Of a stretch of 64,000 nucleotides of DNA, positions 1-64,000 are shown piece after piece. This DNA comes from Trebouxia sp. TZW2008 (Eukaryota; Chlorophyta; Trebouxiophyceae; Trebouxiales; Trebouxiaceae). Location: assembly GCA_002118135.1 (NCBI GenBank), contig BDIU01000360.1, forward strand, positions 168,136 through 232,135, read 5' to 3'. Both the position numbers and the translations under genes were made by a program. How positions within the stretch are numbered: position 1 is the stretch's first letter; the number at the start of each line of letters is the position of its first letter. The notes under the pieces are model-generated. The model did not search any database. It was not told where the DNA came from and was given only the letters and a program-made list of their open reading frames with translations.

Positions 1-470
1 ACAAATGAAGACTGTGTACTGACCGGCACATGGCGCTGTTGTCCTTCAAAGACTTGGTGTAGTACCTTTGTGCTCAACAGCTCCATGACTTGCCCTTTGT
101 GCTGGGACTGCATCTAACTAGCAAGCCAGGAACATGTGATATACACTCAACGAATGAAGGCTGTGTACTGACCGGCACATGGCGCTGTTGTCCTTCAAAG
201 ACTTGGTGTAGTACCTTTGTACTTAACAGCTCCATGACTTGCCCTTTCTGATGGGACTGCATTCAAGCAACATGCAAGGAACATGTGATATACACTCAAC
301 GAATGAAGGCTGTGTACTGACCGGCACATGGCGCTGTTGCCCTTCAAAGACTTGGTGTAGTCCCTTTGTGCTCAACAGCTCCATGACTTGCCCTTTGTGA
401 TGGGACTGCATCTAACTAGCAAGCCAGGAACATGTGATATACACTCAACGAATGAAGGCTGTGTACTGAC
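1..470 (-). repeat. Tandem ~149-base copies of the 3' edge of the ATPase FARM exon
   Basis: About three further copies of the segment encoding QKGQVMELLSTK plus following intron sequence lie downstream (lower coordinates) of the intact exon end near 480-570. The spacing is about 149 bases. The copies are very similar, which suggests recent duplication. They reach the window edge, so the array may continue. Confidence 0.9.
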
Positions 471-3400
471 CGGTATGTGGCGCTGGCGCCCTTCAATGAC
501 TTGGTGCAGCCCCTTGGTGCTCAGCAGCTCCATGACTTGCCCTTTCTGATGGGACTGCATCCTAGCAAACACCGCCACGTTTTGCATCACGGACTCCAGC
601 ACGGACAGATCTTGCTGCTGCAGCAGATGACTAAAGGCCTGCCCTGTCACACAGCACTGCACCTTCCCCTCAGCAAGGGCTGTCAGCCCCATTTGGCCCT
701 CACATGGGCCAGAACTGCCCTCAAAGGTCAGCCTCAAGCCCCTGCTGAGGTGCTGGGGATGCCCTGACTGTATTTGGAGATGTCCTGAAGCTGCCTCTGA
801 GGAGGGTCCAGCCTCAAGGGCTGTTCCAGAAAGCCCTAGCTGGTGCTGACTTGAGCCTAGGGCCCTATCAGAATGCCCTGATGCTGTCTGTGACCACTGC
901 ACATCTGTAGGTGCCCTTTGTGAATGCCCTGAGTGCCTCTGATGCAGTATCAGTGGCGCTTGAGGACCGTCTTGAGCCTGCTGTGCATGCTGTGCCTGCT
1001 GTGCATGGCTATACGGGAGTATCATTGACCCTTGAGTGTTGCCTGAGAAGGACTGCTGGAAATGCCCCGACTGGATCTGAGGGAGCTGGGGATGCCAAGA
1101 AAGCTGCTGGGCATGCCCTGAAATGCGCTGGGGATGCCCTGGAGGCTGCTCGGGATGCCTTGCTGAAATCTCTGAGGGCAAAACTGAGCTGCCCTGGTAG
1201 TGAAGGCTTTGCAAATGCTGCCCTGATTGACCAGAATCCTGATGCTGCCTTGCAGTGTAGCCTTGCGCCTGAACTGACTGAGTCCCAATGGACTGGCTGT
1301 TTGGCCTTGCAAGGGAATGATCTTGAGCATCTGGATGGTGATCCTGATCACCTGAATGATGATCTTGATCATCTTTGGGCTGTGGTCTTGAGCTGGACTC
1401 AACACTGAGTCGCCTCTGGCTTTTGCCTGACAGCGCTGATTGCATATCACCAAACTTGACTGGCTTTTGGGTCATGACTTGGGCTGATGATGACTCAGGC
1501 ACACGCTCAGACAGACTAGCAGGACCAAACTCTGACTCGGCTTGGATGATGACGACTGTACTGGTGGGACCTAGCATGCCCACCTGCCTGGCTGCTGCTA
1601 TGGCAGTGTAGTGGTAATCACCCGTCACCATCATTGTCCTCATTGCACCCCTGTATCAAACACAGTGACCATGATCAAGTCATCAATCATTCATGACACA
1701 TCAACTTGAGTACTCACCAGTGGTCATCATTACTTTCATCGCACCCCTGCATCAATGTAGTCACGACATTCATTTCATCAAGCGCTAGTGACCTGTCAAG
1801 CTGGGTAGTCACCAGTGACCATCATTATCCTCATGGCACCCCTGCATCAAACACACGTTCAGACAATTAGCAGGGCCAAAATGTGACTCAGCTTGCATGA
1901 TGACAACTTTACTGCTCGGCCCTAGCATACCCACCTGCCTGGCGGTTGCTATGGCGGTATTGGTAGTCACCAGTGACCATCATTGTTCTCATCGCACCCC
2001 TGCATCAGGCACGCCCTCAAAGGATTAGCAGGCCTCAATTTGTAATGGGTTTGAATGATGACAACATACAAACGTCCAGCCCTAGCATGCCCACCTACCT
2101 AGACACTGCTATGGCAGTGTGATGGTAGTGACCAGTGACCATCATTGTTCTCATTACAGCCCTGCTATACACAAGGTAGCCACGATCAAGTTATCAGTCC
2201 TTCAAGACTAGGTGTTGGAGGTCTGAATTCTCCACAGTTGGCACTCACCTGGCTTGACGGCCCACACCCTCTGAGGCCATAATTATTGACCAAAGCTACT
2301 GAGTTGCCACAGCTACTGGTGAACAAAGCAGTTGAAAGACTGCATGCATGAGGTGTGACATTGGCCTCTTGCTTTGTTAAGCACACCAATCAAGCTGAAA
2401 AGGGTTTGTAGACATACGCACATGCTTGTGCATCTGCCGCAGCAGCAAAACGTTCCTTAAAGCATGCTAACTTGCCCTTCTTTGGTCCAGACCAGCTTAC
2501 TCGTTCTGGAGATGCTCAATTGTGGCTTTGGAGTCAGGTCTCAGCTGATTGCTCATCACAGCAAAGCCCAGCAGATCCAAGCCACCTGTGTGCTGCTCCA
2601 AGTCTTGCAGTGACATTGCTGCCAAATCTAGCCTGGCCACGTCATGCAGCCTTCCACATGCTAGGCTCAAGAGGCGGTAGCTCTGACTTGCATAGCTGTC
2701 CACCACCTATGCAATCAGAGAACACTCAGCACTTGATGTTGGGCAGACAAAGACACACCTATGTACAGCATTTCACAAGCCAAGCTCAAAAGACGGTAGC
2801 GTTGAGCTGAACAGCTGTTGACTGCCTATGCAGGTCAAACCACACTCAGCAGTTGATGTTGGGCAGATGAAGACTCAGCTATATTGCAGCACTTCACATG
2901 CCACGATCAAAGGAAGGTGGCGTGGAGATGCACAGCTGTTTATGGTCAGTGCAGGTCAAAGCGTATTGTAGATTTGATGCCAGGCAGATAGAAAGGCAAG
3001 GCAAGGCAAGGCAAGGCAAGGCAAGGCAGGGCAGGGCAGGGCAGGGCAAGGCAGGGCAGGGCAGGGCAGGGCAGGGCAGGGCAAGGCAAAGCAAGGCAAG
3101 GCAATGATTGCAAAGAGAACACAAAGGGGAGCCTGTAGGAAGCAGACCTTCATGTAGTCATCAGGCAGGGCATTAGGGCTGATCAGACAACTGATTGCTC
3201 CTGGCCCTCCCTTCACAAACAGCAGGCCTGAGCCGTCTTGAGATCCTGTCTCTATTGCCACAACAGCAGACCTATATATACAGAAGCATTTAAACAAGCT
3301 GCATGTTGATCCTGTGACACATAGTCAATGAACTCAATCAAGCAGTTGATCAATGGATTAATCAGGCGCTTGATTGCCTGTAAATCTCTCAAATAGCAGA

Positions 3401-6400
3401 CCTGAGCCGTCCTGACACCCTGTCTCTACTGCCACAACAGCAGACCTACATAAGCAGAAGCATTTCAACACAAGTCACCACACATACAGAAACATGTCAG
3501 CACAGACGCTTAGCAACTCCAGAGTACACACCGTTCTCACTGCAATAAACTCAGACGCACACATCTAGGAGCATGTCAAGACAAATGCTGTTCACAGTGA
3601 TCTAAGTGAGCAGATTAGCTTCACATCTTTCTCTATGCAGGCTAACACATGCTGGCTGCCTGTATGTTGATGCTACTGGGTGCTGTTGACACACTCTCCA
3701 GATGCATTGACATGTGACATGCTACTGGTTGTTTGAGTAGCACTTCAGCCGTAGGAGAGTTGCGCACCTGAGCAAGGCCGAGTCAAACTCGAAGCGCCTC
3801 ACTATCCGCAATTTGCAGATCTTGTAAGAGTGTCTGCTGCTGCGCACTGGCAGTGTGACCAGATCTCTTTCCTACACAGGCAATTACACAACGTGGTCAA
3901 TCCAAGTCAAGTCAAGTCAAGTCAAGTCAAGTCAAGCAAAAAGCCCCACAAATCAAAGCTTGTTAGGGTGTGCATTGCACTACAACAACAGCAATGTGTT
4001 AGTTGCACAAGAGAAGATGTGTCAGGGCGTAACATGCTGCTTGTCCAGTGCACCAAACACCAGAAAGAAAATTGTGCATATCCTGAGTCCTAAGCATCCA
4101 CATACCAAGCTAGTGGTGACGTTCTACAGGACCAAACGCTGCCATCTGCACAATCATATGGAGGCATGAGCTGTGCCAGAAAATGTGCCTCCACTGCTTG
4201 GTATACTTGCATCTCTGCTGCATCCCCAACCACCTTGCTCTTGCTCACTCTGGTTAAAGCATTGCAGACAGCTGCAGCCTGTTTGAGCCTGTTTGGCTTT
4301 GTACAGCTGAGACTTGACAGTAAAAAGCAATGCATGACAAGGCAGGATCCTTACAACAAAGTGTGCCTCTACTGCTTGGTATATCTGCATCTCTGCTGCA
4401 TCCCCAACCACCTTGCTCTTGCTCACTCTGGTCAAAGCATTACAGACAGCAGCCGCCTGTTTGAGCCTGTTAGGCCATCTTCGTGCGTGATTTTGCAGCT
4501 GTGCAAAGGCACCGTCCACGAATGGGACCAGCCCATGCAAGTCAGGCTGCAAGCACTGAGCACTTGTTGAGAAACAAGAATCAGGCTACAGCACACACAG
4601 ATGTCGCACGCGAGTAAGGTCCTCAAGTTGATGTACGATCAAGTTGAAGCATTGCAGACGGCCACCGCCTTGCATGGCTTGATAGCTGTGCAAAGGCGCC
4701 ATCCACAAATGGCACCAGCTCATGCAATACAGGCTGCAAGCACACAACGTAGGCTGCAAAAGCAAAGTTTTTTGCGAGACCCTACGCAAAGCGTGCATGC
4801 TCAAAATGTGCATTGCGTCATGCATCTTCATGTACTGTGCAAGCAGAAGCGTTCAAATGCGAAGCAGCAATGGACCAGAAGTCTGCAGACAACAACCAGC
4901 AAAGGGAATGTGCAAGTCAGGGCGACACTTAGGATATGCTGGAGCAGCACAGCAGATACATTCAAGAAGACTAGGGAGATCATGCTACAACAAGACTGGT
5001 CAAGGTAAGGAAGTAAAAGAAGAACAGAGCCACACCATGTTGCCAGTCAGCGTCCCAGTCTTGTCAAAGCACACGACCTCCACAGTGGCAATAGTTTTCA
5101 ACTTCTCAGGAACCAGCACATGAATGTGCTGAGCCCTGAGCTGAACCACAGCATACCCCACTGCAAAGACTACGACTGTAGGCGCAGCTGTTGGGCATGC
5201 TGCGATGAAAACGCCAAGCGCGTGGTTGAGGGTTTGCTGTGGCGATTCTGAGTGCTGGCGGGCGCTGACCATGTATGGGATGAAGAAGAAGAGCTGCAGG
5301 ACCAGGGCAAAGAAGCAGAACTTGAACAGGTCCTGCAGCAGAATGTGACAATCTTTAGAACACGGCAAAGACTACCACTGTAGGCACTGCAATTGTTGGA
5401 AACGCTGCTACAAACACGCCAAGTACGTGCTTGAGGGTTTGTTGTGGCGGCTTTGAGTGACGGTGGGCACTGACCATGTATAGGATGAAGAAGAAGAGCT
5501 GAAAGATCAGGGCAAAGAAGCAGAACTTGAACAGATCCTGCAGCAGAAGGCAAGACTCGTATGTACACTGCCAAAATTGTCACTGTAGATGTAGCAGCTG
5601 AGACAGCTGAAATGAAAATGCCCAGCATGTGGTTCAATGTCTGCAGTGTTGGCAGCAAATTTTGTTGCATGAGCACTGCGATGCACCATCCAAAAGTTGA
5701 CCTTGTCATTGATAAGCATTGATGAAGCTTTGCTGCTTGCATGCAACCTTGAATGTGGCGCTATTGAGCAAACGACAGCAATGTAGTGAGCACAATTTAC
5801 ATGGCATGTGGGCATGCCTATGGAGAAGGCTCAGGAAACTGTTAGCCTTTTGCCAGCTACAATGATTGAAATGTATACAGTATCTGAGCACATTCCTTGA
5901 CATTTCGTGACTTCTGAGCTGTGAGTAGGGCTGTATCTGCAGCATTCCTGGCATCAGGAATGGTACGATCAGACAGTGTCAGGTAGAGAAGAAGCAGCAC
6001 ACCTTCATGCACAGGTCAATGCAAGGTTCAACCTCCGTCCAGAGGCTGTGCAATGCAACACTGTGTCATGAATGTGCGGCAGCAGAAGGTTCTGAATACT
6101 GTCAGCCAAACAATGTTTGAAGCCCAATTAGATGAAGAGGCAATTCATGAAGGGGTCTATGCGGTGGCGAGTCATCTGCATGGGACTCATGACCTGCCTC
6201 AGCAGACTTGCACAAACACTGTGCTGCCAGTCAACACCAGATAGAAAGAGGCTGAAGACATTTGCAACGACCATGGAGTCAGGAAACAACAGACAACGGA
6301 GATAGATCTTAGGCAGCTGGAGGAGAAGCAGCAGACCTTCATGAAGGGGTCTACGCGATGGCGAGCCATCTGCATGGGACTCATGACTTGTCTCAGCAGG

Positions 6401-9400
6401 CGCCCCATGGTGGTCCTCAGACCTGTCCTTGCCACCATGACCAGCACTTCTTCTTCCGGGTCTTCTTCACTCCACACCTGCAGTACAGTCAAGCACCACT
6501 CTTATAACAGTCCACAGATACGCTGTTTGTGCTGAAGTGCTTTGGGACTCCCTACAGCGAACAGCTGCAGTGAATAACATGCAGCAAACGCATGTGTAAG
6601 CTCATGTGCGTCACACATGCACAGGGACACCACCTTGAGAAGAGGGTCTGCGGCCCATGTGCGAAGTGATACACATGCTAAGGGCTGTTGTCACTGTTGT
6701 AGCCGTTGCTACAGTGAGGTTTGCCTCACCTGTTGTACAAAAGTGCCTGCATGAATGGTACAGGCGTGGTGGGTATCAGGGTGGTACTGCCCAGCCCTGC
6801 CTCTGGTTGGGCCAACGCAGGATTTGCGCACTTGGGCTGCCTGCATTGCAGCACTCAGGGTGGTTCATGTTTTTGTTCAATAGTCTGAGGTTAATCAAAT
6901 ATGCAAGTAGCATTGCATGTAACAATTTTTCACATGGTCAGGGAGGAACTGCCCATCTCTGCCTCTGGTAGGCCCATAGCAGGACTTGCGCACTTGAGTA
7001 GCCTGCACTATAGCATCAAACATGACTCACAGTAGAAGCAACCATGTGTCATTTAACATCATGAGCTGTGATTTGCCGCTGAATCAAAGGGTGCATCATG
7101 GCATATCCATAGCATCATACACAGCTGAATGCATCTGCCCAACAACTTGAGAACACCATGATGCAAGGCAAACAATCAAAAGAGGTCACTACATGATGAT
7201 GCAAGACAGCGCGACTGAAGCATGGGCCTGACCTCGCCTGATAGCACTGACTCTTCCAGGAGACAGCAGCCCCTCAACAGCACCATGTCACAGGTAGCTC
7301 TCCCTTGCACCAGCACAATCACGTCACCTGGCACCAACCGATGGGATGACACTGCCCTACGGTGTGCACAGTTTGCTTGTCAGCAGACAGTGACTAGCAT
7401 TGTTGTTTCAGACTTGATAGGCATGAAAGCTCATTCATTCATTCATTCATTCATTCATTCATTCATTCATTCATTCATTCATTAATTATAAACGTGGGCT
7501 AGGCAGGCTCAGCAGGCCCAACTAGGTGCGTACAGATGCAATCAACTGTCTCCAAGAAGCTTATTGAATGGTACCATACAGCTGTGTGTCTTTCGTGGCG
7601 CCAATTTTGCTGCAAGATGTGGTGTGACAGCAGGGATGCAGCTGTCGCCATGAGACACCATGATCTATTTTGTGACAAGTGCTTTCAGGCCGCAGTCCGC
7701 AATGACATATAAAGGCAAACAAATGCAAGAGGATCAGCACTGCCACTCAAGCAAATGTAATGGGACATGCAGACAGCCATCTGCGAAGGCAGGAGTGCCG
7801 ATAAGCCAGGTTGACCACAGTGAAGATTAGAACACAACAAAATACGCCCCATGCTACATGCAAACAGTCACCTCTGAAGCCCTGGCATGTAGATCGACCA
7901 GCACGTCTGCAACTAGACTCAGAAGGAAACAAAGCAGAGAGCTGACATGCAGAAAGCCACCTCCAAGGAGCTGACAGTCTAGAAATGCAGCACTGCCACA
8001 GCTAGCACCAAGATGCCATGGAACAAAGGGCTGAGGAACAGACAGTCTCCCTAAAGACCTTGCAGTGTCTGTTAACATTTGAACTGCAGAGACAACAAAA
8101 CCAAGGGCTGACCTGACTACGCCGCCTTGCACAATGGGTATCAAGTGACGCTGTGACACTGCTGTGTAAAGCTCCAATCGCTTCTTGTAGAGTTCATAGT
8201 TCCCGCTCAAGACTGCGCCAGCTGATATAGAATACAGGATGATGGCATAGATGTACCGTAGCTTGTAACAGAGGCACCCCAATTCTATGAACTGCATAAA
8301 AGCATCCACCATGTACACACGGAAGTCCAAGTGTTAGGTGTGGCTATTTGGGTTCCGTGCTCTTTGAATTGAACTTGTTGCTCATATGCCAGCAGTCAAG
8401 CATTGTGATTCTTTCAACTTGCTCAGAGTACAGGACGATGGCGTAGAGTTACTGCAGCTTGTTACAGAGGTATCCCTACTGTATGTGCTGCATAACGATA
8501 TCATCCGTTTGCATCCGCCAGCTGCTAGGGATGCGTGGTCTAAGGACACATGTGCATGTTGATTGTGTGACAATGTGATGGGCATGTGTAACAACAAATG
8601 ACTTTTGAGTGATAAGCTGACCAAGCATGATGCACTGTTGATTGTACCTCAGCAGTCCGTGCAGTCATTAACATCAAGTCCTGACCCACATGTGCAAATG
8701 CCCACTATACAGGTCACTTACGACCTGGACACAATTTTACCAGTGATGTGCAGCCTATTGTCAGCAGACCTTGACACATAGACCTTTGGTTGAGGATATT
8801 GTACCTGGACCACATACATAGGACCGCTCAGCGCAGTCAGAACCATCTTCAAATAGCTTGGACGCCCAACAAACATATCATTGTAGCCATACAGCTGCGC
8901 CCTGTCCCTTCTGCTCCAATCAGATGCTAAGTTGAACCTGTCCCAACTTGCTCCTGCATCATAACAGCGAATGCTCAGCTACTGCAACGCTTCATGTACA
9001 GAAGAGATACAAACATAGAGTATTGTGTGCTTGTCAGGCCTAACAAACATGTCATTAGATCCAGACAGCTGTGCCCTGTCCCTTCTACTCCAATCAGGTG
9101 CTGAATTGAACCTGTCCCAAGTTGCTGCTGCATCACTACAGCATCTGCTCAGGTGATGCAATGATTCACGTACAGAGTGTCTTCTGCATATCATGGCACT
9201 TCAGGGTCACAAGTCTTGACAGACTACATTGCAGCGCTTCCCTATAACATTGTGATTCCCTAGGTGCTTGACATGCAGGAAAGTCACATGGATGCATTTG
9301 ACATACATGTCTCGCTCAGGTCCAGTGCACCATACAGTGCTATCACATATCCAGGTTAGTTTGCGAGTCTACAGTACAGTTGCAGTCTGCAATCACAGTC

Positions 9401-10940
9401 AAGCTAGTCTGACATTGCATGATGCACCTCAACTTTATGTTATGCATGCATCTTCAAGACAGTCATTGAATTGGAAGACACAAGCCAAACCTGCGCTGAT
9501 CTGCTGCAAAGCTTGCAGTGCTGCTCTAAGTTGCTATGGCAGGTTGCATGGCTTGTCAGCATCAGACATAAAGGCTCAACATGTTCATTACAAGACATAA
9601 GCCCAAAGCCAACCTGTGCTAATCTGCTGCAAAGCCTGCAGTGCTGCCCTGATTTGCTATGGCAGGTTGCGTGGCATGTCAGCAACAGGAAGAAAGGTCA
9701 AGCATGTTACTGCAAAATGCAAGCCCACCGGTGCTGATCTGCTGCAATGCTTGCAGTGCTGCTCTGATTTGCTGTGGCAAGTTGCTGGGCATGTCAGCAA
9801 TTGGCAGGAATGTGTCTGCCTGGTTGTCATATAGGTAGGTCACTAGCAGCACCTGCACGCTCCGCTGCATGAGCTGCTTTGGATTCAACCAGGCCCCTCT
9901 CTGCACAAGACATGCTCCTATGAACATAGACTGAGTCCCCTTGAAGGCACACGGGAAACTCCAAGAACTCTCTAGAGCACACGACGTCTCACCCCACATG
10001 CAATGCACATGATGTGCAACGATTGCTGTTTGATGCAACTTGACAAGATCTGCCCAATGTGAATTATACCATGTACCATGTGCCAATTTCAATGAGTTTG
10101 AACAATGTAGGGCTGCTGTGCATTGAATGGCAGAGTTGAGGTCTGATGAGCCAGCATTCAGCTTGCCCAGCCAAGTAAGGCATGCTGTAGCTTGGAAGCA
10201 ACAGGCAGCATGGAGATTGTCTGATGGATATCTTAGGGCTGCTTCAAAGACATTGACTCACAATCAGCACGTTGTCTGTGCGTCAAATCAACTGCAAATA
10301 GAGCTTTGCATGCCTCATGTGCAGAATAAGCAGATGCTTCAGACTGGAGCCAGTGCCTGTGAAGTGACAAGTTGCTCAGCAATACTCTCACCTTTTGTGT
10401 GGCATGGAGAGAGCTGGCCGGCAGATGCTCTTGCACCCGCACCAACACGTGCTGCCCGTTGACCAGCTGCACAAGCATGACGCACTAGTGTCAAATGGCT
10501 TGCATACCTGACAAATCATAGCAAACAAGACATGCAAATGGCCAGGGCAGGTCTCCTAGAACATTCACTTCATGCTTCCAACATCTTGCTGAGGATTGTA
10601 AGCTTCAAACTGCACAAGCTTTGTTTGCAGCAATCAGGGTCCAGCAGGCATGGGGTGCAACATTGAACAAGGGATTAGCAGCTTTGTGCATGAGGCAACA
10701 TGGCAAGCATGAAAAAGTGACTAATCCGCATCATGCGCCAGTGAATTCACTTCAAATGGTGCAGACCTCTGCACGGACAAAATCTGCCTCGCTCAAAGGG
10801 CATGCTTTCAAAGTCCAGCGCCTTAGCTCTGGCCAGATGCGGCACATGGGTGCCCATACTCCTGCAGTAAGTATCACTGCCGCTGTATGTGCTGCTTGCG
10901 CCCATCTTGGCACTCTATACCCAGCAAAACCCCTTACAGC
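1..10940 (-). CDS. P5-type (P5B-like) P-type ATPase, partial, C-terminus beyond left edge
   Basis: A P-type ATPase pumps cations or polyamines across internal membranes; P5B members act in vacuole/lysosome-like compartments. Exons read on the minus strand from high to low coordinates: 10940-10767 (P5 N-terminal domain, GYRVPRW...CPLSEADFV), 10466-10392, 9900-9853, about 9819-9729, 8978-8805 (YGYNDMFV), 8291-8113 (M1-M2), 7356 onward (actuator, LVPGD...ESVLSGE), 6840-6730 (HAGTFVQQ), 6477-6337 (RTGLRTTMGRLLRQ), 5332-5036 (M3-M4 and the phosphorylation motif DKTGTLTG), a domain near 4450-4190 (KVVGDAAEMQIY), about 3273-3150 (FVKGGPGA), 2706-2500 (GFAVMSNQLRPDS), then 1643 to about 500 (MVTGDYHYTAI...VFARMQSHQKG). 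A low-complexity SGH/Q-rich stretch of over 250 residues sits between MVTGD and FARM. Key motifs deviate: SGE for TGE, PTAAP for PPALP, KGGPG for KGAPE. The first coding exon above 10940 and some junctions are unresolved. Exon-edge copies crowd the introns. Confidence 0.85.
1690..2165 (-). repeat. Decayed copies of the 5' edge of the MVTGD exon
   Basis: Four partial copies near 1715-1750, 1805-1960, 1960-2050 and 2100-2165 repeat the start of the exon that encodes the MVTGD motif together with upstream intron. They lie upstream of the intact exon on the minus strand. The reading frame is broken in most. Confidence 0.8.
2740..2960 (-). repeat. Two copies of the 5' edge of the SYRLLSLACG exon
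   Basis: Segments near 2780-2830 and 2890-2950 repeat the first ~50 bases of the exon at 2706-2500 on the minus strand, plus the flanking TTGATGTTGGGCAGA-type intron sequence. They are upstream of the intact exon and diverged. Confidence 0.75.
2992..3104. repeat. (GGCAA/GGCAG)n pentanucleotide microsatellite
   Basis: About 22 units alternate between GGCAA and GGCAG with no interruption. It lies in an intron of the ATPase gene. It opens artificial long reading frames rich in Ala-Leu-Pro-Cys on the minus strand, which I do not count as protein. Confidence 0.95.
3380..3470 (-). repeat. Upstream copy of the SAVVAIETG exon 5' edge
   Basis: This minus-strand segment would read SAVVAVETGCQDGSGLLF and is nearly the same as the start of the exon at about 3273-3150. 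It then diverges before the KGGPG motif, so only the 5' edge was copied. Confidence 0.8.
3903..3936. repeat. (AAGTC)n microsatellite
   Basis: Seven perfect AAGTC units within an ATPase intron. Confidence 0.95.
4185..4470 (-). repeat. Tandem pair of the GDAAEM exon, period about 170
   Basis: Two near-identical minus-strand copies (about 4190-4300 and 4355-4470) encode the P5 nucleotide-binding-domain stretch with KVVGDAAEMQ. I cannot tell which one is spliced into the mRNA. A third, strongly decayed copy lies near 4640-4760. Confidence 0.8.
5375..5680 (-). repeat. Two upstream copies of the M3-M4 exon
   Basis: The segment for membrane helix 3 (DLFKFCFFAL) and the start of helix 4 is repeated near 5375-5560, and the helix-4 start again near 5580-5660. 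These lie upstream of the intact exon at 5332-5036 on the minus strand. Neither copy reaches the DKTGTLT motif. Confidence 0.85.
6120..6206 (-). repeat. Downstream copy of the DPFMK exon 3' edge
   Basis: It repeats the last ~60 bases (SPMQM.RHR.DPFM) of the exon at 6477-6337, placed downstream on the minus strand. Confidence 0.85.
7430..7484. repeat. (ATTC)n microsatellite, tail of a dispersed repeat
   Basis: About 13 ATTC units. On the minus strand this is a (GAAT)n run directly following the dispersed repeat at 7485-7556, so it looks like that element's 3' tail. Confidence 0.95.
7485..7556 (-). mobile_element. Dispersed tailed repeat (SINE/LINE 3'-end-like), copy 1
   Basis: Read on the minus strand, about 70 bases match the plus-strand segment at 41930-41996 with few differences, including GCCTGCTGAGCCTGCCTAGC. 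Both copies end in a 4-base GAAT-type repeat run. A shared body with a simple-repeat tail in unrelated places is typical of retroposed elements. No coding capacity or target-site duplication is evident here. Confidence 0.65.
8985..9160 (-). repeat. Upstream decayed copy of the RDRAQLYG exon
   Basis: It repeats the 5' part of the exon at 8978-8805 (DRFN..PDWSRRDRAQL), with SGSN replacing the conserved YGYN and the last part missing. Confidence 0.8.
9490..9710 (-). repeat. Two downstream copies of the NLPQQIRAALQ exon 3' edge
   Basis: Copies near 9505-9580 and 9625-9705 repeat the end of the exon at about 9819-9729. In both, CCACAG has become CCATAG, which puts a stop codon in frame. Confidence 0.8.
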
Positions 10941-12420
10941 CTGGAACAGACTACCATTGATAGGAAACAACGCCAGTGGTCAGGGTCAGCAAAGCATTGA
11001 AGTTGCAGCAGTGACAGATTTCTGCAGCTCAGACTGATGAGCGCACCTCTGCTTTGAGGTCAGCTGTGCTTGTGGTAGTAGACTGTGCTTGTGGCATTTT
11101 GCACAAAGCTGACTAAGCGTATGTGGCTGAAATGAATTTGTTGGTTGTAGGCAGAGAATGAGCATACTCAGCAGATCAGATCAGTGAACGAGGCATGTGA
11201 GCAGGAGCAGGTGTCTGCCAGCCCCTTGAACAGCAAGGCTTGAGTTGGAAGCAGTGTGTCAAGTGAGCTAGGTCTTGACAGGGATGGGTGATCTGTAGCC
11301 TTATGGACTGCCCTTAGATACAAAGCTGAGGCAAGATTGGATCCAGTGGCAGCCTTGTTTGCTCTGAGCATCACCAGGGCGCTCACTCTCGTTCACTGGT
11401 TGGCAAGCATATGCTGTGCTGCTTGCTGTGGTGTGTTATGAACGCTGTCGGCGGAGCCCCGATCATTCAAGCAGCAAAATGCTGTAAGCGGTGGCCTCGT
11501 CCTGTGCGACTCTGACAGGATCGGAACGTTGCGTTCTCGTCCTGCTTGAGCTTAGGGCAAACTTCAAGCAGATCAACGGAGCAGCGACGACCGCCTGTTG
11601 TTGCAGCGGCATCCGAGGGTTATACGACGCCAAAGCTTTGCTTGCAACCTAGCCTGTTGTAGAGTGAGAGGTTACAGCTGCGCGTGCTAGGTGCCGATTG
11701 CCGCACTTTGCGTAAAATGGCAGGCTACTTCAGGGTTGACTGCATCAATGAGTCAATCCAGGCTGAAATCACAGTCAAGTCTCCATTCAAGGAGCCTTCC
11801 AACTTTGATTGTCGATAAATGGCTCTGGCAATGCAGACTGGCATCTCCCAAATTGCGGGCCGGAGTCTCCCAGCGCATTGACATCACCAAAGCAATCATG
11901 AATTTGCACGATGTTGGCATGGCATGTTGTGCACGAGGTGTGACCTCTGCAGCAGTATTTGAGGCACGTGCAGTCTGGACTTGACAGTATTGTGAGCGAG
12001 GCCTGCATGTTCTTGCATGCTTAAGCTACACCAGTGGGACACAGTTGATGGGTAACATTCTGTTCAAAGTTCAGATCTTGCAGGCGGCATGATGCAGCAT
12101 GCCTTAATTGAGCTGCAACAGGCAACTTTGATCATGCGTTCACAGGCTTTGTTCTGCAGCTTTTGCAGCGGTCACAGAGCGAGTGTGCACTGACCGCGCC
12201 AGCAAGCAATGCTGTCAGCAGACACACACGCACGCACAAAGTACAGCAGACGACCGAGGGTTTCGTGAATCCAGTGCGAAGCCAGCAAGAGTAGGCAGAT
12301 CACCGCTGAGGACGAGCAGAACAGTGCGCTACTTTGTGAGCGCTGATTTTCGAACAGATCTTTACATCCGCGATCGGCACGTCGATCGAGAAGCTAAGCA
12401 ACGCGAAGGAGTAAGCAGGC
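10941..12420. promoter_or_regulatory. Divergent intergenic region between the ATPase and LEA-like genes
   Basis: No convincing gene. The two flanking genes point away from each other, so both promoters and 5' UTRs should lie here. The stretch 11440-11640 has more CpG than its surroundings. The missing first exon of the ATPase must lie above 10940; small minus-strand frames at 11386-11168 and 11613-11464 are unproven candidates. No clear TATA box was identified. Confidence 0.5.
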
Positions 12421-15400
12421 ATGTCTGGACCACAAGACACCGGCCCATCAGGCGCACGTTTAGGTTTGGCTGCGTTCTTAAAAATGCAATTGCATACCAG
12501 CCATTTTGTTGTATCTTGCTGACACTACACGTCCGATGAGTGTCACACCGCGGCTCGCGTGACCAGCTTGGTTAAGCCGATTGCATTGGTCATGCTGTGG
12601 ATCTATAGGGCATCGCGACTGCTGTCGTTGCTGTTTACCCAGTCTGCAACAGGCAGTCTTCAGCTTTCTGTTTTGCATGCTTACTTGTGCTGGAGTGTCC
12701 CGAACCGGGAGCTTACAGTGGCTTTGTGTGCTGCAGCCTCCTCTGGAACTGGGTATGAAGCAAATCCTCGCCAGGTATGCTCGGGCACGCTGGCGCCGGC
12801 TCGCTGTCATCGCCACATTGCTGATGCCGCCGACCACTGCACACGTCACTGCTCGCTGGCGATATTGCGTTGATTGTGGTGGCTGACAGTGCGAGTTGAT
12901 TGCAGGGATACGGTCAGCAAGCGAACTATGGTTCTTCCGCTGCTGGCCCTGGCATCGACCAAGGCTTAGCTGCTCACGTCCCGGGCGGACAGGGTGTGAA
13001 CACAGCCGGATCGGAGGTATGCAAGACACTTTATTGTCATTTGGAAACTGCCTCTGTGGCACTTGCCGTGCCTGGCTACTGTATCTTTCAAGAAGCATGT
13101 GACATGCAGGGCTTTGGACGTGTTGGTGGGTCTGGCACCAACACAAGTGGATCAGGCACTGGTCAGCGCGGCATTGACCAATCCTTGGGCAGCCACCTGC
13201 CTCAAGGCCAAAATGTTGGCAGCTCCAGTGGACAGGTATCAATACCCACCAAGCATATGTTGAGAACTGCAACAGTCCATGCTGCCGTTATGCGGCAATG
13301 GGTGCAAGCTCAATATGCGTAGACACCAATTTCTTTCTGGCACCTGCTTGTTGGCAGTAACGTTTGATGCATTGGCAAGTCAAGACTTGGGCCACACATC
13401 CTTGCATTTGTGGGGCTGTGTTGTGCATTGTGAGTCTCATCAACGCAATCATTGTGATCACCTTTATCATCTTGAAAATCACTTTCATAGTCAGTATCAT
13501 CATTGCCACATTTGCCATGTGTGCAGGGCTTTGGGCGTGTGGCTCCACCTTCTGGTGGGCAGCAGGGCTCAGGCTCTTCAGGCATCCCTCCCTCCTTTGA
13601 CTCAGGCTATGGCAGCCAGTCACAGGGTGGACAGGGAGGTCAGGGCTATGGCAGTCAGCCCCAGAGCGGTCAAGGCTATGGCTCACACCAGCAGGTAATT
13701 CTATACAGTTTTCTCTGTTCTCAGCTCAGGGTTAGGCAGTCAGTCACATGGTGGTTAAGGCTGTGGTTCACACCAGCAGGTGATCCTACACACTGTTGTC
13801 TAATGTGCAGTTCAGCTCCAATACCATGCGTCAGCTAGTCCTGTTGTATGTGTGTGACAGCTGCTCCAATTGTGTAAGCAATGTTGTGTGAGCGCTAACC
13901 CGTCTTTATGGCTTCAAGTGCTGTCAACACGGTGGGTGTGATGTGGCTTCTCATCAGCATAACATTCCAGTGCTGTCTCACACTGCACCAGGAGGATACA
14001 GCACGCCCATCACCTTGATGTGACTTTTACTGCATGTCTCTGGTGCAGGGCTCTGGTGTAGTGCGTGTGGGCGGTGCAGAGACAAACCTTGGTGGGTACG
14101 GCAGCAGCAAGAGTGGCAGTGGTTCTGGTGGACAGGTCAGTGGCTGATACCTTTCTAGTGGCTGCATGCTGTTGCTGCAAGCTTGCGTTGCAACATGAAC
14201 AAACTGGATGTTGCAATGCTGGAACTGTTCATGATAATCCGAGTCATGGCTGTGGTAGGTATACTTGCAATAAGGTTTGTAGGGCCTGTTGGCAACATTT
14301 GAGAGGATCTTTCAAAAACTCTCAACACTGCAGCTTCTAGAAGAAGATCCCCTGAGATGTTGCTTGACATCAGTTCCTGAATACATAAGCAGGGTGAGGC
14401 ATACCTGCTACATACCTTGCGTTTGCGCAGGCATAGGTATCGATCAATCAATCAACTAGTTACTGAATGCCTTGCAGCACTGCATTGGCAACCAGCAGAG
14501 CAGCATACTGGCATGTGCCAGTTGTACCCTACATTGCACATTTCTGCTCGCAATTTGCTTGCTCGTTAGGCTTGCATAAGCATCAAGAATGCACCAACCA
14601 GGTTGACCTCAACAAAGGTAGACCTCTGGCACAGCTACAGAGCTTTTTTGCCAAATGCTGCATGTGAGTGATCAATGCACAGGACAAAAATAAGCAACAT
14701 GTGAGATATATACACATTTTGCTTCAAAATTGGTTTGGTGCTGTGAGTTACAACTGAAAGTTTGGCCAACTGTGCAGCATGTACCATGTACGAGTACTGC
14801 GGTCTAGGCCACAGCCTTGACCTGTACGGTCACCGATTAAACTCAGCAAGCTGTCCCTGTATTTGCACTGATACAGCTCTCACTTGCCCATGTGTTGTAT
14901 GGGCTGACCCTGACCCGCCATTGTGATATTGCACGGTTGCATGGTCTTGCCTGTGCAGTCGTTGCTGAACTCCCACATCCCATGGCTGCAACTGCAGGGC
15001 TATGGCAGCCAGTCAGGACCAAGCAGTGGACCTGACCCCAACTACAATGCTGCCCATGCACTTGCTGACCAAGGCATTGCAGACCAGGCTGCCTATGTGG
15101 GATCCAAGACTGTGGGTCACCACAACATCCCACACTATGATGAGGAAGATCCTAAGCTGCCAGCAGCAGTCGGGGCCATGAGGGGGTCTGGGGTGGCCCA
15201 GAAGGGGGGTGACTCCAGGGGTGACAACCTCCCTTCCCAGGATCAGGTGACTGCTGCAACTGAAGGCCACCCCACTGGTCAGGTACAAGACCTGATCAGC
15301 TGCATGCTGCATTCACTCATGCCTCACAACCCTCACAGTCAAAAGAGTTGGTGGATCATACTGAGCTGATAAGGACATCTGCACAGTGTGCTTTAGGTTT

Positions 15401-18400
15401 GTTGCGCCCATCTGCTTTTGCCTCGCTCTGCTCCTACTTGAAGTCATCAACAGTAACATTGTCAGTCAATTAGAAGTGTTCGGGCCAAAAGTCAATGCGT
15501 ATGGTGACTCTGCCAGCCAATGTGACCACTGTGTTGTCATCTGCTCGTAGCAGACTGAGCTGGTCATGCATCCAGGATATTGCCCTGCACATGTGCTTTG
15601 ATGACGCCGCACCAGAGCAGAACATGCAAGTGCTTGTGCAGCTAGAGTCTGCTTGAACTCTGGAAATGCCCCTTCAGACATGAGGTAAGTCAATTTTCTA
15701 TGTATTTGTGTTGGCACCATGCAGCCCAACATTGTTATGTGATGTAGGGTGACTCCTTGCACAAGGAGTGGAGTGCACCAGCAACGTCACCTTGACTGAT
15801 AGAACTGGATCTTGTGGAGGGTTTAGCACCTGCTTTATGGTTGGTATGTAAGGTACGATTGCTGCATAAGCGACAACTGCTGTGTTGTGCAGGGTGACTT
15901 GTCCCGCAAGGAGTGGGTCGCACCAGCACTGTCTCCTTTGACTGATGGTACTGGATCTGGTGGAGCATCAGGCACAGGTGCAGGTCAAAGCCTGCTGGAC
16001 TCTCTGACCAATGTTGTGGAGGGAGCCAAGGAGTACTTGCCTCCTCAGGTATTGCGTGCAGCGCTCGGGCTTCTGCATCACCACCATCATCATCGTCATT
16101 CATACATGTGTTACTGGAGCCCGCTATCCTTCTGAGTATAAAATGTGTCATTGTCATCATCATCATCATCATGTTGTCCATACATGTGGTGTTGAAGCCT
16201 TGCGAGCCCACTGTCCTGCAGAGTATGAAACAGAAGCAGTAGTTCTGCATGCTCTGTGCAAGTGGCCCAGGACAGCAGCCTGAGTCTACTTGGGTATTGA
16301 CAGTTGCGCCGTCGCTTTGCCTGACCTTCATAGTGTCAACTTCAGCACAAGGTGATAGCTTGATCAAGCAGTGGGTATTGGCAGAAACTGTTAGCAGGGC
16401 ATTTGCACATGTCTACAATGGCTTGGTGTGCATGGCAGGCAGTGCATTGTCTGCGTTGTCATGACATGCGCTTGTATCAGTTGCACTTTTACCCTGCGCC
16501 CCCTTTGTCACAGTAAGATTCATATAGATTGCTCACCCATTGGCAGTCTGCTGCAATTTGCCGGCAGTTAGTGGCTTTGTAAGTTGCACAAGCCTGGCCA
16601 AAAGCCTGCATGTCAGGGTCCTTAGCTGTGAACTTGCAGGTGGTCAAGCAACAACACAAGACTTGATGCTCACACTTCCTGTGTTGCCATCAAGAGGTCA
16701 CAGCTACTTCCTGATATGCACATTGGCTGGGCTGATGGACTGTTGATGATGCACATGCTTAAACTTCAGGGCGGTGCAGATCATGGCATACAGTCAAGTT
16801 TTCCAGCTTGGCATTGCAAAGTCTCGAGCTCAGTACATCATATCATTGGACAATTGCAGGTTGGTGGATACAATCAGCAGGCTGGCCAGCAGTTGAGAAG
16901 CAGTGGCAATCAGGCTCAAGACACAGCAAACAGAGCTGGTTACCAAGCACAGGACACAGCCAACAGAGCAGGCAATCAGGCTCAGGACACATACAACAGG
17001 ACCGCCAACCAGGCTCAGGACACTTACAATAGGGCCGGCGACAAGGCACAGGAGGCGTATGGCGCAGCAGCCCAGACTGGTCGCAACACTCAGGCACAGG
17101 CCGGCCGTGCCGCCGACAACGCCGGTCGCAGCGCGCAGCAGGCTGCCGACAGCGCGAGCCGCAACGCTCAGCAGGCGGCAACAGGACTCAAGCAGCAGGC
17201 CTACCAGGCTGTTGATGCCGCTCAGCCATACATCGACCAGGCTAAGCAGTATGCCACTGAGACCGCAGCTGTGGCACAAGACAAGGCCCGCGAGCTGGCA
17301 AGTGTTGCCCAGGCTCAAGGCGGTGACACCCTGAGGTGAGGCCATATTTGACCTTGGTATTTTCAGCTGCGCTGTGCACACTACTCCTGTTTGCTGTGGC
17401 CTGTGCAACCCTGCAACCCTGTCCCAGGACAGCCATCAGCAGGCTAGTAGTATTGAATCGCTTATTGCGCCCAAGGCGCAAATATACGTTTGGACGCTTC
17501 GTATGAAGAGCTGGATATTTGTATATGTCTGCTTGAACTGCTGTATGCACATTGCAAGTCTCAGACATGCAGCATCTCATCTGCACGCTGTATGCTGCTC
17601 TTTTGCTGGAGCTCATTCCAGATTCAACCCGCAATATATAAGCTATACAGAGCTTTCATACACATGGTTGCTGCGTCTGCGTGGCGTGTTGAGACCAAAT
17701 TCACAGAGCATCACTTGCTATGCAGGCAAGTCCAGGACAAGGTGGCACAGGCAACTGTACAGGCTCAGGCACAAGCACAACAGCTGGCTCAAGATGTAAG
17801 CTTTTGCTATGACTGCGCTTGTCTGCCCATTCACCACGCTGATGCAGATTGTTTTTCTTCTTCTTTGGCATGCACAGGTGTGATAAGTCAGTCGTTGCAT
17901 TGCGGTCATATACAAGTGTAGATTTTGTTCACTGGTCTGGAGGCGTTCGCTGCTGTATCTACGTGACTGTGGCAACATGCTTGGCTTTTCAAGACAGAGA
18001 AGGTGCTGCTGCCAGGGCTGCAAAAATTTACCTTCCTCATCTTGAAAGGCCAAGCTCACTTATGTTGGCATGGAGGCATTTGTTGCTGTATCAGTGTGAC
18101 TGTGGCAACATGCTTGGATATTGAAGACAGGGAAGGTGCTGCTGCCAGTGCTGCCAAACTCTACCTTCCTCATGCTCAAAGGCCAAGCATATCATCACAG
18201 TTATAACAGTACTGCAGACAATGACTGCAAGCACTGCCAACGCTGCACACAGCATGCATGCCAGATGCAGCTTTTTGAGCATGGTCAAGTGGATCAGCAA
18301 TTTGATTGCTCTGTCCTTGCAACACTTGCTTTCCAAACCATATGTGGAGTTGCATCCTTCTCTACCATATGAAGGTCCAGAATCTTAATTGATGCTGCTA

Positions 18401-20012
18401 CCATCACATTCTGATTAAAGCATCATCACAGCAGCTGCTGGTCATGTCAGTTTTATTCATATGGAATTGCCTAGCTTTACCTGAGTTTTCACTGTGCTGA
18501 TGTCGTGCTGTTGTTTTGGTGCTGGTGCGCTTCGATTCTGGTGCTGATGTCAGTTGGTTTTTGCTGCAGCTGAGAGAGCACCCAGAAAACTTGAACAGCA
18601 ACCCCCTGCTGATGGCACTGGGTACCATCTTCCTAGTGTGGCTGGTGTTTGGCTTCTCTGTGTGGTATGCCTTCTACGCGACCCTGCTGGCAGGCATTGC
18701 TGGAGGCCTCACCTTGCTCACAGGTAAGTGATCACGCTGCACTGTCTCTGCACTGACATACGTTGTGCAGCAATTTTGACAGTTGCCTGCCAATTTTTGG
18801 TGTTGATTGTCTCATCAATAAACTCTTGTTGCCGGTGCTCTTGTTAGTCCATGCAACAACTTATCACAGCTGCAATCAGACCAGCATCCTAGAGCAGCGC
18901 ATATTCAGACATGCCTTGGCGCCTATGCTTGGACAGGCATGTTGTTGCATGCATAAAGTGTCCAATGTGTCCAAAACATCGACATGTCTGTAGTTTGTAC
19001 AACATAAATAGACAGCCAGGCGATGAGCATTCTATGCAGTTGTTACTGTGTTATACAGCATCTGTGTACCTCACTCTGTAGCTATTGGCGCTGTGATGTG
19101 CAGTCGCATCAAGTCTGCTGACACTGAATGCAGCAACATCAGCTGCACAGCATACGCCTATGACTGTGTCTTGCTCTGACAACTGGTCATAAGTTAATGT
19201 CTTGCCATTTTAGCTGACAGCAGTGTCATGTGCAGGGCGTGGCCGTGGTCACACCAAGTTCAGTGACACTGGACGCAGCAACACTGGCCGCACAGGCACA
19301 GGGTACAGCAGCACCCCTTCAGGCCAGAGCAGCGGCTATGACTACCCCGCTGCAGGCAGCGGTGTCTCAGCAGCTCCAGGAGGGCAGGGTGCTTACAGCA
19401 GCAGCACCACCCGCCCCTCAGGAAACCAGGGCTATGCAGGTCAGTGTTGGCAAGATCAGTTTGTCCACAAGTAACTACTCTGTCAACTCACTCACAGAGG
19501 TTGATTGCATTTCATGGTGCATTTGCGGTCCAATTCTTTCATGGTGCATGTGCGTTGCATTTCAACAAGTTGTGGGGCCATGCATACCCTTTATTTTCCC
19601 TCCTGAATGAGTCATATGAAAAGTTAGCGCCGCTTTATCTCTTGAGTGAGTCATCCAAAAAGTTAGTGATGCTCAATCAATCAACACTGCTGCAGGCGGT
19701 CAGGGCTACACCGGCTCTGACAACAACAGGAGTGGCGGACAGGGCTACTCATCAGGTGGACAAAGCACTGGACAGGGCTACCCATCTGGTGGACAAGGCT
19801 ACGGCAGCGGCAACATTGCAGGCACTGGTGCTAACAGGGGTGGACCTCAGACCAGCCAGGCTCAGGCCTTTGCAGTTCAGGACACTGGTATCACTGGCAG
19901 TGGTGCTGGGGCAGAGTATGGCCGTGCTGCTGGACCCACTGGGGCTACCTTTGGGGGTCCCCAGACTGACCAGAGCACTGGACCTCTGGAGCAGGGCAGG
20001 AGAGGGTACTAG
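12421..20012 (+). CDS. LEA-like Gly/Gln-rich protein with 11-mer repeats and a membrane hairpin, 742 residues
   Basis: Exons: 12421-12457, 12737-12774, 12906-13016, 13110-13235, 13527-13694, 14049-14135, 14998-15282, 15893-16048, 16860-17335, 17726-17795, 18570-18723, 19236-19439, 19696-20012. They total 2229 bases (743 codons) with consistent phase. Residues 1-200 are Gly/Ser/Gln-rich with GYG, GFG and YGSQ repeats. Residues 353-407 hold tandem 11-mers of the type NQAQDTANRAG, the pattern of group 3 LEA proteins, followed by Ala/Gln-rich amphipathic helix to about 518. Two hydrophobic segments (about 531-569) follow, then a second Gly-rich tail with GGQGY repeats. LEA 11-mers protect membranes and proteins during drying; a hairpin would tie this one to a membrane. 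No known family covers the whole. The first donor (CAC|GTTTAG) is weak, so the start is the least certain part. Confidence 0.8.
13727..13790 (+). repeat. Downstream copy of the GYGSHQQ exon 3' edge
   Basis: It repeats the end of the exon at 13527-13694 and its donor; a TAA interrupts the frame. Confidence 0.75.
15748..15835 (+). repeat. Upstream decayed copy of the GDLSRKEWV exon 5' edge
   Basis: Acceptor-like TAG plus GGTGACT...AAGGAGTGG repeats the start of the exon at 15893-16048, about 145 bases upstream, with frame-breaking differences. Confidence 0.8.
16078..16171. repeat. Two (CAT)n-type microsatellite runs
   Basis: Short CAT/ATC trinucleotide runs near 16078-16100 and 16150-16171 in the intron after the exon ending at 16048. 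Confidence 0.85.
17935..18205 (+). repeat. Two-copy tandem repeat of about 135 bases in an intron
   Basis: Segments near 17935-18065 and 18066-18200 share GAAGGTGCTGCTGCCAG and flanks. Unlike most repeats here they do not match a neighbouring exon I could place. One frame reads DREGAAAxAAK. The exon chain of the gene is complete without them. Confidence 0.7.
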
Positions 20013-21035
20013 AGCAAGCAAGAGCAGTCTATGTCATGGGTTGCTAGGCTTGTCTGGGTGGGTCTATGTAGACAGTGGCATCCCTCTTCTGTTCTTGTAG
20101 AGCAGGCAGAAGCACATTGTATGTCTATGGAGTTGCTCATAGCCTTAAGCAACCACTTCAGCTGCTAACATAAACAGAGGATCTGAACACATGCAGGAGG
20201 TTGAGAGTCACAGGGGTGACAGGATCAGTTCAGATCTATGCCTATGTGATGCATGTTGAGGGCTTGTTTGGTTTTTTTATCACTGTTTCTGGTAGTTCCC
20301 ATCAAGGAAACAAGGCAGTGCAGAATTTTATATAGCTTATTGGCAGACAGCAACGCAGGTTATGCAAGCTGAACAGCATAAGTTATCACAGCAGCTTGCA
20401 GCAGGAATTGATGCAGCATTGGCATTTGGTACAGCTTGGGTATTATGCAACAACACAGGGCCTGTGAGAACTGATATGCATTTCACGCTTGGCATCGCAA
20501 TGCGGGCCAGCCTGAGAGTGTGCAGACCATGTCCTGCTGCTATAAGTGCTGTCCACACCTGCGACGTTGCATCTTTTGCGCAAACTGTCACACTCTAGCA
20601 TTGTCACGACGGCAATGGCATCATTTTGCTCATGCAGATCCTCTGTAGACTGGCATGGTGTTGTCCTTGTACAGCTTTCCAGCGCTGGTTGCGGCGCTTA
20701 ACGAAATTACTGATAGGCTGAAAGTTTGGGCACGCACAGACACATCAAGGCACGCAGAGACTCACATTTAGCTGCAAATGTAATGCACTTCGTGGCCACG
20801 TGAAAAGCGACCGAAAGGCCGCAGTGCAAAGTTGTGCGATGCCTGCCTAGGTTGGCGATCGTGCCGCACGAACACTGCTGATTGGATTGAGCTTTTGCTG
20901 CAAGTTTGCGGAAACATTATTGAGCTCAGTGGGCTGCGTCTCGTTTGATCAGTCACCATGGTAGACAGAGCAGTAGCAAACGACAAGGTAGCTTGCGACT
21001 GACAGCTCTGTAGATCGTGTGTGCCTGACGCATAG
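20013..21035. other. Intergenic region
   Basis: It contains the 3' flank of the LEA-like gene and the promoter of the dehydrogenase. No gene, repeat or RNA could be supported. Confidence 0.5.
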
Positions 21036-24000
21036 ATGTCGCGCGTTCGCACTGATCTGATTGATCCGCTGCAGAAAAAGTATACCGACATCCAGTCTCT
21101 CCTGACGAAGGTAAACCTTGAAAACAAGGTGGCCATCGTCACAGGAGGCAACACTGGACTAGGTTTCGAGATCATCAAGTCGCTTGTCGCTTGTGGCGCG
21201 CATGTGATCCTTGCAACCAGAAATGACAAGCGAGGCTTCGAGTGCGTGCTATTCTCCACACCGTTCACACAGCAAGACTCATGACATGCAGTCGAACATT
21301 CGGCATCGCGCTTTGCATGCTACCGAAACGTTCCCTCGCAAAAATAGCCGTGGTGAACTGCAGTGCCGCGGACGAGCTCAATCTGGTGGCAGGCAGATCG
21401 CGCAGCAGGGGCAAGGTTGAGTATCTGCACTTGAACCTAGCATCATTCAGGTACGGCAAATCCCTCATCTCAAGTTTGCAAATGCTGTGCTGAAGCTGCA
21501 AGCTGCACTGATGTATGTGTTGCTCTGCAGATCGATCAGCAATTTTGTGACAGCTTTCCACAAGAAAAAGCTGCCCTTGCACATTCTGGCCAACAATGCT
21601 GCTGTTTGGATGGTTGAGGATTCAATGACAGAAGATGGTTTTGAGGTACAGGCGTTCCTTTAAGTGCATGCATTTGCCAATGTATTAGCAGAGTCCTTCA
21701 GCTGCTGATTCTGCACCCAGATTGCATATCAAATCTTTTGATCATAACAATTGCATGCATGCCTAGGTACACATTGCTTCGGGCCTGCCTTCCTTGACCA
21801 CTAGAACGTTTTGCATTTGTATGCATGCATGCCTTCAACATTCAGGCAGCACTGTTCTCTAGTTGCTGGGTCTTGCACTCAGGCTATTCAGTCTGTTGCT
21901 GGCTGGTACTGGCTTAGACAGGCATTGCCTTCTTGAGGCATATTGACCTGACCCACAGGAGCATTTGCGCCTGTTTGCATGCATACATTTGCCACCTTGC
22001 AGTCTGTTGTTTGCAGGCTCAGATAGGCACCCACTTCTTTGGTCATGCCTACCTGACCAGCTTGCTGCTGCCAACACTTAAGCAGAGCACGCCTAGCAGA
22101 GTCGTGTGGACCACCAGCGCTGCAGAAGCCGCAGGCCATGTTGACTGGGCCAATCTGCCGTAAGTACCGCTTCTCAACTTCTGATAGTGTTTCACAATGG
22201 GTTTGAGCTTGCATGACTCCCTGAATAGTTTCAGTCTTGTTTGTGGAGTCAGGGCAGATGTAGGGTCTAGGGCTGTAGAATGTTGTTGCATTCTGCATAA
22301 GCAGCTGCTGAGATCTAATGCAAGGTACTGCTGAGGCCTCAGGAAGGCCTCTGTTCATGTTTTCAGCATGGTTTTTTCGGTGACATGATTTTGCTGAAGA
22401 TAACCTCGTATTGTCAATCAACACCTTTCAACCCGCCTCAACTCATCTTGCTGGTATGCCTGCAACAACACCACCACTTGTGCTCGTCATGAACATGTAT
22501 TGTCATCAGTCACTTGGCAGCCTTGTGCCAAAGTTGTCTGTACTTCACTGCAACATGCTTGATAATTAGCCTTGGATGCGTCCCCGATCGGCAAGGCAGA
22601 GTTGCAATTGACACAATTGATGCTGTGCATCAGACACAGCTGTCCAAGACATTGTTTGCACTGGTCAGCATATTACATGCATAGGACAGTGGGGCATGTT
22701 GGCCTTCCTGATGTGCTGAGTGATACGTGGATTTCTTTTTTCCTTTTAATTTTTTCATGTTTTTTCCCCCCCTTTTTTTCTTTTCTTTTTGGATAAATTT
22801 GAGCTGGGTCATGCAAACCTGACTGTCAAGCATGTGAATGATGACCGTAAATTGTACTTATAGCTTTCACTGAGGAAACATGTATGCAGGGGTGTGGGGT
22901 ACCCCAGTGACTTCATGACCTACTGCACCAACAAGCTGTACGGCCTCATGTTTGCCAGGGAGCTGGCTGTGCGTCTCAAGGTATTGTCTTCACCCACCCA
23001 GCTTTGCAGCACCGCTGAGGTGCAAAGTTTGCTCAATGCTCTGCCATTTGATTCAGCCTTGCTGATGCGGGTCTGCTTTTTGTGAGCTGCTACACAATTT
23101 TGCCATCTTTTGCTGCTTTGCTTTGCCGAGCCTTTGTATAAGGAAAGGCTCGTCTCTGCAAATCAATGTGTGGACAGCATGCAAACCCCACAATTGCTGG
23201 CGTTGATTGAGCGCAAGCACTGCACACCCAGAAGCAGATTGCACCATTTGGGTTGCTTTGACAGCTTGTGCAGTGATCTGATACAGTGACTGTCGTTGAT
23301 ACCACCAGAACGCCCCATATCGTGCATCAGTCTTGTGTTATGCCATGGTCATTTGCTGCTGCATATACAGCTGACATTCAATGCAGTTGCCCTCACGTCA
23401 TGCGTACGCTGCGCAGGACACAGGTGTCAACGTGTGCGCTGGGCAGCCCGAGATGGCATCAACGGACTTGTTCAACCCCAGCAACTCAACCTCATGCAAG
23501 CTATCCCAGATGCGATTTAGCATACAAGTCTTACATGTTGCTTGTGCTGCACAGGACACCGGTGTAAATGTCTACGCTGGGCAGCCCGGCATGGCATCAA
23601 CAGATTTCTTCAACCCCAAGAAGTTCGACATCCTCAAGATTGGTGCTGTATCTCAGTACCTGGCTCAGAAGGTGATTGGGCTGACACCAGCCCAAGGCGC
23701 TGCTGCCTGCATCATGTGCTGCCTCATGGCACCTGATGAGCTTGTTGGTGAGTCCCTTCTTCTGGTGTTGTCTTCACTGGCGCAGTCACTGACCATTTGC
23801 CCCTCAGCTGGGCAAGGCACCGTGCAATTGCTGACAAGAAGTGACAGAGTGTGGTGCTGCCTGCATCATGTGCTGTCTTATGGCACCTGATGAGCTTGTT
23901 GGTAAGTTTCTGCTGCTGCTGTTGCCGCTGCTGCTGCTGCTCACCATTATCACAATCTACTTTTCAGCCTTGCCATACATGTGGCAACAGCAGCCCTAAA

Positions 24001-24678
24001 AACAATACAGGACCAGCTGCCTGAATCATGTGCTACCTCATGGCGTACGATGGGCTTGTTGGTGGGTGACAATCAAGATGTCTAGTGGTGCCAGATGGGT
24101 GTTACTGGAACCCTCATGCGTTGATTGATTTGTCTGATTGATCTGCAAATACAAGCTCAGGAACATCATGTGGGCCAGAGTACTGCGAGAGGCTTGCCAA
24201 ACATCACCAACGTCAACATTCTGCAACATCAGAAGCCAGAAAACAATGCTGCCAATGACACTGAAGCTGATCACATGGCTTTGCTTGCAATTTGCTGCTT
24301 GCATAGTCTCTGACAAACACAATGCTGTGATTTACAGGTGCAAGCTCAGAAACTTCATGCGGTCCAGAGTACTACAAGACGCTCCTGGCTTTTCTGCTTG
24401 CACACTTTCTGACAATCACATTGCTGTCTTTTGCAGATGCAAGCTCAGGAACTTCATATGGCCCAGAGTACTACAAGACCTTCCTGCCAAGGGGTTTGCC
24501 AAACATCACCAACGTCAACATTCTGCAGCATCAGAAGCCAGAAAACGATGCAGCTAATGACCCGGAGGCATGCAGCCGCCTGTATGACCAGACACTGCAC
24601 ATCATCAGGAAGCGTGTTGGAGAAATTGAGGCTGAGCAGAAGGCTCAGAAGGCAGGAGTCAAGAAGTCTGAGGAATGA
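21036..24678 (+). CDS. Short-chain dehydrogenase/reductase (SDR), 358 residues
   Basis: An NAD(P)H-dependent oxidoreductase of the classical SDR fold, resembling the retinol-dehydrogenase/WWOX/protochlorophyllide-reductase-like group; the substrate is unknown. Exons: 21036-21241, 21364-21450, 21531-21645, 22017-22159, 22890-22980, 23555-23747, 24437-24678, total 1077 bases with consistent phase. The cofactor motif TGGNTGLG is at residues 36-43. NNAA at 119-122 stands for the usual NNAG. The catalytic Ser is likely S170 (WTTSAAE), and the YxxxK motif is Y195-K199 (YCTNK). The C-terminal tail from about 320 is Lys/Glu-rich (IEAEQKAQKAGVKKSEE) and predicted helical. All catalytic residues are present, so the gene should be active. 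The introns carry copies of exons 6 and 7. Confidence 0.92.
23410..23510 (+). repeat. Upstream copy of SDR exon 6, 5' edge
   Basis: GCGCAG acceptor followed by DTGVNVCAGQPEMASTDLF repeats the start of exon 6 (23555), about 140 bases upstream. It stays open for ~30 codons, so it could be used by mistake as an acceptor. Confidence 0.85.
23845..24070 (+). repeat. Two downstream copies of SDR exon 6, 3' edge
   Basis: Copies near 23850-23905 and 24015-24065 repeat the CIMCCLMAPDELVG end with its donor. The second is decayed (CLN for CIM, AYDG for APDE). Confidence 0.85.
24130..24400 (+). repeat. Two upstream copies of SDR exon 7, 5' edge
   Basis: Copies near 24145-24275 and 24338-24395 repeat the SSGTSYGPEYYKT start. 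The first also carries LPNITNVNILQHQKPEN but has lost part of the middle. Confidence 0.85.
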
Positions 24679-24799
24679 TAAATTGCAATCTTACATTGTT
24701 GGCCAGTTTGCATCATGTGCCAATCAGCTTAGTGTCAATGGTCGCTCACTGCGCTGAACTGTGTTTAAGAGTTTTCGCTGAGCATAGCACACCTTCTTG

Positions 24800-24900
24800 G
24801 GCATATGCGCTAGACCTTGCACATCGTCAGAAAGCGTGTTTGCAAAATTGAGGCGAAGCAGAAGGCCCAGCAGGCTGGGGTCAAGAAAGCTGAGGAGTGA
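24800..24900 (+). repeat. Downstream copy of the SDR C-terminal end with stop
   Basis: It repeats the last ~90 bases of exon 7, reading KIEAKQKAQQAGVKKAEE and ending in TGA, about 220 bases after the true stop. It lies in the 3' UTR or just beyond. Confidence 0.85.
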
Positions 24901-26331
24901 TTGGCTGCCTACTCAGTAGTACTTATGTGATTTAGCTTTGTCGCCTTGGGTGATGGGTTTGGACTGGTTTCTGCTTTCAAATGTGTTGAACATCTGCATT
25001 TACAATTCAAAGCACCACTTGTCAGGCACACGCCCCACAAGTTGCAAGCGTGATTGAGCCGTGAAGCTTCAATCATGAATGCCAGCTTGGATGTGGCCAA
25101 ATTGCGTACGGGCACACAGTGTCACGCCTGCTGCTGACAGTAGGCTGCTGTAAAAAGTCAACAAGCAAGAATGTCATGTCTTCAAGCCTGTTGCACGCAA
25201 AACGCAACCTGATGCACATCCGAGAGCTTTCAGGCTGTTTATTGATATTCACTTTGGCCTGGCCCTTGGCAGGCAGTGTACTACCTTAGATTAGCGCACA
25301 CACCACAAAGGTCACACAGCACAGTGAGTCCAAATGTTCACATCAGTACAGATCTACAGCAGAGTGTGCAAGGTCAGTAGTGGTAACAGCCGTGTTTTCA
25401 ATGTTACCAGGGACTGATAGCATTAGCGATAGGAATAGCAACTATCATGCAGGCAGCCGCTGCACATTGGGGCTTACAACGTTTGGTGCCTGTTTACACC
25501 AAGAAGATTATGTTGACTGCCTTGCATCCTGAGGTGAGCTCAAGACCAGCTATGCGCCTATCAACATGGCATGCCAAGTGACCACAGAAACAAATTGCAG
25601 TGATCAAATGTGCAACCATAAAGCTGCTCGCCTGACTGCTGGACAGCATTTTGGCCCGACTTGGATATTGCAACAAACAGCAACCACATCTTGTCAGTGT
25701 CATCACACAGTGAGCACTATAAAAGCCATGATGTGATCCCTCTGGTATTGGTGGAACAATATACACAGCTGCCACAAGAAGAGCGCAACATGTGCTGCAA
25801 ACGCAAGAGCCATGACAGAAGATTAATTGTTACAACATTCCAACCAAGTCTGCTTGAATAAGCACAAGCTGTGTTGGGAAACATACACACTCAAAAACAG
25901 AATGGCGGCAAACACAGGCTGGCTAGATGCCAGCAGCTACCTCTACAACTACAAGCAGGGAAATCTCAATGGAAGCTTCCAACTATGTCTACAACACATC
26001 TTCACCTACATAGCAAACTAGCTGCAAGCACAACACATCACCATACCAAGCAAATCAATGAAATTGTATCCAATAGGATGCCAGCTAATGCTTATGCTAT
26101 GTTCTGCAATGCAGTATGGTGTTCTGCACTGCAAGGATGCAGGCTTCTGTCTTTTTACATACAACTTCAATGCTTCTGGCTTGCTTTGGATCTTCAGCCG
26201 AACACAGTACACTAAGGTATGGCCATATACTAAGCTTATATGGTTTGTCTCTTCAGACAAAGGCTGCTGTTATGACGCCTGAAAGCGTACACTGTTCTCT
26301 CTGAGCTTGTCAGTCGAGGTTTTTTGGCGAT
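24901..26331. other. Intergenic region between convergent SDR and ELIP-like genes
   Basis: It should hold both 3' UTRs. I found no recognisable gene, repeat or RNA in it. Confidence 0.5.
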
Positions 26332-28171
26332 TTACAAGCCAAGGCCTGGAGGACCCTGCTGCTGAAGCCTAGAATAGATCAGGGTTGCTGCTCTCCTCAA
26401 CTCCTGGTTGTACTCGACGTATGCAAGGATGGCATAGCCGACCATAGCAGCTCTGCCGTTGACTAGCTCGGCGGTTCTGTCAAACGGGCCAATGCCTGCA
26501 AAGCCATCATCAGCAGTCAGTCAGGAATACATACCAACAAGCAAACGCTGTTACTCTACGTATGCAAAAATGGCAGAGCCGACCATAGCAGCTCTGCTGT
26601 TGACTAGCTCTGCGGTCCTGTTGAATGGGCCAATGCCTGCAATTCCTGCAAAGCCATTGTCAGCAGTCAGTCATACTGACAGGAAGAATGTACAGACAAG
26701 CGAACTGTGTCACTCTATGAATGCAAGAATGGCGCAGCCGGCCATAGCAGCTCTGCCGTTGACTAGCTCTGCGGTTCTGTTGAATGGAACAATGCCTGCA
26801 TTTGCCAGAACACTGATGCATTATGCACAGACAAGCAAATAAGTTGTCAGCACTTGGTCATATTGATGCGTCATGTGCAGACAAGCAAAGCAATTGATCT
26901 ATGCACAGATCATGACTGGTACAAACCTCAAGATTCACACCAGCAAGTTGCGTGCATCTGTACATCAAGCGCTTGACCTGCTACACATCAGTCAAAAAAA
27001 CTATCTCAAGCAAAATCAGGCATGCTCACCTTTGTTTGGGGAGCCAAATGCTCTGTTCAACTGAGCCGCAACGACAACCAGCAGGTATGCTGTCAGATAA
27101 GCATATGGAGCGTAGTACAGTTGCTGCCACAGGGAGGCGCCTGTGATGGCTTCGTTGGCAACAGCAGCGGTAAAACCGATCATGGCAAGACGGCCGTTCA
27201 GCAGCTCAGCAGGTCTCCACAGCAACACCTGCAACAGTGCCAACACTTTGAGTTGACAGTTGCTGCAATGCATATATGTACAGAAAAAGTTGACCAGCAG
27301 AGACGTTACAGATGTCGCAATGTGTATGCACATGAAATCTGCTGAACTTCCTGACTCAGAGTGGTCAAGCATAAGTGCTTTTTGTGTGCTGTCCACACGT
27401 GATTGCGGGTTGGCTGAGAGCATGTATGTAGTGCTTGATAAGCTGACCTACAATCAATTGCAGTCAGACTTCAAGGCAAACCACATACATACAGACTGAA
27501 CAAGATACATGAAGCATGCGCAGGGTCTGCTCAACCATACCTGGTAGTTGTCCATGGCACGCTTGACATCGCCAAAGCTCCTTAGCTGCACTCGTGCCTC
27601 AGGGTGCTGAGTCAAGAACATGTACAGTTTGCCCAGCTGCTGCTGCTGGTCGGGAGGAAGTTGACCGATGGCCTTGTCAAGCTCGGTGCCGGCTCTGAGC
27701 TTGGGGTCCTGTGGGCCGCCATTGGACACATTTCTGTCTTCAGGCTCGTACAAGCCGACGCCACCCTTGTCCTGCGATAGCAACAGGAAACGTGTGAACA
27801 CGACATAAACGATCGCTAGCTGTCAACGCGCTCATAGATTACTTAAGCTTTGGCTGCAGTTTCAATAGTTGTCGCGTCTTCAAGCAACGAACGATAGAAC
27901 TCCACGTAAAAAGTACAAAACGACACGTCGTAGCGCTGAGAAGGCTAAACAGGTCGTCAAGAACACAGTGCGCAACTTAAGCACGTGTACAAGTGATCAC
28001 CTCGTTTACCTGCTTCTGCTGGTCTTGCTGTGCGGCGATGCGCTTGACAACGGTTGGGCGCAACGATTGGCCAACGCGGGAGATTGATGGCAATCTGGTT
28101 GGCATTGTCGCACGGCTGCCGATGCCGCTGATCCTGGTTGGTGCGAAAGTGGGGGTCATGGCAGTTTGCAT
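26332..28171 (-). CDS. ELIP-like chlorophyll a/b-binding-family protein, 251 residues
   Basis: Early light-inducible proteins sit in thylakoid membranes and bind pigment under light stress. Exons on the minus strand: 28171-28010 (Ser/Thr/Arg-rich likely chloroplast transit peptide), 27771-27541 (hydrophilic, SFGDVKRAMDNYQ), 27228-27030, 26495-26332; total 756 bases, phase consistent. Helix 1 has the LHC signature ELLNGRLAMIGF (residues 139-150). A middle hydrophobic helix (YLTAYLLVVVAA) follows. Helix 3 has ELVNGRAAMVGY (207-218). This three-helix layout with E-NGR-AM-G in helices 1 and 3 is that of ELIPs. I place the start at the ATG at 28171; the frame extends 9 codons further to a TTG only. 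Two extra copies of the helix-3 exon lie in the last intron. Confidence 0.88.
26551..26636 (-). repeat. Extra terminal-exon copy (b) of the ELIP-like gene
   Basis: Acceptor GCAG and helix 3 (ELVNSRAAMVGSAIFAYVE) are followed at once by TAA. It is phase-compatible with exon 3 and would give a protein ending right after helix 3. It has NSR where the others have NGR. Confidence 0.8.
26710..26795 (-). repeat. Extra terminal-exon copy (a) of the ELIP-like gene
   Basis: Acceptor TTTGCAG and helix 3 (ELVNGRAAMAGCAILAFIE) are followed by TGA. It is phase-compatible with exon 3 and keeps the NGR signature. It is the acceptor nearest to exon 3, so it could be an alternative last exon. Confidence 0.8.
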
Positions 28172-29102
28172 GTTTGCTGTTTTACACGATGCAAGCAAGG
28201 AGCAATAAGCGAGTGATCTGAATTTTGTTGAAGAGTCTGTTGAAATCGGAGAATGTCACTATCGAGTTTGTACCTTGCTCTTCAGCGGAACTTGGTGAAC
28301 AATCCTGTACATCACGACAACGCTTCATCTCCTGCCTTGCGAGCCAGGAGCATGACTCCATGTGGGCAAGATCGTAGGGCTGCAGGCGTGGACTCCAATA
28401 GGCAGAACACAGAATGCACTTCACGTGCCTGACTCATGAGCATCCGCTTGCTAAGCTGGCTGCAAGGTTGCTCATGACCTGCTGGCATTACTACCAAACC
28501 ACAAATTCCCGGACATGCCTCAACCAGAAAACAATTGTTGCTTACAGCGGGAAGCTCAGATCAATTTCGTTGAGCCCATGCTGGGGCTGTGACATTCGCC
28601 CCGCCAAAATTTGAATTCTAACATGTTGTACCTGCACAGGTCAAACTTTAGGTGTACTTGATATTGAACTTAGTTCAACGTTCCATGGAAGGGACATGTG
28701 TGACGTCTGACACAAGTTGCTGCTCATGCATCAGCCCAAAAAGACAAAAGATCATAAACGATTGTTGGCATCTGCAAACATCCTCTCCTGCACCGTGCAG
28801 GCTGCACGACATGACTAAATGCAGACGCATTGCCATGCTATGTCCATGCGCACTTGCATCGCTCATTTCTGCACCGCAGCACGTCCCTCCTGCGCTAGAT
28901 CATCAGGAGATCACTGCGCAGATCAGAGTTGCAGTTCGCCCCATCTGCTTTCCTGTGAGCAAACGACGCGTTACTGAGTCACAGCAACAGCGGATCACAA
29001 GTACTGAAGGCGCTCTGAACAGCGACCGCCTTGGTGCTCAAACGGAAGCGCGTATGCAAAATACAGAGGGCTAGACTTGGGATCGCATTTGCTGGTCGGA
29101 CG
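28172..29102. promoter_or_regulatory. Divergent promoter region of ELIP-like and IFT46 genes
   Basis: The two genes start head to head about 930 bases apart. No further gene is visible. No promoter motif could be assigned with confidence. Confidence 0.5.
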
Positions 29103-32100
29103 ATGGCGAGCGATGACGAGTTTGAGTATGGCGACCAGGTAACAAAACAGCTTTGATAGATCACGTCTGCACAGCGATATAGACATGTGCATCTTGACAT
29201 GATCATCGGTATCTTCCCCTCACCAAGCGCGTTCTGCATGTCTGTGACACTTTCCGTATTTACAACACCAACGTCTGGCTCATAGGTACCCAGAAGCAGT
29301 GATGATGAGGGCCCTGTTGAGCACCCAGACCAGCTGTCAAGCCAAGCCAGGACTGGCAGACCCGATTCTCGGCTAGCTGGTCCCATGTCTGGGCAAGCTC
29401 AGGCCAGCACAATTGGGCTTTTTGCTTATCAACCACCCCCAGAGGGTCAGCAGCCAATTCTGCTTCGTTGAAGTTGCTGCCTTTGTCTGCTGACAGTGCA
29501 TGCTGCTCCCCTGCTGCGTGCGCTGCGCCGCGTTCCCTATGCACTGCTTGCACCATGTATGCTGTCTGTGAACTGCGAGACTGGCAAAAGCTCAGCCACC
29601 CGCTGAGAGCTCATGGCCATGATCTGCAAAGTGGCGCAAAATGCAAACAAGCTCAGAATATATCCTTGCGCCGTCCACAATGCTGACATGCTACAATCAA
29701 GGTATAATGCGATTGTCATCTGATCTTGTATAGGTAACATTGACCTTTCGGCAAAAGCTGCTGCATGCCTTGTCTACAAGCTGGTCCCACAGCCTAGACA
29801 TGGTGTATGGAGTAGGCGGCTACGATCCAGTTGAGTATGAGGGCTAGCCATTCAGTGAACAAAAGCAACACTTGTTGCAGTACATGACACAATACAGGCC
29901 AGAAGCTCTGCAACCAGAAATACCATCAGAGTTGACCTTACAGTCCAAGTTGTGGTGCAGGCGGTTACAATCCAGATGAGTATGAGGGCTTGCCAGTCAG
30001 CGAAGAAGTGCAAGACTTGTTTCAATACATCACACAGTACAAGCCGGAAGTGCTGCAGTTGGAAACGCCACTGAAGCCCTTCATCCCAAATTATGTCCCA
30101 GCCATTGGTGAGATTGATGAGTTCATCAAGGTCTGTCCCGACATAATGTTAAGCATGTACCATGCAAGCTACACAAAGGGTACTGTTGTCATTTTCATTT
30201 GCCTGCTTCCCTTGCTGGCTGCGGTCTCCTTGAAGTGAGCCCAATTTGCTTAGGGCAACCAGCCGTGAGACAGATGCATAGCTTTGTATGCACTTAGCAG
30301 CTCCGTGAAACCTCACCAGTCAGCCTGAAAATGACACTGAAAATGGTGACGATGCTGATGACAATTCTTGCAGGTGTCTAGGCCTGATGGGAAGCCAGAC
30401 TTGCTATGACTGAAGGTGCTTGATGAGCCTGCAGCAGTGGAGTCAGACCTCCTGCGTCTTATGATCATGATCATGCAACAATGAAAGCATGACTCAGTTG
30501 CAAAGCTTGGTCCTTGCAGGTGTCAAGGCCTGATGGGAAGCTGGACCTGCTAGGACTGAAGGTGCTTGATGAACCTGCGGCAGTGCAGTCAGATCCATCA
30601 GTGCTAACAATGCAGCTCAAGCAAGCCTCCAAGCAGGCAAGCACTTTCAAGCTTCGGACTTGCTTGTTTGACAGCTCTTCACAAACGTTTTGGCTGCAGC
30701 ATCAGCAAATGATTGCATGCACATGCTTTCTTGAGCGTCATGTTGAAAGCCTTGACTGCAATGTCAGCAAATACTTGGGTTGGCTTGCTGTTCTGAGCGC
30801 ATTTGTTGAATCCCTTGACTGCGATGTGAATGAATGATCTGACATGCATGTGTGCATGAGGGCAACAGCTTACGTTACAAATGTTGCTGCAGTCTGGTCT
30901 CAGCGCATTTCTTGCATGTCTACAGAGATTAGATCAGCCAATGTGATCTCTACATCTATAGACAGCCTCTTGTCCAAGGTATAAAGCTGCCTACGACCGG
31001 ATTTGAGCCTCCTTGAATGCTGTGGCAACGGGAAGGGGTGAATTGCTTGGGCATCAAACCTCAAAGCGAATCAGCATTCCAGCAGCAGTTCGCAAAGTGG
31101 CAACACCTGCCATTCTGCAGCAACACATGATTGATCATGTACGATTCTGAAGTGATGCAAGCAGGGCACAGCACAGATGCTGCAGCCATGGTCAGTAAGG
31201 TTCAAGATCCTGCCAGAAATGGCAAGCAAATCACTGACTGGATCAAGAGTTATGCTGTTCTACCAAAGCCAAGGAGCATGTGCTGAATGATGTGCTGTTT
31301 TGAAGTGAGGTGCAATTGTGATGTGATGCAGGCTTGGAACAGCACAGCAGCTGCAGCCACAATCAGTAAGGTTCAAGGCCCTGCCAGAAATGGCAAGCAA
31401 ATCACTGACTGGATCAAGAGTTTTGCTGTTCTACCCAGGCCAAGGAGCATGTGCTGAGTGATGTGCTGTTTTGAAGTGAGGTGCAATTGTGATGTGACGC
31501 AGGCTGGGAACAGCGCAGCAGCCGCAGCCACAGTCAGTAAGGTTCAAGACCCTGCCAAGAATGGCAAGCGGATCACGGATTGGATCAAGAGCATTGGTGA
31601 TCTGCAGAAGGTACAAAGGAGTCAACAAGCCATCCGGCCCTGTCATGCAATGCTTGCTATGCGTTTTACCATGCTTGCATGCTGCTTAGGAGCTTTGCAA
31701 ACAGCTTGATGTGATATTAAGTTTGACAAGGAGACAAGGCAAGGGAAATGCAAAGCAGCAAGATGCATAAGATCATGCATGTGTTGAAAATCAAACTTGA
31801 CAAGCTGGGTTGATGGCTATTTGTAAGGTAAGCATTCTGTAGTGGGTTCTCCTTGTGAGTGCTTTGGTTACAAGAAATTTGCCCTTACATCAATTTGTTC
31901 CTGCTCAGAGGGACCACTGCAGTCAGAATGCAGTGATTGCATCCCAACTTGCATTGTCCTTACATGAAGAATATTGTTACATTGAGCGTCCTTACAAATG
32001 GAAGTCACTGTACAGCAGTTGCCTGCCTGATGAGCCAAGACCATCATGTGGATTGCTGATTGCCTTGTGCCTGACATACACACATTGAAACGGGACCCGC

Positions 32101-33624
32101 TCTGAACACTTGCACGCTTGGGCGCCTGCAGGGTAAGCTGGGCAGTTCTGTGCACATCAGCAATGCCATGCCAGACATAGAGAGCTACATGCAGCAGTGA
32201 CCGCCTCATTGTCTGAACCCACCATCACCATCATCATCAACGTCATCGTCATCATCATCATCATTATCATCATCATCATCATTATCATCATCATCATCAT
32301 CATCATCTTCTTCATATCGTCACTGCTACTGTTTTCTTGATTGATATCATCCCTGTAGGGGAAACCAGGCAATGCTGTGCACGTCAGCAATGCAATGCCA
32401 GACATGGAAAGCCACATGCAGCAGTGGCCACCTGAAGTGGAGCTACTGCCATTGTTAGCACCATTGTTGTTGTCATGACTGTCATCATTGTGATACTTCG
32501 GCCCTGCAGGGTAAGCCGGGCAGTGCTGTGCACATCAGCAACGCCAAACCAGACATAGAGAGCCTCATGCAGCAGTGGCCTCTTGAAGTTTGCTGTGCAA
32601 CATCATGCAATACCTCAATCCAGCCTTGATTCCAGCAGCTGCAAATTTGCATGTCTGTAGGGTAAGCCAGGCAGTACTGTGCACATCAGCAATTACATGC
32701 CAGACATAGAGAGCCTCATGCAGCAGTGGCCGCCTGAAGTGGAGCAGCAGCTGCAAAGCATCAGACTGCCTGACGCTTCCCTGGTAAGCACATACACCCT
32801 GGACTGGCCTCAGCATTTCTGTTAATTGATGCTGTCTGAAGTGGAGCAGCAGCTGCAAAGCATCAAGTTGCCTGACGCTTCCCTGGTAAGCGCACACACA
32901 CTAGACTGGCCTCATTGTTTCTATAGAATCAGGAACAGATAGATATCATATAGTATAGATAGATATTGCCTAAATTCAGCAGCAGCTGCAAAGCATCAGA
33001 CTGCCTGATGCTTCTTTGGTAAGCACACACACCCTGGACTGGCCTCATTGTTGCTATTGATTCTACTGTGAATTCAGCAGCAGGTACAGAGCATAAGAAG
33101 GTCACAGCATGCTTTTGCTTTCGATGTCATAGCTGTGTCACACTTGCTGCATTCATTATAGTTGCCCACCATTGGGAACGGCGCAGTGCTGTGTACCTTA
33201 CATGCATTCATACAGTGCAAATTGACAGCATGTACACACAGGCTGCTGCAGCGTGCATTTACACTGATGTCATGATTATTCATGGCGGCTTTGACCAGCT
33301 GACATGCCGCATGATGCTGTGTTTGACATATTTGCTCCTTTTCTGCAGGATATGGACCTTTTGAGCTTCGCAAAAATGGTTTGCAGCATTCTGGACATCC
33401 CTGTCTACGACAATCCAATTGAATCAATGCATGTCCTGTTCACGCTGCTGTTGGAGTTCAAAAACAACCCTGCCTTCAAGGCGACCAATGGCATGAATTT
33501 GGCAGACCCCAAATCTGTTTTCCAGCCCAGCTCTCAGTCTCAATCGAGAAATGGTCCAAGATCAGACTCACGGAGTACAGTCAGCAATGGCAGGCTAAGC
33601 ACAGACGTTTTGACACTGAGCTGA
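29103..33624 (+). CDS. IFT46: Intraflagellar transport protein IFT46, 329 residues
   Basis: IFT46 is a core subunit of the IFT-B complex, which carries building blocks along cilia and flagella. Exons: 29103-29138, 29286-29445, 29961-30130, 30520-30636, 31503-31610, 32661-32783, 33349-33624, total 990 bases, phase consistent. The N-terminal part is acidic and disordered (MASDDEFEYGDQ). The conserved core then shows DLFQYITQYKPE, LKPFIPNYVPAIGEIDEFIK, RPDGKLDLLGLKVLDEP, TDWIKSI, MPDIESLMQQWPPE and CSILDIPVYDNPIESMHVLF in the order found in animal and algal IFT46. The intron after exon 4 starts with GC (CAG|GCAAGC) rather than GT. Copies of exons 3, 4, 5 and 6 fill the introns, several with stop codons. 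It implies that the organism builds flagella at some stage. Confidence 0.95.
29780..29950 (+). repeat. Upstream decayed copy of IFT46 exon 3
   Basis: GGYDPVEYEG is followed by an in-frame TAG, then PFSEQKQ...YMTQYRPEALQ. It matches the start of exon 3 about 160 bases further on; the distal half is lost. Confidence 0.85.
30374..30475 (+). repeat. Upstream decayed copy of IFT46 exon 4
   Basis: VSRPDGKPDLL then TGA in place of GGA, then LKVLDEPAAVESD. It is about 145 bases before the intact exon and keeps the acceptor. Confidence 0.88.
31150..31440 (+). repeat. Two upstream copies of IFT46 exon 5, period about 170-180
   Basis: Copies near 31155-31260 and 31330-31440 encode variants of TVSKVQDPARNGKQITDWIKS with intact acceptors. 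Both lose the exon end and donor. Confidence 0.88.
32125..32590 (+). repeat. Three upstream copies of IFT46 exon 6, 5' edge
   Basis: Copies start near 32131, 32359 and 32510, each with an acceptor and GKxGxxVHISNA. The first has TGA where TGG (Trp) belongs. The second and third leave the frame after EVE or LEV. The intact exon starts at 32661. Confidence 0.9.
32219..32314. repeat. (ATC)n microsatellite
   Basis: About 30 imperfect CAT/ATC units between the first and second upstream copies of IFT46 exon 6. Confidence 0.95.
32825..33025 (+). repeat. Two downstream copies of IFT46 exon 6, 3' edge
   Basis: Copies near 32838-32887 and 32980-33020 repeat QQLQSIRLPDASL and the GTAAGC donor. Confidence 0.9.
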
Positions 33625-34867
33625 AGTCAACATTATGTCAAAGCCCAGTAACTCAGCAGATAAAGGTATCACTGCTTCAAAAGCTCTGATGTAGAGGCTG
33701 TATCAGATTCTGCTGCATAAAGCGTGCATTGTGTGCGTGCACCAAATGCAGTATTCAGCAAGTGTACAGGTGCGTTGTTGCTACATTCGTGTGACTGCAC
33801 CAAAGCTTCGAACACAGTCGACACACATGGTCTTGAGTGAAGTTTCAGTGTCTGAGGTTGCAGAGATAATGAAAAAGCGAAAACACTTCGTAAAAGCTTG
33901 CCCAGCAAGGTCCAGTCATACTTTTGTCACCACCCATCACACCTGACATAGGCAAGTCTGCTAATTGCAATTGAGCTTCAGCTTGAAAAAGCACATGTCC
34001 TGATACACTCAAGCAGGCCTAGACCATCGAACTGCACCATGATCAGAATACTTAACAAGGGTACAGGGTTAGGAGGCAAGGCTCGAAAATAACCAATGTG
34101 AATGCAAATTAGAAAAGCTGCAAAAATCTACAAAATATTTTAACCGTACAGAACCATTGCGTGCATGTGAAACGAGGGTTCTGCAAACTAGCTAATCACA
34201 AAGGGGCATGCTTGGGTTTTCTGCTACAGCAGTTTCCAGGTGAAAGCTACGCTTGCCACCAAATTGGGTAGAATTCCTGTTTTGTCGCGTCCCGCATATT
34301 GCGCTACCCAATCAAAAAGTTAGATTGTTACTCTGCTGTTTCTCTTCACAAATCCGCTGCACCTCAACAACTTCAACCGCAAAGCTTTCCTCGGGAAAAT
34401 TCAGTGTATGGCTGAACAGTGACCACCCAGCATGTTTCAGCTGTGACCATTTATGACTTTTTGACAACAACCATGACGTCAGCCGCTGTTTCAAAAAATG
34501 TTACACAACGCCGCGGAGCTGATTTCTAGCTTGCATCCTGCATCACAAGATGCCATTTTAGGGCCTTGCACTAGACAGTCAAGCAGGCAGACATAGATGT
34601 GTAAATTTGTGATGTGTAAAATGCAAATTTGCAGCAGCAGATTGCAATTGATTGGCAATGCAGCAAGAAGCAATTGGCAGCTTAACATGCAAGCACTGCA
34701 ATGCTCGCAAATCTGCATGTTCTCCAAGACATAAGTTGCGAGTTTTCAACATGAACTGCAGTCAAGGTTTGTGACTACATGGAAACACCAAGCAAGACAT
34801 GATGCACATTCACATACCACAATAGAATGGTCACAATCAGGCGTAGACTGATTGATGACTTAGATGC
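33625..34867. other. Intergenic region between convergent IFT46 and CG-1 genes
   Basis: No recognisable gene. If the CG-1 gene continues past its possible donor at 34871, further exons would have to lie here, but no IPT, ankyrin or IQ motif was seen on the minus strand. Confidence 0.5.
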
Positions 34868-37800
34868 TCACCATGTGTAGAATGCAGCTTCGCTTGAGGA
34901 CTGCGTGGTGGGCTGCTGCCCAACTGCCATGGCAGCTTCCAGATCAGGTAATGCTGAGGGTGACTGCCATGCCTGAGCATTAGGCATATTGGCGGGAGTC
35001 AACCATGACTGATAACCGCCAGCAGCAATCCCCCGCCTCAGATACTCAATTGCATCAGCTTGCCCCTGCTCATAGCTTAACCTGTGACAGTCTGATGCTA
35101 ACCCTTGAGCACCGAGGTTAGAGGTCTGTCTGAGTGACTGTGTGTGTCCCTGTACCGCCCCCATGCCTGGTGTCTGTCTGTATGACTGTGCCTGCTGAGG
35201 GTGGACCGGGGTTTGCAGCTGCCGCTGAAGCTGCGACCGGGGCTGTGACTGCGCCAGCAGCTGCGTAAGTGAGCGTATGTTGGACTGTGACGGGGTGTAA
35301 TGCTGTGAGGGGGTGTACTGCTGCTGTGGGGGGGTGGCAGGGGGGGCAACAGGGGGGTTGGACAAGGGCCATTGCAGGGCGCCCTGGTCTGCCATGGTGT
35401 CTTGGCTGAAGTACTTTGCCCTTGCAGCCAAATTCTCCTGCTGATATTGAGCACTCAGCTGACTTGCTAATTGTGCATGTGATGCCTGACTTTGCATATC
35501 TTGGCTGGCCAGCGCTTGGTCATGCATAGACTGGCTGTGCATGTGGTAGTCACGCAAGGAGTTGTGTGGCTGCAGATCGTCTTGGGCAGCTAATGTGTCT
35601 TGGTAGGTGCTCTGAGCATGTACAGGGTTGTATGCTACAGGCTGACTTTGCGGTGATGGTGTGGGTACTGAATGCTCCCATGCGAGCAGATGCTCAGCCA
35701 GAGGTGCCTCAGCGCTTGCTGCCTGAGCCCCGAGCAGCTGAGCCTGCCTTGCCAGGGCTGCTGGGTACTGCCCTGCAAGGGCTGCTGGGTTCTGCCCTGC
35801 GAGGGCTGCTGGGTTCTGTGCTGCCAGGGCTGTTGGCTGCAGCCCTGCCCTGACCATATCCATAGACTGTCTGCTCAACTGTTGGGCAAACAGGTTTGAA
35901 TCTATTCCTGGGTTCCTCATAGCTGCCTGCTGGGTTGAGTCGCTGTGCTGTCTGCGATGAGGTGCAACTGTCGGAGGCACATCACCAAAGGCAGCAGACA
36001 TGTTTCCACCTGCATTGTCAGCAGCCCAGATGACAAAGTGCTGTTGTTGCATTTACTCAAATGCCAAATAATCATATGATGTCACAGTGCAATTGTTGCA
36101 GACACATGGCCACAAGCAGCAGACATGTTGCCACCTGCATCAGTCGCAACAGATCATGACACAGAGCTCCTTTTGCTTCCACCAAAATGCTATATTAGGC
36201 TCTACTGATGGGGTGCACATATTGCAGGCACATTGCCAACGCCAGCAGACTTGCTTGCGCCTGAAGCAGCAGCCATGCAATGAGCATGGCTTGCTGCCTT
36301 GCAGCTCGGTCGGTACAGCATGCAGTTGCAGAGCTCACTGCTTTCTACTTGAATGAACGCTGTATGCTTGCACCATGACATATCCAGCCTTTGACTGCAT
36401 CACCACCACAACTTGCATGATGCTGGTCTTGAGCCACCAGTTTTGTGCAAATCTGTGCATTGCCACGAGATCTTGAGCTGGCAAATGTACCAGTCACTGC
36501 TCAAAAGGGATCGAGTGAGACTCACCAGCTGTGAGTGCAGCACTTGGCGCAGAAGTTGTCCTGTTGTGCATCGGCCTGCCTTGCATTAGCATGGATGCCT
36601 GCACTTGCTCTGATGTGTCATCAGCCACAGCATCAGGCATGTCAGTTGCCAAGCCAGGCATATACGCTGTGTCAAGTGTTGCGCTTGACTGCCTGCCAAA
36701 TCTCTGCACAGGCAGTTGCGCTGTGTTCTGCAGCTGAGTCAGCATTGTGGCTGGCTTGCTGACTAAAGCCTCTGAGTCGAGTTGCATGGACTCAGGCGCT
36801 TGCATGAGGGTGTCAAGCTGAAGAAGGCTGGACTGAGTTGCAGCGCTGGGCAGCTCAGGAATCTGGAGCGCTGACTCAGACTGCATGAGTCGTGCGTGAG
36901 GGGCTGTCCCCCAAGACCCTGATGACAAATCAGGATCAGACTGCATCAAGCTAGGATGAGCTGAGGTGTTGCCTAATGGAGCTTTCTCAGTCTCTACAGC
37001 TTGCATCTGAGATAACAAACTGGCTGGGGTGCTGTCTTGACCAACACCAAACTGATGGTTTCTGTCTTGAGCGAGACTGAACTTGTCACCCCTGTCTGAC
37101 GCACCAAATTGATCGTTTCTGTCTTGAGTGAGAGTGAACGGGTCGCTCCTGTTTTGAGTGAGACTGAACTGGTCCCCCCTGTCAGGCATAGGGGGGTACC
37201 TGCCCCCGACTGACTCCTGATGGGTTGCTGCTGTTGGCATGCTCATCAGCATCCTGCGCTGGCGGCTGTGGGAGGCTGATGGTAGCGGTGGCAACACTGC
37301 TGATGCAAAGTGCTGCCTATCCAAATCTGGGGCTGTGGTCAGCGCGGGCGCCTGTCAACAACATAATCATGATCAGACAAGGAGCCTCGCAGCACTGTAC
37401 TACTGATGCGTAGTGTGGCGCAAATGGAGCTGTGTCAAAGCAGGCGCCTGTCAACAACAGAACAGAACCTTGTCGCGCAGAAAACAACACCACACCAAAA
37501 GGACAGTGTAGGTGTGTGCACTACCCAATAGGTCAACAAGCCTTCTACTCCCTCAGTTGTAGCACAACAACTTTTGCGTCACATGCAGATCTTTCTTGAT
37601 AGGAGCAGGAGCCTGTCAACAGAACAAAAGCTTTCTGTCACATGCAGATGTTCCATGAACAGGTGTAGTTGAAATGCACCTATTCCAGATGACAAGAAGC
37701 TTCCTACGAAATACTTTCACAGTATGTTTGTCAATCAATTTGGCTACCGTGAGCTGTACTTTTGCTGCAGCCAAGTTTGTGGCAAAGGCTGCAAATTTGC

Positions 37801-39177
37801 ATGACTTGCCGTGTGGAGCGCTTGTCTAAGAACAATAAGTCTTACAAGACAAATGCTGCCAAAACAACCCACGTCATCAACAAAGAGCTTCAGACGCACC
37901 TGGTCAAAGCTCATGTCAATGTTGATGAGCTGACTTTGATGGTTTGACGCATAAAACGTGCTTATGAGGGAGTAGCAAAGCCCACTCAACAATTGCTGCT
38001 GAAACAACCTATGTCAGAAGAGGGCTTCAGACACACCTGGTCAAAGCTCATGTCAGTGTCCATGAGCTGAGTCTGATGCCGCAACTGGCTGCTCTGTTCA
38101 TGATTGAAGGAAGTGCTGGCATGTAGTTGACCGTCCATCCTTGCAGTGTCCCAAATATGCTGTGCATCCATAGGTTCTGATGGCACAGTCTGGGCTCTGC
38201 CCATCTTCTTGCTTGCCAGGTAATGCACAAGCACTGTGCCATCGTCATTGTTCAGCAGCCAGTAACAACGACGCTGCAATAATAACAGCAGGTTCAGCCA
38301 ACACAGTCTGGGCTCTTCCCAACTTGTTGCTTGCCAGGTAATGCACAAGCATTGTGCCATTGTCATTGTTCAGCAGCCAGTAATAACGGCGCTGCAGTTC
38401 AGCGTGCAGCAGTGAAGCTATATGCAATGCAGAAGCAAACAAGGACAGTCTGCACAAATTGCTTGTCAGATATGTTTCATAAACACTGTGCTACTGTCAT
38501 CGTTCAGCAGCCAGCACCAACAGTGCTGTAGTAATAACAGCAGGAAAGCTACATGCATTGTAGAAGCCAAGAAACAGGAGATGCAACTGCAGCAGCATAG
38601 GCAGGAAACATGTTGCAAAAGCAGAAGACATTGTGCCATGCATGCAAGCTGTAGCGCTGACCTGCAGCCCATCCTGCTGATCAGAGTGTGCATAGTAGCA
38701 GTTGAGCACATCCTGGCTCCCAACCTGTGCAGGCGAAACATGCAGTGGTCGTAGGGCTACAAACGACCTTGAAAGGTCAGACTGTTAACGCCAAATCTCA
38801 CCTTGAGCTTTTCGTGCGTTTCTCGTACAGTCTTGTTGTCTGCCTTCTTCCTCCAACTGTGGCCATCTTTACGATAAAACCGCAGCTTCTTTTTATTGAA
38901 AAGGAAGAGGCTGCCACCTGCCAGGCGCATCGTCTCAGCTGTGAAACTACATCCCTCGCGACAATGTTCAAGCTTGCGGCAAGTTGCGGCACTCACTGGG
39001 AGGCCTATCTGGCGCCTCCTGCGAGACTTCGAAACCTAGAGCTTCGTGGCAGCTCAGTAAATTCGCAACTTCAGTGTTTTTCAGCCAGCTGACGCGTGCT
39101 TTGGCAAGGGCGTCTTTGATGTTCCGAGGCAAACTGACAGGAGGCTTTCGTGGGGCTGCAGTCGAGTCGTGGTGCAT
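34868..39177 (-). CDS. CG-1 domain (CAMTA-like) transcription factor, about 861 residues
   Basis: CAMTA proteins bind CGCG-type DNA through the CG-1 domain and respond to calcium/calmodulin. Exons: 39177-38997, 38938-38802, 38724-38662, 38273-38037, 37351-36526, 36009-34868; total 2586 bases, phase consistent. The CG-1 domain fills residues 1-140: ARVSWLKNTEVANLL, GGSLFLFNKKKLRFYRKDGH, WRKKADNKTVRETHEKLK, LNCYYAHSD, RRCYWLLNNDDGTVLVHYL. The rest is Gln/Ser-rich and disordered, with DRxDxFxLxQDR repeats (exon 5) and QNPAALAG repeats (exon 6). IPT, ankyrin and IQ domains, normal in CAMTAs, are not visible. The end is uncertain: the final TGGTGAGC reads as Trp-stop but also as a strong splice donor. 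The start ATG at 39177 is the first one before the domain. Confidence 0.88.
36080..36275 (-). repeat. Two upstream copies of CG-1 gene exon 6, 5' edge
   Basis: Minus-strand segments near 36100-36150 and 36215-36265 repeat the GNMSAAFGDVPP start of exon 6 (36009) and the preceding acceptor, diverged. Confidence 0.8.
37740..37945 (-). repeat. Downstream copy of CG-1 gene exon 4, 3' edge
   Basis: Near 37880-37940 the minus strand repeats DMSFDQ and the donor of exon 4 (38273-38037) with adjoining intron sequence. Confidence 0.8.
38274..38545 (-). repeat. Two upstream copies of CG-1 gene exon 4, 5' edge
   Basis: Copy at about 38276-38400 reads RRYYWLLNNDNGTMLVHYLA with a good acceptor and stays open. 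A more decayed one lies at 38470-38545. The CG-1 signature RRxYWLLN therefore exists in two intact forms. Confidence 0.88.
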
Positions 39178-41479
39178 GTCCCAGACCTTGCTCTGCCACT
39201 GTTGAGCGGCCGTACGACGCTAGGCCTCCACTGCCCGCTCCCCAGCCAGCAGTGCAAGGCCTAGGCGGGAACACTCGCACGCAACTCTGTCTTCTATACT
39301 ATGCGCCCGGGAACGTGATAACGGGTGTGAGCTTGCTCAATTTTTGAGGAAGTCGGCAAGGCAACTATTAACGTTACAACCGGTCACATGGACGGGGCCA
39401 CGTGAGTGCCTTTGGGCTCTAGCTGTAGGGCGACGAAGTCAGGTAACCAACGGTGTGTCACATGGGCACCATGTGAGCGATCTTGCCGATCCGCTATTGT
39501 TTCTAAGTCTGACAGTAGAAGCTGACATAGTAGGCAAATGAATGCAATCTGGTCAAAGCGGGCACCACGCAGCCCGTGATCGCGTGCACCATTGATCACC
39601 GGCCTGCCAAGGATCTGCTATTGCGTCAGGCTCGAAATTGCGATCTTAGCGACTGGACACGTATTTCTTGGCAACGCAATGGGAAGAACAAACTGATGCA
39701 AAGGGTATGCATGCCAAGCCCGCCAACACAGATGTGTCAAAATTGCTGTCAGAAGTTGCATCGATTCTCAGATGGCTGCATGTTGACTGATTGCAGTAAC
39801 AGTCTCAATTGCAAGATGCTATGCAAACGCAATCTGCATGTGCTTGTGAGACTGGCAGCAAGTGCTTAGGTGTACATGCTCTCTAAGCCAGACCGAATCT
39901 TTGCATCGTTTCAGTTGCGCAATTCCTCGTGATTCAACTTACCCATTAGCGCAGCACTGTGTCTTTGGGGTTGTGGTGTCCAGATCACAGTCTGAGCAAA
40001 GATTTGATGCATGTGGGTCTTGCACATAAAACACATGCCAGTCAGTTGCCACAAGCGTTATTGAAGGCTTGTTTGTTCACTGACAGGGTGTCATGCACTA
40101 GCAAGGTCAAGCTTGTTGCGCTTGATCAGTGGAATTCATGCGGTACACAATGGGAGACGTGGCTTCTACTGTGGGGCTGGCTATGCATTTGCATAGCAGC
40201 AGACATCAACTCACCCTTGTGTTCACAATCAGGTATCAAAAGCAGGTGAATATAGTCAACAGCAACTTTAAGGGGCATCATGTTGAAACTGGCTTGAAGT
40301 CCTTGTCATTGTCTCACATATCAAATGTGAGGTACATGCGGTGTAAACTATGCCCTGACTTGTCACAGCACTTTCACTGGAAGATGACTCAAACAGCCAC
40401 AACTCTCAACTTCCACAGCATGATTGCCACAAGGTCAGCTGATCGGTCTGCATGCCCACACTTGCATCGTTACAGATTGACCTGCAAACCACAAGTGATA
40501 TTTGCGGCAGTGACATAAGGGGTTTGCGCCGACTGCCAAGCAATGAGGTTTTTTCCGGACTACCAACCCATTACAGCAGACTGAAATAACATTGTTTTAT
40601 CTGACTTTCAATAGTTGAACATCAGGCGTCCATATCGCGACGCTCAAGACGAGCCTGCCTGTCGAGATAGGACCTGTGCCACACATACCTAGCAATATAT
40701 GCTGGAATATGTAATTGTTATTATTATTATTGCACAGCAGACACAGGTTGAAGCCCTGCATGCAGAGGGCTTGCATGCTTGTGCCGGCATACACTCTTCT
40801 TCACTCCTCAACTAGACAACAACCAAATCTTAGCTTTGATCTAAACAGGTTGACTCAGACCACGCGCGTCTGACCTTGTCAGGGTTGACACATTTGACAC
40901 TTTCAGTTCTCTCATACTGGCAGATTCAACAGTCACAGCGTAAGCTTGCGGAGCAGACATTCCTGAGTTGTCAGGCAGAGGGCAGATACTTGATCGCAAA
41001 TGCAGGTATGATGTATGGTGAACAGTCAAGTGTCAACCCTCTGTTGCACCTACACACATTTGAGCTCACAGTTGGTTGGCATGGCAGTCATGACAGCAGT
41101 CTTTTGTGCTGTTGACCTGCCAGAACTGCAAAAAGTGGGCTGACATGCCAGTGGAAGAGCTGTGAGTGCAGGCTGAGACCTCACAGTATAAGAGCTGGCA
41201 AGGTACACTGCTGACACACATCACACATTGACCACAACTCTATGATTGCTGCAGAAGATGGAATTAACTCATTGTTAGCAGCCACTGCTGCTTATTATGC
41301 TCATAATGTGGGGAGCAGACACTTCTGCATCTTGACACGGTATGTGTATGCTTGGACATAAGTATGCACATTGCTGACGCGCATCCCATGCTGAGGACAT
41401 AGCTGTAGTTATGGCCATTGGATCAGTTACCTCAGAATCAGCGCCTGCTGCTGATGACGATCACAATGTGAGAGGCATC

Positions 41480-41815
41480 ATGAGCGCCTGGCATTCCAAG
41501 GGGGAACGACCTTGCCACGCGGGGTGTGCATGCCTGCAGACCAGCCTAAGATTGTCAAGAAATGTAAAGAGAACAAATCAAAACAAAAGAGAAAAGAACA
41601 AAAGACAAGAAGAGCAAGCTTGTTATGGGCGCCTGGCATTCCAAGGGGGAGCTTCCTTGTCGTGTGTGGTGTGCATGCCTGCAGAACAGATAAAGGTTGT
41701 CAAGAAAAAGAGAACAGACAAGAAAAGTAAGCTCGTTATGAGCGCGTGACATTCCAAGGAGGAAGGACTTTGCCGAGTGACGTGTGCATGCCTGCAGACC
41801 CGCCTAGCTTTGTCA
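41480..41815 (+). repeat. Threefold tandem repeat, unit about 125-145 bases
   Basis: Three copies begin near 41483, 41626 and 41735 with GAGCGCCTGGCATTCCAAGG-like sequence, and each contains GTGCATGCCTGCAG. The last 6 bases look like a splice acceptor, as in the exon-edge copies elsewhere, but no matching exon was found nearby. A plus-strand frame through them is Lys-rich. Confidence 0.8.
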
Positions 41816-41929
41816 TTGTCTGTCACCTTGGATGCACAAGCAGAGTTGAGGGTCTATGTGCTTAGATACATAGCCTTGCACTAGGTGCTTTGGACTCAGT
41901 GCATTGCTTTTGCAAGCATCAAACTGGAG

Positions 41930-42010
41930 ACAGTTGTTGGCTTCTGTACGTACCTAGATGGGCCTGCTGAGCCTGCCTAGCCCACGTTTACAATGAATGA
42001 ATGAATGAAA
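41930..42010 (+). mobile_element. Dispersed tailed repeat, copy 2
   Basis: Matches the reverse complement of 7485-7556 over about 70 bases and ends in an (AATG)n tail of about four units. Being present in opposite orientation 34 kb away in unrelated context supports a retroposed family. Confidence 0.65.
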
Positions 42011-42225
42011 GTAGGTCATAGGACCTTGCCAGAACGCATATAAATGATGATCATGATGCAGCATACATGTGTAGCTGTGCATTGCTTGATGGTCACAGGT
42101 CTGACACAAGCATGAATGCAACACAGGCTATCAGACTAGACTGCAGCAGCCATACAGAATACCAAAGCAATTGTGAGCACCTGGCCAGCACCACCAAACA
42201 CATCGCAACCTACTGTGATTCCTTT

Positions 42226-44145
42226 TCAGCAAATGCGACTCGCACAAAGAGTACATGGGAACACGGACTGGGTCATAGCCTCACTGACAAAAATAACAAA
42301 GAAAAAGTCTTTGGCAAACAAGGACTGGGCAACAGCCTCACCTTCATGAGTGGTCACCTCAATATGTCTGAGTTGACGTAGCTGCTTGATAGCTGCCAGC
42401 TGCTCAGCTGTTGGCGGCAACGGCATGATCAGCTTCTTCAGATTAGTCAGATGACTCAACTTCTGCAGCTCAGTGACGCATCCATCCCACAAATCCAGGT
42501 GGATCAGCTTCTCATGCAACTTTGGCAATGACTTCAAAGCACCCTTGGTGGTTGTGCGGCCCCCCAACTGTAGATGAGTCAGTTGACTAAGGGTTACTAA
42601 CACTTCATCTGAGTCCTGTCTGAACACATTGTGCAAGTAAAGCTTGTGCAAGGATGTAGGCAGATCAATCGTAGGTGCCTCATGTCCTCTGTGAATGATA
42701 CCTAGACTGACTAGAGAAGAGCAAGTTGAAAGGTCCACAAACGTGCAAGTGGTACCAGAGATATACAATTCTCTGAGTTGTGAGTCAGCAGAAAAAATGA
42801 TGCCATCCATATCTGAGCTCACAAGGGAAGCAAAAGACACAGCCAGAAACTCCAAATTGGGTAATGGGTTTTTGCCGGCGAGAAAAAGCGCAACTGGCCA
42901 CTTATGAGCGTCAACAATGGTCAAATGAGTCAAAACAGCTAATGGCAATGTATTGATCCAGTGTTGGTACCCAAAATGTGGAAACTGACCCTCCACTTTC
43001 AATACAGGTTTTGTCAAAGCACGCACTGCTTGCTGAGCTGGTTGCATGAGTGCTTGTAATGCTGTGAGCTCTACACCAGAGTTAAGTTGATGATAATGAA
43101 AGGCAAAAGACTGTAAGTGAGCATCTTTGCCAACAAAGTCCTGCTGAAAGATTGAGATTGAGCTGCTTGTGATGTCCAGCTCCTGAAGGGCTGGCAATTG
43201 TATCAGGTCTCCAAGTTGCAAAATACCCTGCCCTGGTGCGATGCTCAGATTGCGCAAAATTAGCTTCTGAAGCCCAGGAGCGTGTTGGATCAATGCTACC
43301 ACGGGTCGACTTGGGTAGACAAAAACGTGTATCATCTCTAGGCTTGTCAGACTTGTGGCTTGACTCCAGATGTGATTGTCTTCGTTATCTGATTCCAGCA
43401 GATCGCCAGGCGGTGGGTCAACAAATTCCCCTTGTACTGTCCCAAAGGCAACTTTTGCTTGAGAGATTCTCAGGTGCTCTAGCTGCCGCCCATGTAAGGC
43501 TTCAGTTATCTTTAACGGCCCTTGTGTATACATGCCTGCTAGCTCAAGTGATTTGAGGCCTGCTGGCAAGTCTGTCAAGCTGCCTGTGATGCTCACCGCA
43601 CGAGAATCGCCTGTCAGGCTGAAAACTTGCAAATGCTGCAGTCCGCTAAGGATGCTCAGATCGAGCTGCCCGTGGTTGAACAAGCCCCGCACGTGTAGCG
43701 TGTGTAAGTTTGCAAGCTGGCTGATTGATTGGTAGAATTCGTACGGCAGGAAATGATCCAGTGTCAGCTGGCAGCACGACGCTGGGACAGCGGCCACGAT
43801 GACCGCCGCCCAAGCTATTTCATCTGAGCTCCAGGAGTATTGCCGATTCTGTGGGGAGAGCCACATTCGGCTATGTGTCTGCCAGTCAGCGCCCTTTGCT
43901 AGACTCACTTTGCTCAGTTGAGAAAATTGGCGCAGGTAGCCGGCGGGAATCCTGTCTATATTCACAGGATTGCTGAAGAAGCTGAAATCATTGGTGCAGG
44001 CGCGAAAAACATCACGCCAGGCTTTGCAAGTACAGGCAGCGGCGCAGTTGTCGGTGTGATCGAACTGTGACAACAAGCAGCGTGCCAGCACATCAGGCGG
44101 GCACCCCGACCACAGCCCGGGCGTACTGGCAGCAGGCAAGTTCAT
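42226..44145 (-). CDS. F-box/leucine-rich-repeat protein, 639 residues, single exon
   Basis: F-box proteins bring targets to SCF ubiquitin ligases; the LRR part binds the target. One long ATG-started frame runs without introns, unlike all its neighbours. Residues 10-50 fit an F-box (CPPDVLARCLL...CTCKAWRDVF). From about 130 on, irregular leucine-rich repeats follow: LANLHTLHVRGL, LQHLQVFSLTG, GLKSLELAGM, LPALQELDITS, LTHLTIVDAHK, LTHLQLGG, LTNLKKLIMPLP, LRQLRHIEVT. The last ~45 residues (after THEG) are not LRR-like. A donor-like AAG|GTGAGG lies there at about 42341 and the 30-base stretch after it is repeated about 60 bases on, so the true end may be spliced differently. The intronless state could reflect retroposition, which is inference. 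Confidence 0.85.
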   Translation of the reverse strand: MNLPAASTPGLWSGCPPDVLARCLLSQFDHTDNCAAACTCKAWRDVFRACTNDFSFFSNPVNIDRIPAGYLRQFSQLSKVSLAKGADWQTHSRMWLSPQNRQYSWSSDEIAWAAVIVAAVPASCCQLTLDHFLPYEFYQSISQLANLHTLHVRGLFNHGQLDLSILSGLQHLQVFSLTGDSRAVSITGSLTDLPAGLKSLELAGMYTQGPLKITEALHGRQLEHLRISQAKVAFGTVQGEFVDPPPGDLLESDNEDNHIWSQATSLTSLEMIHVFVYPSRPVVALIQHAPGLQKLILRNLSIAPGQGILQLGDLIQLPALQELDITSSSISIFQQDFVGKDAHLQSFAFHYHQLNSGVELTALQALMQPAQQAVRALTKPVLKVEGQFPHFGYQHWINTLPLAVLTHLTIVDAHKWPVALFLAGKNPLPNLEFLAVSFASLVSSDMDGIIFSADSQLRELYISGTTCTFVDLSTCSSLVSLGIIHRGHEAPTIDLPTSLHKLYLHNVFRQDSDEVLVTLSQLTHLQLGGRTTTKGALKSLPKLHEKLIHLDLWDGCVTELQKLSHLTNLKKLIMPLPPTAEQLAAIKQLRQLRHIEVTTHEGEAVAQSLFAKDFFFVIFVSEAMTQSVFPCTLCASRIC

Positions 44146-44579
44146 CCTGGTGCAGCTTTAGTCAAGAGCCAGCAGCCTCTGAGGCGGAACACATGCAGAA
44201 CAGAGCGTCTAAGTCTGCAAGCTCGATCTGGTCTCGGAGCATAAATTGAAGTGACTCATTGATTACTCAACGACTGAATTGACTGATTGGTTGATCAGTT
44301 TACAAGCTACGGTCAAGTATGGTCAAAACCCCAGTCGGAAAGCGACAAGTTCTGGCCCTTTTGAGGAGCGGTTTGACCTGCTCTTGTACTGTGTTCTCGT
44401 CATCACTGCAGGGAGTAATTGAGACATGGGCTCAAGATCTGAGTATTGACTCTTTGGCAAGGTTGCAACCTAGCTTTAAGCTTGGTGTTCGTCGTACTTT
44501 TGCTCCGTTGCCGGAAAAGTCGTGTGTCTTTTGGTGTCGTAGACAGGCTGCATTTGCCAGAGCCGCAACATCAGGCAAC
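44146..44579. promoter_or_regulatory. Divergent promoter region of F-box and MIP genes
   Basis: About 430 bases separate the two divergent starts. The plus-strand frame of the MIP gene is open back to an ATG at 44319, so part of this may be coding. Confidence 0.5.
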
Positions 44580-47200
44580 ATGCCGGGTCTTTTGCAGACT
44601 CAAGCAGAGCACTTCAGCAAGACCAAGTATGTGATGGCCCTGTGTGCCGAGTTCTTGGGCAGCATGCTCTTCGCCTTTACAGGCTCGGCTCTGCTATCTG
44701 TAGCCAAAGCTGATCCGTCGGATCCGAACGTTGTGCTTGCGGCTCTCGGCAATGCAGCGGGGATCACTATCGCAGGTAGTGCTGCCTACCCAGTGGGGGT
44801 AGCCGAGTCTGCAGAGCTATGTTTCCGCTATTTGTGCCATTGTCCTGCGGTTTATGCCAAATCCAGACGTCACTTGCTGGTTCTTCTATGCTGCTTCGCT
44901 TTAGAGGCAGACACACCCAGGGCGAAGTGTCGCTTTGCGCTATGATAATGTCATCTTGCACGCGCGCACACGTCGGTCGATCTGTACCTGTGGCGCCGCT
45001 ATCGCCACCGCCACTTGTCGGTCGTAGTGCTACAAGGTTGTGCGCAGAACCTCGGAGACCTCTGCAATGTTTGCTGCAGTATACTGCGCTGCGAACATCT
45101 CCGGAGGCCACATCACGCCAACTGTGACGCTCGGCACTATGGTCAGCGGGCACATCGGTCTCATCAAAGGTACGCCCTCCAACCGCTCTGGACTGGGCCA
45201 CATTTTTGTCTCAGCAGATGCCTGTCTTGGGTTCGCTCTGACGATCTGTTTATGCACAGGTTGTGCCTACATGGTGACTCAGCTTGTTGGCAGCATCTTT
45301 GGGTCTTTGTTGATCGTAAGTGACACTCCTTTCTGAGCATTCGTGTACAGCTGATTGCTTGTGATGCAATGAAACTAGCTGGTGTTCCAGTAGACTTCTT
45401 CTGAGACAGCATAGTCAACTGCCCAGAGTTGAGCATGATGTTTTGAAAGCACTTCAATCCGCTTAGTTTGTGTGTCAAGGCGTCCAAAGCAACAATGCAG
45501 CATGGCAAATGTTTAGCAAGCTCTGACATGACATGTACTCTGCATATGTATGAGCGTGTTTCTCTGCACCTTTGACAAAGCCTTGATCAGAAGGGATGTC
45601 AAGCTACAAAGGCATGGCACAGGCTATCCAAGTTTGTTTCCAGTCCACATGGAGACGATAGTATGTAGTTTGTACAGCACTAGCTAATCTATATGCAATG
45701 CACCCACGTCGATTCCTGGGTCTCACACTGGCATGTTTGATGTGGGTACCAGCTCTCTTTGTCTATGATTTCACCTGACTTGTGACGACTACTGTCATCA
45801 CTTCAACTATTGCAACTAGAAGGAGCATTATGAATTCTTACCTGTGCAGGCTGGTCTGATTCCTGGGTCGCATACTGGCATGGGCGACATGGGTACAGGC
45901 TGCTTCTCCCCTGGTGAAGGTGTCACCAAAGGTAAACAAGAATGCATCTCAGTATCTCAGAAAAGAAGGCATGAAGTGGACTTTATCTTATCACGTGCAA
46001 CAATTCCGGAAAATGATGAAACACAGAGATGTATACTGGTTCGCGTAGTTAGGACATCATTTTTGAATGACAAAGAAAGTTTCACTGTCTGTACATGTGG
46101 TTTTGCATCAGTATGCTAATTGACTGGCAGACAGGGCTCACCTACACTCTGGTGTCCACACTGTAAACCACCAGTACATGCAATTGGCTCACCCAATTTT
46201 GGCAATGTAGCTCCTCTGGCTTCTGTGCATTAGTCTCATTCCATCAAAATTTTCAATTTGTGAATTTGCACAGGGATGCTTTTTGGCTGGGAGACAGTGC
46301 TCAGCTTCATTCTGGTTTCCACAGTGTATGCCACGGCAATAGGCTCACCCAATTTTGGCAACGTGGCTCCTCTGGCTGTTGGTGTGTCTTTGGCTCTAGA
46401 CATCATGGCAGGTAATGCTCCAGGGTCTGTTACCAAAACTGTTGCACAAGAACTTCAGGGTCGTGTCAGACTGTTGCTCCAGGCTTGATTCTCACTTCAA
46501 TGCACAAGAATGCTCCAGGTTCACTTCTCAGGCTAATGCTCCAGGGTCACTTCTGCACAACTGCAGTGCATGCATTCTCCTTATGTATCATGGCTCATAC
46601 AACAGTACAATTGCAGTGCAAGATGAGATCTTGCATTCTTGTTCAAGACAAACTTGTAGGAAACATGCTGAACCCATGCACATGAGTGCTGAGTATTGAT
46701 TGCTGCCTGCTGCTGTGTTTCATGTGCTGTTGCATCACGCCAAACAGCTCATGACTCACTGCAGACTGCATCAAGGCTGCTTCTGAGCTCTAGGTCTAGA
46801 CTGCTTGCTGGCATACTTTTGCTTGCATCAAGTTGCCTTGGTGGACTGCTGCCCCTCGTCCATCCCTGTTTCCTGTTTTCAGAACGCTGCTTTGTTTGGG
46901 TTTCATTTGAATACTATATTCAGAAGGCTGATTTGTATTTGGGTGGTTTCTGCAACAATTCTGTCTCACTTATTTTGCTCTCTATCCCCAAATTTCAGGA
47001 CACCTGGAAACTTACTTGCATACCTTTGATTACCGGTTTGCCTTTCTGAGGTGCAAAGACTGATGTGTTTCAGGCGCTGCATACTCTGGGTCTGGTGTGA
47101 GCCCAGTCCGCGTTCTTGGGCCGGCCTGTGTCTTCCACTGCAACTGGAACACCGCCTGGGTTTACATGCTTGGAGGTGAGTATAACATTGATGTGCTACC

Positions 47201-47231
<31 letters not shown>

Positions 47232-48060
47232 AAAACAGCTTCTGATAGAGTTGCATGGAGGCAGATGAGTCTGTTTGTAAGCACCTGATTGCTGTCATCT
47301 GCAGCCTGCCAAGCAAGCATACCTAACAAGTCAATGAAACGCAGACATGTTTGGGGGGGCCCTTGCGGGTGCCCTGGCTTGCCCCCTGTACGGTGACCAT
47401 GCAGAATGGCTGGACCCCCTTTTGCCCTGGGGTGACAAGCACCATGACAAGAATGTGGCATGCCACAGCGCGGTATGTCACAGTGACACATGTAGTTATC
47501 AATGTGTGAATGTTGACTTTGTTGCTGAAGCACTTTAACAGCCTGACACAGCATGCTCGCTGACTGTCAGGGGAATACAGTCGATTGCTGAATTGCCTTT
47601 TGCCTGAATGTGACAAGCTTCATGATGAGAGTGTGGCCTGCCACAGCGCAGCATGTCACTGTGACACATGCGTGAGGATGAATAGCATGACGTTTACAGC
47701 ATTTTAAAAACGCTATCCAATTCATACTGTCCTTGTATATGTGTCACAGTGCCTGTTTTCCAGCATTATTGCAAGCTGACACACTTTTTGTTTGGCTCAG
47801 CCTTGCTTTAGTCAACCATCTTCAACTGTGCTGTCAGACCAAGAAATCTGTTGAGGCACATCTGGCTCTATACCTTAGGATGTAGACTTCAGAGCTATAA
47901 CGTTTAGATTGCTTGGACGACTGAGTGATGACTGAATGACATGTAGGTCTGTCGGGAGGAGACCAAGTACCAAGAAGAGCATGGGCACTTGCCTCTGCCA
48001 GCCAATGATTCTGCTCACAATGGCGACCTGGCCAAGGGTGAACTCAGCACTATGGTGTGA
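44580..48060 (+). CDS. Aquaporin/MIP-family channel with TPT and SPV in place of both NPA motifs, 301 residues
   Basis: MIP channels pass water or small neutral solutes through membranes. Exons: 44580-44775, 45080-45169, 45260-45315, 45850-45931, 46274-46411, 47074-47175, 47345-47472, 47947-48060; total 906 bases, phase consistent. Helix 1 AEFLGSMLFAFTGSAL, helix 2 and first pore loop SGGHITPTVTLG, helix 3 YMVTQLVGSIFGSLL, helix 4 ETVLSFILVSTVYATAIG, helix 5 LAVGVSLALDIMAG, second pore loop SGSGVSPVRVLGPA, helix 6 after AWVYMLGD. The spacing is that of the family, and the filter Arg after the second motif is kept (SPVR). Both Asn residues of the NPA boxes are lost (TPT, SPV). An in-frame ATG at 44319 would add 87 residues at the N-terminus. 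Introns contain copies of exons 4, 5 and 7. Confidence 0.9.
45705..45770 (+). repeat. Upstream decayed copy of MIP exon 4, 5' edge
   Basis: GATTCCTGGGTCTCACACTG repeats the start of exon 4 (IPGSHTGM), about 140 bases upstream; the rest diverges. Confidence 0.75.
46130..46215 (+). repeat. Upstream decayed copy of MIP exon 5
   Basis: It repeats LVSTV..., the AIGSPNFGNVAPLA region, with several changes and frame breaks, about 170 bases before the intact exon. Confidence 0.8.
47202..47231. repeat. (CTG)10 microsatellite
   Basis: Ten perfect CTG units just after the donor of MIP exon 6. Confidence 0.95.
47580..47690 (+). repeat. Downstream decayed copy of MIP exon 7, 3' edge
   Basis: GTGTGGCCTGCCACAGCGCA, then CATGTCACTGTGACACATG, repeats the VACHSA end and the following intron of exon 7, with the donor GT changed to CATG. 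Confidence 0.8.
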
Positions 48061-48510
48061 TGACTTCGAAGTCAGCGGAGCTTGATAACTACTGTACAGT
48101 ATTGTACAATACACCAATCTGTGCTTTGACACTACAGTTTGGCACCCTTTTTGCGTTCTTTTCCTGCTGAGTTGTTGAACAGCTGCTGTACAATTCGATG
48201 TGTACATGCATATGAGCTGGTATGCAAATGCAGGACTGTACAGTTTGATGTGTCGAGATCATTTGTGCCGTTTTTGTGATGATGAGTATCGGCCTGACAT
48301 GTGTATCCCATTGCCTTATGACGGATTCTACCATTGTGAAACATTTTATGTCTTCTACTGTTCCACTTGTCCTCCAGGCAAGCATTGCGCCCCTTAGTCA
48401 CAGGGTGCGATTGTCATAATGACAAATTTGCATGCAAGCCATACAGGAGTGCGGCGACTGTATGCTTGCAGTCGCTCATGCGATTAATGCTGCGACTCAA
48501 ACCAACTATA
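48061..48510. promoter_or_regulatory. Intergenic region between MIP and AKR genes
   Basis: Tandem plus-strand genes 450 bases apart. It holds the MIP 3' UTR and presumably the AKR promoter. No other feature seen. Confidence 0.45.
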
Positions 48511-51500
48511 ATGGCCAACGACGGCTGCCAGACACCGGCGTGGACCGGCCAGGCGTTTGCATACCTTCCTCATCACCCGAGAGGTGCCGCACAGGCCTCA
48601 CAAAGCTATGCTCAGCTGAGATCGCAAGGTGATACGGGTTTCGCGGTGCGACGCGGCCACGCAGCGATGCACAGTTGAAACGTGAACTCTTCACACACGC
48701 TTGTCGTGTTGTGCAAAACACACTTATGGTGTACAGGTCCTCAGCCTTCGCACGCACTCAGCACCTCAGGAGCCACAGCAGCTACGCGGCAGGTACGTCA
48801 GCATCGTACGCTTTCGCGCCTGTCCTATTAGCACTGTCGTTGGCACTGCAGCACACACGCCATGATGCAGAGAAAGTAACTGTGTGCCGCTCTGTACGGT
48901 GCCAACCAGTTGAGCTAGTTATGCAATATACAGGATAGAACTGGCGTGTGGAATGGCCCAGCACCTGTTGGAGCCACAGCCAGGACTCAGGTGTGTTTGT
49001 GCCCGCATTCGAACGCGAAATTTGCATGCACTTCTGTCTGCGCTGCCTGCACGTCGTCTTGCAGGGCTCAAGTGCAACTTGAGTCACTGCTGCCCAAAGT
49101 CAAACATAAATAATAGGGTCCCCCAGACAGGACACAAATGAAGGCAGTGCAAGTCACAGCAGCGCTGATGCCGGGGGCCTCTTCTTTTTGAACTTTCTCG
49201 GCTCATTGAGGCCCTCTGTACAAACACTGTGTTGCAAAGATTCTGCTCTAGACTATCAGTGACGAGTGGACAATAAGATTGTAGTTGGTGTTATGTGCAC
49301 ACAAGGATGCAACACGACTTCTTATGTTGCTTGCAGAATGGCGCTGTGACCGCATTGACCGCGCCAGCCCAGAATGACTCCGTTCTTTTGCCTAGCGGAT
49401 CTAGGATGCCGTTGGTGGGATTTGGCACATACAAAGTGGACAAAGCAGACAGTGTTAGGTGAGCTGCTTGCTGCTTGCTGCTCACTGCTCGCTGATGACC
49501 GCTCACTGCTTGCTTGTTAGGCAGTCGGGCGGTAGCTGAAGGCTACAAACACATAGATTGTCCCTCCTTCTATGTCAATGAACAAACAATCAGAGAAGGC
49601 AGACACAATCGCAGAAGGCCTGCCCGACTTGTTTGCTTTTCTGGCAGGCGGGCAATAGCAGCAGGGTACAGGCACATAGACTGTGCCTCCTTCTATGACA
49701 ATGAACAAACAATAGGAGAAGGCTTGTCAGACTTCATCAGCAGTGGCCACCGGAGCGAGCTTTTCATTGTGAGCAAGATCTGGAATGATGCCCACAGACC
49801 CAAATTGGCCAGGTATGCATTGTTCAGCAGTTTCTGAGGACTGAGAGCCCCTTCATATTGCTCAAAGTGCATGTCAGCCCTGCCGCAAACTCCAGCTCTA
49901 CATCTGGGTGCATCAGCAGCGCTCACAGGAGCAAGCTTTTCATTGTGAGCAAGATCTGGAATAATACCAACAAACCCAAACTTGCCAAGTAAACAGCATG
50001 TTTGCCTTGAATTGTAATCATTCTTGATACAAAGTAGTAGGGTTTTAAAGCAAAGAGAGGATTCATAACAACAGCAAACCTAGTCATCAAGGTCTGGAAT
50101 GATGCCCACAGACCTAAACTTGCCAGGTCAGGAGTGCCACAGCATGTTTGTCTTGAAACTGTTCCTGATAGAATAACTGGTAGTAAATGACAGCACCAAT
50201 CACATCTCAAGAATGAATCTTGAGAGCAAACCATCATCAGCGTCGTGTTAATGATCAGGTTTTGTGGGACGACTGTGCCTGCTGTGATATCAACTTCTCG
50301 GGAGTAAAAATTTTGCTATCATTCATGCAGAAGGTGCAATACAATTGAGAACACACTAGACAAGTCTTTCATTGTTTGCATGCAGCATCTCTCATGTGCT
50401 GCATGCATGCAGGGCCGAACACGCAAACTGCACTTACTACCATCATGACATTTGTTTGAACCATTGTTGTTGTGATGTTTTGTCCCAACATGCATGCAGG
50501 GAGTCATGTGAAAAGAGCATCAAGGACCTTGGGTGCGATTATTTGGACCTGCTGCTGATGCATTGGCCTGATGCCTGGCAGCCTGGCAGTGGCATGCCTG
50601 GGACTATTGATGACACTGTCACCATTCAGCAAACATGGTAAGTCATGCATGTTCAGTTCTGATCCTTTTGTTTGTCTTGTCTTTCGTGTCATTCATGCAT
50701 TGGCCTAAAGCATGGGTGCCTGACAGCAGCATGCCTGGGACTATGGATGCTGATACTGTCATCATTCAGCAAACATGGTGTGCCTTTGCTGCGTAAGCAC
50801 TCAGCAATCATTGTAAGTTGCAAACGGCATACAGTCAGCAGATATGTGGAACAATGCGATGGTCATAGAATGCAATGGTCACACATTGGCGCTGCCCGGC
50901 AACGGTCTGACTGACACTACTGGTAATCCCATGCAACGCACATTGAAAGCCATGCATTCAGCAAACACCGTAAATTTTGTAACATCATTCATTCAGCACA
51001 TGTTTTGGGTGATAGAGGGCATATTTGCAAGACTGACGCAAGGACGTCATGGACAAGCTGGTTGATGCTGGATCAATGAAGCACCTTGAAGTCAGCAATT
51101 TCAGCGTGAAGCAAGTTGATGAGTTGTTGACTCATGTGTTGCTGTGTGACACAGCTGTGATGCACCTGCTTGACTGATACAGGGAAGCCATGGAGAAGCT
51201 GGTTGATGACGGGCTAGTCAGGCATCTGGGAGTCAGCAACTTCAGTGTGAAGCAAGTTGAGGAGTTGCTGACGCATGCGCGCATCAAGCCAGTTGCCAAC
51301 CAAGTGGAGCTGCATCCTTTCATGGCACAGCGCAAGCTTGTGGGTGTCTGTGCCAGAAAGGTAGTGATTGTGACAATTGCACAAACAAGCTTTGAAAAGA
51401 GGATTTGCAGCTTTTGCAAACTGCATTTATACATTCATGGCACAGCGCAAGCTTGCAGGTGATGATAATGACAACAGTGAAAACAACAGTCACAAGGCTT

Positions 51501-54500
51501 TAACCTTTTATGGCACAGCACAAGCTTGCGGGATTCTGTGCCAGAAATGTATCAACTTTAACAGCTGTCATCTCAAGAAGCGGAGGCTGACATCCATTTG
51601 GTCAACATTGTTGTTGCAAATGCATTCTGCCATGACCTACTGAATGTCAACCCTCCATAATGTTAGATGGATGGCATGCAAGCAAGTGTCTGCATTGTAT
51701 AGTATCTGTGCAACATACAAAAGCTGGACTCTGTATGACAACATGATACCACTAAGAGTAATTCAGCTACAGCTGTCATGGCAAATGCCAGTCCTGTTTG
51801 GTGTCTGTACAACGCACTATTGCTGGAGTCTGAATGACGACATGATACCACTTTCAGTGACTCAGCTTGAGCGCGCAAAGGCTCTTGCGAGGCAAGATCC
51901 ACCTTCCATGACTCTGACAGACTTCCAGCACTCATCCACTGCTACAGTGAACTCTTGTTGTAACGACTGCTCTGGTCACCAAGAAATCTGTCCTTATATC
52001 AAGTTGTCCTTACTCATACGGACCACTGCAGTCAGAATGCAGTGATTGGTCACCAAACGCACTGTCCTTACATTGAGATTGCCCTTACATTAAGTGTCCT
52101 TACAACAAGAGTTTACTGTAGTAGCAACCCTCATGACACTGTTGGCACCGACCTGCTTACTTCTATAAGCAGCAGCCTTCATCCTCACGTCAGCAGCAGG
52201 CAGCATTACTGCCCTGCCAGAAGTGTTGTGTGATGTTGTTGCATCAATCATGCAAAGTCTGTTGTTGCTTGCACTGCTTAACGCTGGCATGCCAAATTGC
52301 GTGTATACCATGCCTGGCTGACAGCATTGATCTGTAGTCCAGAATGTCATCTTTAGACTTCGATAGTGACAGTGACAGAATAACACCCTGACATCCTTAC
52401 TTTGCACAGATTGCAGCATGGCACTGAAAAGTGCTATTTTATGGGTTGCATGGCGTCAAATGCATAGGGTATGCCCCTCTAGGCCATGCAAAGTCAGACT
52501 TCTTTGATTACAGCCCATTGCTTGAGATTACAGAGTGGGTTTGACACAATTGTAGGATAGTGACGAATGTGTATGTGTGGATCATAGGGGGTCAATTGCA
52601 TAGGGTCTGCCCCTCTGGGCCATGCAAAGTCAAGCATCTTTGAGCAAAGCAGATTGCAGATAGGTATTGACAAGATCGTAGCAGTTGGCAGGTGTTTGTG
52701 TATGAATCGCAGGGCGTCACCTTCACAGGGTATGCTCCTCTGGGTCATGCAAAGCCTGACTTCTTTGAGAACAGCCATTGCTTGAGATTGCAGAGTGACA
52801 CTGACAGAATTGTAGGTTAGTGATCAATGTGTATGTGTGGGTCGTAGGGGGTCAACTGCATAGGGTCTGTCCCTCTGGGCCATGCAAAGTCAAGCATCTT
52901 TGAGCAAACCCTGTTGCATAAAATTGCAGATAGGTGTTGACAAGATGGTAGCAGTATCATTGACAGGTGTTTGTGTATGGATTGCAGGGTGTTAACTGCA
53001 TAGGGTATGCCCCTCTGGGTCATGCAAAACCAGATTTCTTTGAGAACAGCCCATTGCATGAGGTAGCCAAGGAGCTAGGACGAACACCCGCACAGGTCAG
53101 ACACCTCAATGCTAAAGTACCCTCGTACGTTCACTATGCATCATGACCTGTCAGCATGACAGCACAGTAGTCATGCAGATGCCTCTGACCAAATGTGCCA
53201 GACGCACATCCGCACAGGTCAGACACCTTTATGCTGCTCGTCATCCATCAGATGTGCATTGCAAAACCTGAATCAATATACTGCACGCCTGCACAGGTCA
53301 GACATCTCAATGCTAATCATTAGTTACAGTCATTTGCCAGCTTGCAAAGGCTACAGTGCTGCAAATAAGGCCATTCAAGGCGCCAAACGCACACATGTAC
53401 AAGTGAGACTCACATTTTGAGTCATTCAGCCGCATCTGGATTTTTCAGCCTAGAGCACCACAAGTAATGCAAGCTTTTCAGGTGTTGGGGGACCAACACC
53501 ACGCCCGGCAGTCATACTTCTGGTGACATTTGTCTCTGGGCAAGTCGTGTGTGCGTGTGTGCGTGCATACCAAGGCTGCTTGTGACCACGCAAGCACCCT
53601 TGCTTCTGTGTGTATCTTTTGATGCTCTATGATGAGTTCTGCAACAGTTTGTTCACCTTGGAGAACAGCAGTCTGGGCTGATGCCCAGGTGGCGACACAC
53701 TGTTCATTTACTGAGAGCTTCTAAGTAACACATGATAGCACATGGCCTAGTGAATCTCTCGCCCAGTGGCATCAAGTGGTCACGTGTCAATTTGTAACAA
53801 TCTATGCACTTGAGGCAGTTATATGCAAAACATGCAACGGCTGCCATGAGGATCACACCAATCATTAAACAGAGAAAAGTTACTGCGCAAATGGTCATTG
53901 TGCCATTTGTCTTGTGGTTGTAGCAATGCTATGCGCAGCCTGGCTTCTCAGATTTCGACTGCGGCAGACGTAAGACGTATTCGAATTTGAATCAAAACGG
54001 TTTTGATTGCGCAGGTCTGTTTGAAGTGGAATGTGCAGCGTGGAGTGGCAGTGATTCCCAGGAGCCAGAATCCCAACAACATCAAGTCCAACATTGAGGG
54101 GCTGTTTGACTGGGTCTTGCCTAGAGAAGCCAAGGTCAGCACTATTCTTCTTTTGTGCTTTATTCTTTTTTCTTCTTCTTTGGTCTTCTGTACTTCTTTG
54201 ATTTGGCTTTTGGCTTGTCTCCTTTTTTGGCCTTACTGCTCATGGCAACATCAAGTCCAACATCCAGGGGTTGTGTTACTGGGTCTTGCCTCAGGAAGCC
54301 AAGGTGAGCCCCCTTCTTTTTCAACCTCTTCTTCCTCAATCTTCTCCTCTTCTTCAACCTCTTCTTCATCGAGCCATAGGTTACACATTCTTGTGTTTGG
54401 TTCCCACTCATTTTACTCAGCAACATCAAATGCAATATTGAGGGCCTCTATGACTTTGTTCTATCTAGAAAAGCCAAGGTCAGTCTTCTTCATCCTCCTT

Positions 54501-55842
54501 TTCATCACTGTCTTCATTCTCTTGATCATCACGTTCTTGGAGCCTCCTCTTCATCTTCCTCTCATGTGTCCCTTTCTTCTTCATCCTCTGTCTTCCTTAT
54601 AATTTGTCTCTGCTTACCTAGCTTCTCCTTTGCCTGCCTTGTTGCTTCAAGCAGCAAAGGGCAGACAGGGAGATGCTCCAGCCTTTGCATCTGTGAAGCC
54701 TTCTGTGGGCTGAGGTCCTCACAAATACATGCATGTCTGCAACATGACTGTACACATGTGCTGGTTCATGAATGCATGTGTGTGTTCACAGCAGCTCTGT
54801 GTCAAAGTATGACTCAGTGATACACACGTGTCACCATAGGCTGCTTGGCAAGGAGGTCATCTGGATGTGAAGTCCTCTGTGTGTGTCATTCCAGATGGTC
54901 ACCATGCCAATTAGTCCATGGTGACATGTGTGCATTGCTGTGCCCCATGTTGCTGCACAGCTGCTGTGACCGGCAATCATAGGAGATTGCAAACGTAAAG
55001 TGCAGCAACATCTTAGGCTAACTGGAAGGGTGGTCATCTGTTCTCATCAAGTTCTCTGTGTGTGTCATTCCAGATGGTGTCCCTGCCAGTGAGCCTATGA
55101 TGACATACGTGCATGACTCTGCCTTATGTTGATGCACAGCTGCTGTGACCGACAAACATAGGAGATTGCAGATGTAAAGGGCAGCAACATTTTGAGCTGA
55201 TGGAAGGGTGGTCATCTAAATTGAAGTCATGTGTGTGTGGCACTCCAAGTGGTCACCATGTCAGGTAGCCTGTGATGACATATGTGCATACATGTGCCAG
55301 TACATTGTTACACATCCACTGTGGCTGGCAAGCACAGGAGATCAGCAAATGTGAACTGCACTCGCGTATGTATCTGGTGATTCACCGCAGCTGTGCGTTC
55401 ATGTATGCATATGTCATCATAGATTGATTGGCAAGGAGCTCATCTGGGTTGGAGTTGTGTGTGTGCATCACTCCACGTGCGCATCACTCCACCATGCCAA
55501 ACATCTTGTGGTGACATTTGTTCAGCTGGGCATTGGTGCTCAGCCCAGCTGTGGTTGACAATCTCAACAGATCATGGGGGGATGTAGCAAACTTGCTTCC
55601 ATGCTTTGTGTTATTGCCTGCAAATTCGCCAGTGCCAGACTGAGTGTCCAGCAGACAATGGCAACAGGTGTTGCCTTCAGATGTATTGCTGTACATATAT
55701 AGCAGCTTTGTACAACCCCCTGAGCTTTGTTCTGCTGCTGCTGCTTGCTGCCGCCCTTTCCTGCTAGTTTTTGTATTCCTGATATCACTGCTGCTGCGCT
55801 TGCATAGGTGGGGTGCATTTACATTCATCATGACAACTTCTA

Positions 55843-55892
<50 letters not shown>

Positions 55893-56101
55893 CTGACATC
55901 CTCATCTACTGATGTCTGACTTGGTATTGCTGCACTAATCACACAGACTTTCTCTTTGCATGTGAAAGTGTTGCTGTGCATGTGCTGCAGGCCAAGTTGG
56001 ACACTCTAGACATAGGCTACCGCACAGTGACTGCTGACTGGCATGACTGGGGTGATGTTGAAGAGGGCGGTGCTTCCAAACCCAGCAAGGTCCTAGCATA
56101 G
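48511..56101 (+). CDS. Aldo/keto reductase (AKR), 371 residues
   Basis: AKRs reduce aldehydes and ketones with NADPH in a TIM-barrel fold; the substrate here is unknown. Exons: 48511-48628, 48737-48792, 49337-49458, 49648-49812, 50500-50637, 51183-51360, 52988-53095, 54015-54134, 55991-56101; total 1116 bases, phase consistent. The first ~75 residues are Ala/Ser/Gln-rich and may be a targeting extension. The barrel starts at MPLVGFGTYKVD. The catalytic tetrad is complete: D110 and Y115 (HIDCASFYDNE), K142 (VSKIW), H175 (LLLMHWPD). GVSNF, NQVELHPF, GYAPLGH and the cofactor-binding VIPRSQNP follow. The gene is stretched over 7.6 kb by introns packed with copies of exons 4 to 9. The two N-terminal exons are the least certain. 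Confidence 0.93.
49512..49620 (+). repeat. Upstream copy of AKR exon 4, 5' edge
   Basis: It reads RAVAEGYKHIDCPSFYVNEQ with a good acceptor, 135 bases before the intact copy. It keeps both catalytic Asp and Tyr but lacks the Lys-containing half. Confidence 0.9.
49915..50135 (+). repeat. Two downstream copies of AKR exon 4, 3' edge
   Basis: Copies near 49921-49990 (RSKLFIVSKIWNNTNKPKLAK) and 50088-50130 (IKVWNDAHRPKLAR with donor) follow the intact exon. Confidence 0.9.
50720..50965 (+). repeat. Downstream copies of AKR exon 5, 3' edge
   Basis: A clear copy at about 50725-50780 repeats SMPGTMDADTVIIQQTW and its donor region. A fainter copy lies near 50890-50965. Confidence 0.8.
51040..51145 (+). 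repeat. Upstream copy of AKR exon 6, 5' edge
   Basis: It reads MDKLVDAGSMKHLEVSNFSVKQ (within this, LEVSNF replaces LGVSNF), about 140 bases before the intact exon 6. Confidence 0.88.
51425..51550 (+). repeat. Two downstream copies of AKR exon 6, 3' edge
   Basis: Copies near 51436 and 51508 repeat TTCATGGCACAGCGCAAGCT-like sequence of the MAQRKL end. Confidence 0.85.
52440..52890 (+). repeat. Four upstream copies of AKR exon 7, 5' edge
   Basis: Copies begin near 52447, 52589, 52708 and 52850 with GGCGTCAA/GGGGTCAA then TGCATAGGGTATGCCCCTCT-like sequence (CIGYAPLGHAK). The spacing alternates at about 120-140 bases. Some have lost Ile-Gly-Tyr or the frame. The intact exon follows at 52988. 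Confidence 0.92.
53195..53310 (+). repeat. Two downstream copies of AKR exon 7, 3' edge
   Basis: Copies near 53206 and 53287 repeat CCCGCACAG|GTCAGACA, the donor of exon 7. Confidence 0.85.
54160..54620 (+). repeat. Downstream copies of AKR exon 8, 3' edge, in a CTT-rich tract
   Basis: Copies near 54241-54295 and 54418-54480 repeat NNIKSNIxGL...EAK with donor. They are embedded in long CTT/TTC-rich runs, which also make spurious Ser/Leu-rich frames. Confidence 0.88.
54820..55510. repeat. Minisatellite of four units of about 185-190 bases in AKR intron 8
   Basis: Four diverged units share GGCAAGGAGGTCATCTGG, TCTGTGTGTGTCATTCCAGATGG-type and CAGCTGCTGTGACCGGCAA-type blocks. They start near 54835, 55020, 55200 and 55425. 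No coding content or link to an exon is evident. Confidence 0.85.
55845..55891. repeat. (CTG)15-16 microsatellite
   Basis: Perfect CTG run in AKR intron 8, about 100 bases before the last exon. Second long CTG run of the window. Confidence 0.95.
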
Positions 56102-56102
56102 A

Positions 56103-56280
56103 CACAGCCCCTCCGTCGGTAGACACAGGCACAAAAGTGGTAGACACAGGCACACAAGTGGTAGACACAGGCACGTGACTAGTGGACATGTTCTATTGCA
56201 CTGTGACTGCTGACTGCATGGCTGGGGTGATCTTGAAGTTACCTGTGCCTCACAACCTGGCAAGGTTGTGGCACATCGCG
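56103..56280 (+). repeat. Short tandem repeat and a decayed copy of AKR exon 9
   Basis: About three 20-base units of GTAGACACAGGCAC type at 56115-56175 are followed (56188-56265) by a copy of the GTGACTGCTGACTG...GGGGTGAT part of the last exon, without an open frame. Confidence 0.8.
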
Positions 56281-56687
56281 TCCACTCAAGTAGTAGACAC
56301 AGATATATGACTTGAGGCGACAAGCACTTGGTCAATGGACACAGTCTGATGACCAGTAGAAGCTGGCACAATTGACAGACATAGGCCCCAGCATCTATCA
56401 CCTTTACTGATACTTGATGGCACAAAACACCTGGACAAGTGTAATGTACAGCTTTGACATATACAAGCTTGTGGGCGCATCTGGAGGCAGCTCACCAAGC
56501 TTGTGAGATAGGCATAATATCAGAAATGAACCTTTGATCTCAAAGCATGACTTCTTGTCAGACAAAATGGTTGATGAAGCAAGGTTCAAGCACATACAAA
56601 ACCTTGATATGCAAGTTTTGGCTGATTCAGGATGGCAGTCCAGAAGGCAAGGAGATGTATGAGTCTCAGGTGCAAATCTGCGGGCTT

Positions 56688-57004
56688 TGTTACAGGGCAA
56701 ACTTAATTGGCTCTCTGACACGTAGCTAGCACACCCTTTTCATGCGCCCCAATTCAGTGTTTTCGGATGTTAGGCCGTTTGACCTCAGATTGGAGGTCGG
56801 CGGTTCGATTCAGCGCTTCCGCACGATTGGTCCTGTTCCCAGCCCAGGATATGATACTTGACGTTGATTGCTTGTTGATTTGGGTTCTCCGCTTCCGTTA
56901 ATTGATTCAAGTCCGGGGGTCTTGATTTAACGGGGGGGGAATGTTACAGGGCAAACTTAATTGGCTCTCTGACACGTAGCTAGCACACCCTTTTCATGCG
57001 CCCC
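56688..57004. mobile_element. 317-base element with identical 63-base direct terminal repeats (TRIM- or SINE-like)
   Basis: The segments 56688-56750 and 56942-57004 are identical (63 bases, starting TGTTACAGGGC, ending GCGCCCC). The 191-base interior contains GGCGGTTCGATTCAG, close to a pol III B box/tRNA T-arm. It ends in a purine tract (GGGGGGGGAA) directly before the second repeat, like the polypurine tract before a 3' LTR. It has no protein frame. It could be a tiny non-autonomous LTR element, a composite tRNA-derived SINE, or a simple local duplication. Confidence 0.55.
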
Positions 57005-58122
57005 GTTACAGGCTTGCCTATCGTAAAAATATGGGTTCTTTATCACTTTTGATCGAAGATGCCATTTACTTGATAGCAGTGAGCTCAGCCGAGTGCGAAT
57101 TTGTAGCTTGCAACATTAACTTTACTGTCACAGTGGAGGACAGTCTCAGCAGCAACATGGCCACAGGCATCGCCTGATGCCGCCAGGTGTAATACTATAC
57201 TATACTTTGTAAGGACTTGCATTGTACAAGCCTCGACGACGTCATTACAGCACATCATCAGACATGCACATGCTTATAGGAAGCCCATGGCCACTGCAGG
57301 TCAAGACGACATCATTGATAGCGTTACACTGTTTCCAAGCCCACAACAAAAGCAGCAAAAGCTGTACAATAGCAGGCCAACGAAACCAAGGGGACCAACT
57401 TGAAGCTGAAACACAACGGTTCAAAAAACTCCCGCAACAGACACAAGGCTTGCGTGCCAGGTGACTGATGTCTATTGTTTTTGCTAAAGCAGCAGATAGT
57501 AAACCAGCAAAATTGCAAAGGCCTGTTGCCTTTTGCGACGCATTCCTGAACATGCAGCAGGTAGCTCAGCATAAGGCAATGACTTCATGTACATCTGACA
57601 AGCAGGGAATGGCGCAGGCAAGAGAAACCAAAGCGATCTGATGGTGTTGTTCATGGTGCCCTCTGCTCTCAAAGCAAGTTGTGGTGCGCATGTGCTTGCA
57701 CCTGAAATGGAAAACGTCAGAAGCAGGTCAATGTGAAAAGCTAGAAAAGAGCACAATGAAATCTGCTTGTTGTTCACGCAGGAAATGCTTATTGCAGCTT
57801 ACATTGTGCTTGTCCACACGCTAAACCCCTTGACGCAACCTCAAAAATTGGAATGCTACAGGAGAGGTCACTCTCCATGTGAAAACGCCTCTCCTTTGTT
57901 TATCCTTCCTTGCAGAATACTTGGTATTGATTGCAGACTCCATTTTGCCATTTGCCAGGAGTTTGACCCAACTCTATCTTCCACTGATCGCCCCAGCCAG
58001 CCTTGCAAAATTTGCCTTGACAGCTTCTGCCATTTGCCCCACACATAACTCTGAGCCCATTCATCGCCAATCCTAATTTGCCAATGTGCTGAGCCCAAAT
58101 TGTTTGCCGTGACTCAATCCAA
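57005..58122. other. Intergenic region between AKR and the membrane-protein gene
   Basis: The two genes converge, so this holds 3' flanks. Open frames here (57245-57777) lack recognisable domains and are not called. Confidence 0.45.
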
Positions 58123-61100
58123 TCAGACTGATTTGGCCTTTGTGCTTGTACTGCTTTCAGTTGCAATGCTTCTGAGATACATGCCTCTAAGTCGCCTCTC
58201 ATTGAGCGCCACAACAATCGAGCTGAGCACCACACCAATCAGGAACTGAGCAGCAATGGCTGTGCTGATGCACTTCCAAGGGCTGTACTGTGGAAACACT
58301 GCTTGGCAGATGGTGTTCGGCAGAACTGCAGCTGACATGGCGAAGTTGATGAGCTGGCACGGCATGTGGATATGGAACCGTACCTGCAGACAAACACACG
58401 TTGTCGGTGCTCAAGAGATCTTGCACACGGAGTCAAGTTCTAATTGTTCATTGTCTTTCTCATACTCCTTTTTACATGCTTTTTGTTCTCCTAGGAGAGT
58501 TCATGATGGGACAAGGCAGAGGGGTGCTGCATAGAATATGCAATGCAGCAGTGAACAGGCCTGCAGCTGCTTGCAACATGCTCGTAGCATTGATTGCAGA
58601 ACGTGGATACGCATCTGCAGACAAAAACAATGGAGGAAGTCACAATGTCTGTACAGATGTGGCAGAATATGCATGAAGTGGACCACAGGCCTGCAGCTGC
58701 CTGCAAGATGCTCATAGCGAAGATTGCAAAACAAAGGACAGCAGGCTGTCCAAAAAACTTCTGCACATCACGGAAAGGGCATTTTGCTGAGGTAGAACTC
58801 GCTCAACAGCTCATGCAACTTCATGCAGGTACACAGCCCGCATGCACACTGGTGAACTCACGGGGGTGAAAGGAGGGGCGAAGTCAAGAAGAGAGGCAGC
58901 TAAGAAGAGAGGCAGTGAGGAGGATCTGGGGGGGAGCAGGGGAGGGGGGGCCATGAGGGGTAGGGGCATTGGTACTCATCATGACACCAACAGCAGGCAT
59001 GAGCAGAGGCCATGAGTTGCAATAGCATAGTAGTCAAATCATGATCTGCCGATCGTGGGGGTGGGGGGGTGGGGGGTGGAGAGGGAGGGACCTTGTTGCG
59101 CACCATGACACCAACAGCAGTCATGAGCTGTTTGCAACAAGATTTGCCGCCAAGGCATTGAATGTGTTGAGGTGGGAGAGGGAAGGCCAGTGTAACGGGT
59201 TGGAAGCGGGGGTTGTTGGTGCTCACCATGACACCAACAGCAGTCATGAGCAGAGGCCATGTGTTGGAATAGCGCAGTAGCCAGGGCCATGTGGGCAAGC
59301 TCACTTCTTGAGCATATCTTGGGTAGAGGTACAAAGCATTCATGCCGCTATACACTGCAGCAGATGTGCGCAAGGCACCCTGCCTGTATGTTACCCACCT
59401 ACATGCACGCAATCACACTTTCACCAACTGTAGGAACTTCAAGACTGCTGCTTACCATCAACGTTGTGGAGGTGGTGAGTAGCGTGGAGGCGTTTGAATA
59501 TCTGGCCAGAAATGACAGTCCGTGCAGCTGTGCGATGGGGGCTGCTTTGAGCACAGCAGGCGTGAGGAAGAAGGTGTATGACATGATATACCCAGAACCC
59601 ATCAGACGCAACATGGGCTCCCTCACATTGACCCACCTGCACTCAGGACAGTAATAGACATAAGTCTTATATGTTCCATCATAAGTTCTAGGTGTGTGTG
59701 ACACAAGTCTTGTCTCACTAGCTGGGTTTGTTCACTGAGAATGATGATGAGCAGTATGTCAGACAGCCCCTACTCTCCCAAGCCTTGACGTTGGTGACTG
59801 ACAATGTCATGATCACCCTTTACACTTTCCCTGTTTTCTTCAGCAGAAATGACGCATTATGTCTTAGACATGCCTTACTTGGCGCATGTGCACCTTGGAG
59901 GAGTGACTAAATGCTCATTCAACAGGTACTGTCACATTGCATTGAATGCCTTTGCCTCAATGGGCTTTGTCCTTTTGTGAGTGTCAACAGCATCAGATTT
60001 CAATTGCATCACAACTGGAGCAACTTCAATCTGGCCTTGGACATGCAACACAAACTTTGCTGGCACAACACCAGCGCTCATCATATGCGCGGTCTACATG
60101 TAGAGCTTACAAGCGCATCAGTGGAGCATAGGTATCGCATGCAGAGAACGATGTACACAATGCACAGCATGACAGCTAGGCGGGCAAGCTTTGAGGCAGG
60201 CAAACAAGGAAGCACAGATGCAGAATCACACATACTTTGAAATGCTGGAAAGCAAAATTGCCCTCTTACAGCGTTACAGCACCTGTTTTGCATGTGAAGC
60301 ACAATGAACAGCATGACAGGTGACCTCATCATAAAGATGAGCAGCACGAGAAATGCCTTTGCATGTACAGCAGAAGTGTACCTGTCTTGCATGTACAGCA
60401 CACTGAGCACAATGAACAGTATCTACACACCTATTTTGTGTGTAGAGCACTGTGTGCACAATGGACAGCATGACAGGTGAACTTATCACAAAGGTAAGCA
60501 GCACAAGGAATGCCCACATTTGCATGTACAGCAGTGGCGTACCTGTGTTGCATGTACAGCGCACTGAACACAATGAACAGCAGTTACACACCTGTCTTGT
60601 GTGTAGAGCTTTGTGTGCACATACCCAGCAGTTACACACCTGTCTTGTGTGTAGAGCACTGTGTGCACAATGGACAGCAATCACGGACCTGTCTTGTATG
60701 TAGAGCACTGAATGCACAGTGGACCGCAGTCACGCACCTATCTTGCAGGTACAGTACGGTATACACAATGAACCCTAGTCACACACCTGTCTTGTGTGTA
60801 GAGCACTGTGTGCACAACGGACAGCAGTCACGCACCTGTCTTGCATGTACAAAACGGTATACACAACGGACAGCATGACTGTCAGGGTCAGCCCAAACGT
60901 AAGCGGCACTCGGTATGCATAGCCATGCCCGCTGGAGAAGCCTAGGTGCAGATAGATAATCACACATATGATCAGGCTCACTGCATCCACCTGCATGCAC
61001 CAAGCAGTGGCCAGTGAGTGCTTGCATGAGTGGTGTATAGCATGCGGTGTATAGCATGCTAAGCTTGACGCACTGCAATTGTGCTCAGTTTGCTGCTTTT

Positions 61101-63733
61101 AGACAGCAGTCCCAAGCCGCTTCTGATTCTGACTGAATAAGGTTTGCATAGCCATGCCTACTTGAAAAGCCCAGGTGCAAGTAGATGACCACACAAATGA
61201 CCAGGCTCACTGCATCCACCTGCATGCACCAAGCATTGGCCAGTGAGTGCTTGCATGAGTGGTGTATAGCATGCTAAGCTTGACGCACTGCACTTGTGCT
61301 CAGTTTGCTGCTTTTAGACAGCAGTCCCAAGCCGCTTCTGATTCTGACTGAATAAGGTTTGCATAGCCATGCCTACTTGAAAAGCCCAGGTGCAAGTAGA
61401 TGATCACACAAATGACCAGGCTCACTGCATCCACCTGCATGCATCAAGCATTGGCCAGTGAGTCCTTGCATGAGTGGAGTATAGCATGCTAAGCTTGACG
61501 CACTTCAGTTGTGCTCAATTTGCTGCTTCCAGACAGTACCCTCTGGCTGCTTCTGATACTGACTGACTGAGGTGTGCATAGCCATGCCCACTGGAAAAAG
61601 CCGAGCGCAAGTCGACAATCACACAGAAAAAAACAGGCTCACTGCGTCCACCTGTATGCACCAAGCAATGGTCTGTTCTCTGATGAATGCCTGCAGCGGT
61701 GTTCATTATCCTGAACTTGATATGCTGCAGTGCCATTCAGAACGCTGCTTCAAGACTGTGTGATTTGGATTTGTTCTTGGAAACTTGACTGTCAGCATGG
61801 TGCCTGGTGCAGCAGACTAGATGTGTCTGGTGACCAACATGGGGTTGCATAGCATGCTAAAAAGACGCGTTTCAGTGCTGCTCAAGTTGCTGCTTTTAGC
61901 AGTCTGTACTTGCTTCTGAGAACAGGTACTGCCAGCATGACAGCTGATAAAGTAGAGTGGTTTTTTTTCTGCTGGGCTCGAGTGCCTGATTTACGTCTCC
62001 CCGGCAGAGATGTATGCAAGGGTCTAGTTGTATACCAGCTTCAGGCATGCCCATCTGCTTTGCAAGAGGACAATCACACGGAATCTGCGTCTTGAGGCCC
62101 TTTGATGGAAGGCCTAGGAGGGAAGACAGGGTTGGGGCATGTATGGGTGAGTTCTGCTCAAAGCATCAGATGTGAGCAACTCTGTGTTGCTGTTGCTGTA
62201 TACGCATATTGTGTATATGTACATTGTTGCTATTGTATATGTTGCTGTATATATACATATCGTTGCTGTATATGCATATGCACCTTGCATATGATGAGCG
62301 CGCTGCATGACAGAGCAGCCTACCTTGGTCATTTGCTTAGCATGGTATTTGCTGTAATCTTGCTCCAGATCTCTATCGTAGAAGTACAGCAACCATGGGT
62401 GCTGCCGCTGCTTCTCCAGTCTTCTTTGTGCTTCGCCTTCTGCCTCAGTAGCCTGACTGGGCCCACGTGACCAAGATGACTTGAAGGATGTGTCATCACG
62501 CACAGCAATATTGCGCCCAGAACCTCCATCGGCAGCCCTGCTGGATCTGGCGCCAGGTTCAGAATCCCTGCCTGGCAGAACCTCCTGCTGAGGTTCTGCC
62601 AAATCCTGAGCTGAAAGCGATGACGCTGAATGCTCCTGGTCATATGACCATTTCCTGGAATCAGGCGGCAGGCCTTGGCCAGAGTACACTGTGGCCAGCG
62701 GCCTTGGCGGTGGTGGCGGAATGCCTGAGTCAAAGGCGGCAGGGTTGGCCACAGCTGTGGCCGCCACTGCATCCAACAGAGACCCACAGGAGCTCTGTGC
62801 ATGACCTGTTCCCTCCTCTCTGGAAGGGTCTGCCATAGACCCTAGCCGCGACGGCTGGGCACTAGACTGGCGAGAAACCATACTGTCAGAGTAATGCCTG
62901 TCTAGACTTGGCAGGCTGTTCCCACTAGGCATTGATCCAATAGGAGAGGGGTTCCTACTAAGCATCTGGTCCAGTGGGAGAGAGCCTGACTGCTCCTGCC
63001 TTCTACCTGGCCTTTCGCCACCCAGGACTGAAATGGTGGGAATGGCAATGCCACTGGTGGTGGCAAAGGGCGTTGCTGCATTCCTCAGCATGGCTGCAGC
63101 AGCGGTGGCGTCAGCACCATCAGCTGTGGAAGGGCTCTCGTCAGCTGTGGCGCCATCAGCCTCAGCGGTGGCAGCAGGGCCGTTGAGCACTGGCCCAGAA
63201 GGGGCCAGGCTGTGATCATCTGCGCCCACAGCTGTGGCCACAGCAGCAGCGGTGTTGGCTGCATGCAATGCTTGGTCAATCAGGGGCTGCCGCTGATCAT
63301 GCATGATGGGTATCAACTGCTGAGCCAGCCCTTTGAGCTTGATCAGCGTCCTGCAACAAAGTACAAGTTAATTTGAGCATCACAACATTTATAGATACAC
63401 CACAAAACATGGCGCCAGCAAGATTGCCAAGGCTATGTGCAAGGCAAAGCCCTACGCCACATACTACAACAGCGTATGACTGATTCTCCACTCAGAGATG
63501 CTCAACAGTCAAGCGAGCTCAAATGCACTGAGCTGAAACCAAATCCAAAGGGCCATGCAGCACCATAAAATGTATGCACTCAATTTGGCAGGTCTTGCCA
63601 AAGGACCACTTGCTGCACACCATACAAAAATGCAACAAACTGACAACGTGGCACAGGGCTCCAGTGAGTCAAGTGTGTATGTTGTCTGTACCTTTCCAGG
63701 TCATGCGCTGTCCACGCAGCCCAAGGATCAGCA
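58123..63733 (-). CDS. Multi-pass membrane protein with long disordered N-terminal region, partial
   Basis: Exons on the minus strand: 63733-63692 (ADPWAAWTAHDLER), 63350-62324, 60990-60836, 59636-59456, 59379-59227, 58383-58123 with stop; phase agrees at each junction. The big exon starts with a helical stretch (TLIKLKGLAQQLIPIMHDQR), then about 250 Ala/Ser/Pro/Gln-rich residues, and ends HPWLLYFYDRDLEQDYSKY. About six hydrophobic segments follow: VSLIICVIIYLH, FGLTLTVMLSVVYTVLY, YTFFLTPAVLKAAP, LLMTAVGVM, FAMSAAVLPNTICQAVF, FLIGVVLSSIVVAL. It ends in a basic, Ser/Thr-rich tail (NERRLRGMYLRS). I recognise no named family. The LEQDY-plus-six-helix layout recalls membrane modules attached to algal signalling enzymes, but no enzyme domain follows. 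The start lies beyond the right edge. Intermediate exons between 59227 and 58383 cannot be excluded. Confidence 0.7.
58975..59145 (-). repeat. Two downstream copies of the WPLLMTAVGVM exon 3' edge
   Basis: Copies near 58978-59015 and 59100-59130 repeat the end of the exon at 59379-59227 (CACCATGACACCAACAGCAG on the plus strand), including the donor in the nearer copy. Confidence 0.88.
60285..60830 (-). repeat. Minisatellite of 8-10 copies of an exon 3' edge with its splice donor
   Basis: Downstream of the exon at 60990-60836, units of roughly 45-65 bases repeat the end of that exon, reading variants of VYTVLYMQDR followed by GTGTGT or GTGCGT. On the plus strand each unit contains CACCTGTCTTGxxTGTA. 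Every unit carries a potential donor. Confidence 0.9.
61020..61665 (-). repeat. Three upstream copies of an exon 5' edge, period about 215
   Basis: Copies near 61140-61235, 61360-61445 and 61570-61660 repeat the acceptor and the VDAVSLxxCVxIYLHLGFS start of the exon at 60990, plus a near-identical intron block (TATAGCATGCTAAGCTTGACG). The first two are almost identical to each other; the third is diverged. Confidence 0.92.
62185..62290. repeat. TA-rich GTTGCTGTATAT-type repeat
   Basis: Four to five irregular units of GTTGCTGTATA/GTATATG in the intron after the large exon of the membrane-protein gene. Confidence 0.8.
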
Positions 63734-63739
63734 CTGATT

Positions 63740-63900
63740 CTGACTGTTAATCAATCAATCAAATCAATCGATTTTACTGTCCTTGGGACCCAACAGGGGG
63801 GTCAACAGACAATATCAACAATGAATCAATGCAAATCATACCTAAACTAAAACAAGCATGCAATAAATTGTCTCGGCGTTCGTCAACAGAGCACCTGGAT
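63740..63900 (-). mobile_element. Possible tailed retroelement end with (GATT)n tail
   Basis: On the minus strand, GGGTCCCAAGGACAGTAAAA is followed by a GATT-type tail of four to five units (63751-63770). A conserved-looking body directly before a 4-base tail resembles the dispersed repeat near 7485 and 41930, though the bodies differ. Only one copy is in the window. Confidence 0.4.
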
Positions 63901-64000
63901 AGCTAGGGACATGAAGGAGAGGTGCTAGTGCTGCGACGCCACTAACACACTACTACACCTTAATTGTCTTTGATGTTCTCAACAAAGCATCGAGAAGTGC

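Follow-up and report, generated by a model that had tools for sequence, protein, structure and literature searches.

Introns grow, and the raw events by which they do so are usually erased. Introner elements are a familiar source of added intron sequence, their near-identical copies lying dispersed in unrelated introns. In plants, short tandem duplications reportedly arise from staggered breaks or adjacent nicks, a view attributed to Vaughn and Bennetzen in 2014 and to Schiml in 2016. Other described systems concern duplication within genes. In the potato RdRp gene, a tandem duplication over an intron-exon boundary created a new intron, and the available part of that report also describes the Rogers AGGT model and Gao and Lynch (2009), in which internal gene duplication involves exonic AGGT segments (PMC4974935). 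In Drosophila, according to the accessible portion of the source, seven introns were gained in conserved genes through tandem duplication (PMC2891723).

Here, we examined a window of 64,000 nucleotides (positions 168136-232135 of its contig) from the 68.5-Mb genome, in 527 contigs, of a lichen-type alga of the genus Trebouxia. Published genomes of this genus are given as 63-74 Mb (PMC11523091) and, in one case, as 69.1 Mb with a GC content of 49.7% (PMC12712428), in those parts of the two papers that are accessible. Three genes of the window, IFT46, an aldo-keto reductase (AKR) and SDR, have best protein matches among named species that are all from Trebouxia (80, 76 and 74% identity, respectively), and their exons were modelled by spliced alignment to related proteins, independently of the direction rule discussed below. 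Using the guide proteins P0002 and P0124 (Trebouxia sp. C0005) and P0242 (80% identical), we obtained 7, 10 and 8 exons (25 in total), which cover 333/333, 390/390 and 354/355 guide-protein residues; the last SDR exon was extended by hand, by two codons, to its stop. AKR exon 8 and SDR exon 7 in our numbering are the exons called AKR exon 7 and SDR exon 6 in the original prediction. Eight spliced models were tried at AKR paralogue loci, giving three good models (L013, L027 and L028) and a partial one (L006).

Comparison of the window with itself at distances of up to 700 bp identified 86 direct pairs and 1 inverted pair, and one dinucleotide shuffle of the window contained no local direct pairs. 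Within the three modelled genes we found 31 local copies of exon parts (Table 1), a count that leaves out 2 low-complexity pairs. All 16 upstream copies hold the 5' edge of their exon and all 15 downstream copies a 3' part, one of which ends 14 nt before the donor; depending on the donor-edge tolerance, the latter are classed as 11 dn3 and 4 internal or as 14 dn3 and 1 internal. Not one of these 31 pairs lies on the wrong side, and none includes both splice sites, as tandem exon duplication or mutually exclusive exons would have it, even though one copy of IFT46 exon 5 covers all 108 exon bases and ends at the donor. Counting edges among the 25 exons, 9 acceptors have at least one copy, and so do 9 ends formed by a donor or stop. 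The copy numbers predicted for IFT46 exon 6 (three upstream, two downstream), AKR exon 8 (four and two) and SDR exon 7 (one and two) were recovered exactly.

Table 1 Local copies of exon edges in the window, with the position of the source exon or anchor in brackets
Feature	Position	Strand	Details
SDR exon 7 (23555-23747) 5' edge, upstream copy	23392..23480	+	source 23530-23618; offset -138, 80% identity
SDR exon 7 3' edge and donor, downstream copy	23855..24057	+	offset 154, 67%
SDR exon 7 3' edge, second downstream copy	24009..24067	+	offset 314, 81%
SDR exon 8 (24437-24678) 5' edge, upstream copy	24144..24267	+	offset -288, 79%
SDR exon 8 5' edge, upstream copy	24291..24387	+	offset -99, 84%
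SDR exon 8 3' end with stop codon, downstream copy	24812..24901	+	offset 222, 82%; codon-position differences 7/0/9
IFT46 exon 3 (29961-30130) 5' edge, upstream copy	29808..29925	+	offset -145, 78%
IFT46 exon 4 (30520-30636) 5' edge, upstream copy	30367..30447	+	offset -146, 90%
IFT46 exon 5 (31503-31610) 5' edge, two upstream copies, period 171	31139..31432	+	offsets -171 (90%), -342 (78%; all exon bases, ends at donor)
IFT46 exon 6 (32661-32783) 5' edge, three upstream copies	32111..32589	+	offsets -529, -302, -151
IFT46 exon 6 3' edge and donor, two downstream copies	32831..33094	+	offsets 102 (87%), 235 (83%)
AKR exon 5 (49648-49812) 5' edge, upstream copy	49507..49600	+	offset -123, 82%
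AKR exon 5 3' edge, two downstream copies	49911..50128	+	offsets 176 (85%), 314 (87%)
AKR exon 6 (50500-50637) 3' edge, downstream copy	50695..50779	+	offset 137, 84%
AKR exon 7 (51183-51360) 5' edge, upstream copy	51026..51136	+	offset -141, 78%
AKR exon 7 3' part, two downstream copies	51429..51551	+	offsets 115 (88%, 33 nt, 14 nt short of donor), 188 (84%)
AKR exon 8 (52988-53095) 5' edge, four upstream copies	52408..52919	+	offsets -135, -260, -396, -535
AKR exon 8 3' edge and donor, two downstream copies	53201..53316	+	offsets 122 (89%), 201 (91%)
AKR exon 9 (54015-54134) 3' edge and donor, two downstream copies	54246..54494	+	offsets 169, 344; 75%
AKR exon 10 (55991-56098) end with stop codon, downstream copy	56185..56360	+	offset 176, 66%
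P-type ATPase-like exon with DKTGT motif (anchor 5009-5308), 5' side, two upstream copies	5361..5648	-	offsets 202 (80%), 407 (69%); gene named from weak matches
P-type ATPase-like exon (anchor 516-659), 3' side, three downstream copies	1..412	-	offsets -149, -298, -447; 86-92%
Open frame 26335-26520, putative chlorophyll-binding (ELIP-like) exon by eye, 5' side, two upstream copies	26552..26803	-	offsets 141 (80%), 300 (85%)

Across the window, the periods of the arrays have a median of 140 bp (middle half 120-173). Among 46 arrays, 25 are abutting (gap below 15 bp) and in 21 the copies stand 27-184 bp apart, the 184-bp gap belonging to a TRIM-like element. This element aside, the arrays consist mostly of two to few copies that are 63-92% identical (pair shown per array), unlike a satellite or minisatellite. 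The pair at 56688-57011, which resembles an exon-edge copy, is the TRIM-like element itself.

The same arrangement is found on other contigs of this genome. Searches for AKR and protein kinases supplied 59 exon anchors, an anchor being a match to the family model and not a whole exon; three loci inside the window (L001, L003 and L004) and one covered by L014 (L002) were not used, and the anchor of L006 crosses stops and probably introns. Copies accompany 11 of the 59 anchors, and all 32 resulting pairs fall on the side expected, 23 reaching the anchor end and 9 lying within the matching half, while none of the 32 spans a whole anchor. In the 49 non-overlapping loci among them, local pairs are again overwhelmingly direct (183 versus 2 inverted). 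The strict direction rule, originally proposed from more than 20 cases, thus applies to 31/31 pairs in the three genes and to 32/32 elsewhere. It was also proposed that such copies occur in every split gene, which is not confirmed: for nine further anchors in four other genes of the window, five have no copies, including both aquaporin-family anchors, three follow the rule, and that of CG-1 is ambiguous. At CG-1 exon 4 the predicted tandem copies are present; their placement by the rule is ambiguous, as is the true exon, and the pairs cover the whole anchor. If the true exon is the middle copy, which Pfam picks, this case would speak against the rule. Searches against solved structures yielded too little for gene models of the ATPase-like and aquaporin-like genes, and a Pfam Chloroa_b-bind match lies at 27034-27219, near the ELIP-like open frame.

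The reading we favour, to which we would give a probability of roughly 0.72, is that small tandem duplications and coding selection together have left these remains in introns. Head-to-tail duplications, typically of ~100-175 bp, would arise at many positions of the genome and build up in noncoding DNA. Wholly within an exon, such a duplication would break the protein and be lost; wholly within an intron, it would leave no exon copy. A duplication crossing a splice site would be tolerated, with one complete exon and one complete splice site surviving, and the leftover part-exon would come to lie on the side of the copied edge (5' upstream, 3' downstream) and decay neutrally afterwards. We infer head-to-tail duplication, and not another form of copying, as the origin of each pair.

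To place the direction rule in this context, we simulated tandem duplications of ~140 bp at random positions with neutral decay and deletions but no edge preference, keeping only outcomes with one intact coding sequence; whole-exon duplications were forbidden, their absence being assumed and not predicted. Over four settings, 93-98% of simulated exon-derived pairs obey the rule (in the first, 613/651 conform and 38 do not, one of these a whole-exon pair), a share close to the strictness observed (63/63 pairs, which are not independent). The rule is therefore a geometric consequence and not a separate phenomenon, since the spare part of a duplicated acceptor falls upstream and that of a duplicated donor downstream. 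Overall, the observation made in the original prediction is confirmed and its interpretation partly supported: frequent small duplications with selection for one whole exon are supported as an account of the pattern, and as a phenomenon of its own the rule is weaker than claimed.

A different question is whether duplication is drawn to exon edges, by splicing, exon-positioned nucleosomes or transcription, the duplicated segments having their ends immediately beyond the splice site. Exon-touching arrays number 17 in the three window genes and intron-only arrays 3, whereas random placement leads to ratios of 1.15-1.32 to 1, with 0/240 replicates as extreme. Counted by pairs, the excess is 31 versus 13 against a modelled ratio of 0.15-0.36, and 0/440 replicates (240 + 200) reach it, a gap that is overstated as introns in these runs outgrow their real length. 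The tight range of period sizes would also fit such a preference. Against it, the 49 loci (163 kb; the 59 less 10 that overlap) show no excess, with 11 arrays touching the anchor exon where length-matched random intervals give 13.1 ± 2.6; the flanks of these loci hold other exons, which makes this a blunt test, yet one independent of how the window was chosen. Copies placed at random relative to exon edges, the outcome that the original prediction had set against its rule, thus come close to describing these 49 loci, while the three window genes depart from it. The window was picked for its striking look, and the excess in its genes probably comes partly from that choice, although a real preference is possible. 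As an explanation of the pattern, attraction to edges appears unlikely.

The sharp ends of many copies bear on the same question. In 13 of the 31 pairs the intron side is without homology (anchored score ≤ 6), and in 16/31 it scores less than 10, the 95th percentile for unrelated introns, with homology often ending at the acceptor tract, donor consensus or stop codon, and with the exon parts of sharp-ended pairs mostly 78-90% identical. Among pairs of at least 78% identity, 12/24 are sharp-ended. Simulation gives 14-29% under constant activity and 34-58% if a quiet period is added, and because random duplication followed by such a period reproduces these ends through neutral decay, an edge-specific or RNA-linked mechanism was dropped as their main reading; sharp ends require no special mechanism. 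Spacers fit our preferred explanation by tandem duplication and selection less well: of 13 examined in the three genes, 9 resemble neither of their flanks. Such spacers are not expected of a newly formed, abutting duplication and so count against that explanation. The missing intron-side homology in 13 of the 31 pairs, the excess at exons in the window genes, the 49% share of third-position differences described below and the possible breach at CG-1 also count against it.

A quiet period is consistent with the ages of the copies. The best identity per window array has a median of 82 and exceeds 93% in 1/50 arrays, the TRIM-like element, whereas simulation of the three genes at a constant rate places ~31% of arrays above 93%, compared with 0/49 in the window besides that element. 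In the 49 loci, array identity has a 95th percentile of 91.9 and a maximum of 95.1. The near-absence of young copies suggests either a past wave or the collapse of near-identical repeats by assembly, and duplication seems to have slowed. The copies are not datable through paralogues, as paralogue matches covered exons only. A broader picture is tentative and in our view doubtful: introns would have been filled with part-exons and decoy splice sites by a wave of tandem duplication (~140 bp) that later subsided, and relics at the exon edges of some genes may be several times as numerous as random placement would permit.

Improbable, more so than attraction to edges, is a reading in which the copies are old and either have been held similar to the real exon through gene conversion by it or serve in part as alternative exon ends, so that survival is limited to the portion matched by an exon under constraint. 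The contrast between weak intron-side similarity and well-preserved exon parts would fit this, as would homology that often ends where constraint should end. Differences at codon positions 1, 2 and 3 (28 of the 31 pairs) number 87, 82 and 161, the third position thus accounting for 161/330 or 49% versus a rough neutral expectation of 44%, and the SDR stop-codon-end copy has no second-position differences. Against conversion or function, the matching part is interrupted by a stop or frameshift in 8/28 copies; at IFT46 exons 4 and 6, compared by eye with P0002-P0004, some copies seem to keep an ancestral state from which the real exon has departed; and neutral decay followed by a quiet period suffices. 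The codon-position differences and the interruptions, together with four gaps in 2073 aligned bases (28 pairs), suggest that the copies are under little coding constraint. Of the 28 copies from pairs with a splice site (the 33-nt piece left out), 23 retain the AG or GT, namely AG in 11/16 upstream and GT in 12/12 downstream, and one further upstream copy, unaligned at the AG position in that count, reads AG. By our own estimate, about three quarters would be retained at such divergence, so that retention is about as expected of neutral decay. The predicted decoy splice sites are thus present as putative sites, judged from their dinucleotides, with neither use nor clear purging apparent.

Templated filler, put in near a break during repair and involving no tandem duplication, is a very improbable source: the 21 of 46 window arrays with copies set apart would suit it, but 3' edges upstream and exon interiors should then be as frequent as 5' edges, and wrong-side copies number 0/31 and 0/32, where the original prediction had named equal numbers as the telling alternative. 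An assembly artefact is less credible still, given that copies differ from their source by 9-37%, which is not expected from assembly, and that the same pattern recurs across many contigs.

A contribution of these duplications to intron growth, as proposed, is borne out in the three genes, where aligned copies make up 39% (IFT46), 37% (AKR) and 27% (SDR) of intronic bases. Elsewhere, 13% of all bases in the 49 loci lie in local direct copies, 15 loci having none, and four random 10-kb stretches (L034-L037) comprise two with ~2%, another with 20% and a dense block of repeats. In the window the share is 22.7%, at a stricter cut-off than for the 49 loci, and the window is therefore richer in local copies than most stretches sampled in this genome. 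With 27-39% of intronic DNA still readable as short duplications beside their source, the supply of intron sequence and of decoy sites can be counted directly. There is a warning for annotation as well: gene finders and family searches could choose the wrong copy of an exon edge, CG-1 perhaps being among such cases.

The original prediction knew of no named description of this pattern. That needs qualification, as duplications over or at splice sites have been described singly in the accessible parts of two reports (PMC4974935; PMC2891723); relics in such numbers were not found. Among the matches listed, judged by titles and the beginnings of abstracts and with most subscription journals outside the scope, there was no genome-wide account of partial exon copies with such a rule. 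In the available text of two Trebouxia genome papers, the word 'tandem' is absent from one (PMC12712428) and the words 'intron' and 'duplication' from the other (PMC11523091). The type of mutation is known, and we did not find many relic partial exons in existing introns described.

Compared with known systems, the copies resemble introner elements in that introns grow by added sequence, but introners are dispersed. One source (AKR exon 7, 192 nt), searched for introner-type dispersal, gave matches at its own locus and at a single paralogue on C61 and nowhere else; the AKR gene does have a match that is widely dispersed, but this belongs to a separate repeat of 178 bp. The short tandem duplications of plants share the direct head-to-tail structure and the short size. 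The Rogers AGGT model and internal gene duplication likewise involve small head-to-tail duplications within genes; the segments of that model are exonic and contain AGGT, whereas here the units span splice sites that were already present, and part-exons are left behind. In Drosophila, tandem duplication with proto-splice sites supplies extra donor and acceptor sites, as here, but the outcome described in the part of the source available is seven gained introns (PMC2891723), compared with many relics within existing introns in this alga. Potato RdRp, from what is accessible of that report (PMC4974935), is alike in that the duplication extends over one intron-exon boundary and takes the splicing signals with it; there, however, a new intron resulted, whereas here relics lie in existing introns, several per gene.

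In the SDR gene, the exon end with the stop codon and its copy (24590-24901) do not differ at any second codon position (7/0/9 by codon position), and on account of this pattern the copy may function as an alternative last exon. The CG-1 exon is present as a tandem series, of which Pfam matches the middle member; an annotator could therefore choose the wrong one.

Coordinates of repeated features in the window
Feature	Position	Length	Remarks
CG-1 domain exon, tandem copies	38172-38573		Pfam match on middle copy
Dispersed repeat	51943-52120	~178 bp	AKR intron
Dispersed repeat	about 31841-32016	~178 bp	IFT46 intron
Dispersed repeat	7470-7554 and 41925-42009	85 bp	Opposite orientation; 92% between window copies
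Putative TRIM-like element	56688-57011	325 bp	70-bp terminal direct repeats

Among random 10-kb stretches of the same genome, two (L036 and L037) have only about 2% each in local direct repeats, against 20% in a third (L035); repeat density is thus strongly variable along the genome. The fourth stretch (L034, contig C17:20001-30000) holds short direct and inverted repeats in a dense block, and differs in this from the other three.

The window also contains dispersed repeats. With the AKR and IFT46 copies of the longer one as queries, about 40 candidate places were scored for each, mostly at 84-91% and 78-85%, and first-look candidates numbered more than 1300. The 85-bp repeat is also present at loci L023 and L066, and at the one place numbered both L018 and L028. 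Judging from its build, we take the remaining element to be TRIM-like; among the matches listed within the same genome, it has at least 15 further long ones (79-97% identity), and one of its terminal repeats alone has more than 20 (93-100%).
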